Assembly (NCBI GenBank): GCA_903846555.1
Contig: CAINBI010000064.1
Location: forward strand, 1-43,312
Source: an uncultured Pseudomonadota bacterium
GTDB taxonomy: Bacteria; Pseudomonadota; Gammaproteobacteria; Burkholderiales; Methylophilaceae
Length of the DNA: 43,312 nucleotides
Direction of reading: 5' to 3'
Of the stretch, positions 1-43,312 are shown piece after piece. A program made the translations under genes and the position numbers. Within the stretch, counting starts at the first letter, position 1; every line of letters starts with the position of its first letter. The notes under the pieces are model-generated. The model was not told the DNA's origin. It made no database searches and saw only the letters and a list, made by a program, of their open reading frames with translations.

Positions 1-150
1 ATTATTCTACCTACCAAGCGACAGCCCAGCGTTAAACCCAGATTTTCCAGTAGGGAGACGCTGATTTATTACCCCCGTCATTCAACGCTCGGCACGCTTC
101 TACTACCTAGTTAAAAATTCCTTTGGTGCTAAGTGGGTATTATGGCCCAT

Positions 151-273
151 CGTGACCAACTAAAACGGTCTATCGTGACCAGTGATTATGGTCTATCGTG
201 ACCAGCCAAAACGGTCTAACGTGACCGATTTTGGGGTAAGACCATAATCAGCGGTCACGATGCCATCATGACC
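151..273 (+). repeat. IS21 terminal repeats, 23-bp period
   Basis: The core CGTGACC occurs at 151, 174, 197 and 220, exactly 23 bp apart, usually within GGTCTATCGTGACC. A degenerate copy (CATGACC) starts at 267, and an inverted copy (GGTCACG) lies at 253-259. IS21-family ends carry multiple repeats of this kind, bound by the IstA transposase. The regular two-helical-turn spacing fits cooperative binding on one face of DNA. Confidence 0.75.
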
Positions 274-337
274 AACAATCACATTGAAATGATATTACGC
301 ATATTAGCCACCTAAGCGGGTACGCTTCCAGACTTTT

Positions 338-674
338 TTGTCTGGAGACTGTATGCCCGTACTAAGGATTACTATGCGTAAAATAAAAGAAGTCCTGCGC
401 CTGAAGCTTGAAGCCAAGCTCTCACACGCACAAATCGCTGCAGCTTTAGGCGTTTCCAAAGGCGTCGTCACCAAGTATGTTGGGCTTGCCGCCATCGCCG
501 GCCTAGATTGGTCTGCCATACAAGATCAGGATGAAGCCACGCTTGAGCGGCAGTTATTAGTCGCACCCAAGAAACCAGCTGTCTATAGTCAGCCTGACTA
601 TGGCAGAATTCACCAAGAGCTACGCCGTAAAGGCATGACACTGATGCTGTTATGGGAAGAGCATCGTGCCGGTC
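338..674 (+). pseudogene. istA: IstA transposase, N-terminal fragment (IS21 family)
   Basis: This is the N-terminal part of an IS21-family transposase. It has an HTH segment (LSHAQIAAALGVSKGVVTKY) followed by the family's PDYGRIHQELRRKGMTLMLLWEEHRA stretch, shown here as a landmark split over positions 590-670. Plausible starts are the ATG codons at 353 or 374. Homology to IstA stops near 670; the frame then runs on into unrelated integrase sequence and ends at 745. The DDE catalytic domain is absent, so the product cannot transpose. What remains could at most bind the terminal repeats just upstream. Confidence 0.75.
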
Positions 675-1269
675 GTCAGAAACTGCTAACAAGGAGATTG
701 TTTATATTAATAGTGTGCTTCGACATGTTGGATTATCACCGGTGAGTATCAAAAAGCTCAAAGTAATTCAGGAAGAGATGCATTTCCTAAGTAATCCTGA
801 GATTAAAGATTTTTTGTCTGAGATTAGAGGGAGGAGTGAGTCTGCTTATGCATTATGTCGCGTGAGCTTTGAAACAGGCGCTCGATGGGGTGAGGGGTCT
901 AAAATTGCATTAAGTCAGGTAAGAGATGGGTATTTAGTGCTTCCATCAAAGCACACCAAGAACAATAAGCCTAGGTATATTCCAATCTCAGATAACCTAG
1001 CTTCGCTTATCAAGAGCAATATACCTTTTTCTAATTGCAGGTCGACATTTTATCGTTCAATTGATGCATGCAATATTAAGTTGCCACCAGGGCAGGCAAC
1101 GCATGTGATGCGGCATACGTTCGCAAGTCATTTCATGCAAAATGGTGGCAATATCATTACCTTGCAAAAAGTGCTGGATCACGGTGATTTGAAAATAACG
1201 ATGCGATATGCCCATTTATCACCAGATCATTTAAAAGACGTTTTGAAGTTTAAACCAATGACTGAGTAA
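675..1269 (+). pseudogene. P2-like tyrosine integrase, N-terminally truncated
   Basis: This is the catalytic half of a phage/island tyrosine recombinase. The segment KLKVIQEEMHFLSNPEIKDF resembles the start of the catalytic domain in P2-type integrases. The catalytic set can be seen in order: Arg in TGARWGE, Lys in SKHTKNN, the HxxR box HVMRHTF, the second His in LDHGD, and the Tyr in MRYAHLSP. The N-terminal arm- and core-binding domains are missing at the istA junction. An ATG at 652 opens the frame, but its first 20 or so residues are IS sequence. The gene ends 66 bp before the partial tRNA-Asn copy, as expected of an integrase from an older element that used the same tRNA site. Probably inactive. 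Confidence 0.75.
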
Positions 1270-1273
1270 ATCG

Positions 1274-1295
1274 GTGGACACTTTGTGGACACTTT
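1274..1295 (+). repeat. Tandem 11-bp repeat, possible arm sites of the older integrase
   Basis: GTGGACACTTT occurs twice head to tail (1274-1284 and 1285-1295). It lies between the truncated integrase and the attachment repeat. The position and one-turn period fit arm-type integrase binding sites; function is inferred. Confidence 0.45.
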
Positions 1296-1302
1296 AAACA
1301 AA

Positions 1303-1332
1303 AAGGGGTTAAGCATTTCAGCTTAACCCCTT
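1303..1332. terminator. Intrinsic terminator, probably bidirectional
   Basis: A 12-bp perfect stem (AAGGGGTTAAGC with GCTTAACCCCTT) encloses a 6-nt loop. On the minus strand it is followed by a T-tract, so it would end tRNA-type transcripts reading left from the att repeat. On the plus strand it closes the truncated integrase. Confidence 0.75.
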
Positions 1333-1335
1333 ATA

Positions 1336-1389
1336 GTATCTGGCTCCTCGACCTGGGCTCGAACCAGGGACACACGGATTAACAGTCCG
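1336..1389 (+). repeat. Left attachment site (54-bp tRNA-Asn 3' copy)
   Basis: It is identical over 54 bp to 22404-22457 and covers the last 49 nt of tRNA-Asn (including CCA) plus 5 nt downstream. Beyond 1389 the sequence departs from tRNA, so this copy has no acceptor 5' half or D-arm and is not a tRNA gene. An AT-rich stretch with a near-duplicate ACAAATAAT motif (about 1450-1469) follows and could bend DNA during recombination. Confidence 0.9.
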
Positions 1390-1484
1390 CTAAAACTACC
1401 TATTGATTACTTTTCCTCTTTATTGAATTTAAAAAATAATATAATAAATACAAATAATTACAAATAATCCTGTGTAATATGTTA

Positions 1485-1514
1485 TTGATTTTGTTTCCGT
1501 TATATTGCTATAAT
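1485..1514 (+). promoter_or_regulatory. Promoter of the element integrase
   Basis: TTGATT at 1485-1490 and a perfect TATAAT at 1509-1514 are separated by 18 bp, 34 bp before the integrase ATG. The putative arm sites lie immediately downstream, so integrase binding could repress its own promoter. Confidence 0.6.
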
Positions 1515-1517
1515 TTG

Positions 1518-1535
1518 CCTACACAGTGCCTACAC
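1518..1535 (+). repeat. Paired CCTACAC motifs, candidate left arm sites
   Basis: CCTACAC at 1518-1524 and again at 1529-1535 are 11 bp apart. A matching pair with the same spacing lies at 22334-22351 inside the other end of the element. Paired short repeats inside both att sites are characteristic of integrase arm sites. Confidence 0.5.
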
Positions 1536-1548
1536 GGATTTAAAAGCG

Positions 1549-2925
1549 ATGAAAAAAGAGAATTTCACGGCAGGTCGAATTGCCGCTTTTAAATGCGCTG
1601 AGGGCAAACAACAAACAATCTACTGGGATGCTAAAACACCAGGCTTAGGATTGCGCGTAACAAAAGCCGGTGCAAAGTCATACATCTTTGAAACCCGCTT
1701 CAATGGCAAGACTTTGCGCATTACGATCGGTGATGATCGCAGTTACTCAATCTCTCAGGCCCAAGTCATTGCTACCGAGCTTAAATCAAATACTGACAAG
1801 GCTATTGATCCTCGCCAATTGAAAGTAGATAAGCTGGTGCTGCATGAAGCGCGCCAGGTGCGCGAAAAGTCTATGAATGATACCTTGCTTGTTCCATGGG
1901 AAGAATATATCCAAGAGAACACTGCTAAAATTAGAGAGCCCTGGGGCCAGCGCCATATTGATGATCACATGAAAATGTCGGTTGTTGGTGGTGAGAAGCG
2001 CAAGAGAGGGGCAGGATTAACTCAAGAGGGCTTACTTAGGCCGCTACTGGTGCTTAACTTCAAGCAACTCAATCAAACGGTTATTACAAAATGGCTGCAA
2101 GATAACAGCCAGGGCCGACCTACACAAACTGCGCTGGCTTATCGATTGCTAAGAGCCTTTTACAATTGGCTATCGGAGCATGATATTTATAAAGACTTAG
2201 TTGTTGAGGACTTGCTGGCCACAAAGAAAATTAAATCGAATGTGCCCAAGGTATTGCCCCGCAAAGTTTCATTGCAGCGGGAGCAGTTAGCAAGCTGGTT
2301 TAAGGCGGTGAAATCTTTACCGTCACAGGTGCAACAAGTCTATTTGCAAGTATTACTATTGACTGGTGCGCGCCGTGAGGAGCTGGCCGAGCTGCAGTGG
2401 AATAAGGTAGACTTTAAAAACAAAGCAATTGAGATCAAAGACAAGGTTGATGACTCAAGACTGCGCACCATACCGCTTACGCCTTATGTTGCTATACTTC
2501 TTACTGACCTAAAAGCTGAGCTTAAATCAATGTTGGCGGCGCGCAATCATCGCAGTAAAACCAAAGAGCAATTAAGTGAATATGTATTCCCTTCTAGCGG
2601 ATCACGTGGTTATATTGTTTCACCGACGCATCGTATGTACACGGAGGCATTGAAGCGTGAAGGGCTTGAACATTTGGCGGCGCATGATTTAAGACGTAGC
2701 TTTGCAACTATGGGCGAAGAGGCCGATGTTTCCGATGGTGTTATTAAGCAGATCATGGGGCATAAACCGAAGAGCGGTGATACTACGGAAGCGCACTATA
2801 AGGTTAGAACTATCAGCCGCCTAAGAGATAAGCATATTGAGATCGAGCGCTGGATATTAGACCAGGCAGGCATCGAACAGCCTAAGCTTGTAGAATCATC
2901 ATCACGTTTAGCGCTTGTAAAATAA
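1549..2925 (+). CDS. int: Tyrosine-type site-specific integrase
   Basis: This is a 458-residue tyrosine recombinase that should insert and excise the element at tRNA-Asn. The N-terminal 90 residues or so resemble the DUF4102-type arm-binding domain of P4-like integrases (WDAKTPGLGLRVTKAGAKSY). A SAM-like core-binding region follows, then the catalytic domain. Visible catalytic residues are R275 (LLTGARREE), a Lys in the IEIKDKVDD hairpin, H379 and R382 (HDLRR), H405 (IMGHKP) and the nucleophile Y417 (AHYKV). The length is normal for the family. The gene sits 160 bp inside the left att repeat, with its own promoter. It is intact and unrelated to the truncated integrase upstream. Confidence 0.93.
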   Translation: MKKENFTAGRIAAFKCAEGKQQTIYWDAKTPGLGLRVTKAGAKSYIFETRFNGKTLRITIGDDRSYSISQAQVIATELKSNTDKAIDPRQLKVDKLVLHEARQVREKSMNDTLLVPWEEYIQENTAKIREPWGQRHIDDHMKMSVVGGEKRKRGAGLTQEGLLRPLLVLNFKQLNQTVITKWLQDNSQGRPTQTALAYRLLRAFYNWLSEHDIYKDLVVEDLLATKKIKSNVPKVLPRKVSLQREQLASWFKAVKSLPSQVQQVYLQVLLLTGARREELAELQWNKVDFKNKAIEIKDKVDDSRLRTIPLTPYVAILLTDLKAELKSMLAARNHRSKTKEQLSEYVFPSSGSRGYIVSPTHRMYTEALKREGLEHLAAHDLRRSFATMGEEADVSDGVIKQIMGHKPKSGDTTEAHYKVRTISRLRDKHIEIERWILDQAGIEQPKLVESSSRLALVK

Positions 2926-2938
2926 TACTAAATACCCG

Positions 2939-2966
2939 TTGACACGGTTCCACTATCTGATACCAT
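2939..2966 (+). promoter_or_regulatory. Promoter of hicAB
   Basis: A consensus TTGACA at 2939-2944 and TACCAT (preceded by TG) at 2961-2966 are 16 bp apart. The hicA ATG starts 8 nt after the -10 box and no Shine-Dalgarno sequence precedes it, so the transcript is probably leaderless or nearly so. Confidence 0.55.
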
Positions 2967-2973
2967 ATAAAAC

Positions 2974-3228
2974 ATGAATGCAACGCACAAAAAGACCCTA
3001 GAGGCTATCTTCACTAATCCAGTATCGAAGTCTCTTGAATGGCGTCGTATCGAAGCGCTGCTAGTTACCATCGGTTGCCAAGTGATTGAAGGCAACGGTT
3101 CAAGGGTAAGGTTTGAAAAGGATGGCTTGATTGCAACCTTTCATAGGCCGCACCCGGCAAAAGAAGCAAAGCCGTACCAAGTGCGTGATGCAAGACAATT
3201 TATAGAAAGTTTAGGAGTAAAACCATGA
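2974..3228 (+). CDS. hicA: HicA-family toxin
   Basis: This is an 84-residue protein of the HicA type: small dsRBD-like mRNA interferases that cleave mRNA and are neutralised by HicB. It belongs to the subgroup with LEWRRIEALL near the start and FHRPHPAKEAKPYQVRDAR towards the end. The residue pair usually written GSHH around the catalytic His in classical HicA reads GSRV here, so activity may depend on the His residues of HRPHP. It overlaps hicB by 4 nt (ATGA), the normal toxin-first order of this family. In an integrated element it would act as an addiction module that stabilises inheritance. Confidence 0.85.
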   Translation: MNATHKKTLEAIFTNPVSKSLEWRRIEALLVTIGCQVIEGNGSRVRFEKDGLIATFHRPHPAKEAKPYQVRDARQFIESLGVKP

Positions 3229-3560
3229 ATACAATGACACATAAGGGCTACGCTGCCCGTGTTGAATATAGCGAAGATGATGAGTGCTTTGTCGGGCATA
3301 TCGCTGGCATACGTGATGCAGTTGGCTTTCATGGCGAAAGTGTTGCAGAACTTCGCGCCGCATTTGAAGAAGCTGTAGATGATTATTTGGCGACTTGTGC
3401 AAAGTTAGGCCGTGAGCCTAATCACCCATATTCAGGACAATTCAGGTTGCGCTTAAAGCCTGAGTTGCATGCACGAGCTGCAATAGCGGCTGAGACCAAA
3501 GGTAAGAGCCTTAACACTTGGGTTTCGGAAGTTATAGAGCGAAGCGTTGCAACGGCTTAA
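3225..3560 (+). CDS. hicB: HicB-family antitoxin
   Basis: This 111-residue protein has the partial RNase-H-like HicB fold (YAARVEYSEDDECFVGHIAGIRDAVGFHG, residues 8-37). A C-terminal ribbon-helix-helix segment (FRLRLKPELHARAAIAAETKGKSLNTWVSEVIERS, residues 72-107, given as a landmark) follows. The first part binds and blocks HicA; the second binds operator DNA. The start codon overlaps the end of hicA, so translation is probably coupled. It should repress the promoter at 2939-2966. Confidence 0.85.
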   Translation: MNTMTHKGYAARVEYSEDDECFVGHIAGIRDAVGFHGESVAELRAAFEEAVDDYLATCAKLGREPNHPYSGQFRLRLKPELHARAAIAAETKGKSLNTWVSEVIERSVATA

Positions 3561-3563
3561 TGG

Positions 3564-3640
3564 CAGCGTAAAGGTTTAACCGCCGCCTGACGGTCTCAGG
3601 CAAAAGCGGCAACGCTGGTAGCTTTCTGAGGGATACCAGC
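3564..3640 (+). promoter_or_regulatory. Structured leader with competing hairpins
   Basis: The gap between hicB and the next gene can fold strongly. GCCTGA (3585-3590) pairs with TCAGGC (3596-3601), CCGC (3580-3583) with GCGG (3606-3609), and CAGCGT (3564-3569) with ACGCTG (3612-3617). A second hairpin, GCTGGTA (3614-3620) with TACCAGC (3634-3640), shares 3614-3617 with the outer stem, so the two are mutually exclusive. There is no U-tract. The next gene follows at 3683 after a GGAG-type ribosome site. No known riboswitch is recognised. Confidence 0.4.
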
Positions 3641-3682
3641 ATCGCCTAACCATATAGCAATACTTACTAGGAGTATCACCGC

Positions 3683-4114
3683 ATGGCTACTACCAATTAT
3701 ACAGAAACACTAGACAGTCAGGATTTTGTCGCACCTTATCATTACGTCCCCGTTATGGTACATAACGATGGCAGTGAGCATCAACTGGCGTCATCGTTAA
3801 TTTTGAAAGAAGCCGTACTTACTGGCCGAGAAGTATTCGACACTGATAAAAGGGTTATCGGCTGGAACGTAAAAAGATTGCCCTTCGTACCTGAGTCAAC
3901 CTTTACCGTCGGCCTTCAGATAGACGGTGTTAATGGGCCTGAATATATTAAATTAAAAAGCGGCTTACCTCACTCAGAGGCAATTGCCTTCGGTGAGATG
4001 GCAGCGGATGCCGCAGAAATACAGGGTGTAAAAGTGCTTTACGTGTCTGCTCAGCTAGATAGAGTGCTGTACGGAGAAAATACCTCCTTTGCAAAGGAGG
4101 CTAGTCATGTCTAA
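3683..4114 (+). CDS. Hypothetical accessory protein
   Basis: This is a 143-residue soluble protein without a recognised family, signal peptide or membrane segment. A ribosome site (AGGAG, about 3670) precedes the ATG. It reads as a compact alpha/beta protein with a YIKLKSGLPHSEAIAFGEMAA segment near residues 93-113. Its last codons contain the perfect palindrome at 4083-4100 that masks the ribosome site of the next gene, and the two frames overlap by 8 nt. The two products are therefore probably made in fixed proportion and may work together. Confidence 0.6.
   Translation: MATTNYTETLDSQDFVAPYHYVPVMVHNDGSEHQLASSLILKEAVLTGREVFDTDKRVIGWNVKRLPFVPESTFTVGLQIDGVNGPEYIKLKSGLPHSEAIAFGEMAADAAEIQGVKVLYVSAQLDRVLYGENTSFAKEASHV
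4083..4100 (+). promoter_or_regulatory. Palindrome sequestering a Shine-Dalgarno site
   Basis: CCTCCTTTGCAAAGGAGG is a perfect 18-bp palindrome. Its right half is a full-strength Shine-Dalgarno (AAAGGAGG) placed 6 nt before the ATG at 4107. Folded, the ribosome site is closed; ribosomes finishing the upstream gene would open it. This implies translational coupling. Confidence 0.65.
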
Positions 4115-4499
4115 TTTGACCACTCAAGAAATTAAGCTAAACAATTTCAACCTAAGTCTTGGAGCCGCTCTATTCAGTGATCCGCAACGTGAAAGAAATA
4201 ATGCTATCGTTGTAGCAAATACCTCAGATATTACGGCAAATATTAAACCAGGTGATTTGCTTCGAGTTGATTTTACATCGACCGATTTAACCGAAGGTCT
4301 TTATATCATTACGCTTGACGATGGGTGGATTGGCTATGGGTTCTTTCAACGTATGCCAGACCTTCGAATGCGCGATGAAACTGGGAGTCATCCTATTAGC
4401 TTGAAAACATTGAGCAGCATTAAAGTTGTTGGCAAAGTTAAAGACATTTATCGTACAGAACCAGAAGCGTTCGGCGGACGTTTAGTGTCTATCTACTGA
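4107..4499 (+). CDS. Small protein resembling an S24/LexA-type C-terminal domain
   Basis: This is a 130-residue protein; I chose the ATG at 4107 because of the AAAGGAGG site 6 nt upstream. Residues 42-115 follow the pattern of the S24 (LexA/CI) autopeptidase fold: ANIKPGDLLRVD, then EGLYIITLDDGWIGYGFFQR, a basic strand, and a closing SIKVVGKVKDIYR. The catalytic Ser of the usual SMxPT motif aligns with Asp here, and the Lys of the usual VKRL strand with Tyr or Gly. No DNA-binding HTH is present. It may therefore be a dead peptidase fold kept for protein-protein contact, for instance with a CI/LexA-type repressor. The fold assignment is by eye and tentative. Confidence 0.45.
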   Translation: MSNLTTQEIKLNNFNLSLGAALFSDPQRERNNAIVVANTSDITANIKPGDLLRVDFTSTDLTEGLYIITLDDGWIGYGFFQRMPDLRMRDETGSHPISLKTLSSIKVVGKVKDIYRTEPEAFGGRLVSIY

Positions 4500-4510
4500 T
4501 TTACCGATTA

Positions 4511-4570
4511 AAGCTGCGCCTAGCTCGACGGAGCGAAACTCAGGATACCTTTACCTGACCGGCGCAGTTT
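4511..4570 (+). ncRNA. Putative three-way-junction RNA leader
   Basis: A 10-bp closing stem (AAGCTGCGCC at 4511-4520 with GGCGCAGTTT at 4561-4570, one G-U pair) encloses two hairpins: GCTC/GAGC (4523-4534) and TCAGG/CCTGA (4540-4558). This cloverleaf-like fold sits 23 nt before a ribosome site (AAAGGAG) and ATG at 4606. There is no terminator U-tract. It could be a cis-regulatory leader or a small RNA; I do not recognise a known class. Confidence 0.45.
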
Positions 4571-4605
4571 CTCTAATTTAAGGTGATCGCTTAAAGGAGT
4601 GATTG

Positions 4606-5307
4606 ATGCCTAAAGATTTAAGAAGTCCATATAAACCATGCTTTCAGCATTATGCCAATTTGTCGGCGCTACCGCTTTGGGAGCTGATCGCTCTTAGTAT
4701 CAACCTAGATCCGGAAGAGCTAGGAAAGCACGGAAGGCCCGGTAGTTCAAACTACCCAAGCTATGCTTCTACTATTCATCTTTACCAGGGGTTTGAAAAG
4801 CAAAGGCGCATTGTGCTCTCTATTGCCAATAGTACAAACGACATTCCCTTTACCAACTCCAATGACACGGCGCCGATTGATGAGCGCTATGTTAAGTGTG
4901 AGGAGTTCCATCAGTGGGCGGTCAATCACAACGTGGATCTACCCAAAGAGTTTCCGTGGGGGCCAGCGCAGCCTGCCTCACAATATGCTGCGGAGCCTAC
5001 TTCTCTAAGGAATGGCCCCCCTATTCAGACGCATAAAATTAAGACAAGAGCTGATCCTTTAGATGATGCTATCTATGCAGCTTTAGGAAGCGCGATAAAC
5101 ACTAAAGTGAATGTTAGTGTGTTTGAAGCTCTTAAAATAATAGCGCAGGTTCCCCGGGGCTTACCCGGCTACATTGCACCTTTGGCCGGCGTTGATGAAG
5201 AGGGGGTTAAGTATTTGGACGCAAGTACGTCTACTGGCATTAATCATGTGACTCTAAAGAGTCTTGGTAATCGGTTACGATCTGCTAAGTTTAAAAACCG
5301 CTGTTAG
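4606..5307 (+). CDS. Hypothetical protein common in proteobacterial islands
   Basis: This 233-residue protein starts at ATG 4606, after AAAGGAG. It resembles a family of uncharacterised proteins often found in integrative elements. The N-terminus has a tryptophan/leucine-rich segment (FQHYANLSALPLWELIALSI) followed by an acidic DPEEL, and a middle segment ends in a VDLPKEFPW turn. The C-terminal region (EALKIIAQVP to GVKYLDASTSTGINHVTLKSL, residues about 165-225) looks like a small helical, possibly DNA-binding, domain. There is no signal peptide or catalytic motif. The function is unknown. Confidence 0.65.
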   Translation: MPKDLRSPYKPCFQHYANLSALPLWELIALSINLDPEELGKHGRPGSSNYPSYASTIHLYQGFEKQRRIVLSIANSTNDIPFTNSNDTAPIDERYVKCEEFHQWAVNHNVDLPKEFPWGPAQPASQYAAEPTSLRNGPPIQTHKIKTRADPLDDAIYAALGSAINTKVNVSVFEALKIIAQVPRGLPGYIAPLAGVDEEGVKYLDASTSTGINHVTLKSLGNRLRSAKFKNRC

Positions 5308-5339
5308 GCTCTGTACACCGTTGTTAGTCTCCATAAGGA

Positions 5340-5407
5340 CGTTATCTATCGGGCAAAAGCAATAACGCGCATACATTAGGAAACACTGTAAACACCGCAA
5401 TATGCGG
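5340..5407 (+). promoter_or_regulatory. Hairpin-containing leader before a small HTH gene
   Basis: Two stems are visible: CGTTAT (5340-5345) with ATAACG (5362-5367), and CCGCA (5395-5399) with TGCGG (5403-5407). The second lies just before the ATG at 5423 and may limit ribosome access. Like 3564-3640 and 4511-4570, it belongs to a run of folded gaps in the early operon. Confidence 0.35.
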
Positions 5408-5422
5408 GAAAGTGAATCCTAA

Positions 5423-5623
5423 ATGAACAACACTACTCAAAACGCAACGCTTCCTGAAGTTCTCTCTACAAAAGACGCAGCGCCTTTAATCAATCGTAAA
5501 CCACAAACTCTATATCGCTGGGCATGTCTTGAAGACGGTCCTATTCGCCCTTTGCGTATCAATGGCCGCCTAGCCTGGCTAGTTAGCGACCTAAAAAAAT
5601 TATTGACGGAAGGGAGTATTTAA
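5423..5623 (+). CDS. MerR/AlpA-like HTH protein, candidate excisionase or regulator
   Basis: This 66-residue protein is essentially one winged-helix/HTH unit: LSTKDAAPLINRKPQTLYRWACLEDGPIRPLRINGRLAWLVSDLKKLL. The pattern (target-selection helix, then a wing with R-INGRLAW and a closing helix) matches the excisionase/AlpA-like group of small DNA-binding proteins. Likely roles are excision directionality or control of the early operon. The next gene begins 1 nt after its stop, so they share a transcript. Confidence 0.65.
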   Translation: MNNTTQNATLPEVLSTKDAAPLINRKPQTLYRWACLEDGPIRPLRINGRLAWLVSDLKKLLTEGSI

Positions 5624-5624
5624 A

Positions 5625-5930
5625 ATGCCGACTCCTACTCGCTTTATACCACTTGATCCTGGGCATTACATTCTCTCATTCGCTTTGGAGAATGAGCAGT
5701 GCAAATACTTCACCGATCCAGCAATCGGCTTGCAGTGGTCAATGCTGACATCCCAACTTGTACCAGTATCCGCAACGGGCGAGCCGGAACATGACGAGGG
5801 TGCCTATACCTTGCTTTATCCTGATGGCACGGTTTTATCGTATTGCCCAGGCGAGGCTGTTATCTATGAAAGTATCGAAGCCTGGCTTGATGCCTTGAAG
5901 GCCGAGATCGAATCTGCGAGGGGAAAATAA
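5625..5930 (+). CDS. Hypothetical protein, paralogue of the next gene
   Basis: This 101-residue soluble protein has no recognised family. It starts at the ATG after GGAAGGGAG. Its beginning (LDPGHYILSF) and end (LLYPDGTVLSYCPGEAVIYESIEAWLDAL) are echoed by the downstream gene (SPANSGHYIVEV and LLPNGSVFLPFAGRSGQHIYFDSLDAWEAY). The two therefore look like a diverged tandem duplication. They lie in the operon leading to the primase, so a role in element replication or control is possible. Nothing in the sequence shows it directly. Confidence 0.6.
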   Translation: MPTPTRFIPLDPGHYILSFALENEQCKYFTDPAIGLQWSMLTSQLVPVSATGEPEHDEGAYTLLYPDGTVLSYCPGEAVIYESIEAWLDALKAEIESARGK

Positions 5931-5931
5931 C

Positions 5932-6288
5932 ATGAGCTTCCCTGATGTATCCATCTTATCCCCCGCCAACTCAGGTCATTATATTGTTGAAGTAAAAGCT
6001 ATTACTGAAGACGGAGAGTTGATCATTCTTACTGAAAAAGTACCGGTAATCCTTTGGGGAATTGTTCGGGATAAAGAGCATGCCTATCATGGCTTACCGA
6101 TACCTATCACTATGGCAGGCCCGGAATCACCGCTGTCAAGCCAACTTTTACCAAACGGTAGTGTCTTTCTGCCCTTCGCAGGACGCTCCGGGCAACACAT
6201 CTATTTTGACAGTTTAGATGCGTGGGAAGCTTACGAAAAACCTATGGTATTAGAGCCCGCGATACGTTGTAGAGAGGCTAGAAAATGA
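5932..6288 (+). CDS. Hypothetical protein, paralogue of the previous gene
   Basis: This 118-residue protein shares the GHY start motif, the LLPNGSV strand and the IYFDSLDAWE C-terminal motif with the gene immediately upstream. It carries a longer middle section with a VPVILWGIVRDKEHAYHGLPIPI segment. The gap to the upstream gene is 1 nt, and the frame overlaps the next gene by 4 nt (ATGA). There is no signal peptide or membrane segment. The function is unknown. Confidence 0.6.
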   Translation: MSFPDVSILSPANSGHYIVEVKAITEDGELIILTEKVPVILWGIVRDKEHAYHGLPIPITMAGPESPLSSQLLPNGSVFLPFAGRSGQHIYFDSLDAWEAYEKPMVLEPAIRCREARK

Positions 6289-6929
6289 TCCCTTCAATAA
6301 AAGATTTACCACCGCCGCTAGTGCCCAGCGCCTCAGCTATCTTGACTGGCAAACATCTAACTACGCTTGAAGTAATAATGGCACAACGATACGCGCAGTT
6401 TGGCCAAGCAATTAGCACTAAGCAACACGCGGCGGCACGAATGGCTGGCTATCTGGTTGTTTCAGCAGCAATGGGTGAAAAACCAAGGGCCTGCGATATT
6501 GGGGAACGTGACCAAGTAGGTTCAAATTATTGGTCTGTTTTCGTTGATTGGGATGCTGATTATTTGCTTAAACCAATTAGTCAAGACACTGACCCCCTTA
6601 CGCTCGTTAAGGCTGCATTACATTATGAAGCCGGTGTTGGAGGTGAGGCGTTCAATGGCCTTTACCATCCAGCATCATCTTTGCCGGACGTGTACCGTAG
6701 TGGTGTTTGTTCGGTTCTATTAGACTACTTATTTAAGGTGCCTTTAAACACCTATTGCGTGAGACTTGCGGCACTGTCTATGCAAATATTAAAAGAAAAT
6801 TGCGTTCAGTTTGAGGCCCTTCGATCTCGCTTAGTAAAAAATGAAAGCGTTTCTGAGCTAGAAGTATCAATGCTTATGGAATCAGTTTCCGTCGTGGATC
6901 TAAATCAATACCTAGGAAGACTGCAATGA
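6285..6929 (+). CDS. Hypothetical protein upstream of the primase
   Basis: This is a 214-residue, mostly helical protein without a recognised family. It overlaps both its neighbours by 4 nt (ATGA), so it is translated as part of the replication operon. The middle part is rich in aromatic and acidic residues (NYWSVFVDWDADYLLKP), and the C-terminal third is a helical repeat-like region. Its place next to the primase-helicase suggests a replication accessory factor or regulator, which is guilt by association only. Confidence 0.55.
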   Translation: MIPSIKDLPPPLVPSASAILTGKHLTTLEVIMAQRYAQFGQAISTKQHAAARMAGYLVVSAAMGEKPRACDIGERDQVGSNYWSVFVDWDADYLLKPISQDTDPLTLVKAALHYEAGVGGEAFNGLYHPASSLPDVYRSGVCSVLLDYLFKVPLNTYCVRLAALSMQILKENCVQFEALRSRLVKNESVSELEVSMLMESVSVVDLNQYLGRLQ

Positions 6930-8938
6930 ATACCGTCACCAAAATAACCCCACGCCTTAACAATATCAAGGCGCCTGCATTCCTAGCTGATCTACCTATT
7001 TGGCTTATGTGGAAGTTAGAGCCTGGCCGCACTACAGCAGATAAACCGCGCAAGGTGCCTTACTACTCTAATGGTGCGCGTCGCTCCGGAGTTCAAGGTC
7101 GCCTTGAAGACCGACAGCAGCTGGTGACATTTGAAGCCGCTCGCGCCGCGGCCGCGAAGCGAGGCATGTCTGGCATCGGGCACGCCTGTATGGATTCTGA
7201 TTTTACAGTAATAGATTTCGATAGGTGCGTAACAGATGGTCAATTGAATCCAGTTGTCGAGGCATTGACGATGGGCACCTATGCAGAATATTCCCCAAGT
7301 GGCACAGGCATACATCTTTATGTGAAAGGCGATCTGCGCGGCACAAATGAAAAATCGCCTGCGACCGCAGACCAGTTCGGTATCGAGTTATTCTCAACCA
7401 AAGGATATGTGACCTATACTGGCAACGCTACTGAACTGACGGACATGCTCGGCAATACCGATACCATAGGCGACGCCTCTACCGAGCTGCAGCAGCTAAT
7501 CACAAAACGATTTGGCAGTGCATCAGATATTGTCATTGCTGCGCAAGAACCTAAAGGCGTGTCACGTGAATTGATACTCGAAATGCTCAGTGTGCTCGAT
7601 CCTGATATGGGCCATGCTGACTGGTTAAAAATCGGAATGGCCATTCACCATGAGACTAGGGGAGAAGGCTTTAATCTATGGGATCAGTGGAGTCGAGGCG
7701 GAAGCAAATACCCTGGTGATCTATCTGGACGCTGGGAGACCTTCGGCAGAAATTCAGGCCCAGCAATAACAATTAATAGCCTGGTACAAATGGCAAAGGC
7801 AAACGGCGCTTCGATCAACCTTAATGCAGTATCGATGGAAGGCTTTGCAGATTTAGACGCGATACAGGAGGCTTCAGCGAGTATCACTAGCGAAAGCAAA
7901 GATATTGCAGTTAAAGAGCTTCGTTTCAAGTTTGAGCATGTGTCGCAGTTCGCAGTTAAAACTTCGCACACGTACATGATCAAAGGCGTCCTCCCCAGAG
8001 CAACGCTTGGCGTGCTCTTCGGTGAGTCTGGCTCCGGCAAGTCCTTTATCACCCTTGATATGTGCATTGCTATTGCGCTCGGCCATCCATGGCGGGGCAA
8101 AAGAACAAAGCAAGGCCGTGTCGCCTATATCGTTGCAGAGGGGGCTGCAGGCTTTCGTAATCGCTTGCTCGCTTACGGCATTTACCATGGTCTCGATCTT
8201 AGGACGATACCGCTAGATATTCTTGATGCTACGCCGAACCTGCTACTCAAAGAAGACGCGCTTGATTTGAGCAAATCGCTACTTGCTTCAGGTGAGCCAC
8301 CTGCGCTCGTGGTCTTTGATACCCTCGCACAATCCATGGCTGGCGCTAATGAGAATGCGTCCGAGGACATGGGCAAGGCCCTCGCTCACTGCAAAGGTAT
8401 TCATAAGGCTACGGATGCTATGGTCTTGCTAGTGCATCACTCAGGCAAGGACTCAAGCAAAGGCGCCAGGGGATGGTCAGGCATGCGCGCTGCGGCTGAC
8501 GTTGAGCTGGAAGTGACACGATCTGCTTTTGGCCGTGCATTGCGCACTACTAAGCAGAAAGATGGTGCGGACTTCGAGGCATGGGGTTTCGATCTCAACG
8601 TGGTCAATATAGGCGAGGATGCCGACGGCGACCAAGTGTCCAGTTGCGTAGTGGTTGAGGCTTCAGTGCCCGTGCAAGGTTCAACGCGCAAGCTAGGTAA
8701 GAACGAGCAAGTCATTCTCAATGTAATGAGTGAGATCGGCATGGCTCAGACCGCAGGCATTGAGCGCAGCGCAGTTGTTGATTTAGTGATGCTCAGTTTT
8801 CCAGAGATAACAGAATCGGGGCAGATTAAAGCTAAAAGAGACAGGATAAGGCGTTCTCTTAAGAAATTTTATGAAGGCGACGATGCTATTTATGCGCTCG
8901 AAACCAATGACACTTTAACAATCTTGGATTCGGAATAA
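6926..8938 (+). CDS. Primase-polymerase/RepA-type helicase replication protein
   Basis: This 670-residue protein probably starts replication of the excised element. Residues about 20-200 form an archaeo-eukaryotic primase (PrimPol-like) domain: catalytic D97 and D99 in VIDFDRC, H130 in SPSGTGIHLYVKG, and the GIELFSTKGYVTYTG strand. Residues about 215-300 match a PriCT-type primase C-terminal domain (MGHADWLKIGMAIHHET). Residues about 350-560 form a RepA-like RecA/AAA ATPase with Walker A GESGSGKS (366-373) and Walker B LVVFDT (D465). A C-terminal winged-helix-like tail (about 595-665) could contact origin DNA. P4-type satellites use the same architecture. It overlaps the upstream gene by 4 nt, and an iteron-like array follows directly. 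Confidence 0.85.
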   Translation: MNTVTKITPRLNNIKAPAFLADLPIWLMWKLEPGRTTADKPRKVPYYSNGARRSGVQGRLEDRQQLVTFEAARAAAAKRGMSGIGHACMDSDFTVIDFDRCVTDGQLNPVVEALTMGTYAEYSPSGTGIHLYVKGDLRGTNEKSPATADQFGIELFSTKGYVTYTGNATELTDMLGNTDTIGDASTELQQLITKRFGSASDIVIAAQEPKGVSRELILEMLSVLDPDMGHADWLKIGMAIHHETRGEGFNLWDQWSRGGSKYPGDLSGRWETFGRNSGPAITINSLVQMAKANGASINLNAVSMEGFADLDAIQEASASITSESKDIAVKELRFKFEHVSQFAVKTSHTYMIKGVLPRATLGVLFGESGSGKSFITLDMCIAIALGHPWRGKRTKQGRVAYIVAEGAAGFRNRLLAYGIYHGLDLRTIPLDILDATPNLLLKEDALDLSKSLLASGEPPALVVFDTLAQSMAGANENASEDMGKALAHCKGIHKATDAMVLLVHHSGKDSSKGARGWSGMRAAADVELEVTRSAFGRALRTTKQKDGADFEAWGFDLNVVNIGEDADGDQVSSCVVVEASVPVQGSTRKLGKNEQVILNVMSEIGMAQTAGIERSAVVDLVMLSFPEITESGQIKAKRDRIRRSLKKFYEGDDAIYALETNDTLTILDSE

Positions 8939-9423
8939 TTGCTGTGCAACACGTTAAAAATGACGAACTCTCAGAAAATACGGGCATCATGGGCATCATG
9001 CAAGGGCATCATTATAAAACCATGATGCCCAACAAAACTGAATTTGGGCATCGCCGCACATCACTTGTCTATAACAAGTGATGCCGTGATGTCCAAGAAG
9101 TTACCTTTTAGGTACTAACTCGCAAAAAACTACGTGCAAAGCCCTATGTGAGAAACAGGCAGCGTTTTGCATGATGTAATGTGTAAATTGCTCTAGGATA
9201 GTCGAAACCTCAACGGGTAAATGGATTTTTCACCCTGACATATAACTCAAGTTTGTTTACCATTACGCGCCGCGCGCGGGAGTGGTTTATACACCACCAA
9301 CTTGACACCTGGTAAACCAGTATCGCTGGCAAGTCGATTGATTTGTGGTAATTGGATTCTAGGTGCTTTATAGTCTTAACAAGATTTAAGGCTTGAATTG
9401 ATTCCGCAAAGGTAAGCAATACT
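8939..9423. other. 485-bp gene-free region downstream of the primase
   Basis: The first 150 bp hold the iteron-like candidate origin listed separately. The rest contains GTGGT/ACCAC (9282-9297), a CTGGTAAACCAG palindrome (9309-9320) and a GTTTACC motif near 9255 that is the inverse of GGTAAAC at 9311. A GC-rich CGCGCCGCGCGCGGG run is at about 9266-9280. These resemble operator or replication-control sites. TTGACA at 9302-9307 has no well-placed -10 partner. I see no coding potential. Confidence 0.5.
8982..9095. other. Candidate replication origin with iteron-like repeats
   Basis: GGGCATCAT occurs directly repeated at 8982-8990, 8991-8999 and 9004-9012, inverted (CATGATGCCC) at 9021-9030, and partially at 9046-9053. 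An 8-bp perfect stem, TCACTTGT/ACAAGTGA, follows at 9061-9081, then a degenerate inverted copy around 9080-9094. It lies directly after the primase-helicase gene, the usual place for an origin recognised by such a protein. Confidence 0.6.
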
Positions 9424-9777
9424 ATGAGCATCCATGATCAGTTAAATGATGAAATTGCAAAAATTCTTGCGCAGCCCCATGGCAAAGGTAGCTACAAAAT
9501 TAACGCGCTTGATACAAATAAGGATTCTTGTAGCCTGGCAACTGGATTGGCATCGAATAAGCTTCAGTCTCAGTACATCAAGTTTTTCAATCGTCCTTTA
9601 CCTGCGTGGGCTACGCTTGAACATCCTCTTCACATAGCGCATTTATGCGACATAGCCATTCAAAGACAAATCGAATTGCCGGAGCAACGGGCAATGACCC
9701 CGGAAGAGGAAGCACTGGAAGAGCTGCAGGGCAAGAAAGCTTTGCGCAATCGCTTCGACCGCTTCAACGCAAGATAA
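9424..9777 (+). CDS. Hypothetical protein
   Basis: This 117-residue soluble protein has no recognised family. The N-terminal half is mixed; the C-terminal half is charged and helical (MTPEEEALEELQGKKALRNRFDRF). The ribosome site is weak (AAAGGTAAG about 10 nt upstream). It stands alone between the candidate origin and a convergent membrane-protein gene. I can say nothing reliable about its role. Confidence 0.5.
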   Translation: MSIHDQLNDEIAKILAQPHGKGSYKINALDTNKDSCSLATGLASNKLQSQYIKFFNRPLPAWATLEHPLHIAHLCDIAIQRQIELPEQRAMTPEEEALEELQGKKALRNRFDRFNAR

Positions 9778-9798
9778 TAGGCAATTGCCTAGCGCGCC

Positions 9799-10107
9799 TT
9801 ACTCATCATACCCTAGTGCTTTTCGCTGACTAGCGACCATACGCGCTGCACTGGCTTCAGTTTGCCATCTCAAAATGTAGTAACTAAACCAAGCGCCTAA
9901 TAGCAGCGCTAAATGGCTTTTACTTTGGCTGCCAAGCATCGAAAAAATAATGATGTTGCCAAAGTACAAGGCAACGCACAAAGCAATGCTGACTTTATTC
10001 CCTAGCGGCTGATCTCTAAGTGCCCTAATCACTGCCGGAGGTATAAGCACCACGGCCCAGGTAATTAAAAAACTCAACCATAAATTCAACGCTGAAAACT
10101 CGTACAT
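9799..10107 (-). CDS. Small multi-pass membrane protein
   Basis: This is a 102-residue protein with about three predicted transmembrane segments: residues 8-28 (LWLSFLITWAVVLIPPAVI), 38-57 (VSIALCVALYFGNIIIFSML) and 64-82 (ALLLGAWFSYYIL). I chose the ATG at 10107 over the upstream GTG because AAAGG lies 5 nt before it. It resembles small uncharacterised membrane proteins found in mobile elements (a GSQSKSHLALLLGAW motif follows the second helix). It is read against the surrounding genes, as cargo (moron) genes often are. Superinfection exclusion is a guess with no direct support. Confidence 0.6.
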   Translation of the reverse strand: MYEFSALNLWLSFLITWAVVLIPPAVIRALRDQPLGNKVSIALCVALYFGNIIIFSMLGSQSKSHLALLLGAWFSYYILRWQTEASAARMVASQRKALGYDE

Positions 10108-10189
10108 ATCCACCTTTCATCTGGTAAGCACACGCCCTAGGGGGCGGACGGATGCTTCAATAAATATACGATACGATACCTTATGAATA

Positions 10190-10205
10190 CACTAGCCCTC
10201 TAGTG
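10190..10205. promoter_or_regulatory. Candidate operator between divergent genes
   Basis: CACTAG-CCCT-CTAGTG is a perfect inverted repeat in the 128-bp gap between the membrane-protein gene (minus) and the AlpA-like gene (plus). A short repeated ATACG run (about 10166-10177) lies beside it. It may bind the AlpA-like regulator encoded 30 bp downstream and control the virion-gene operon. Confidence 0.5.
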
Positions 10206-10235
10206 ATATTAAATGAAATCTAGGGCAAAAACATA

Positions 10236-10457
10236 ATGAATCACATCGATACTGTTAATTTTGACGATCTGCCAGCATCAGGCTTTGTTCGGCAATCTCA
10301 ACTAATTCCAGGGGTATTGCCATTCTCTGGCCTCACACTTAAACGGCTAATAGACGCCAAATCATTCCCAGCGCCGATAAAAATAACTCCCAAATGTAAA
10401 GCCTGGCGCGTTGGGGACGTGCGGGAATGGCTGCGCAATCCTGTAGGGAGTACATAG
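10236..10457 (+). CDS. AlpA-like HTH regulator
   Basis: This 73-residue protein has the AlpA-type arrangement: FVRQSQLIPGVLPFSGLTLKRLIDAKSFPAPIKITPKCKAWRVGDVREWL, i.e. a recognition HTH followed by a short wing and a closing helix with WRVGDVREWL. In P4-like elements AlpA controls integrase or excision. Here it heads the operon of ejection-protein genes and its stop is 1 nt before the next start. It may therefore switch on the late module. A palindrome at 10190-10205 is a suitable binding site. Confidence 0.7.
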   Translation: MNHIDTVNFDDLPASGFVRQSQLIPGVLPFSGLTLKRLIDAKSFPAPIKITPKCKAWRVGDVREWLRNPVGST

Positions 10458-10458
10458 T

Positions 10459-11013
10459 ATGGGAATGCCAGCAGTAATAATGGGGATAAGCGCGGTAATG
10501 GGCGCATACAGCTCAATGCAACAAAGCTCGCAATCTAAAGCCGCCTATAACTATCAGGCCGCAGTTAATCGAAATAACGCGATGATTTCGGAGTGGAATG
10601 CACAAGACGCAGCTCGTCGCGGTGAGGGGGATTTGATAGCCCAACAACGCAAGACCGCAGCGATCATGGGCACCCAGCGCGCAACACTAGCCAGTCGAGG
10701 CATTGATTTGTCTGAAGGTACTTCGCTTAATATCCTATCCGACACCGCTTATCTTGGGGAACAAGACGCACTAACGGTCAAAGACAACACCGCTAAAAAC
10801 GTGTGGGCAGCTAAAGTGCAAGCCAATAATGACCTGTCAAATGCTGAGCTTCTTAAGATGCGTGCAGATAATGAGAACCCGCTTATGGCGGGTGCAACCA
10901 GTTTATTAACAGGTGCTGGCAAAGTTGCCTCTAGTTGGTATAGCTATGCAGGCACAGCACCCGCGCCGACTCCCGCCTTTCAATCTACCAATTATTGGAA
11001 GGGCAATAAATAA
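10459..11013 (+). CDS. T7 gp14-like internal virion (ejection) protein
   Basis: This 184-residue protein begins with a hydrophobic, glycine-rich helix (AVIMGISAVMGAYSSM). A long helical middle follows with YNYQAAVNRNNAMISEWNAQDAARRGE and GTQRATLASRGIDLSEGTSLNILSDTAYLGEQDAL. This matches the small internal virion core proteins of podovirus-type phages, the counterpart of T7 gp14 (196 residues). Such proteins are packed inside the capsid and form the outer-membrane part of the ejection channel. It is the first of three consecutive ejection genes in the same size order as T7 gp14-gp15-gp16. The ribosome site is GTAGGGAG. Confidence 0.7.
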   Translation: MGMPAVIMGISAVMGAYSSMQQSSQSKAAYNYQAAVNRNNAMISEWNAQDAARRGEGDLIAQQRKTAAIMGTQRATLASRGIDLSEGTSLNILSDTAYLGEQDALTVKDNTAKNVWAAKVQANNDLSNAELLKMRADNENPLMAGATSLLTGAGKVASSWYSYAGTAPAPTPAFQSTNYWKGNK

Positions 11014-11015
11014 GC

Positions 11016-12761
11016 ATGCCATCGATTCCACAATACCAGCAACAAGTCGAAGCTCAAGCACTGCCAGGCGTACGTCAGCAAAGCATCGCGTCTCCTGATC
11101 TATTCGCTGGGCCTAATACTATAGGTAAGTTAGGCCAAGTGATTGGCGATGTTGCGCAAAAATACCAGGATAGAGAAGACACTGCCTTAGTTAATCGAGG
11201 CGAAACTATACTTCTATCCAAATTTAACAAATTCAAAACCGACTCATTAAGTCGCAAAGGACTAAATGCAGGCGGACTGGCGGAAGAAGCAGACAAGTTC
11301 GCCTCAGAAACTATCGAAGACACGGTAAAGAATGCGCCTAACGCACGAGTCGGGGATGCGTTACGCGCAATTGCCAATAAACATCTGCCAGGCTTTCAAG
11401 CGTACATAGGGGCACATGCCGCAGCGCAAACGCAACAAGCCGTAGACGATGAAGCGAAAGCCAATGTCAGTGCGCAAATAGATAGTGCCATTACTGACCC
11501 GAGAACTGCACCAGATGCGACTGATCGCGTGACTTTAATTATTCAATCCCAGAGTAAGTCTGCTGGACAAGGGCCAGAGGCCACTAAGCTGGCAGTTCAA
11601 CAGGGGTTAACAGCGCTGCACGGTGGTGTGGTAGATCAACTTATTCAGAATAACAAGTTTGACGATGCTAAAGCTTATTACTTCGGCAATAAGGCCAGTA
11701 TCGATCCAACTAAATACGTAGCTTTTGAAAAGAAGCTGGAGCTTAGTGGCCGGTTACAGGAGACGCAAAGAGGGGCCGACGGCTTGATGGAGCAAGTTAG
11801 AGCTGGCGGCATAACGTACAGCCAGGCAGAAGCCGCCGCGCGTGAGAAATTCACAGGCGAGGATCGCAATGCTGTGATCTCTGAGCTACGGAATCAGAAA
11901 AGCGAATTTGACAATGCACATTCAGAAGCTGAAAAGGCTCAATTTGCACCGGTAAATACTTTGATAGGTGACTATACGCTTAAAGGTAAATCCATTCCTA
12001 AGGCGGAGATGCTGCGTGTACTTCAACCTTTGATGGTGAATCCTGATAACTATGCTAAGGCAGCAAAAGTGCTTGATGCTCACAATGATGAGATACGAGG
12101 CGAGCAAAATGCAGCAGCGGATCGCGCCCGATCACTAGCCAATAATGGAGTTGATAGACAACTCTATGGGCTACAACTCAAATATGACATGTTGCAGCAC
12201 CCTGACAAGTGGCGTAATGCGGATTTGACTCAAGTGCTTTTGCCAATGGTTAAAGATGGTTCTATGCGGCCAACCGATATGGATGCAGCCATAGAATTAC
12301 AAACACAAATGCGTAAACCACAACGCACACCAGAACTAGCGACATTAGTGTCTGCCTCTGAATATCTGAATAATCGCCTAGAGACTACGGTCGTCGATGG
12401 CAAGCAAGTGTCAGCGATGGCCAGAGCAGACAAGGACGTAGTTAAAGCTAAAGCATTGCAGGTATTGGAGCCCTTGGTACAAGAGTATCAAGCGCGTACC
12501 GGAGAGAAAGCCAACACCGCCGATGTTAAAAAAATCGTTGATTCTATTTTTGTAGATAAGCGCTACCGAAATACTTTTGCTGGCTTTACGTATGGTGACG
12601 TTAAAACAGAAACGCACCTTGATCCCGAAGGCGCGGCCTCACGCGCAGTTCCAGCTATTCCCCCAAACTTGCGGCAGCGCATTGAAACCGCGCTTAAAGC
12701 TAATGGCTACGAAGTCACTCCCGAAAACGTTTTAGAAGCCTATCAGGCAGGTAAAAAATAA
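11016..12761 (+). CDS. T7 gp15-like internal virion (ejection) protein
   Basis: This is a 581-residue, almost wholly helical protein, without signal peptide or membrane segment. It lies between the gp14-like and giant gp16-like genes, the place of T7 gp15. The N-terminal PSIPQYQQQVEAQALPG, the long alanine- and glutamine-rich helical core with a TPR-like look, and the short C-terminal PPNLRQRIETALKANGY segment are typical of phage internal core proteins of this class. I infer a role as the periplasmic tunnel of the ejectosome. It starts 2 nt after the previous gene and shares a TAATG stop-start with the next. Confidence 0.6.
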   Translation: MPSIPQYQQQVEAQALPGVRQQSIASPDLFAGPNTIGKLGQVIGDVAQKYQDREDTALVNRGETILLSKFNKFKTDSLSRKGLNAGGLAEEADKFASETIEDTVKNAPNARVGDALRAIANKHLPGFQAYIGAHAAAQTQQAVDDEAKANVSAQIDSAITDPRTAPDATDRVTLIIQSQSKSAGQGPEATKLAVQQGLTALHGGVVDQLIQNNKFDDAKAYYFGNKASIDPTKYVAFEKKLELSGRLQETQRGADGLMEQVRAGGITYSQAEAAAREKFTGEDRNAVISELRNQKSEFDNAHSEAEKAQFAPVNTLIGDYTLKGKSIPKAEMLRVLQPLMVNPDNYAKAAKVLDAHNDEIRGEQNAAADRARSLANNGVDRQLYGLQLKYDMLQHPDKWRNADLTQVLLPMVKDGSMRPTDMDAAIELQTQMRKPQRTPELATLVSASEYLNNRLETTVVDGKQVSAMARADKDVVKAKALQVLEPLVQEYQARTGEKANTADVKKIVDSIFVDKRYRNTFAGFTYGDVKTETHLDPEGAASRAVPAIPPNLRQRIETALKANGYEVTPENVLEAYQAGKK

Positions 12762-15700
12762 TGGCATTAGATCCTAAAGTATTGAGTGACATATATGGCG
12801 ACAATGGGGTGTTAGCAAATCCGTTCCCTACCGCAAAAGAATACCAGCCAGAGCAAGTGGCGCAAGGCATTAAGATTGGACGAAATAAGGGGATAGAAGC
12901 CTTATTGGCAGCAGACCACTTGCCTCAACTACAGGATGAGCTTGATCAGGATCATTGGAATGAGATTGTAAAGACATCGCCTAAGCTGGCGAAACAGATG
13001 CAGGAGCCGGCATTCGCTGCGGTTGCGCACGATGATACGGGCAACCTTTCTAAAGTAGAAGGCGCCGTCAATTTTCTAGGATCTAGCCTGAAAGCCGGTA
13101 CGCTAGACTTGATGGGCGCAGGCGCAAAGCTACTTGATGCAGTACAACCATTCACGTTGAGTGAAGGTGACGCGGCCGTACTATATAAGAACGACCCTAA
13201 AAAACTGCAAGATATGCAGATGAATAGTCCGTCTATGTTCTTGTCTCGCTTCGCCAAGGCGATGACTGAGGGCAGCAACCAGACGATGGAAGACATCTCG
13301 CCTTCTGCGAAGCAACAATATAACGACTTACAATACCGAACACTCGACCCAAACAAGGCCGCATACCTTCACCCGGTTAAAGTAATCGGCGATGCTTTGC
13401 GCTCGCTACCTACTACAGCCGCGACAGCTTTAACAATCTACCTTACAAGAGGCGCAGCTGCCGAAGCAGACGCACAAGCAATTGCTGCCGGTTTGACAAC
13501 TGCCGAAGCCAAGAGCGCAGCGATTGCCGCTGCAACAAAGACCGCAACCTTGGTGGGGGCAACGTCGGAAGGATCAATCGGCTACGCCCAGCAAGCCAAC
13601 CAGACCGCGCAGGATGCCGCAGCCGTATCGGATGAAAACCTTGCGCAGTCACCTAAATACCAAGAACTACTTGCAAATGGCTATACCCATGAGACAGCAA
13701 AAGCCAAACTGGTAGCAGATACCGCAGAACAGTCCGGCATTATTGCAGGCATTGTGGACGCTGCAGTCAATGCCGTAGGCGGACACTTTCTAGGTAAGAT
13801 CATCAGCGAAGGCGGCGGCATTGTTAAAAGTGTGGCTAAAGGCCTGGTCAATGAAGGTTCGACTGAGCTAGTGCAAAGTGCGGGCGAGCAACTGGGCGAA
13901 AACGCAAGCCTTAAAGCGAACGTAGACCCAACGCAAAGCCTGAGTAAAGGCGTGGTAGAAAGTGCATTGCAAGGGCTATTTGTCGGCAGCTTAACAGGTG
14001 GCGCATTGAATGGTATTCATGGCGTGGCCAATCGCTTTGAAGAGAAAAAGCGCGAGGCCGAGCAAGCCACACAACACCGCGACGCGCTCACCCAACTGGA
14101 TAAGCTATCAAGCGAAAGTTTACTTCGTGCGCGTGATCCTGCTACCTTTCAACAATTCATTGCTAGTGCTGCGCAAGATGGTCCAGTGCAAGACGTTTAT
14201 ATCGATGCGAATGTGCTTGCACAAAGCGGAGCCGTTGAGCAACTTGCAAAAGTGTCGCCTGCCGTGCGCGAGCAGTTTAACGAAGCTATCAGCACCGGCG
14301 GTAGTGTGCGTATTCCATTGGACGAATACACGGCCCACATCGCGGGCACGCAACTTAACCAGGGGATCGTCGACCATATCAAGCTGGACCCTAACGGCAT
14401 GACCTTTGCCGAGTCTGAGCACTTCCAGCAAACCTACCAGGAAGAGTTCAACGCGGAGCTGGACAAGGTAACGCAAGAGCACACTGGCGATGAAGCCTTC
14501 AAGGAATCTGCGGCCACCGTACAAAACGAAATATTAAGGCAACTCAACGAGACTGGCAGATATACGTCCGAGGTCAATGACACGAATGCAATGGTCGCAG
14601 GTGCCCACTTTGCCGTGCGAGCTGCGCAGCTGGGCATGACCCCGGAAGAGTTATATAAACTTCGCCCACTCAAAGTAAATGGCGAATCAATACTAGGCGA
14701 CAGCTACAATCAAGATGGCGCCTTGCAGACCGATACAAATAACTTCAAGACTTGGTTTGCTGATAGCAAGGTTGTTACTCCTGAAGGCAATCCGCAAGTC
14801 GTTTATCACGGCACAGATAAACCGTTCACTAAAGTGAATATGAAGAAAGGCGCTCAGGGCGTCTTCTGGGTAACATCTAACAAGCAAGCCATCGAAGACG
14901 GCGCAATCGGAGCCGCTGGTACCGGTACGATCATGTCGCTATATGCCAATATTAAAAATCCGGCAGGCTGGAAAGAATACGATCAGCTCTCGCTTGATGA
15001 AATAGAGCACCGCGGGTTTGACGGTGTCGTGCTGCCAAATAAAGACGGCACTTTTGAAGCGATCATCTTTGACCCAAAACAAGTTAAATCTGCCACTAAA
15101 AACAACGGCAACTTCAACCCTAACGACCCTAATATTCTGCGCCAGTCAACTCCCGAACAAAAAGGCATCGCTAAACTATTTAAAGCGCTTACTGAAAATG
15201 ACGCGGTATTCCAGTATGGCAAGTCTACTGCTACCGACATGCAGCAAGTCTTTGATGACATCGTACCTGGTACGGTCAAGGTAGATTTAGCGATTGCACC
15301 TGAAGGTATCGACGAACAATACACAGTTTTCCCGATGGATGCTACGGGCAAAGTGCTACGCGACCAAGAGGGCACGGTAAGTGTATACCCGGACGGCAAA
15401 GTCGAGATCAATGTTTTAAATTGGGAAAAAGGCTACGGCGGTTCTGGTATCTACGCTGCCGTAGGCAACTGGGCTTTCAACAATAACAAAGTATTCTCAG
15501 GCGATCGTGAAGGCATTACGCCAACGGGTAAGATGCGCCGCTTAGAGAACATGATCTCGCTCGCTTTGAAGTTCGGCACAACTGATCATATCGCCCCGCA
15601 CCCAGAGCAGATGCACGAGCTGGGCTTCGACTGGAAGACAGGCGATACTGAATATAATCTTGAGCAAATGCTCCTTGCGTCCTATAAAGCAATCCGTAAC

Positions 15701-18700
15701 GGTACGTATATTACCGAGTCTCGCTTTGGTACTGAAGTAACGCATAAATCTCCCAATGCCCGTGGTGTTGCTAAACTCGATGATCTAGCCTATGATTTTG
15801 ATAAGCATCAATTTATAGAGCTATCAAGTGGAAAACAATACACAGACAAACAGTTTGCAGAACTCGCCAAAACCAAGGGAGCAAGAGACGTTGCTGCCGG
15901 GCGCACAACGCTTGAAAGAGCAGCTCTCGCACATACCTTTATATCAGGGATGGACGAACGGAGCCTGGAACGGCTTTCACAGCTCGCACATCAATCTCTA
16001 GCGAATACTCAACTAGAAAAACGGTTCTACCAGGCTAACACCAACACCCGGGGGAGCTTCTCCCCATCAAGCAATACAATCACCCTTCTAAAAAACGCAG
16101 ATCTCTCGACATTCTTGCACGAGCTGGGCCATTCATTTTTAGAAATGGACGTTAATCTTGCGGCGCAACTTTCGGGCAACACTCAGTTTACTGAAGGCGA
16201 GCAAGAGATACTCAGCGATGTAGGATCACTGTTTAACTGGTTCGGTCTGCAAGGCAACATAAACGCGCAGCTGGATCAATGGTATGCGATGACTATCGAA
16301 GAGCAACGCACCTACCATGAGAAAATGGCAGAAGGCTTCGAGTCTTACCTCTTCGAAGGTAAGGCCCCTAGCATAGAGCTTCAGCCATTATTTCAGCGCA
16401 TGCGCGCTTGGTTTATGCACGTGTACCGCAACTTATCCAAATACTTGTCCGATGCTGGCGAGACTCTCACGTCAGAAGTGCGCAGCGTGTTCGATAGAAT
16501 GCTGGCATCTACTGAGCAAATCAAGCTTTCACAGCAAGCGCGCAGCATGCTGCCATTGTTTGAGACAGCAGACCAGGCGGGCATGACGCCTGACGAGTTC
16601 GCTGCCTACCAAAGACTTGATCCGCAAGCCACACAGGATGCGATAGCAGAGCTTCAATCCCGGGGGCTGAGAGATATGAAGTGGCTGAGTAATGCACGGG
16701 CCAAGCAGCTTAAAAAGCTTCAGAAAGAGGCAGACGGCCTGCGTCGTGAAGTCCGCAGTGAAGTCACATCTGAGATCATGAGTCAGCCGGTGTACCGCGC
16801 ATGGACATTCCTCACTGCGAAACTGTCCGCAGACGATAAACTCACGCCGGGCATTCGCTTAAAATCAGATCCGAATGTGGTGGACGAGACACAGGACAAC
16901 TTATTCACTGCAATTGCCAAGCTTGGCGGTATCAACAAAGACGCGGCCATCTCAGAATGGGGCGTTGATTCTAGGGATAACCCGCAATCAGGTGTGTTCG
17001 GCAAGCCTGTATTGCGTAAGAATGGCGGCCTGGCATTGGATGCAATGGCCGAGCTGTTAGCAGAACGCGGCTACCTGCCAGTAGATAAAAACGGCAAGCA
17101 CGATATACGTGATCTGGAAGAGCGATACAGTGAGCAGGCGCGCGGTAACAAGCAAGTAAGCCAGGCATACGATTACAGTCAGGATCAAGCCCCGATACCA
17201 GGATCAGATCTTAATACTGACGCATTAAAGGCGGGTCGACTTGACCGTGGCGCACTAGCTGAGACGTATGGCACGAAGGAGGGATCACCGGTTACTGGGT
17301 TGAATACCTTGCGCATGACTAGCACTACCGGACTGCATCCTGACATCGTTGCTGAAATGTTCGGCTTTAGTTCTGGGGATCAGCTAGTGAAAGCTTTGCT
17401 TGATGCGCAGCCACCCAAGCAAGCGGTCGAGGATGCAACCGATACACGGATGCTTGAACGACATGGCGACTTGTCCAGTCCGGAAGCACTAGGCCGGGCG
17501 GCTGATAAAGCCATTCACAATGATGTACGTGCGCGCATGATCAGCACTGAATTAAACGCACTAGCGAAAGCAACCGGTAAAAAAGCCACTTTAGCTAGTG
17601 CTGCGCGCGAGTTTGCCACGGCCATGATCGCACGTATCAAGGTGCGCAACATCAAACCTAACCAGTTCGCCGTTGCAGAAGCCAAGGCCGCTAAGAATGC
17701 GGCAGCAGCGATGCGTAAGAGCGACCTTGAAACGGCCGCAGCAGAGAAGCGCAATCAGCTGGTGAACAATTACGCCACTAAGGCCGCGTTAAATGCACGT
17801 GATGAAATTGACCAAGGCGTGGCCTATCTGCGCAAGTTTGGCAGTGATGGCGTACGCAAATCAATTGACGTAGACTACCTAGATCAAATCGATGCGATGC
17901 TTGAGCGCTTTGACTTGCGCACGGGCGTCAGCTTAAAAGCGATTGATAAGCGAACCGCGCTACTTGAATGGATGAATAAGCAACGCGACCAAGGCTTGGA
18001 GCCTGACATTCCGCCAGAGTTGATGAACGAAGCCTTGCGCATGTCCTATAAAGACATGTCACTGGAAGCGTTCCGGGGGCTAGTGGACTCAGTGAAGCAG
18101 ATCGATCACCTAGGTCGCCTTAAAAATAGACTGCTTACTGCAAAAGACCAGCACACCTATGAGGCCATCAGAGACATAATCACCACTAGCATCATAGAAA
18201 ATGCCGGGGATCGGAAAGCCAATACCCGTACACCAACAACCAACACCGGACGTGCGATCCAAGGCTGGAAGAACTTCTGGGCTTCGCACTTAAAAGCCTC
18301 TATCTGGGCCCGCATTATGGATGGCGGACAAGACGGCGGTCCTGTTTGGGAATACTTTATCCGCAGTGCAAATGAGGCTGCGGACTTTGAAACTCACGAA
18401 CGCGGCAACGCTACGAATGCACTGAGCAAGATACTTGCTCCGGTATTTAAGCTGGGCAGGATGGGTGGCAAAGGCCAATATTTTGCCAGCATCGATCGCA
18501 GTTTGAATCGTGAGTCGCGCATTGCGATTGCATTGAATACTGGCAACGCGAGCAACTATCAGCGCTTACTAGGCGGTGAAGGATGGACAGCGCAGCAAGT
18601 GCAACCTGTACTCGACTCACTGACTAAGGCCGAATGGGATGCCGTGCAAGCGATCTGGGATCATTTCGAGACTTATCGTCCGCAGATTGCGGCTAAAGAG

Positions 18701-20179
18701 CGACGTGTGTATGGTAAAGAACCGAATTGGGTAGAAGCAACCGCGGTTCATACCGCACATGGTGAATATCGTGGGGGGTATTACCCGATAAAGTACGACC
18801 CAAATGCAAGTCAGCGCGCAGAAGAGCACGTCGATGCAGAAGGCGCAAAACGTCAACTGCAAGGCGCTTACACCAGTGCTACTACACGACGCAGCTTTAC
18901 CAAGACTCGCGTCGATGAAGTCAACGGCCGCCCTTTGCTATACACACTAGCCGGGGTGTACTCAGGCGTGAATGATGTCATCCATGATTTAGCCTGGCAT
19001 GAGTGGCTAATCGATGTGAATCGCTTGATGCGGTCATCAACGATCGACAGTGCGATCCGTGATCACTACGGCCCAGAAGTAAAACGTCAGTTAAAGGCAT
19101 GGATACAAGACATCGCCGAAGGTGAACGAGGCGCAGATAACGCAGGCGAGATGGTGCTGGGCAAGCTTCGCCAGGGCGTGAGTATCGCAGGCTTGGGATT
19201 CAATGTTTTAAGCGCAGCCATTCAGATCACCGGCTTTAATCAATCCATCGTTCGTGTCGGTGCCAAATGGATCGGGCGCGGCGTCACTAAATATCTGGCC
19301 AGTCCTATCCAGTCAACGCGTGAAGTTACCGAGCAGTCTGAATTCATGGCTGACAGGTTCCGTACACAGTTCCGCGAGCTGAATGAGCTACGTAATAGTG
19401 TGCAGGATCAGTCAGCCGCAAAGCGTGCATTACAAGACGGGGCGTACTTCATGATGACACGCGTCCAGCAAATGGTCGATGTGCCTACATGGCTAGGCGC
19501 ATACGAGAAAGCGATTAGCCAAGGCAATGCTGAAGAGCGCGCGGTGTCTTTAGCAGACCAGGCAGTAATCGAGGCGCAAATGAGTGGCATGTCGAAAGAC
19601 TTATCCAAGATCGAGCGCGGCGGTCCTGCGTTGAAACTGTTCACCGTATTTTATTCTTTCATGAATACATCGTTTAATCTCGGTGTAATGAAAGCGATGA
19701 CTGAGAAAAACAAGGCCAAGCTTGCCGCCGACTTTCTTTTACTCTATGTAGCTGGTCCAGTGCTCACCCTAGCCCTAAAGAACGCACTTACTCCAGGGGA
19801 TGCTGACGATGACTGGGATTTTGAAGCACTAGCGAAAGCACTGCTAGGTGAAAGCCTAGGCTTTTTAATGGGGCAGATGGTCGTAGTCAGAGAGTTTGCC
19901 GAAGCCGGCAAGAATGCATTCGGACTAACCAATGGTAATTATGGCTACCAAGGCCCAGCGGGTGTACGCGTGATTGCAGATACCACGAAGTTCGTACAGC
20001 AGACGCAGCAAGGCGAGTTCGACGACGCATTCCGCAAGGCTTCAATTAACTTGGTTGGCCCACTGTTTGGCTTACCAGCCGCGCAAGTCAATCGCTCAAT
20101 CACTGGCATTAATGCTTTGACTGACGGTAAGACGGGCAATCCTGCGGCGGCAATATTAGGCTATCAGGAGCCACACTAA
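12761..20179 (+). CDS. Giant polyvalent ejection protein with ART-like and HExxH domains
   Basis: This 2472-residue protein is by far the longest gene here and corresponds in place to T7 gp16 (1318 residues). The N-terminal 450 residues include glycine/alanine-rich hydrophobic stretches. Residues about 661-795 match the ADP-ribosyltransferase-like domain of phage polyvalent proteins (FKTWFADSKVV, VVYHGT with H683, then FNPNDPNILRQ). A second conserved block follows at about 800-960. A zinc metallopeptidase-type motif, HELGHSFLE, lies at H1120-E1121-H1124 with E1128 as candidate third ligand, preceded by ADLSTF. The rest is helical, and the C-terminal 170 residues contain hydrophobic helices (FLLLYVAGPVLTLAL near 2325) suitable for inner-membrane insertion. 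No lytic transglycosylase motif was recognised. It is probably injected with DNA. Confidence 0.75.
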   Translation: MALDPKVLSDIYGDNGVLANPFPTAKEYQPEQVAQGIKIGRNKGIEALLAADHLPQLQDELDQDHWNEIVKTSPKLAKQMQEPAFAAVAHDDTGNLSKVEGAVNFLGSSLKAGTLDLMGAGAKLLDAVQPFTLSEGDAAVLYKNDPKKLQDMQMNSPSMFLSRFAKAMTEGSNQTMEDISPSAKQQYNDLQYRTLDPNKAAYLHPVKVIGDALRSLPTTAATALTIYLTRGAAAEADAQAIAAGLTTAEAKSAAIAAATKTATLVGATSEGSIGYAQQANQTAQDAAAVSDENLAQSPKYQELLANGYTHETAKAKLVADTAEQSGIIAGIVDAAVNAVGGHFLGKIISEGGGIVKSVAKGLVNEGSTELVQSAGEQLGENASLKANVDPTQSLSKGVVESALQGLFVGSLTGGALNGIHGVANRFEEKKREAEQATQHRDALTQLDKLSSESLLRARDPATFQQFIASAAQDGPVQDVYIDANVLAQSGAVEQLAKVSPAVREQFNEAISTGGSVRIPLDEYTAHIAGTQLNQGIVDHIKLDPNGMTFAESEHFQQTYQEEFNAELDKVTQEHTGDEAFKESAATVQNEILRQLNETGRYTSEVNDTNAMVAGAHFAVRAAQLGMTPEELYKLRPLKVNGESILGDSYNQDGALQTDTNNFKTWFADSKVVTPEGNPQVVYHGTDKPFTKVNMKKGAQGVFWVTSNKQAIEDGAIGAAGTGTIMSLYANIKNPAGWKEYDQLSLDEIEHRGFDGVVLPNKDGTFEAIIFDPKQVKSATKNNGNFNPNDPNILRQSTPEQKGIAKLFKALTENDAVFQYGKSTATDMQQVFDDIVPGTVKVDLAIAPEGIDEQYTVFPMDATGKVLRDQEGTVSVYPDGKVEINVLNWEKGYGGSGIYAAVGNWAFNNNKVFSGDREGITPTGKMRRLENMISLALKFGTTDHIAPHPEQMHELGFDWKTGDTEYNLEQMLLASYKAIRNGTYITESRFGTEVTHKSPNARGVAKLDDLAYDFDKHQFIELSSGKQYTDKQFAELAKTKGARDVAAGRTTLERAALAHTFISGMDERSLERLSQLAHQSLANTQLEKRFYQANTNTRGSFSPSSNTITLLKNADLSTFLHELGHSFLEMDVNLAAQLSGNTQFTEGEQEILSDVGSLFNWFGLQGNINAQLDQWYAMTIEEQRTYHEKMAEGFESYLFEGKAPSIELQPLFQRMRAWFMHVYRNLSKYLSDAGETLTSEVRSVFDRMLASTEQIKLSQQARSMLPLFETADQAGMTPDEFAAYQRLDPQATQDAIAELQSRGLRDMKWLSNARAKQLKKLQKEADGLRREVRSEVTSEIMSQPVYRAWTFLTAKLSADDKLTPGIRLKSDPNVVDETQDNLFTAIAKLGGINKDAAISEWGVDSRDNPQSGVFGKPVLRKNGGLALDAMAELLAERGYLPVDKNGKHDIRDLEERYSEQARGNKQVSQAYDYSQDQAPIPGSDLNTDALKAGRLDRGALAETYGTKEGSPVTGLNTLRMTSTTGLHPDIVAEMFGFSSGDQLVKALLDAQPPKQAVEDATDTRMLERHGDLSSPEALGRAADKAIHNDVRARMISTELNALAKATGKKATLASAAREFATAMIARIKVRNIKPNQFAVAEAKAAKNAAAAMRKSDLETAAAEKRNQLVNNYATKAALNARDEIDQGVAYLRKFGSDGVRKSIDVDYLDQIDAMLERFDLRTGVSLKAIDKRTALLEWMNKQRDQGLEPDIPPELMNEALRMSYKDMSLEAFRGLVDSVKQIDHLGRLKNRLLTAKDQHTYEAIRDIITTSIIENAGDRKANTRTPTTNTGRAIQGWKNFWASHLKASIWARIMDGGQDGGPVWEYFIRSANEAADFETHERGNATNALSKILAPVFKLGRMGGKGQYFASIDRSLNRESRIAIALNTGNASNYQRLLGGEGWTAQQVQPVLDSLTKAEWDAVQAIWDHFETYRPQIAAKERRVYGKEPNWVEATAVHTAHGEYRGGYYPIKYDPNASQRAEEHVDAEGAKRQLQGAYTSATTRRSFTKTRVDEVNGRPLLYTLAGVYSGVNDVIHDLAWHEWLIDVNRLMRSSTIDSAIRDHYGPEVKRQLKAWIQDIAEGERGADNAGEMVLGKLRQGVSIAGLGFNVLSAAIQITGFNQSIVRVGAKWIGRGVTKYLASPIQSTREVTEQSEFMADRFRTQFRELNELRNSVQDQSAAKRALQDGAYFMMTRVQQMVDVPTWLGAYEKAISQGNAEERAVSLADQAVIEAQMSGMSKDLSKIERGGPALKLFTVFYSFMNTSFNLGVMKAMTEKNKAKLAADFLLLYVAGPVLTLALKNALTPGDADDDWDFEALAKALLGESLGFLMGQMVVVREFAEAGKNAFGLTNGNYGYQGPAGVRVIADTTKFVQQTQQGEFDDAFRKASINLVGPLFGLPAAQVNRSITGINALTDGKTGNPAAAILGYQEPH

Positions 20180-20247
20180 CATGGACGTATGCAACTAGAA
20201 AAGTAAGCTAAAGTATTGCCAGATATTCATTGGGTGAGGTTTAGGCG

Positions 20248-20442
20248 ATGCGGATATATGGGCAGGATTGGCTCAACACATTAAAGCGAGGTGAGAAGCA
20301 CCCAAAGGCCGTTCTCACTGACCATGAAGTTGAGCTGGTGCGTAAGTTACGTGACGAAGGAATGAGCTTTAGGGGGATCGCCGCTAAAATGGATATTGGA
20401 AGGACTACCGCGTGCGATATGTGCGCATATCGCACGCGCTAA
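20248..20442 (+). CDS. Small HTH protein
   Basis: This 64-residue protein is mostly one resolvase-like HTH: LTDHEVELVRKLRDEGMSFRGIAAKMDIGRTTACDMC. The same unit forms the C-terminal half of the next gene. It follows the giant gene by 68 nt and its TAA overlaps an ATG (TAATG) in the next frame. The last codons lie in a long palindrome (20409-20438). It could regulate the packaging genes or bind DNA near a packaging site; neither is shown. Confidence 0.6.
   Translation: MRIYGQDWLNTLKRGEKHPKAVLTDHEVELVRKLRDEGMSFRGIAAKMDIGRTTACDMCAYRTR
20409..20438. repeat. Perfect inverted repeat, 13-bp arms, 4-nt loop
   Basis: The arms 20409-20421 and 20426-20438 are perfectly complementary around TGCG. It covers the end of the small HTH gene. 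There is no T-tract, so it is not a classical terminator. Possible roles are a packaging recognition site, an operator or an mRNA processing signal. Confidence 0.6.
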
Positions 20443-20477
20443 TGGTCGGAGTTGTAAAATTAAGAAAGAATACCGGT

Positions 20478-20837
20478 ATGCCCAGACAATCTACTTTTAC
20501 TCAGGCAGTAGCCACCATTATTTGCGAGCGACTTGCCGCAGGTGAGCCGCATCAAATAATTTGTAGAGATAAGGTAATGCCTCCGAGTAGAACTGTTTAT
20601 GCATGGCTCAAGGTAGACAGTGAGTTTGCCGCGCAATACGCACGAGCAAGGCATTTAGGTAGGGGGAAATCTATTAAACGTACCCTCATTTCGGAGCAGG
20701 TGCGCAAGCTCCGAAATGAGGGAATGAGTTTCGCAAAGATTGCAGCAAAGTTTGAAATTGGCAAGATGACCGTGCGAGACATTTGCGCATATCGCATCCG
20801 TCTGTACGGTTCTAAATATAAAGTTAAGGAGTATTAA
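20478..20837 (+). CDS. Chimeric TerS-type HTH plus resolvase-like HTH protein
   Basis: This 119-residue protein starts at the ATG that aligns with the start of the downstream TerS; an ATG at 20442 (TAATG) would add 12 residues. Residues 1-60 (FTQAVATIICERLAAGEPHQ to EFAAQYARARHLG) parallel the N-terminus of the TerS-like protein. Residues 70-112 (ISEQVRKLRNEGMSFAKIAAKFEIGKMTVRDICAYRIR, split here at landmarks) parallel the upstream small HTH protein. It therefore looks like a fusion of its two neighbours' domains. It lacks the TerS C-terminal part, so it may bind the same DNA without engaging the large terminase. Confidence 0.6.
   Translation: MPRQSTFTQAVATIICERLAAGEPHQIICRDKVMPPSRTVYAWLKVDSEFAAQYARARHLGRGKSIKRTLISEQVRKLRNEGMSFAKIAAKFEIGKMTVRDICAYRIRLYGSKYKVKEY
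20683..20722. repeat. Perfect inverted repeat, 15-bp arms, 10-nt loop
   Basis: The arms 20683-20697 and 20708-20722 are exactly complementary. It lies inside the chimeric HTH gene at the domain junction. The corresponding stretch of the upstream paralogous gene is not palindromic, so coding constraint does not explain it. The candidate roles are the same as for 20409-20438. Confidence 0.6.
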
Positions 20838-20838
20838 A

Positions 20839-21336
20839 ATGGCTAGACCCTCAAGTTTTTCACAAGAAATAGCGACCATCATTTGCGACCGCCTTGCAGA
20901 AGGTAAAACGCTCCGCGCAATATGCCAGGACGAGATACTGCCTTCACGTGTCACAGTACAAAACTGGGTGATCAAGGATGTCGAAGGCTTCGCCGCGCAG
21001 TATGCACGAGCGAGAGACGTGGGTCTTGATGTAATGGCCGACGAACTTTTTGAAATTGCAGACGACGGCCGCAATGACACGTACATAGACGAAAATGGCA
21101 ACGTGCGCACTGATCAGGATGTTATCGCAAGATCAAGGCTTCGCGTTGATACGCGCAAGTGGTATCTATCCAAGATGGCTCCTAAGAAGTACGGCGATAA
21201 GCAGGCTATTGAATTGACAGGAGCGGAAGGTGCCCCAATTACGATTGCGCATAGAGCCGATCGCGTTGCAGAGTTGATGGCACTAGCTGCATCGCGCAAA
21301 GCGAAATATGACGAAGCCATTGATGGGCTAGTGTAA
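20839..21336 (+). CDS. terS: Terminase small subunit-like packaging protein
   Basis: This 165-residue protein of the TerS-like type has an N-terminal HTH (ATIICDRLAEGKTLRAICQDEILPSRVTVQNWV, given as a landmark, residues 11-45). Then come EGFAAQYARARDVGLDVMADELFEIADD and the family's closing segment SRLRVDTRKWYLSKMAPKKYG (residues about 95-118). TerS recognises the packaging site and hands DNA to the large terminase. No large terminase lies next to it or anywhere in the element, whereas phages nearly always carry the pair together. Satellites such as PICIs use a solitary TerS to redirect a helper's terminase. It starts 1 nt after the upstream gene with an AAGGAG site. Confidence 0.75.
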   Translation: MARPSSFSQEIATIICDRLAEGKTLRAICQDEILPSRVTVQNWVIKDVEGFAAQYARARDVGLDVMADELFEIADDGRNDTYIDENGNVRTDQDVIARSRLRVDTRKWYLSKMAPKKYGDKQAIELTGAEGAPITIAHRADRVAELMALAASRKAKYDEAIDGLV

Positions 21337-21354
21337 GGCCTGGCTTAGCCACAG

Positions 21355-21377
21355 GGCTACTTCGGCAGCCTTTTGTT
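21355..21377 (+). terminator. Intrinsic terminator after the packaging genes
   Basis: GGCTAC-TTCG-GCAGCC forms a UUCG-tetraloop hairpin with one A-C mismatch, followed by TTTTGTTT. It lies 18 nt after the TerS-like gene and closes the late operon. Confidence 0.75.
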
Positions 21378-21589
21378 TGGGTAACGCTTTCTAGCAAGTT
21401 GCTCCCAGTTTCCCTTCATCTGTTACCCCCGCGTTACTCCTTAAATTAATCTTAAGTGGAACGGGGTAAAAATCTATAAGTGTTATTTTGACGAATGGTA
21501 AGTATTTGCATTTTTGTTACCTCAATGAATCTGCGCATTAACAACAAAATTGCAGTATGCTACTTATAAAATTGTGAGAGTTTCATCTT

Positions 21590-21838
21590 ATGGCTGATCG
21601 AGTAACAAAATCAAGAAAAGAGATAATGGATCTGTTTAAGCTGGAAGCGAAAAAGCTTGATATTTGCAATAGTATTTATATCGGTCCGGTTAACGCTCAA
21701 GCCCCTGATAAGACCGGATGTAATTGGGTGCTATGTATAGGTGGTGGGGAAAAGGGTCAGGCTCGTGAGTGTGCCCGGATATTAGAGCAATTCAATACTT
21801 TGCTTCGCTCAAAATACAATATTCCAGTTGAGGATTAA
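21590..21838 (+). CDS. Hypothetical protein (accessory)
   Basis: This is an 82-residue protein of unknown family. It has a charged N-terminal helix (KSRKEIMDLFKLEAKKLDI), a short central strand region (GCNWVLCIGGGEKG) and a C-terminal helix. It lies after the late-operon terminator; weak promoter-like boxes (TTAACA at 21538, TACTTA at 21561, 17 bp apart) suggest independent expression. It converges on the membrane-protein gene at 21870. The element's right-end position suggests cargo rather than core function. Confidence 0.5.
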   Translation: MADRVTKSRKEIMDLFKLEAKKLDICNSIYIGPVNAQAPDKTGCNWVLCIGGGEKGQARECARILEQFNTLLRSKYNIPVED

Positions 21839-21869
21839 AGAGCTAGATATTTCACTGAGTCAACTAGGA

Positions 21870-22202
21870 TTAAGCTTTTGATAATTGGAAAGCAAGCTGC
21901 ACTGCCGATAAAACGAAAATACATAAGACAATCGACCACAGCCGACCAAGTAGCGCATAGGCTCTGTGGCTTGAGTTGCCTGCGCATTTCCACAGTGATA
22001 ATGCCAGCCACGCATAAAACAGCCACACGGCCAGTAATGCTGCAAATGCAAAGATGGATGCCGGCGTTTTTACTACAGCCTCTTTGGCTAGGCCAGTGAG
22101 CACGGTTATTGGTAACAATGTTCCTATATAGCCAAACCAAAAGACTTTCCAAAGTTTAGCTTCGCCCGAGTATGCTTTTGTGATCCATGTATTTTTGAAC
22201 AT
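21870..22202 (-). CDS. Small multi-pass membrane protein (accessory)
   Basis: This 110-residue protein has about three transmembrane segments: residues 22-40 (VFWFGYIGTLLPITVLTGL), 48-68 (PASIFAFAALLAVWLFYAWLA) and 86-105. It has an N-terminal soluble start, NTWITKAYSGEAKLWKVFW, seen in uncharacterised island proteins. It is encoded against the element's main direction, next to the right attachment site, the common place for cargo. No Shine-Dalgarno site is obvious before the ATG. The function is unknown. Confidence 0.55.
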   Translation of the reverse strand: MFKNTWITKAYSGEAKLWKVFWFGYIGTLLPITVLTGLAKEAVVKTPASIFAFAALLAVWLFYAWLALSLWKCAGNSSHRAYALLGRLWSIVLCIFVLSAVQLAFQLSKA

Positions 22203-22333
22203 AGTTGGCAGGGCTTTAACAGTTAGTATGAAAGGCTAGGTTTCATTCTAATTGAAAAACAATAAGGGTGCAGAGTGGTTTCTGTTATTAGGTTCTAGCC
22301 ATAGCGGATAACGTCCGGCATTGATGAAATTTT

Positions 22334-22351
22334 CCTACACAACGCCTACAT
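22334..22351 (+). repeat. Paired CCTACA motifs, candidate right arm sites
   Basis: CCTACAC at 22334-22340 and CCTACAT at 22345-22351 are 11 bp apart, the same sequence, orientation and spacing as the pair at 1518-1535. They lie about 53 bp inside the right attachment repeat. Confidence 0.5.
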
Positions 22352-22373
22352 GAAGGAATTTTCAGCGGAAATG

Positions 22374-22399
22374 AAAAAGCCCCACATCTCTGCAGGGCT
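22374..22399 (-). terminator. Intrinsic terminator of tRNA-Asn
   Basis: Read on the minus strand, AGCCC pairs with GGGCT and is followed by TTTTT, 10 nt after the tRNA CCA end. The element thus supplies a new terminator for the tRNA; the other att copy has its own at 1303-1332. Confidence 0.6.
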
Positions 22400-22403
22400 C
22401 TCT

Positions 22404-22457
22404 GTATCTGGCTCCTCGACCTGGGCTCGAACCAGGGACACACGGATTAACAGTCCG
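22404..22457 (+). repeat. Right attachment site (54-bp repeat within tRNA-Asn)
   Basis: It is identical to 1336-1389. Integration restored the 3' part of the tRNA gene, leaving the complete tRNA on this side. The core repeat runs from just past the CCA end to the anticodon stem (ending at CAGTCCG). Confidence 0.9.
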
Positions 22458-22484
22458 TTGCTCTACCAACTGAGCTATCGAGGA
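22409..22484 (-). tRNA. tRNA-Asn (GUU)
   Basis: This is a 76-nt tRNA with encoded CCA. The acceptor stem TCCTCGA pairs with TCGAGGA, the anticodon loop is CTGTTAA with GTT, and the T-loop is GGTTCGAGCC. It is the integration target of the element at 1336-22457. Confidence 0.97.
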
Positions 22485-22511
22485 ATATTTTACAAATGTC
22501 GTGAAGCCGCC

Positions 22512-22539
22512 ATTATACTGACTCCGCTCAATGTGTCAA
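22512..22539 (-). promoter_or_regulatory. Promoter of tRNA-Asn
   Basis: On the minus strand, consensus TTGACA (22539-22534) and TATAAT (22517-22512) are 16 bp apart, followed by a GC-rich GGCGGC discriminator typical of stringently controlled tRNA promoters. Confidence 0.8.
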
Positions 22540-22729
22540 ACTTATTTCGATACTAAATTTTAACTAATGCACTCGCTATTTATAAGGCTACGATATGTGT
22601 TAATTACCTATATTTCCATGCTGGATATTGTGTCTTTTCCACGTTTATTCATTGCTTTGGCTACCGACATGGTGCCGTGTCAATCACTTTAATAACTGGT
22701 TGATTTTGCATATTTTAAGCAGGGTGATT

Positions 22730-23950
22730 TTATTTAAGGGCTTTTTCGATACGGTCGAGTGCGTTGGTAAGATTTTCCATTGAGGTGGCGAACGAGATTC
22801 TAAAATATCCTTCTGCTCCAAATGCAGAGCCGGGCACTACAGCGACATCGAACTTTTCAAGAAGGTACTCTGCAAGCGCCATATCAGTGGCTGCTGGAAT
22901 TTTTTCTGCTTTATATAAGGTGTCAATCGCATCTCGTGCATCAGGAAATGCGTAGAACGCGCCGCCAGCCATTAGGCAGTTTAAGCCTGGTATTGTGTTG
23001 AAGCGATTAACCACGTAGCTATGGCGTTCTTTAAACGCCGTGACCATTGGGGTAATACAATCTTGCGAGCCTTCTAATGCGGCTTGTGCAGCTACTTGTG
23101 ATATTGAAGTGGCGTTGCTGGTTGATTGCGATTGTAAAATTTCCATCGCTTTGATGATGTAAGCGGGGCCTGCGGCATAGCCGATGCGCCAGCCTGTCAT
23201 TGAATAGGCTTTAGAAACGCCATTAAGTACAATGCATCGATCTTTAAGTGCTGGCGTGGCGTTTAATATATTGTAAAACTTATCGCCAGTGAGATTCACA
23301 TGTTCGTACATATCGTCTGTAGCGACCAACACATGCGGATGTTTGAGCAGCACTTCGCCTAAAGCTTGCAGCTCATTTAAGCTATACACCGTGCCAGTAG
23401 GGTTGGACGGCGAGTTAATCATAAAGATTTTTGTTTTTGGTGTGATGGCCGCTTCTAGCTGTGCTGGTAGCAATTTAAAACCTTGCTCGATGCCGCATTG
23501 AATGACAACAGGCGTTGCTTCTGCGACAAGTGCAATGTCTGCGTATGAAACCCAGTAAGGCGCTGGGATGATGACTTCATCACCTTTATTAAGTACCGCT
23601 AAACATAAATTGAATATGGTTTGCTTGCCGCCGACGCCAACAATGACTTCATTTAGCTTGTAATCAAAACCATTTTCATTTTTAAATTTATTGACGATGG
23701 CTTTTTTAAGGCCAGGAATGCCAGCAACTGGTGTGTATTTAGTAAAGCCATTGTCAATGGCTAACTTTGCCGCATCTTTAATGTGTTGTGGCGTATCAAA
23801 ATCAGGCTCGCCTGCCGCTAAGCCTATGATGGGTCGACCTTCAGCCTTGTATTTTCCAGCTTTTGCGGTAATGGCAAGGGTAGGGGATTCTTTAATTGAT
23901 TGAACGCGTTTAGATAAAACTGAGGCTTGTTGAGCTGCTGATGATGACAA
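22730..23950 (-). CDS. aspC: Aspartate aminotransferase (class I/II aminotransferase)
   Basis: This PLP-dependent enzyme interconverts aspartate/2-oxoglutarate and oxaloacetate/glutamate in the cytoplasm. Visible family landmarks are AAGEPDFDTP near the start, GGKQTIFNL, PAPYWVSY, the NSPSNPTG motif, the PLP-lysine motif NGVSKAYSMTGWRIGYAAG, and a C-terminal RISFATS that supplies the substrate carboxylate Arg. I prefer a TTG start at 23950 (406 residues) because AAGGAAG lies 6 nt upstream; the ATG at 23980 precedes that site and has none of its own. It is of the bacterial 1-gamma subgroup, some of whose members also accept prephenate. The gene stands alone. Confidence 0.85.
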   Translation of the reverse strand: MSSSAAQQASVLSKRVQSIKESPTLAITAKAGKYKAEGRPIIGLAAGEPDFDTPQHIKDAAKLAIDNGFTKYTPVAGIPGLKKAIVNKFKNENGFDYKLNEVIVGVGGKQTIFNLCLAVLNKGDEVIIPAPYWVSYADIALVAEATPVVIQCGIEQGFKLLPAQLEAAITPKTKIFMINSPSNPTGTVYSLNELQALGEVLLKHPHVLVATDDMYEHVNLTGDKFYNILNATPALKDRCIVLNGVSKAYSMTGWRIGYAAGPAYIIKAMEILQSQSTSNATSISQVAAQAALEGSQDCITPMVTAFKERHSYVVNRFNTIPGLNCLMAGGAFYAFPDARDAIDTLYKAEKIPAATDMALAEYLLEKFDVAVVPGSAFGAEGYFRISFATSMENLTNALDRIEKALK

Positions 23951-24084
23951 AATATGCTTCCTTAAAACAATTTTTTGCAAACGACTGAATGGTTCACATT
24001 TTACGCATAAAAACGTTGTTTAGGAATGCTTTGTATTGTCATCACCAGGTAGCTTTTTAGTGCTATGCACTTAGCACTGACTGA

Positions 24085-24597
24085 TTATTGCCAATATTTT
24101 AGTACGATTGCTTCAGCATCTTTCTCCTGACAGTCTTCATTAGAGCAGTTGGCTAATTTTTTCCAGTCATTTGGAAAGGGCATTTTATCGACAGGGAGTG
24201 CCGCACCATCAACGCCAAAACCTAGCGCAAAGACAACCGCTCCAGTTTTAACTGCAAAGCCTTTTGTGCTTTCAGCTACGGTTATCATGGCATTAGTTAT
24301 CTCTTGAGAAACGGCATCGTCGCTATCAAGCCACGCTTTAATCCTACCATCGTCACGTACGGCAATCACCAAAAACCCCCATGCATTAGAGTTTGTTTTG
24401 ATCTCAGACAGTTTTTTATTGATATTCACTTCTATTTCTTTCACGTATCTGTCCATATCATCCACACCATCCAACTTTTGTAAGATGGCATCTTTAGGTT
24501 GCATCATGTAAATCTTTAAGTATTCAGCTTGTGCAGCATTAGAAATAAGCGGGAAAAGTAAGGTTAAAAACGCAAATACTTTTATTTTTAGATCCAT
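24085..24597 (-). CDS. Secreted hypothetical protein
   Basis: This 170-residue protein has a clear Sec signal peptide (MDLKIKVFAFLTLLFPLISNAAQA, cleavage near residue 22-24). The mature part has two cysteines in CSNEDCQEKD near the C-terminus, probably disulphide-bonded in the periplasm, and a strand WGFLVIAVRDDGRIKAWLDSD. I do not recognise the family. It is separated from the downstream aminotransferase by about 130 bp. Confidence 0.6.
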   Translation of the reverse strand: MDLKIKVFAFLTLLFPLISNAAQAEYLKIYMMQPKDAILQKLDGVDDMDRYVKEIEVNINKKLSEIKTNSNAWGFLVIAVRDDGRIKAWLDSDDAVSQEITNAMITVAESTKGFAVKTGAVVFALGFGVDGAALPVDKMPFPNDWKKLANCSNEDCQEKDAEAIVLKYWQ

Positions 24598-24659
24598 TTT
24601 AAATTCCTTTTTTGAGTGGGTTTGGCTGATTTTTAAATTAAGTTCTTTGATTTTTATTA

Positions 24660-24708
24660 TAAAACAGATGCCCTGAGAGCCGCTCTGCTATTACCTCTCA
24701 GGGCATCT
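24660..24708 (-). terminator. Terminator-type palindrome, copy 1 of a dispersed repeat
   Basis: Perfect 14-bp arms (24666-24679 and 24695-24708) are followed on the minus strand by TGTTTTATAA, so it can end the protease transcript. Over 49 nt it matches the plus-strand element at 28076-28124 with about six differences. Confidence 0.75.
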
Positions 24709-24797
24709 ATTTTTAGGGTTTTGCTATTATTTTTGTGCAGAAAAATTCTGTAACATTGCTTAAAATCTAAAATGGTTCGTAGGCATTTTTAAAGGCG

Positions 24798-25808
24798 CTA
24801 GCATTCCATCTCACAGCCTAGCAAGTGGCCGTATTCTTGCGCTAAATTCACATCCATTATGGCAATAGCTAGGCTGACGCTATGTACGGTTGCCTTATCG
24901 CCCACCGATTGCGCGATGACCCCCAGCCTAAATAATGCATCTGTATTGCTGGCATCCAACTTAACCGCTTGTTGGTAAGCACTTTTAGCTTCATCCATTT
25001 TATTTAAATTTTCCTGTGCAGCACCCAACTCATACCATGCGTCAGAATTTCTGGGGTCAGCTTCTAGCCATTTTTGTGCAACTTGCGCCAACTTTGGCCA
25101 ATCTTGATTGATTTCTGGAATAGCCATTTGCATAAAGAACGGTTTTTTATCATCGTCTTCCTCCCAAAAAGCTTTGCCAACAATGGGAAACGCTGTTTCA
25201 ACGGGAAGTTTTTCTAAATTATCCAGCCATTCAATCGGTAGCGAGTAAAAGTAGGCGGGTTTGCCTGGCGTTTTGAACGTGTTAATACCTAATAGCTTGC
25301 CTTCTATATCAAAAATGCCGCTACCACTGGCACCCATGCGGAAAGGGGCGCTACTTCTAATAATATGGCCGCCTTCAAAATGATAAGTAGATTTAATGAC
25401 CCCTGCAGAGGTCAATGGTATGGGAACGCCATTTGAGTGGCCTATCGACAATACCTCCTGCCCACGCCTTAGTTCATGGCCTTTGGCTAATTGCGCAGGG
25501 GTAAACGGCAAGCTTTGCATGGTTAATAAACATAAGTCATGCCACCGATCAGCCTGCACTGAAACTATCGTGTAGCTATCTTCACCACGCGCAACCCAAG
25601 GTTGTTTGGTGCTACGAAAGATATGGCAGTTTGTCATCACTTTGTTCTCGCCCACCACAACGCCAGAGCCGTAAGATAAGCCGCCAGTTTCGTTATAGCC
25701 CCGCACCATGACGATGGTTTGCATGGCCGCTAATACTTTTTGCTGATCAATCGCTAATGCGGCGTTAGTCATGCCAAGTAATGCCAATAGCAGAATTAGT
25801 CTACGCAT
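24798..25808 (-). CDS. Secreted trypsin-like serine protease with TPR repeats
   Basis: This 336-residue protein starts at the ATG at 25808 (after GGGGATTCAG); an upstream TTG is less likely. Residues 1-19 are a signal peptide ending in AALA. The protease domain shows the chymotrypsin/DegP-like triad: H62 in TNCHIF, D91 in RWHDLCLL and S161 in MGASGSGIF. Residues about 225-320 hold two or three TPR units (AWYELGAAQENLNKMDEAKSAYQ and so on). It has no PDZ domain, unlike DegP. It probably acts in the periplasm on proteins selected through the TPRs. It is transcribed divergently from uvrB. Confidence 0.8.
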   Translation of the reverse strand: MRRLILLLALLGMTNAALAIDQQKVLAAMQTIVMVRGYNETGGLSYGSGVVVGENKVMTNCHIFRSTKQPWVARGEDSYTIVSVQADRWHDLCLLTMQSLPFTPAQLAKGHELRRGQEVLSIGHSNGVPIPLTSAGVIKSTYHFEGGHIIRSSAPFRMGASGSGIFDIEGKLLGINTFKTPGKPAYFYSLPIEWLDNLEKLPVETAFPIVGKAFWEEDDDKKPFFMQMAIPEINQDWPKLAQVAQKWLEADPRNSDAWYELGAAQENLNKMDEAKSAYQQAVKLDASNTDALFRLGVIAQSVGDKATVHSVSLAIAIMDVNLAQEYGHLLGCEMEC

Positions 25809-25963
25809 CTGAATCCCCAATTAAATAATATTGAAACTTAAATGTTGTGCTTTCAGTGACTGCCATAATTTAAGTAAGTTCTAACTAAGTTCTAAGAAAC
25901 CATGTTAAAAGTGAATGTTCGCGATAGCGCTTTATTACTGTTAAAATCATGCGTCAATTTTCA

Positions 25964-28009
25964 ATGAAGAACAGCGTGTTTGTCACTTTTCCCAATAGTC
26001 AATATCAGTTATATCAGCCTTTTGAGCCGGCGGGCGACCAACCGCAGGCTATCGACAAGCTGACGCAAGGCATTAATGATGGGCTGAAGTTTCAAACATT
26101 ATTAGGCGTGACTGGCTCGGGCAAAACCTACACCATGGCTAACGTGATTGCCCGTACGGGTCGCCCAGCCATTGTGATGGCACCCAACAAAACGCTTGCA
26201 GCACAGTTGTATAGCGAATTTAGAGAGTTTTTTCCGAATAACTCAGTTGAATACTTCGTATCATATTACGATTACTATCAGCCAGAAGCCTATGTGCCGT
26301 CGCGTGATTTATTCATTGAAAAAGATTCCAGCATTAACGAACACATAGAGCAGATGCGGCTATCAGCCACTAAGGCGTTGTTAGAGCGTGAAGACAGCAT
26401 TATTGTGGCGACTGTTTCAGCAATCTACGGTATTGGCGACCCAAGTGATTATCACGGCATGGTGCTGCATGTGCAGGTGGGCGAAAAAATTGCCCAGCGC
26501 GACATGATAGAACGCTTGGTTGGTATGCAATATGACCGCAATGAATTCGATTTTTCACGCGGTACGTTTAGAGTACGCGGCGATGTGATTGATGTGTTTC
26601 CTGCTGAAAATAATGAAACTGCCGTGCGCATATCAATGTTTGACGATGAAGTTGAAGCGATTACCCTGTTTGACCCGCTGACTGGGCAAATTTTCAATAA
26701 AATCCCACGCTACACGGTTTATCCTTCCAGCCATTATGTAACACCGCGTGAAACCACCATTAAAGCCGTAGAAAGAATTAAACACGAACTTAAAGACCGT
26801 GTAGATTTTTATATTAAAAATGGCAAGTTGGTAGAAGCCGCCCGTATTGAACAGCGCACCCGTTTTGACCTGGAAATGCTTAACGAAATTGGCTTTTGCA
26901 AAGGCATTGAAAACTATTCACGCCATATGTCTGGCCGTAATCCGGGTGATCCACCACCGACTTTGATTGATTACCTGCCAGACAATGCGCTGATGATTAT
27001 TGATGAAAGCCACGTCACCGTGCCGCAAGTGGGCGCGATGTACAAAGGGGATCGGTCGCGTAAAGAGAACTTGGTCGATTACGGTTGGCGTTTGCCGTCA
27101 GCGTTAGATAATCGCCCGCTCAAGTTTGAAGAGTTTGAAGATATTATGCGGCAATGCGTATTTGTCTCTGCCACACCTTCAGAGTATGAAGCCACGCATC
27201 AGCAGCAAGTGGTAGAAATGATCGCGCGGCCAACTGGCTTGGTAGATCCGCCAATTATAGTCAAGCCAGCCGATACGCAAGTGGATGACTTGTTGGGTGA
27301 AATTAAGTTGCGCGTAGCGGTGGGCGAGCGCGTGCTAGTGACCACGCTAACAAAACGTATGTCTGAAGATCTTACCGATTACTTAACCGAGCATGGCGTA
27401 AAAGTACGTTATTTACACAGCGACATTGATACCGTTGAGCGCGTTGAAATCATTCGAGATTTGCGTCTAGGCGAATTTGATGTGCTGGTGGGCATTAACT
27501 TGTTGCGCGAAGGTTTGGATATTCCTGAAGTGTCATTAGTCGCAGTGCTTGATGCAGACAAAGAAGGTTTTTTACGCTCAGAACGTTCGCTGATTCAAAC
27601 GTCAGGCCGCGCGGCGCGTAACTTAAACGGCAAGGTGATTTTTTACGCCAACAAAATCACTCGCAGCATGAAAGCGGCCATGGATGAAACCGAGCGTAGG
27701 CGCAGCGTGCAAATGGCGTTTAATGAGGCGAATGGCATTGTGCCCAAAGGCATCACTAAACGCATTAAAGACATTATTGATGGCGTGTACGACAAAGATG
27801 AAGCCATGCGTGAGCGTAAAGTGCTACAAGACCAAGCCAGCTATGAATCTTTAAGCGAAAAACAAATTGCCAAAGAAATGAAGCGCCTAGAAAAAGCCAT
27901 GCACGACAGCGCAAAAAATCTGGAGTTTGAAAAAGCCGCCGATTATAGAGATCAGCTGAAAAAACTTAAAGCCAAGTTTTTTGGAGCCGAGTTGCCTGAT
28001 CTTGTTTAA
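25964..28009 (+). CDS. uvrB: Excinuclease ABC subunit B
   Basis: This is the DNA-damage helicase-like subunit of nucleotide excision repair; with UvrA it verifies the lesion, then recruits UvrC. Landmarks are Walker A GVTGSGKT near the start, [14 protein letters not shown] (the beta-hairpin), the DEAD-like [42 protein letters not shown], and the C-terminal UvrC-binding UVR motif [23 protein letters not shown]. The length (681 residues) is normal. The ATG at 25949 is an alternative start, but a TAAAAT -10-like box at 25942-25947 abuts it, so 25964 seems likelier. I found no LexA box upstream. Confidence 0.95.
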
Positions 28010-28075
28010 AACTATGCATAAGGCTAAAAGTGAATCTTAGCAATAGCGACGCCCAGTAAAAAATTAGGCTAAAAG

Positions 28076-28124
28076 AGATGCCCTGCGAGGCAATAGCAGA
28101 GGGGCTCCCAGAGCCTCTGTTTTA
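28076..28124 (+). terminator. Terminator-type element, copy 2 of a dispersed repeat
   Basis: It lies 67 nt after uvrB. CAGAGG...CCTCTG with an inner CTC/GAG pairing (28097-28119) is followed by TTTTA, an intrinsic terminator for uvrB. The whole 49 nt matches the minus-strand element at 24660-24708. Confidence 0.7.
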
Positions 28125-28192
28125 CCGTGGTTTTGGCTTAGCAGCGTTGACTTGCTGCTTATGTTGTTCATGCAATCAGACCCACTTAAACC

Positions 28193-28375
28193 TTATTCGT
28201 CTAGCAGTTTTCCGCCTATCGCCCAGTCCTCATAAGCCACTTCTTCAAATGTAATGTAGGTGTAAGACTTGGGCTTATTGGCAACTCGCTCCAGCGTTTC
28301 GGTCATCTCTTTGGCGATTTGTGCTTTTTGCTCACGCGTCACTTCGCCGGCAAGTTTGATATTTACGTATGGCAT
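28193..28375 (-). CDS. 4-oxalocrotonate tautomerase-family protein
   Basis: This 60-residue protein starts Met-Pro (MPYVNIKLAGEVTREQKAQI). After Met removal the N-terminal Pro1 is the catalytic base of this family, which forms small hexamers that move protons between keto and enol forms. The length and the conserved TREQK...ITKEMTETL-like helix fit. The substrate cannot be told from sequence. A ribosome site (AGGAG, 28385 region) precedes the start. Confidence 0.8.
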   Translation of the reverse strand: MPYVNIKLAGEVTREQKAQIAKEMTETLERVANKPKSYTYITFEEVAYEDWAIGGKLLDE

Positions 28376-28415
28376 TTAATTTCTCCTAAATTAGAATTTC
28401 ACTTGAAGGGTGGTG

Positions 28416-28955
28416 CTATTCAATGACGTTAATCATAAATGGCACGGGTTGTTTTGCATAGGCGATATAAAGTGGATGCTGTGGGCTTCGGTCTATATTT
28501 AATTGCAGGCACATGATTTTGTGTTGCAAATTAGCTTGTGCCAGCATGGTCGCCACACTTTGACCTCTAGTTGCGGCTAGCGGATGTTTTCCCCAGCCAC
28601 ATACAGTCATGTCGGATAATTGCACAGCCCGTAAAATGCAGTCATCGGCTTCCGTAATATCACCTAAAAGGTTATCCACAGAATTTAGCAAGCTAGAATC
28701 TGTCATGCGAAATGGAAATAAATTCACAATAATCATGCTGCCATAACCCATAGTAATGGCTCTACGTTGACAACGCTCAATCGTTGGGTCGTTGTCAATT
28801 TCATTGGCAGTGCTGGGATTAAGCATTAAAAAACTTATCGTGGGCTTGCTGGTATCCCAATCACGGCGCAACCAATAACGATATTTTTCACAATCTGAAA
28901 AATGCGCCTCAGATTGCTGTATTAAAGTATTGTGCCGTTTAATGATCATGAACAT
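28416..28955 (-). CDS. DUF1643 family protein
   Basis: This is a 179-residue cytoplasmic protein. The core follows the DUF1643 pattern: YRYWLRRDW, then FLMLNPSTANEIDNDPTIERCQRRA (residues about 41-66), IVNLFPFRMTD, and VCGWGKHP. The biochemical role of this family is unknown; it is often found near modification or defence genes. The start overlaps the end of the CDF exporter gene out of frame (CDF stop at 28939), so the two are probably co-translated. An in-frame ATG at 28949 is an alternative. Confidence 0.75.
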   Translation of the reverse strand: MFMIIKRHNTLIQQSEAHFSDCEKYRYWLRRDWDTSKPTISFLMLNPSTANEIDNDPTIERCQRRAITMGYGSMIIVNLFPFRMTDSSLLNSVDNLLGDITEADDCILRAVQLSDMTVCGWGKHPLAATRGQSVATMLAQANLQHKIMCLQLNIDRSPQHPLYIAYAKQPVPFMINVIE

Positions 28956-29664
28956 GACCGCCCAAGCTAGCTGTGCCTTGCAGGGTTTGCCAAATATCGC
29001 GTATTAAATTCAGAGTAAATACCAATAACAATATTGAAATCAACAAAGATAATATCGGGTCTATCGGCAACCAGCCAGTCAAGTAAACGACAATGCCAGC
29101 CGCCACTGCGGCAACCGAGCCTAATAAATCACCCATTACATGCAAAAATGCTGCGCGATTATTTAAACTTTCACCTTGATGAACGACTTGCTGATGCAAC
29201 AGTTTAGCCACTACTAAATTGACGATTAAGCCTAAGCTTGCAATCACCATTAAACCTAAACCTTGTATGGGATGCGGTTGTTTAAATCTGGCAATCGCCT
29301 CGTACAGTACAAATATAATCACCACCAACATGGTCACTGCATTAAAAATAGACACGGCTATTTCAACATAACTAACGCCTGAAGCGTGCCTTGCAACATT
29401 AGGTTTTTTAGCAAGCAGCCCTGCCAGCCAAGCCAGACCAAGTGCCGCCACATCTGTAAACATGTGCCCAGCATCGCTGAGCAAGGCTAAAGAACCAGTG
29501 TACCAACTACCTATCGCTTCAATAATGGCAAAGATTAAAATCAGCATAAATGGCATTAGATAATGATGATGCCCATCATGATGGTGATAATCTTCGCGGT
29601 CATAATCATGATCTTCGTGCGTCGGGTGGATATTTTTTTGCGTTGTTTCATTAGATGGTGTCAT
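28939..29664 (-). CDS. Cation diffusion facilitator metal exporter
   Basis: This is a 241-residue CDF-type (CzcD/ZitB-like) inner-membrane Zn/Co/Cd-proton antiporter. A His- and Asp-rich N-terminal tail (HPTHEDHDYDREDYHHHDGHHHY) binds metal. Transmembrane helix 2 carries LLSDAGHMFTD and helix 5 carries HVMGDLLGS, the paired His/Asp metal sites. It is short because the usual cytoplasmic C-terminal domain is almost absent: the protein ends about 25 residues after helix 6, in GGHVHDH. Export may therefore be regulated differently from full-length members. Confidence 0.88.
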   Translation of the reverse strand: MTPSNETTQKNIHPTHEDHDYDREDYHHHDGHHHYLMPFMLILIFAIIEAIGSWYTGSLALLSDAGHMFTDVAALGLAWLAGLLAKKPNVARHASGVSYVEIAVSIFNAVTMLVVIIFVLYEAIARFKQPHPIQGLGLMVIASLGLIVNLVVAKLLHQQVVHQGESLNNRAAFLHVMGDLLGSVAAVAAGIVVYLTGWLPIDPILSLLISILLLVFTLNLIRDIWQTLQGTASLGGHVHDH

Positions 29665-29803
29665 AGGTGAAATGCTAACCTAAAAGTCAGTTTAGATCAC
29701 AGTGTTTTAGTCATTTTTAGCGCAGTAACCCTGAATAAAGCCATGCCATGAATTGTTGAAAGCTATAATGCTGACTATTCTCAATTATTCGCAATCAATT
29801 ATT

Positions 29804-30646
29804 ATGCTCAGTTATCGTCATGCCTTTCACGCAGGCAATCATGCAGATGTATTGAAACACTATGTACTCGGTTTGGTGTTGGCTCATGCAGCACAAAAGC
29901 CAGCCCCTTTTTGGTATGTTGATACGCACGCAGGTGCTGGTTTATATCGCTTAACTGAAGGTTATGCCGCGCAAAATGCAGAATTTGAGCAAGGGATTGA
30001 AAAATTAATATTCGCAGAAAACCTGCCAGCATCACTTGCAGAATTTGTCGCGCAGATTAAAAGTTTTAATAATAATGCCCTTGCGTTTTACCCCGGCTCA
30101 CCGCTTGTAGCACAACAATATTTACGGGCCGATGACAAAATGCGGCTGTTTGAACTTCACCCCAATGATAACAAATTGCTGGTAGAAAATTTTAAGCGGC
30201 AGGGCAGGCAAGTCAAAATTGCGCTGCAAGATGGCTTTGCTGGGCTAAAAGCCATGCTGCCACCACCACCGCGCCGCGCCGTGGTGTTAATTGACCCGCC
30301 TTATGAAGACAAGCAAGATTATCTGCGTGTGGTAAAAATAATCAAAGATAGTCTGGCTAGGTTTGCAACAGGTACTTATATGGTGTGGTACCCGCTACTA
30401 CCGCGCCCAGAGCCAAACGCGATGATAGATAGCTTAATGGATTTGAATGCGCCAAACTGGCTACACGTTGCTATGACCATAGACGAACCATCAACCGAAG
30501 GCTTCGGTATGTTTGGCAGTGGCCTATTTATTATTAACCCACCTTGGACATTACCTAAGATTTTAGAAGAAACCATGCCGATTTTAACTAAACTTTTGGC
30601 TTTAGATGAAACGGCGGAATATGTACTTGAGAGTCATATTTCGTAA
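29804..30646 (+). CDS. rlmJ: 23S rRNA (adenine2030-N6)-methyltransferase
   Basis: This 280-residue SAM-dependent methyltransferase makes m6A2030 in 23S rRNA. It begins MLSYRHAFHAGNHADVLKH, the very conserved N-terminus of RlmJ, which decides the start at 29804 over the ATG at 29753. The active-site motif is VLIDPPYEDK; FWYVDTHAGAGLY is the SAM-binding entry. It is the first gene after the divergent CDF gene and is probably monocistronic. Confidence 0.92.
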   Translation: MLSYRHAFHAGNHADVLKHYVLGLVLAHAAQKPAPFWYVDTHAGAGLYRLTEGYAAQNAEFEQGIEKLIFAENLPASLAEFVAQIKSFNNNALAFYPGSPLVAQQYLRADDKMRLFELHPNDNKLLVENFKRQGRQVKIALQDGFAGLKAMLPPPPRRAVVLIDPPYEDKQDYLRVVKIIKDSLARFATGTYMVWYPLLPRPEPNAMIDSLMDLNAPNWLHVAMTIDEPSTEGFGMFGSGLFIINPPWTLPKILEETMPILTKLLALDETAEYVLESHIS

Positions 30647-30719
30647 ACATTACTCACGGTTTTAGCCGATAATAAGCAAGCTAATTTTTAACACCCTAAT
30701 CAATATAAGGCACCACGCA

Positions 30720-31262
30720 ATGCAAAAGACTCCCACAGCTTCATCGATTGAATACAAACAGAAAAGCCTGATGACGAACATTTTGTTCGGCAGTCGCTGG
30801 CTGCAATTGCCGCTTTATTTAGGCCTAATTGTTGCACAAGCGGTGTATGTGTACTTCTTTGGCCTTGAGTTAGTCCATTTGGTAGGCAAAGCTTCGCACC
30901 TAGTTGAAGCCGACATCATGTTGATTGTATTGGGTTTAATCGACGTGGTGATGATTTCAAACTTACTGATTATGGTGATTGTGGGCGGTTATGAAACCTT
31001 CGTATCACGCCTGAATTTAGAAGGCCATCCAGATGAACCAGATTGGTTATCACACGTAAACGCCAATTTACTTAAAGTAAAACTAGCGACAGCGATTATC
31101 GGTATTTCATCCATACATCTACTTAAAACATTCATCAATGCCGAAAATTTAAGCGATAAAGTATTGATTGCGCAAACGGTAATACACATGACATTTGTGT
31201 TTTCAGCGGTTGCCATTGCTTATATTGATAAGCTGATGACGCGCCCTGATGAAAAGCACTAA
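30720..31262 (+). CDS. YqhA/UPF0114 family membrane protein
   Basis: This 180-residue inner-membrane protein of the UPF0114 family has four hydrophobic helices. Family landmarks are LFGSRWLQLPLYLGLIVAQ, LGLIDVVMISNLLIMVIVGGYE and LSHVNANLLKVKLATAIIGISSIHLL. The physiological role of the family is not established. AAGG lies about 10 nt before the ATG. It converges on the res gene at 31306 with a 43-bp gap. Confidence 0.85.
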   Translation: MQKTPTASSIEYKQKSLMTNILFGSRWLQLPLYLGLIVAQAVYVYFFGLELVHLVGKASHLVEADIMLIVLGLIDVVMISNLLIMVIVGGYETFVSRLNLEGHPDEPDWLSHVNANLLKVKLATAIIGISSIHLLKTFINAENLSDKVLIAQTVIHMTFVFSAVAIAYIDKLMTRPDEKH

Positions 31263-31305
31263 GTCATGTTCAGTAGGTATTGCGCGATTGATTTTTAGCT
31301 TTGAG

Positions 31306-33942
31306 CTAAAACCTGCTTATAGCCTCCTTAATTAAACTAAATTGCTCTTTTTCCACCCACACAAAACAGCATTTTCCACCACTACGTTGCGCCCATAATT
31401 CGCCTATTTTTTTCTTTTCATCGCTGTCGCGGCTCTCAGCGATATGCGCCCCTTTGTATTCCAATGCAACAATCAAACCGCTTTGCATTTTAATCACAAA
31501 GTCTGGGTAAAATTTATCACTAGCGGTTTGTAGCCAAAAAGAATTTGGTTTTTTCTCTACGTTTCGCACCCACCACTCAATGCCATCTAGCTGATTCGCA
31601 ATATATTCAGCGCAGTTAAACTCTTCACCACTTGATTTTAGATTGCCGATGACAGGAAAAAAGTGTCTTTTTAACGGCAGTAAACCAGTGTAAGGCACAT
31701 CGTAGCCATAGCGACCTTGTTCAAAGGTAATAGCGTGTTCATCTCGAAGTGAGAATTTATCTGCGTCCGAAAATAAATCATTAAATACTTGCTGTTTAGC
31801 CAGCGTTAAACCTGCTACTAATTTGCGCTCAAGCGCACCACGTAACCTAAATTTACGGTAAGCCAATTCGTCTAACTCAAAACCACGCTTTTCAATTAAG
31901 TAAGTCACGGCTGCGTTTAACCAAGCCACTTTTTGCGCGCGGTCTGCATATACGGTAGATAAGTTACGGTCCAGCCAGCCGACTAAATCAACGGCCGACC
32001 AGCCCTGCTCTTGGTCAAACAAAGCGAGTTGACTATCTAGCCTATCGTAAACATCACATTCAATTTTTTCTAATTGCGATATTGAAAGCCTTGCACGGCG
32101 CATAGCTTCTACATCTTTGCTAAATTCAGCTTCATTTAACACGGCATCAAAGCTATCTATTTCCCAATCGGCATCCAGTAATGGGCTTTCATCAAACACA
32201 TCAAAAAAGCCAAACTGCTCAAAACTCAATAAAGGCACGCTTGCTCGAACACCAAGTTCCGCTGGCGTTTTCACCCGTGCTGGCGGCGCTGCTTGCAAGG
32301 CTTGCGCGGTGTCTAGTTGTTCGCGTACTTGGCGTACAGCCTCACTATTTTTAAAGGTTTCAGCCACTTTGCGTACTTGGTCGGCAGTGGCACCACCTTT
32401 AATGGTCAGCGTGCCGCTTTCAGGTGAAATTTCCACTTTTTCACGCAATGCTTTAGGCAGCAAATTAAAAGCATCTTCATTGGGTAGCATTATTGTTGTA
32501 GGGGTTTCTGCATTGGCGGCCGTTGCTGGCAGCGCAATCACTAAATCATCTACAGGCGCAAATAAATCTTGTGTGGGCATTGCGGCATCGTCGGCGGTGC
32601 GAATTAAATCGCGCGTATCAATGCGCTCAAAGCCATTTTGCACCAAGCCGTCACGTAGGTTTTGCACCGTTTCAGCTAAGCGATCAGAAACCACATAAGC
32701 ATAAGCACGGTTTAACGGCTCACGTTGTTTGCGTATGGCTTTAGGCATACGCAATACGCGCCCTAGCACTTGCTCTACCGCCGTGGCCGAGGTGGTGTTT
32801 CTAAATGAAAATAGGACATAAGCACTTGGGCAATCCCAGCCTTCGCGCAACTTATCCACGGTAATAATAAACTGTGGATAATCAGGGTCGGTTTCGCGCC
32901 TTTCGCCCAATTCATCCAACGCGCCAGTGGCAATGGCAATATGCGCAGCATTTATATGAAAATCATCCATCAATGCTTGTTTTACGCGGTCTGGGGTAAA
33001 AGTTTCTGTTTGCGCTTTGCGTTCAGCTTGAATGAGCATTACAGGCTTAATGATCTCACCCGTCAGCTTAAACTCTTCTGTAGCCTCTTGCTCCAACATG
33101 CGTAACCTTGCAATCGCATCTCGCAATGAAACCCGCCACTCGGCATGGGTTGCAAGCTCTAGCGGCAGTTTAAGCATATCTTCTGCCTGCAAGGTTGCGG
33201 CAGAAACACTACGCAATACATTGCTTGGTTGGCTGGCACGGTCTGGCGTGGCGGTAAGCTCTAATATACAAGCAGGGTTTAAGCTTAATAAAGTATCAAC
33301 CGCCAGCGGGTTACCTTGGTTATGCGCTTCATCCACAATCACAAACGGGTGACGTAATCGAATCACATCCACCAAAGAATGTTCACCGCGCAAGCTTTCA
33401 GACACATTGGTAAAATGTGGCATTAACGCGCCATTTTGCCGACAAACGCGCAAACCTTCAGGCTCGTCACGTTTAAACGATTGCATGGTTGCCACAATAA
33501 TGGTGTTGGCGGTGTTCAGCGTAGAGGGCTGCAATGCCAACGCTTCATCAATATCCAGCACATTTACCGCGCCAAATAAGTCACGCATATCATCATGCAG
33601 CAATTCACCCGGAGTTTTAAGCGCGTACAGCGTTTGCAGGCGGATTGGTTTTGAAGGCACTAGCCAGATGACTAAACTATAATCGCTGGCCATAAATGCC
33701 TGGTTTACACGCGCAATCGCTTGGCCTGCTATCCGTGTTTTACCGCCGCCAGTTGGCACACGCAAACATACATAAGGAATGTCGTCAGGCGAAGGCAATG
33801 CGTTGTAATGTAGCGCATACCCAAAGTTAGCTAAGGTGCTTTCAGCAAAAGCGGCTTTAGCACTTTTTAATTCTTTGGCTCGGCTTAAAAAGCCCGCGTA
33901 GGCGTCTAATAAATTGCTTTGATATTCTTTTAATGGCGACAT
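31306..33942 (-). CDS. res: Type III restriction endonuclease Res subunit
   Basis: This 878-residue superfamily-2 helicase-nuclease, with Mod, cleaves unmethylated DNA. I prefer the ATG at 33942 (MSPLKEYQ) over 34002. Motifs: Walker A VPTGGGKT (about 62-69), DEAH box FVIVDEAHN, ELTATPD, the FSFRNTTSATAVEQVLGRVLRMP motif VI region, and a C-terminal PD-(D/E)xK nuclease with YPDFVIK...VALEYKG. It looks intact. It is downstream of mod on the same strand, separated by a palindrome-bearing gap. The Mod-Res complex translocates or slides on DNA using ATP and cuts beyond its site. Confidence 0.85.
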   Translation of the reverse strand: MSPLKEYQSNLLDAYAGFLSRAKELKSAKAAFAESTLANFGYALHYNALPSPDDIPYVCLRVPTGGGKTRIAGQAIARVNQAFMASDYSLVIWLVPSKPIRLQTLYALKTPGELLHDDMRDLFGAVNVLDIDEALALQPSTLNTANTIIVATMQSFKRDEPEGLRVCRQNGALMPHFTNVSESLRGEHSLVDVIRLRHPFVIVDEAHNQGNPLAVDTLLSLNPACILELTATPDRASQPSNVLRSVSAATLQAEDMLKLPLELATHAEWRVSLRDAIARLRMLEQEATEEFKLTGEIIKPVMLIQAERKAQTETFTPDRVKQALMDDFHINAAHIAIATGALDELGERRETDPDYPQFIITVDKLREGWDCPSAYVLFSFRNTTSATAVEQVLGRVLRMPKAIRKQREPLNRAYAYVVSDRLAETVQNLRDGLVQNGFERIDTRDLIRTADDAAMPTQDLFAPVDDLVIALPATAANAETPTTIMLPNEDAFNLLPKALREKVEISPESGTLTIKGGATADQVRKVAETFKNSEAVRQVREQLDTAQALQAAPPARVKTPAELGVRASVPLLSFEQFGFFDVFDESPLLDADWEIDSFDAVLNEAEFSKDVEAMRRARLSISQLEKIECDVYDRLDSQLALFDQEQGWSAVDLVGWLDRNLSTVYADRAQKVAWLNAAVTYLIEKRGFELDELAYRKFRLRGALERKLVAGLTLAKQQVFNDLFSDADKFSLRDEHAITFEQGRYGYDVPYTGLLPLKRHFFPVIGNLKSSGEEFNCAEYIANQLDGIEWWVRNVEKKPNSFWLQTASDKFYPDFVIKMQSGLIVALEYKGAHIAESRDSDEKKKIGELWAQRSGGKCCFVWVEKEQFSLIKEAISRF

Positions 33943-34010
33943 AATATTTTCTTTTTTATAGTTCGAGAGATTTGCACGAGGCAACATTAACCCTAAAAAC
34001 ACAACAAATT

Positions 34011-34083
34011 CGTCATCCTCGCGTAGGCGGGGATCCAGTTAGCTAGTTGACTCGCCTAGATTCCCGCCTACGCGGGAATGACG
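34011..34083. repeat. Large palindrome of dRS3/REP type
   Basis: The outer arms 34011-34034 and 34060-34083 match over 24 bp with three mismatches, all compatible with G-U pairing in RNA. The right arm is itself a palindrome, ATTCCCGCCTACGCGGGAAT. This is the widespread ATTCCC...GGGAAT intergenic repeat pattern. It lies between res and mod. Confidence 0.75.
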
Positions 34084-34157
34084 ATAACTGGGGATTTTTT
34101 ATTAATTTAAGCTAATTCAGCCTAATGTAAAGCGCACAGTTAGATATTTCAAACCAA

Positions 34158-34199
34158 GATTCTAAACCTAGGATTCTAAATCTAGGATTCTAAACCCAA
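34158..34199. repeat. 14-bp tandem repeat at the end of mod
   Basis: Three units of GATTCTAAACCTAG-type sequence start at 34158, 34172 and 34186 (second unit one change, third unit two). The mod stop codon lies inside the 34186 unit, so copy-number change would not alter the protein. Confidence 0.7.
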
Positions 34200-35929
34200 G
34201 ATTTCACAGTCAATTCATAAGGCAATTGCTTAAATTCAAGCTTCATACGCGCAAGTTTTGTTTTATCAAAACGGCTACGCGCGCCATACACCACACGCTG
34301 GCCATCATGCACTGGCAATACCGCCAACGTGCGATTATTCAATACATTACCGCCTAAATCGCCACGGTCTTTTAATATGCCGTTAAACAGCAAGTAAATG
34401 GCTTTGCTTTTATACACGCCCAACAATGGCGAGGGCGTTAAAGCTTTGGCGTAGCCAGTGCCAGTTTCTGTAAACCAGACGAATTCCGCCAGTTCAGCAA
34501 AGGTAACATCAGCGCGAATTTGGCCTTGCGCGGTAAATAAGGGTTCAGGCGAGAGTTTGCAAAACTTAAAGCTGCCACCTAAGCCGGCAACTGGCGTTTT
34601 ATTTTTTCCTGTCAGCGGAACGTAACCCTCTATAGCTTTTCGTACTCTTTGACACGTTTTGTTTTTAGCTACACTATAATCCAGCTCTGCAAGAATGAAA
34701 TTACGTGGCACTTTAGAATATTGATTGAGCTTTAATACTGCATGCCCAGTTGTTCCAGAACCAGCAAAACTATCTAAAATTAAATCACCTTCATCTGTAA
34801 CCATTCCAATTAAATCAGCTATCACATCTGAATCTTTTGGAAACTGAAAAGCGCCAGCTCCAAGTATTGCCTCAACTTCTAGTGTAGCTGCGCGTCCATC
34901 GGTGTAAAACACGCTAAGCATTGGCTCTACATCAATTTCAAACAAATAACTTTTACGATTAGGTATCGTTGTATGGTTTTTACCAAAATGAATACGTGGA
35001 GGGTCTTCTTTTAATGCTTTAATGGTAGTGTCTTCTTCCCAGCGCCACCCGGTGGAAGGCATTGCGCAAGCTTGTTGTGTCACAGGGTGAATAATTGGAT
35101 AACGCGGACGACTTTCTCTTCCATCATCAGGTCCATGAAAATTATCTGGGAAATAAAGCCCTCGGTTATCTGACCAATTGTAATGTTTGTGAGATTTTCG
35201 CGGGTCAGTTTTAGGCATTGCCCTATACCAAGCCATCATCTCTTTACGAATTTCAGCATGATTGTTTTCATGTTTTTTACGCAAGGCTTCATAGAAATCT
35301 AAAACATCATCAATGCCAGGCTTTCTACGCCGCCATTTAATGTTTTTTTCTTTTAGTAATGCATTATTTTTAACGAAAGCAACAATATATTCGTGAGTTA
35401 CTGAAACTAACTTTGAGTCACCTTTTTTTCCTTTCTCCCAAACTATAGTAGCAACTTCGTTAGCTGCACCAAATATCTCCCGCATTAAAGCCTGAAGATT
35501 TCCAACTTCATTATCATCAATCGAAACAAATATCGCCCCATCCTCACGCAAAAACTGTTTAAGTAATAACAAGCGCGGATACATCATGCACAGCCAGCGG
35601 TCGTGCCTATCCAGCGTTTCGCCTTCTTTGCCCACCACTTCACCCAACCAGCGTTTAATTTCCGGGCTGTTCACGTTGTCGTTATACACCCAGCCTTCGT
35701 TGCCGGTATTATACGGCGGGTCTATATAAATGCACTTTACCTGTCCAGCGTAGCGCGGCAGCAAGGCTTTAAGCGCGTGCAGGTTATCGCCCTGCACAAT
35801 CAGGTTTTCGTTTTCTGGGTTAGCTGCCTCACCGCAGCTGAGTTCAGCCACTGGTTGCAACATTCTAAACGACACCTGTTTGTGGTGTTGAGTAACCGCT
35901 TCTTTACCTATCCAATTGAGTGAGGGCAT
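34190..35929 (-). CDS. mod: Type III DNA-methyltransferase Mod subunit
   Basis: This 579-residue N6-adenine methyltransferase of the beta class reads YIDPPYNTGNEGWVYND (catalytic DPPY, residue about 70-86) before the SAM motif DSFAGSGTTGHAVLKLN (about 395). The target-recognition region lies between them. It modifies the site and gives the Mod-Res complex its specificity. The stop lies within a 14-bp tandem repeat. Upstream on the same strand is a toxin-antitoxin pair, so antitoxin-toxin-mod-res may form one defence cluster. No N-terminal simple repeat of the phase-variable type is seen. Confidence 0.9.
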   Translation of the reverse strand: MPSLNWIGKEAVTQHHKQVSFRMLQPVAELSCGEAANPENENLIVQGDNLHALKALLPRYAGQVKCIYIDPPYNTGNEGWVYNDNVNSPEIKRWLGEVVGKEGETLDRHDRWLCMMYPRLLLLKQFLREDGAIFVSIDDNEVGNLQALMREIFGAANEVATIVWEKGKKGDSKLVSVTHEYIVAFVKNNALLKEKNIKWRRRKPGIDDVLDFYEALRKKHENNHAEIRKEMMAWYRAMPKTDPRKSHKHYNWSDNRGLYFPDNFHGPDDGRESRPRYPIIHPVTQQACAMPSTGWRWEEDTTIKALKEDPPRIHFGKNHTTIPNRKSYLFEIDVEPMLSVFYTDGRAATLEVEAILGAGAFQFPKDSDVIADLIGMVTDEGDLILDSFAGSGTTGHAVLKLNQYSKVPRNFILAELDYSVAKNKTCQRVRKAIEGYVPLTGKNKTPVAGLGGSFKFCKLSPEPLFTAQGQIRADVTFAELAEFVWFTETGTGYAKALTPSPLLGVYKSKAIYLLFNGILKDRGDLGGNVLNNRTLAVLPVHDGQRVVYGARSRFDKTKLARMKLEFKQLPYELTVKSWV

Positions 35930-35978
35930 AGTTATTTTTCTTTTATTTAATCAATGTTGGTACGCAATTAAAACTACC

Positions 35979-36278
35979 TTAAAGGTAATCATCTTCGCGC
36001 TGATGTCTTACCGCTAAAATGGTGACGTTATTATTTTCTTCTATTTCAAACAGTGCCACATAACCGCTGGTGCCAAAGGTGATGATGAGTTCTCTTAAAA
36101 ACGGGCTATCTGCGTTGGCTTTTCTACAGGTAAAAGGGAATGTTGCTAGTAGCTCAATGGCTTTGTTAATGGCTTGCAGTGCGTGCTTGGCGGCCTGAAT
36201 ATCGCGCTCTGCTAAAAAACGGTATAAGCGTTTTAGGTCTTCACGCGCTACTTTGGTAAATCTAATTTGATAACTCAA
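35979..36278 (-). CDS. ParE/RelE-family toxin
   Basis: This 99-residue protein has the RelE/ParE fold signature: YQIRFTKVAREDLKRLYRFLAERD, then ALQAINKAIELLATFP, RELIITFGTSGYVALFEIEENNNVTILAVRHQRED. Such toxins either cleave ribosome-bound mRNA (RelE) or poison gyrase (ParE); the C-terminal VRHQREDDY resembles the ParE type more. It is paired with the antitoxin gene 12 nt upstream and lies just before mod. Confidence 0.82.
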   Translation of the reverse strand: MSYQIRFTKVAREDLKRLYRFLAERDIQAAKHALQAINKAIELLATFPFTCRKANADSPFLRELIITFGTSGYVALFEIEENNNVTILAVRHQREDDYL

Positions 36279-36290
36279 AACAAGTGCTTA

Positions 36291-36557
36291 TTAAGCTTGC
36301 TTGAGTGCTTGCTGGTAAATGTCATCTAACTCCGCCATCACGCTGTCGGCTGAATAATATTCTTGCTTGGCTTTGGCATCGTCACGCGAGGCAATGCCTC
36401 GGCTAATAAAGGCTTGGCTATATAAGCGGCGTTCAATATTAGCGCGTAATGATTCTTCTACAAAGCTTGAGAGCGTTTCACCATTGGCAAGCACACTTTG
36501 TGCGGCGGCTCTTAATTGCGGTTCTACGCGTAAAGCTGGAATTGTGGCAGTTTTCAT
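36291..36557 (-). CDS. Antitoxin with ribbon-helix-helix N-terminus
   Basis: This 88-residue protein begins MKTATIPALRVEPQLRAAAQSVLANGETLSSFVEESLRANI, a ribbon-helix-helix unit that binds operator DNA. The charged C-terminal tail (DDAKAKQEYYSADSVMAELDDIYQ) would wrap the toxin. The antitoxin-first order is typical of parDE/relBE operons. It should repress its own promoter. Confidence 0.8.
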   Translation of the reverse strand: MKTATIPALRVEPQLRAAAQSVLANGETLSSFVEESLRANIERRLYSQAFISRGIASRDDAKAKQEYYSADSVMAELDDIYQQALKQA

Positions 36558-36702
36558 ATCAATATTCCCGTGTAATGCATTTGAATTACAGTAGCATAAA
36601 ATTGTTTAAATTGGTATTTGCTTGCAAACAAAAGTAGGGGCATTCTGGCAATGTTCTAGTCTTGCATCATCCATTGAGTAGCAAATTGATAGGAAGTTGT
36701 TT

Positions 36703-37797
36703 TTAGAACAATTGCATCACCAATGGTGGCGCAACCGATACGGTTTTAATACTAAAATCATAAACCGTAACGGTCTTTTCACTTTCAGTTTCTACCGCCA
36801 CACGCCATTTTCCAGCTTGTAAATTCTGCTTGTAGGTGTAACCCCTAAAGCCGTTGTAACGCCCGCCAGATAAGGTGAAGCCTATATGTGATTGCGTTAT
36901 CCAGCCTTGATTTTTATCATAAATCTGCCAGCGATGATAAAGCTTTGTATTCAAGCCTGGGGGTGCAAAAACGGATGAGATGCAGTACACCCGTTGGCCT
37001 GGTGTAACTTGTAGATCAGTACTGGTTTTATGCCAAAACACCCACCAGTTAGATGGTTGTTGCGTCAGTTGGTAATCACCATTGATTTTGGTGAGTGAGT
37101 AGGCCACCGCAATGTCGCGTTTTACTAGGGGTACTGGCGGAATCATATCACCGGCATAAGCCAACATTAGCCCCGCAGCAATCAACCAGGCTGGCTTAAT
37201 GCTACCGAAGTGGTTAGGCGTGGTTTTGTATAGCCAATGCGCGGCAGCTAGCCCCATTAAGGTGCTTAAATAAAACCAAATGGGCTGAATGCTGCCGATT
37301 AAAAAGGGTAGGGCAAAGTTAAACAGTAGCATCGCGCAAAAGCCAAACAGCGCCCAACTTAGGGTGAAGCGTTTATATTCATCTTCTAAATACTCATTGC
37401 CTACCAGCATGGCGCCTAACAACAAGCACATGAGCCAGGCCAGCCAATGGCTTGCGCTTTTAAAGTATAGAATAAATAAAGAGCTTAATAAGTTGCCAAA
37501 GATGAATTGCAATAAAAAGTAGGGGAAGTTTGGCCAGTGGTATTTCTTGAGGTTAAGTTTTATGTAAATTTTGCTTAACCAGTTTGGTAAGTTGGTCGAA
37601 TCAGCCAAAATATAGCTAGGCCGCCCGATGACGTACAGAATTAAACCTGCGGTAGCTAAATAAGCGCCAAAGATGCATAAATCTTGCGCTGCCACGCTAT
37701 GCCCAATGGTGAAGGCATCCCAAGCAAAACCGCCGAAAAAGAACATGGCGGGGAAAAACTCGCGTACTTTTGCGAGCTTTTTTGCTAGATTTTGCAT
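36703..37797 (-). CDS. DUF2914 membrane protein
   Basis: This 364-residue inner-membrane protein starts at the internal ATG 37797 (MQNLAKKLAKV); 37830 is possible. The N-terminal 215 residues contain about seven hydrophobic helices. The C-terminal 110 residues form the DUF2914 domain: VYCISSVFAPPGLNTKLYHRWQIYDKNQGW, then GGRYNGFRGYTYKQNLQAGKWRVAVETE (given as landmarks), predicted on the periplasmic side as a beta-sandwich. The role of the family is not known. It lies 79 bp after the following membrane-protein gene on the same strand and may share its transcript. Confidence 0.75.
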   Translation of the reverse strand: MQNLAKKLAKVREFFPAMFFFGGFAWDAFTIGHSVAAQDLCIFGAYLATAGLILYVIGRPSYILADSTNLPNWLSKIYIKLNLKKYHWPNFPYFLLQFIFGNLLSSLFILYFKSASHWLAWLMCLLLGAMLVGNEYLEDEYKRFTLSWALFGFCAMLLFNFALPFLIGSIQPIWFYLSTLMGLAAAHWLYKTTPNHFGSIKPAWLIAAGLMLAYAGDMIPPVPLVKRDIAVAYSLTKINGDYQLTQQPSNWWVFWHKTSTDLQVTPGQRVYCISSVFAPPGLNTKLYHRWQIYDKNQGWITQSHIGFTLSGGRYNGFRGYTYKQNLQAGKWRVAVETESEKTVTVYDFSIKTVSVAPPLVMQLF

Positions 37798-37875
37798 TGG
37801 TGGCGATTGTTTAATTTGAGTGAACAACATGTCAAGTATGCCTAAATTAACGAGGTAACGCTGGCTGCTGAAAGT

Positions 37876-38304
37876 TTAGTTAATTAGGCTGGCAAGTATG
37901 AATCCAATCACAATGCCAGTAATCAGCGAAATGGTGACTGCTCGGTAAGTAATCACATCTTTAGTGTATCCACGCTTAATAGCGACGTAAGAAACCAAGT
38001 AACCGACCGCGTTTAATAACCAGATGATGGATAAACTCAGCACTTTTACCAGCAAAGGGCCAATGATAGGCACTAGCGTGATGATGCCTAATATCCAGGT
38101 AAATACATGAGAAGCTGCCGCCAGTAGTACCACGCCGGTGGTGACGGCTTTAGCATGCCAGCCAAAATGCCAAGCCGCAAAAACAGCCAATGTCAGTATG
38201 ATACTTAATGGCAACATCCATTTCCATGCGCCGCGCTTGCTTGGCGAGGTAATGGTTTCTTCGTTGAATATATGGGCGTTATCTGGTGGGGTTGGTAGGG
38301 TCAT
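37876..38304 (-). CDS. Hypothetical membrane protein
   Basis: This 142-residue protein has a short soluble N-terminus and about four hydrophobic segments (WMLPLSIILTLAVFAAWHF, VTTGVVLLAAASHVFTWIL, TLVPIIGPLLVKVLSLSII, VTISLITGIVIGFILASLI). No family is recognised. It is the first of two membrane-protein genes read on the minus strand. Confidence 0.6.
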   Translation of the reverse strand: MTLPTPPDNAHIFNEETITSPSKRGAWKWMLPLSIILTLAVFAAWHFGWHAKAVTTGVVLLAAASHVFTWILGIITLVPIIGPLLVKVLSLSIIWLLNAVGYLVSYVAIKRGYTKDVITYRAVTISLITGIVIGFILASLIN

Positions 38305-38463
38305 TGTTGGTATGGCAAATTATTGTCTATGCAAAAACGTATCATACATTTATTTTTGCATAGACTTATGCCTTTATAAAGTGGCTTAACGTTCATATAG
38401 TTAACTTTGTATTTAGCAGTGAGATATTTTCATAAAGTATTTGGTGGTTAATCTTAACGAGAA

Positions 38464-38501
38464 AAAATCGTCATCCAGATATAGGTCTGGATGACGATTT
38501 T
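38464..38501. terminator. Bidirectional intrinsic terminator
   Basis: A 16-bp perfect stem (38464-38479 with 38486-38501) and a 6-nt loop are flanked by A-runs on the left and T-runs on the right, so it works in both directions. On the minus strand it lies about 100 nt after the YcaO gene. Confidence 0.85.
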
Positions 38502-38602
38502 AATTATTTCAGATTAGAACTACGTTTATGCAAAGCTCAATCTAGTGTGCAAGTTTGTTTTAGTAGCCTACTTAGGCACAACTTTGTGTGCCTAGCTTCA
38601 AG

Positions 38603-40348
38603 CTATTTCCAAATCTTACGATAAGCCGCCAAAAGTTGTTGATGCATATGACTACCTTCCATATTTGCCCCTAGATGGCATAGGCCAAAATATTGATCGG
38701 TTTGATTGACTAAGCGTTGCGCCTGATTTAAGGTTTTAGTGCCGTACATCAGTTGCAGGTTAGCTTCAAATAGCGTTGTATCACCACTTTCTGATTCTTC
38801 GGTGGCAAACTCCTCTTTAATTTGCACTAAATTGGCAATGCAACGATAAACCTTTGAGCGTTCTGCGTTAAGTTCATTAAATTGGGCAATCCAAGCGCAG
38901 CCATCCAAAATATCATCGGTGCTATGACATGCTAATGCGGCTAGCGTTTTAAGTTCGCCGACGCGTAAATCCACCCATGTGCTATTTGGGTCAGCGCATA
39001 ACCCTATCAGCGTTGTCACTGGTAGCTCGTCAGCTAAGTCTAGTTCTAGTAGGGTTTCAAGCAGTTCGGCAGATTTTTTATGGCTTAGCGTTGGTAGGCT
39101 TAATGTAAAAGGGCGCACCAAATTGCCTACGGTATTGTTTTCCCATTGTAGTTCTTCAACTGGGTAAATTTCGGACATGCCTGGCACAAAAATTCGGCAG
39201 GCATACACGCCTAAATGTGTGAAGTCGGCGATATACATATCATGGCCGCTGCCGTGTATAGTGTTCACGCACCAGCGGTAATCTTCTTCTGTCGTGGTTC
39301 CAAAGTTCCAGTCGACAAAGTTGTAATCAGGCGTGCTGCGTAAGAAATCCCAGCTAATCACGCCGCTGGAATCCACAAAATGGATTTCTAAGTTTTGTGA
39401 ATCAGCAATTTCTTCCATATCAAAACCTGGAGCCGCAAAGTTTTTAAGGCCATTGATGGCGCGGCCTTGCAGTAGTTCGGTCAATGCACGTTCTAGCGCC
39501 ACTTCAAAACGCGGATGTGCGCCAAAGCTAGCAAAGCAACCTTGGTCTTCAGGGTGCAATAGCGTCACGTTCATGACTGGATATTGCCCACCTAAAGAGG
39601 CATCTTTTACTAGAATGCCGTAACCGGCATCGCGTAAACCTTTAATGCCAGCGGCAATGCGCGGGTAGCGATTAAGCACCTCTTCTGGCACATCTGGCAG
39701 GCAAATGCCTTCGCGGATAATTTTAAATTTGATGTCGCGCTCAAAAATCTCGGCTAAGGCCTGAGTGCGCGCTTCCATCATAGTGTTGCCGGCAGACATA
39801 CCGTTGCTGACATACAAATTGCCAATGAGGTTGACGGGAAATAATACAGTTTTTTCATCACGTAAACGGGTATAAGGAATCGCACAAATGCCACGTTCTG
39901 CATTGCCTGAGTTTAAGTCTATCAGTTGGCTGGCAAGCGCGCCGCCCTCAGGGTTGTAAAACTTTTGTAGTTCTGGTGTAAGTAGCGCTTTAGGCCACTT
40001 GTCACCCTTAACCGTGAACCATTGCTCGTTAGGATAATGCACAAATTTTTGATTGGCGATGGTTTCGCCTAAGTAAAAATGCGTCCAAAAATAATTGGTG
40101 CTTAAACGCTCAAAATATTCACCCAGCGCACTCGCACGGGCGGCCAGTTTTGAAGCACCTTTACCATTGGTAAATAAGCGTGTGCAATCTTTATCAATGA
40201 CATGCACAGACCAAATGCCTTCAATTTCATTGAGCCAGGATTTTTCTTCTACATGAATGCCAAGCGCCTCTAGCTTGCCTTGCAGCGTACTGATAGATGA
40301 TTCAAGTGAGGCATCTTTGCTCGGGATAAAGGTTTCTGTGGTATTCAT
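38603..40348 (-). CDS. ycaO: YcaO-domain protein
   Basis: This 581-residue protein starts at MNTTETF (40348), the usual N-terminus, rather than 40456. YcaO enzymes use ATP to activate amide oxygens. The E. coli-type long YcaO, which this resembles, is linked to RimO-dependent methylthiolation of ribosomal protein S12. ATP-binding motifs are visible: SALGEYFERLSTNYFW, MEARTQALAEIFERDIKF, RALTELLQGR. The C-terminal 170 residues are the helical extension of the E. coli type. No precursor peptide or cyclodehydratase partner gene lies nearby, which argues against peptide natural-product synthesis. Confidence 0.88.
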   Translation of the reverse strand: MNTTETFIPSKDASLESSISTLQGKLEALGIHVEEKSWLNEIEGIWSVHVIDKDCTRLFTNGKGASKLAARASALGEYFERLSTNYFWTHFYLGETIANQKFVHYPNEQWFTVKGDKWPKALLTPELQKFYNPEGGALASQLIDLNSGNAERGICAIPYTRLRDEKTVLFPVNLIGNLYVSNGMSAGNTMMEARTQALAEIFERDIKFKIIREGICLPDVPEEVLNRYPRIAAGIKGLRDAGYGILVKDASLGGQYPVMNVTLLHPEDQGCFASFGAHPRFEVALERALTELLQGRAINGLKNFAAPGFDMEEIADSQNLEIHFVDSSGVISWDFLRSTPDYNFVDWNFGTTTEEDYRWCVNTIHGSGHDMYIADFTHLGVYACRIFVPGMSEIYPVEELQWENNTVGNLVRPFTLSLPTLSHKKSAELLETLLELDLADELPVTTLIGLCADPNSTWVDLRVGELKTLAALACHSTDDILDGCAWIAQFNELNAERSKVYRCIANLVQIKEEFATEESESGDTTLFEANLQLMYGTKTLNQAQRLVNQTDQYFGLCHLGANMEGSHMHQQLLAAYRKIWK

Positions 40349-40412
40349 GGTGAAAGCTCTTAGGAAAAAAGGTGAAAAGGGTGAAAGAATATCATGGTGG
40401 GCTAATAATGAA

Positions 40413-41093
40413 CTAACCCAGATTAGACGCAGGGCTAAAGCAATCGAGCAATTCACTTGGTTTTTTTATCAGCGCATCAGCACCCCATTCTGCGGGTTTG
40501 TCCGTGGCGGCAATATAGCCAAACAATGCAACTACTGTTTGCATTCCTGCGGCCTTGCCTGCCTGTACATCACGCTCTGCATCGCCAACATAAATACAAT
40601 CGTGAGGTAAAGTGCTCGTTTCTTTACAAGCGATGAGTAGCGTATCGGGTGCTGGCTTGGCTTGTGCGGCATCATCACCACATACCAAGCAAGCTGAACG
40701 TTGGTGTAAATTGGTATTACCCATCTTAACGGCTTTAATTAAATCCACTGAAAAGCGTCTAGGCTTATTGGTCACTATGCCCCATTTAATGCCTTGCATA
40801 TCTAAGGCATCCAGCAGCTCAGCAATGCCCGGCAATAATATTGCGTTATTGGTAAAAACTGATTCGTACAAGTCTAAATACTCTATGCGCATGGCTTCAA
40901 AACAACCATCCGCAGGCGTAATGCCAAAGCCTAGCGCCAGCAGACCAGCAGAGCCATGCGAGGCTACAGGCCAAATGTCATCGTGTGACAACGTTTGTTT
41001 GCCGTGGCGTTCTAGCTGAATGTTGAGTGCCAAACCAAGATCATGCGCGGTATCAACCAAGGTGCCGTCTAAATCAAATAACACAACACTCAT
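40413..41093 (-). CDS. gph: Phosphoglycolate phosphatase (HAD family)
   Basis: This 226-residue HAD hydrolase removes phosphate from 2-phosphoglycolate, formed in DNA repair and by Rubisco. Motif I is [11 protein letters not shown] (residues 5-15, nucleophile D7), motif II is IVTNKPRR, and motifs III-IV are AKPAPD with the [15 protein letters not shown] loop. It overlaps ubiG by 4 nt (ATGA), so the two are translationally coupled, a common beta/gammaproteobacterial pairing. Confidence 0.9.
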
Positions 41094-41785
41094 ACAGCTA
41101 ACACAGTGTGCATCATGTAATTGACAGAAACATCATCGCTCAGACTGTAATGCTGCATCATCGGGTTATAGCTTATGCCGCGCATCTTGCCAACATTTAA
41201 ATCGGCTGATCTGGCCCAGCTTGAAAGCTCTGAAGGTTTGATGAACTTTGCATAATCATGTGTGCCCTTGGGTAGTATGTTCAACAGGTATTCCGCGCCG
41301 ATCACCGCAAATAAATAGGCTTTTGGGTTACGGTTAATAGTAGAGAAAAATACTGAGCCTCCGGGCTTTACCAGTTTTGCACAAGCCGCAACAATAGCTG
41401 CTGGGTCTGGCACATGCTCTAACATTTCCATACAAGTCACCACATCAAAGCTGGCAGCTTGCTCAGCCGCTAATTGCTCTACCGCAATATGTTGATAGTT
41501 TACTTTTGCGCCGCTTTCCAATTGATGCAGTTTAGCTACATTAAGCGCTTTTTCGCCTAAATCAATACCAGTCACATCTGCGCCTTTAAAGTGCATAGAT
41601 TCAGACAAAATGCCGCCGCCGCAACCAACATCAAGCACGCGCTTGCCTTCTAAGCTAATCAGGCCATTTATCCAGTTTAATCTTAATGGATTGATTTCAT
41701 GCAATGGCTTGAATTCGCTGGATTTATCCCACCACTTATGGGCGAGATCGCCAAATTTTTTCAGCTCAAGCTCGTCTGCGTTCAT
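41090..41785 (-). CDS. ubiG: Ubiquinone biosynthesis O-methyltransferase UbiG
   Basis: This 231-residue SAM methyltransferase carries out both O-methylations of ubiquinone synthesis. The start at 41785 ([20 protein letters not shown]) fits UbiG N-termini and overlaps the stop of the upstream hydrolase as ATGA; an ATG at 41815 would add 10 residues. The SAM motif is [13 protein letters not shown] (50-62), followed by [11 protein letters not shown] and [13 protein letters not shown]. It acts at the inner-membrane face in the Ubi complex. Confidence 0.93.
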
Positions 41786-43134
41786 TGTTTGTGTTGTTTT
41801 AGTTTCGGTTGCCATGTGTTGATCATTTCCTTTAATTCATTCGGCTCTATATTCGCGTAGACACCATTGCTGTAACGTAATTCCCCTGCAACCCAAGTAT
41901 GGCTTACATGCTCGCGCCCACAGGCATAAACCAAATGTGAGATTGGGTCATAATACGGTGCTATTGCAATGTCACTTAATGTTACTGCGGCTAAATCTGC
42001 CAGTTTACCCACTTCAATCGAGCCGATTTTGTCATCCAAGCCTAAAGCTTTGGCGGCATTGATGGTGGCCATTGCCAGTGCTTGCTGTGCTGGCACTGCC
42101 GTAGTATCACCACTGATGCCTTTGGCTAAAAGTGCGCTTAAACGCATTTCTGCAAAAATATCCAAACGGTTATTGCTGGCTACGCCATCGGTACCTAGGC
42201 CAACATTGACGCCCCTAGCTAACAATTGCGTTACTGGTGCAATACCGCTGGCAAGTTTTAAATTAGAGCTTGGGCAATGCGCGACATGGCAACTGTATTC
42301 AGCTAACAAATCAATTTCATGGCTCAATAAATGCACGCAATGGGCGGCGACTAAATTGGGGCCTAGCAAACCAAACTCGGCTAATCTTTGTAGTGGCCGC
42401 AAACCATATTGCACTTCACTTTGCGTAATTTCATCTTGGGTTTCATGTAAGTGTGTGTGTATGCTGAGCGATAGCTGTTCGGCATAGGTGATAATGCTTT
42501 CAAAGGTTTTGTTAGACACCGTATAAGGCGCATGCGGCGCAATAGAAGAAGTGATAAGAGGGTTGCTACGCCAGCTATCATGTGCTGCAAAGCCTTTTTG
42601 CAGGTAATCATCGGCATCACTCGCGTAAGCTGAAGGGAACTCAAGCACCAGCAACCCTAAATTAGCCCGCATACCCGCTTGATTAACCGCAGCAGCGGTT
42701 GCTTCTGGAAAAAAATACATTTCATTAAAGCAAGTAATTCCACCGCTTAACATTTCAGCGCAAGCTAGCAACGTAGCATCTTGCACGTAACGTTCACTCA
42801 CTACCGCCTGTTCCGCAGGCCAAATATGGTCACTAAGCCAAGTCATTAAAGGCAGGTCGTCAGCTATGCCGCGCATTAGGTTCATGCCAGCATGCGTATG
42901 CAAATTAATTAAACCTGGAATCAACACATGCTCATCTAAACATACTAGTGACGTTGCCGTATATTTTTGCCTAGCCTCAGAGATTGGTAATAACTCAACA
43001 ATAATGCCAGCTTGAATAATCACTGAATAATTTTCAAGTAAGGGCTGTTGCTGCGTTACAGAAGCTACCCAGCGCGCTTCAATGATAAGGTCCATATTGG
43101 AAGTAGCGGGTGCTGATAAGTTGGAATTAAACAT
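41782..43134 (-). CDS. TRZ/ATZ-family amidohydrolase (5'-deoxyadenosine/SAH deaminase-like)
   Basis: This 450-residue metal-dependent amidohydrolase resembles MTA/SAH deaminases. Metal ligands are visible: [16 protein letters not shown] (HxH), HTHLHET, AAHCVHL and [12 protein letters not shown] (Asp). The start is uncertain: ATG at 43134 (MFNSN), 43152 or 43095 (MDLIIEARW). It is coupled by ATGA overlap to ubiG, which yields S-adenosylhomocysteine, so deaminating or salvaging SAM by-products would fit its neighbour. This link is inference. Confidence 0.85.
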
Positions 43135-43152
43135 AAGTACTATTTTACCCAT

Positions 43153-43312
43153 AAAATGCCGTATGCGAGGCTAGTATATTCCAATCCAGAAATGAGTCTG
43201 AACGTAGTCAGATTTAATCTGATTGTTTGAACGCTGTTTTAACTCGGTCTGGTTAATAAATGTTGTTTTAGATTTGCCTTGCCGTTTTCACTCAAGCCTG
43301 TTTTTTCATGGA
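43153..43312. other. Intergenic DNA at the window edge
   Basis: No gene is visible in these 160 bp. A TCTGA/TCAGA-rich patch (about 43194-43222) may form a weak hairpin. The region should hold the promoter of the hydrolase operon and possibly of a gene beyond the window. Confidence 0.3.

What the first reader, a model, noticed from the sequence alone, without database searches (positions are those of the whole stretch)
1336..22457. Satellite-like element with its own ejection proteins and TerS but no capsid
Seen: two perfect 54-bp att repeats enclose an integrase, a primase-helicase with iteron-like repeats, three consecutive internal-virion-type genes (184, 581 and 2472 residues) and a lone TerS-like gene. 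There is no large terminase, portal, capsid, tail or lysis gene. Known: PICI- and P4-type satellites replicate themselves and redirect helper packaging, often by TerS. Inference: this element dresses helper capsids with its own ejectosome, changing what is delivered into the next cell or how. That would be a parasitism strategy distinct from capsid remodelling or TerS alone. The uninterrupted 7.4-kb gene argues for selection.
Basis: partly seen in the sequence, partly recalled or inferred. Interest (0 to 1): 0.92.

Follow-up and report, generated by a model that had tools for sequence, protein, structure and literature searches.

The report
Phage satellite carrying its own ejection proteins
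A 21-kb mobile element in a bacterial chromosome has its own integration, replication and DNA-packaging-choice genes and a set of phage DNA-injection proteins but no shell or tail genes that could be found, so it probably rides in another phage's particles while supplying its own injection machinery; a few other bacteria carry similar shell-less elements.

Summary
Two perfect 54-bp repeats, one in tRNA-Asn, bound 21.07 kb with an integrase, a primase-helicase followed by five clustered GGGCATC repeats, T7-gp14/15/16-type ejection genes (184, 581, 2472 aa) and an Sf6-type TerS; no TerL, portal, capsid or tail gene was found. Primase (68-70%) and gp14 (76-80%) match the same three podovirus contigs of the BPP-1/epsilon15 kind, and two of these also give the best TerS matches seen (58-63%): one phage lineage is the donor and perhaps the helper. 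It is no simple deletion of such a phage: the integrase differs, module order is permuted, the repeats are its own, GC is mosaic, main ORFs are intact. Of 70 gp14 loci with 3 kb upstream, 65 are phage-like with a tail gene there; of the five others, four (this, L032, L055, L056) have integrase and primase instead. In 399 order genomes, 13 of 13 portal loci with context also had gp14. I favour a phage satellite that supplies its own ejection core to helper particles; the particle step is inferred and a decayed prophage remains possible. Nine full-text searches listed no precedent.

The parts
1336..1389 (.). attL, 54-bp direct repeat (3' part of tRNA-Asn)
1549..2925 (+). tyrosine integrase, 458 aa, with Arm-DNA-bind_3; no tblastn match (E 0.01) in the related phage contigs
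2974..3228 (+). HicA toxin
   Evidence: PF07927 1e-12, phrog_8887
3225..3560 (+). HicB antitoxin
   Evidence: PF05534 2.3e-21, phrog_9151
3683..5307 (+). three ORFs of unknown function (143, 136, 234 aa)
   Evidence: no family below E 0.01
5423..5623 (+). HTH_17 / excisionase-type regulator, 66 aa
   Evidence: phrog_66 8.4e-6; HTH_17 below cut-off
5625..6929 (+). three ORFs of unknown function (101, 118, 214 aa)
6926..8938 (+). primase-helicase, 670 aa; 68-70% identical to primases of full phages
8982..9052 (.). cluster of five GGGCATC repeats (putative replication origin)
   Evidence: all 5 copies in the element lie here
9424..9777 (+). 117-aa ORF; 9673-9772 is 97% identical in DNA to the interior of the gp16 gene of related phages, in another reading frame
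10236..10457 (+). AlpA/excisionase-type regulator, 1 bp before gp14
   Evidence: phrog_2790 1.5e-4; PF05930 below cut-off
10459..11013 (+). gp14-type ejection (internal virion) protein, 184 aa
11016..12761 (+). gp15-type ejection protein, 581 aa
   Evidence: phrog_1044; 46% to the L009 gene in the same position
12761..20179 (+). gp16-type polyvalent ejection protein, 2472 aa: LPD22, DarB-like stretch, ART-PolyVal, LPD37, HELGH motif at residue 1120, phrog_9880 C-terminus
20248..20442 (+). HTH protein, 64 aa, also found before terS in related phages
20412..20837 (+). truncated TerS fused to a second HTH (partial duplication of the HTH-terS unit)
20839..21336 (+). small terminase TerS, Sf6 gp1 type, 165 aa
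21590..22202 (.). two ORFs of unknown function (82 aa plus, 110 aa minus)
22404..22457 (.). attR, 54-bp direct repeat inside tRNA-Asn (22409-22484 minus)

Best explanation
A mosaic integrative phage satellite that parasitises podoviruses of the BPP-1/epsilon15 kind. It integrates at the 3' end of tRNA-Asn with its own integrase, replicates after helper entry with its own primase-helicase from the GGGCATC repeats, and steers the helper's large terminase to its DNA with its own Sf6-type TerS; the related phage genomes are about 42.6-43 kb, so one head would hold about two element copies without capsid remodelling. Late in the cycle it expresses AlpA-gp14-gp15-gp16, and these proteins assemble on the helper portal in place of, or beside, the helper's core, so that the particles deliver the satellite's own trans-envelope channel and its injected polyvalent protein (ADP-ribosyltransferase, metallopeptidase-like and DarB-like parts) with the DNA. 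Shown: anatomy, kinship of modules, no morphogenesis genes found, recurrence of the architecture. Inferred: induction, packaging, ejection proteins in helper particles, effector role.
For: att repeats at tRNA-Asn and adjacent integrase. gp14 and primase share their best-matching phages, and two of the three also give the best TerS matches seen; two of those phages carry a different integrase and at least one a CI-like repressor. Order differs: phages have prim-HTH-TerS-TerL-portal...tail-gp14-15-16; the element has prim-AlpA-gp14-15-16-HTH-TerS. Repeat cluster not seen in the phage loci. GC mosaic: left arm 0.449, primase 0.504, spacer 0.445, ejection 0.503, right end 0.419, flank 0.439, phage loci 0.51-0.54. 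A 100-bp tract 97% identical to the phages suggests fairly recent contact. Three more int-primase-gp14 elements without head or tail-tube genes: L032, L055, L056, L055 and L056 sharing integrase and AlpA at 56%. Of 15 gp14 genomes among 399 of the order, 3 (G000, G230, G339) have no portal in the genome and gp14 away from a contig end, while 13 of 13 portal loci with context also have gp14. No internal stop in 3,237 ejection codons; dN/dS to phages 0.09-0.22 where computable.
Against: No excision, induction, packaging or expression data. No helper prophage seen: no portal match in G000. No sibling of this exact element: gp14 in 3 of 187 family genomes, the other two in prophages with TerL, portal and capsid; the class and phylum hits are prophages, contig ends or a remnant; 39 of 39 IMG/VR gp14 loci with 3 kb upstream have the tail gene. 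The other capsid-less elements differ in which ejection genes they keep (L055 only gp14; L032 no gp15 found), and for L032 and L055 no clear att repeats were found. The survey began from gp14, so it favours elements that keep gp14. For gp14, one gp16 segment and the primase dN/dS is 2-4 times that between two full phages, which also fits relaxed constraint; TerS goes the other way.
Confidence: 0.55

Rival explanations
1. A defective prophage: a temperate BPP-1-like phage that lost TerL-portal-capsid-tail and lysis genes by deletion and rearrangement and is now inert; the ejection genes simply have not decayed yet.
For: Best-matching relatives of gp14 and the primase are full phages; L032, L055 and L056 keep the normal phage order and could each be internal deletions; the TerS block has a truncated duplicate; dN/dS of gp14, a gp16 segment and the primase raised relative to a phage pair.
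Against: Needs several deletions, a move of the TerS block behind gp16, replacement of the early region and integrase, and gain of AlpA and the repeat cluster, with every main ORF intact. Neutral drift of 1% per site should already give about 4 stops in 9.7 kb (my estimate); none is seen. No portal-only remnants among 13 portal loci with context.
Confidence: 0.28
2. The ejection genes are an interference device: satellite gp14-16 enter helper procapsids as incompatible parts and spoil helper infectivity, protecting host and satellite, rather than serving satellite delivery.
For: PICIs can interfere with helper life cycles (abstract start of PMC8989297 in the listing); gp14 is 74-78% identical over its length to that of two related phages while gp15 (30%) and gp16 (41-42%) are far more divergent.
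Against: A full intact 7.4-kb gp16 gene is costly for mere poisoning; no direct data either way.
Confidence: 0.12
3. Unrelated cargo: the operon is expressed in the lysogen or recipient as an effector/counter-defence locus (ART, metallopeptidase-like, DarB-like parts) with no role in particles.
For: Polyvalent proteins are held to act in early host conflict (PMC5512222, abstract and passages); AlpA-type gene directly before gp14.
Against: I recall no role of gp14 and gp15 outside virions, and gp14-15-16 are kept in normal virion order.
Confidence: 0.05

Closest known systems
Temperate BPP-1/epsilon15-like podoviruses (IMG/VR records G1287, G1288; at 30-38% also Bordetella phage BPP-1 and Escherichia phage phiV10; kinship of phiV10 to epsilon15 recalled)
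   Same: gp14-15-16 order, primase, HTH-TerS block
   Different: They have TerL, connector/portal, major head protein, tail proteins, endolysin and a different integrase
PICI / P4-type satellites (recalled)
   Same: Integrase, AlpA-type regulator, primase, own TerS in many PICIs, no capsid or tail
   Different: No ejection proteins known to me; here 46% of the element codes for them; no capsid-size factor recognised
cf-PICI (capsid-forming PICI; content recalled, named)
   Same: Satellite that carries part of the virion
   Different: cf-PICIs carry head and packaging genes; here only the ejection core and TerS
PICMI (PMC10803314, abstract and passages)
   Same: Small int-alpA-primase satellite; packages as concatemer in normal-sized heads
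   Different: No terS found in PICMI by its authors; no virion gene mentioned in the passages seen
AH14b (PMC4936722, outline and passages)
   Same: 16.8-kb primase-bearing prophage satellite
   Different: Its authors found no terminase or lytic gene and all virion proteins came from the helper

Membership tests
Phage satellite | Integrated, att-bounded, own integrase | tested here: met
Phage satellite | Lacks genes for an autonomous particle (TerL, portal, capsid, tail) | tested here: met
Phage satellite | Mobilised by a helper phage | not testable with these tools
   needs infection or induction data; candidate helper lineage only
Phage satellite | Lineage distinct from prophages rather than one deleted copy | tested here: inconclusive
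   Different integrase and permuted order and three similar elements, but no sibling of this exact element
PICI | AlpA-type regulator, primase and TerS | tested here: met
   the AlpA-type call rests on phrog_2790 1.5e-4, Pfam AlpA is below its cut-off
PICI | Divergent PICI regulatory layout, capsid-remodelling or packaging-interference genes | tested here: not met
   Main genes all on the plus strand; no such gene in the PHROGs/Pfam scans; the PICI layout is recalled
cf-PICI | Own capsid, portal and TerL | tested here: not met
BPP-1/epsilon15-like podovirus (prophage) | TerL-portal-capsid-cement-tail block before gp14 | tested here: not met

The most novel reading that the evidence does not exclude
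A recurrent satellite strategy: capsid-less integrative elements that bring their own gp14(-15-16) ejection core, with TerS in this one, so that stolen podovirus particles inject with satellite-coded proteins, changing what enters the next cell or excluding the helper. Four gene sets (window, L055 and L056 in genomes of one order, and L032 in a Burkholderiales MAG) would be examples.
Probability: 0.4. Interest if true: 0.85.

Novelty: new variant of a known kind. Interest (0 to 1): 0.68.

Why it matters
Known satellites redirect packaging, remake the capsid, or bring a whole head. One that replaces the injection machinery would show that delivery, not only packaging, can be parasitised, and would give a natural way to test whether ejection proteins are interchangeable, how they choose cargo, and whether injected polyvalent proteins protect the incoming DNA. 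It could also widen satellite detection, if virion genes are taken there as a sign of a prophage.

Tried and rejected
Simple single deletion of a G1287-type prophage: rejected on module order, integrase and repeat cluster. Plasmid relatives: no match to gp15 among 72,556 plasmids. Near DNA match of window 1300-13200 among 50,697 phage records: none. Defence genes in unknown ORFs: none in PADLOC for 10 proteins, 8 of them from the window. A packaging-site reading of the 100-bp tract 9673-9772: differences between window, L006 and L008 are mostly silent in the 117-aa ORF's frame (read by eye), so a recombined coding scrap is more likely; an exact 24-base scan listed one viral contig although L006, from another contig, holds the same 24 bases, so that count is a lower bound. 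The phrog_9747 proteins before gp14 in L032 and L055 (31% identical) look like small terminases to me but this was not shown. L083 was judged a decayed prophage and L066 left unclear. gp14 and gp15 profiles and the gp16 protein found no solved structure at E 0.1.
Full report
WHAT IS THERE. The window is contig C64 of an unnamed 2.58-Mb draft genome in 170 contigs. Two perfect 54-bp repeats at 1336-1389 and 22404-22457 lie 21,068 bp apart start to start; the right one lies in tRNA-Asn. Inside, the main genes run on the plus strand: integrase with an arm-binding domain, HicA/HicB, small unknown genes with an HTH_17-type regulator, primase-helicase, an AlpA-type gene, then gp14, gp15 and gp16 head to tail, then an HTH gene, a truncated TerS fused to a second HTH, and a full TerS. 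TerS matches solved chains named Gene 1 protein or Terminase small subunit (Sf6 by recall and by the Pfam name). gp16 carries LPD22, a DarB-like stretch, ART-PolyVal, LPD37 and a phrog_9880 C-terminal half with an HELGH motif, whose H, E and H are invariant in five aligned proteins. gp15 is the weakest assignment: one PHROG (5e-8, labelled endolysin) plus position and 46% identity to the gene between gp14 and gp16 in phage L009; the gene in that position in phage L008 also falls in a PHROG labelled endolysin. No TerL, portal, capsid, cement, tail-tube/nozzle or tail-fibre gene was found with local HMMs (13 in all, 7 for those parts) or in the PHROGs scans of ORFs that I submitted.

NAMES OF PHAGE PARTS. 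I named the phage parts from order and memory and checked one phage afterwards: TerL, major head protein, two tail proteins (the second is what I call the nozzle), a tail protein with fibre-like N-terminus, endolysin, integrase and a transcriptional repressor are borne out by PHROGs; my 'portal' is labelled head-tail adaptor there (portal by recall), and what I first took for a scaffold is in a family labelled protease.

WHERE THE MODULES COME FROM. gp14 is 67-80% identical to genes in four IMG/VR contigs, all four with portal, head and tail genes. A separate scan with the primase returned three of those four at 68-70%, and one further contig at 68%; the HTH gene, truncated TerS and TerS also match them, TerS at 63%, 58% and 32%. 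TerS itself was searched only against GenBank phages, where listed identities are about 45-50%, and the fetched loci. In GenBank phages gp14 matches 64 of 50,697 records, all below 60% identity, among them BPP-1 and phiV10. In the IMG/VR phages the order is repressor-primase-HTH-TerS-TerL-portal-protease family-head-cement-tail-gp14-15-16-tail; two records hold a 351-353-residue integrase that the window's integrase does not match at E 0.01, though both fall in the broad phrog_1. In the element the ejection genes come before the TerS block and are led by an AlpA-type gene ending 1 bp before gp14. Record G1287 (42,641 bp) looks like a whole permuted genome: about 1.68 kb would separate TerL from portal across its ends, against about 1.65 kb in G1288 (my arithmetic). 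The element is thus about half such a genome.

NOT A SIMPLE DELETION. Besides order and integrase, five GGGCATC repeats lie within 71 bp after the primase and nowhere else in the element; the three phage loci have none there and at most one scattered copy. In 1,000 Markov resamplings of the 485-bp region some 7-mer reached five or more copies in 16; confinement to 71 bp of 21 kb is the stronger point. GC alternates between host-like and phage-like values along the element. A 100-bp tract at 9673-9772 is 97% identical to the inside of the phages' gp16 gene while most aligned DNA is at 65-80% (89% in one gp16 stretch against L007, 83% over 92 bp against L006), so the lineages probably met fairly recently. 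The 3,237 codons of gp14-16 have no internal stop. dN/dS is 0.10 (gp14 to L006), 0.18 (one gp16 segment) and 0.16 (primase), against 0.043, 0.044 and 0.056 between two full phages; TerS gives 0.14-0.22 against 0.32 for its phage pair; gp15, the gp16 C-terminus and several other pairs are saturated at silent sites. So constraint persists but, TerS apart, looks weaker than in the phages.

RELATIVES. gp14 searches hit 3 of 187 family, 15 of 399 order, 4 of 369 class and 5 of 398 phylum genomes, the window counted each time and one genome in two draws, and 8 loci in genome contigs. I scanned 74 loci: 40 from IMG/VR, 8 from genome contigs, 22 fetched round gp14 hits, 3 round portal hits, and the window. 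All 74 hold gp14 (65 clusters at 95% gp14 DNA identity); 70 have at least 3 kb upstream. Of these 65 have the nozzle gene within 3 kb upstream and 5 do not: window, L032, L055, L056, L066. None of the five is from IMG/VR, where 39 of 39 have it. L032 (Burkholderiales MAG) has integrase, primase (38% to the window's), gp14 and gp16; L055 has integrase, primase and gp14 only; L056 has integrase, AlpA-like gene, primase, a Bbp16 (cement) protein, gp14, gp15 and two genes in the gp16 position (phrog_1145, phrog_684). L055 and L056 share integrase and AlpA-like gene at 56%, pointing to a common backbone. L056 splits a tRNA-Leu gene by my reading. L066 has gp14 and a gp15-family gene (phrog_992) and stays unclear.

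CONTROL. A portal search over the 399-genome order draw (the same set, as far as the handles show) hit 15 genomes. For 13 there was enough context and all 13 carry gp14, three of them weakly (1.5e-6 to 6.6e-13); two lie on contigs of about 3 kb. Of the 15 gp14 genomes, ten hold a prophage with portal, G281 and G444 are uninformative (portal on another small contig; gp14 at a contig end), and three (G000, G230, G339) have gp14 without any portal match. Three against none is suggestive, not significant. It also shows no helper prophage of this portal type in the host genome as held.

MECHANISM. From family knowledge (recalled unless cited): gp14-16 of T7-like phages form the internal core, leave the particle first and build a channel for DNA; TerS picks the DNA to be packaged; polyvalent proteins are thought to be injected with DNA in the earliest phase (PMC5512222, abstract and passages). 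PICMI shows that a small int-alpA-primase satellite can fill normal heads as a concatemer (PMC10803314, abstract and passages). The reading that joins these is a satellite with its own TerS and its own ejection core, using helper TerL, portal, head and tail. gp14 is as similar to that of L006 and L008 (74-78% over its length) as portals are between them and L009 (74%), as expected if it must fit the helper portal. None of the particle steps was observed.

LITERATURE. Nine full-text searches for satellites with ejection, internal-virion or ejectosome terms, podovirus helpers, satellite families or polyvalent proteins listed no satellite described as carrying ejection proteins; two returned nothing, and five lists were cut (25 of 263, 15 of 122, 20 of 165, 15 of 27, 15 of 88), seen as titles and abstract starts. 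The single ejectosome hit has the word in its references (PMC12324425, passages). EcCIMP1 and a review of hitcher elements have no word beginning with ejection (PMC11773190, PMC11389934, term searches); the review notes that defective prophages with broken structural genes may be helped by others (passages); AH14b encodes none of the identified virion proteins (PMC4936722, outline and passages); Molecular Piracy has ejection proteins only in a reference (PMC6893505, passages). Subscription papers are largely missing from the library, so absence there is weak.

VERDICT. Observation confirmed; satellite reading favoured over a decayed prophage, about two to one; dressing of helper particles plausible and untested. 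New variant of a known kind.

Noticed in passing
window 338-1269: Left of attL lie a transposase-like ORF (338-745, phrog_2422 2.4e-6) and a truncated tyrosine integrase (652-1269) reading towards attL: probably the remnant of a second element in tandem at the same tRNA-Asn.
   Followed up: partly
window 9673-9772; L006 13324-13421; L008 15162-15261: A 100-bp tract 97% identical between the element and the interior of phage gp16 genes, read in a different frame; differences look mostly silent in the frame of the 117-aa ORF.
   Followed up: partly
window 20248-21336: Partial tandem duplication of an HTH-terS unit; the first TerS is truncated and fused to the second HTH.
   Followed up: partly
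L220 (IMGVR_UViG_2914902374_000002): An integrase 58% identical to that of L056 sits with a primase-family gene, a major head protein and a head maturation protease: a related integrase with another part of a virion, cf-PICI-like.
   Followed up: partly
window 22730-23980; L056 19394-19900: Both this element and L056 lie beside an aminotransferase gene (68% identical over 166 residues) although they use different tRNA genes (Asn, Leu).
   Followed up: partly
L056 10515-10958: A capsid-less element keeps a lone Bbp16-type protein (PF21190 3e-15; cement role recalled) just before gp14.
   Followed up: partly
L066 10972-18977: gp14-type hit followed by a 1170-aa phrog_992 ORF; stretches of 228-300 bp recur two or three times between 12600 and 18977; no portal or nozzle near; unclear.
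   Followed up: partly
L009 12267-18962: The gp16-type protein of this phage has a Zeta_toxin match (PF06414 7.4e-10) about where the window and L006 proteins have ART-PolyVal: swapped effector domains in ejection proteins.
   Followed up: no
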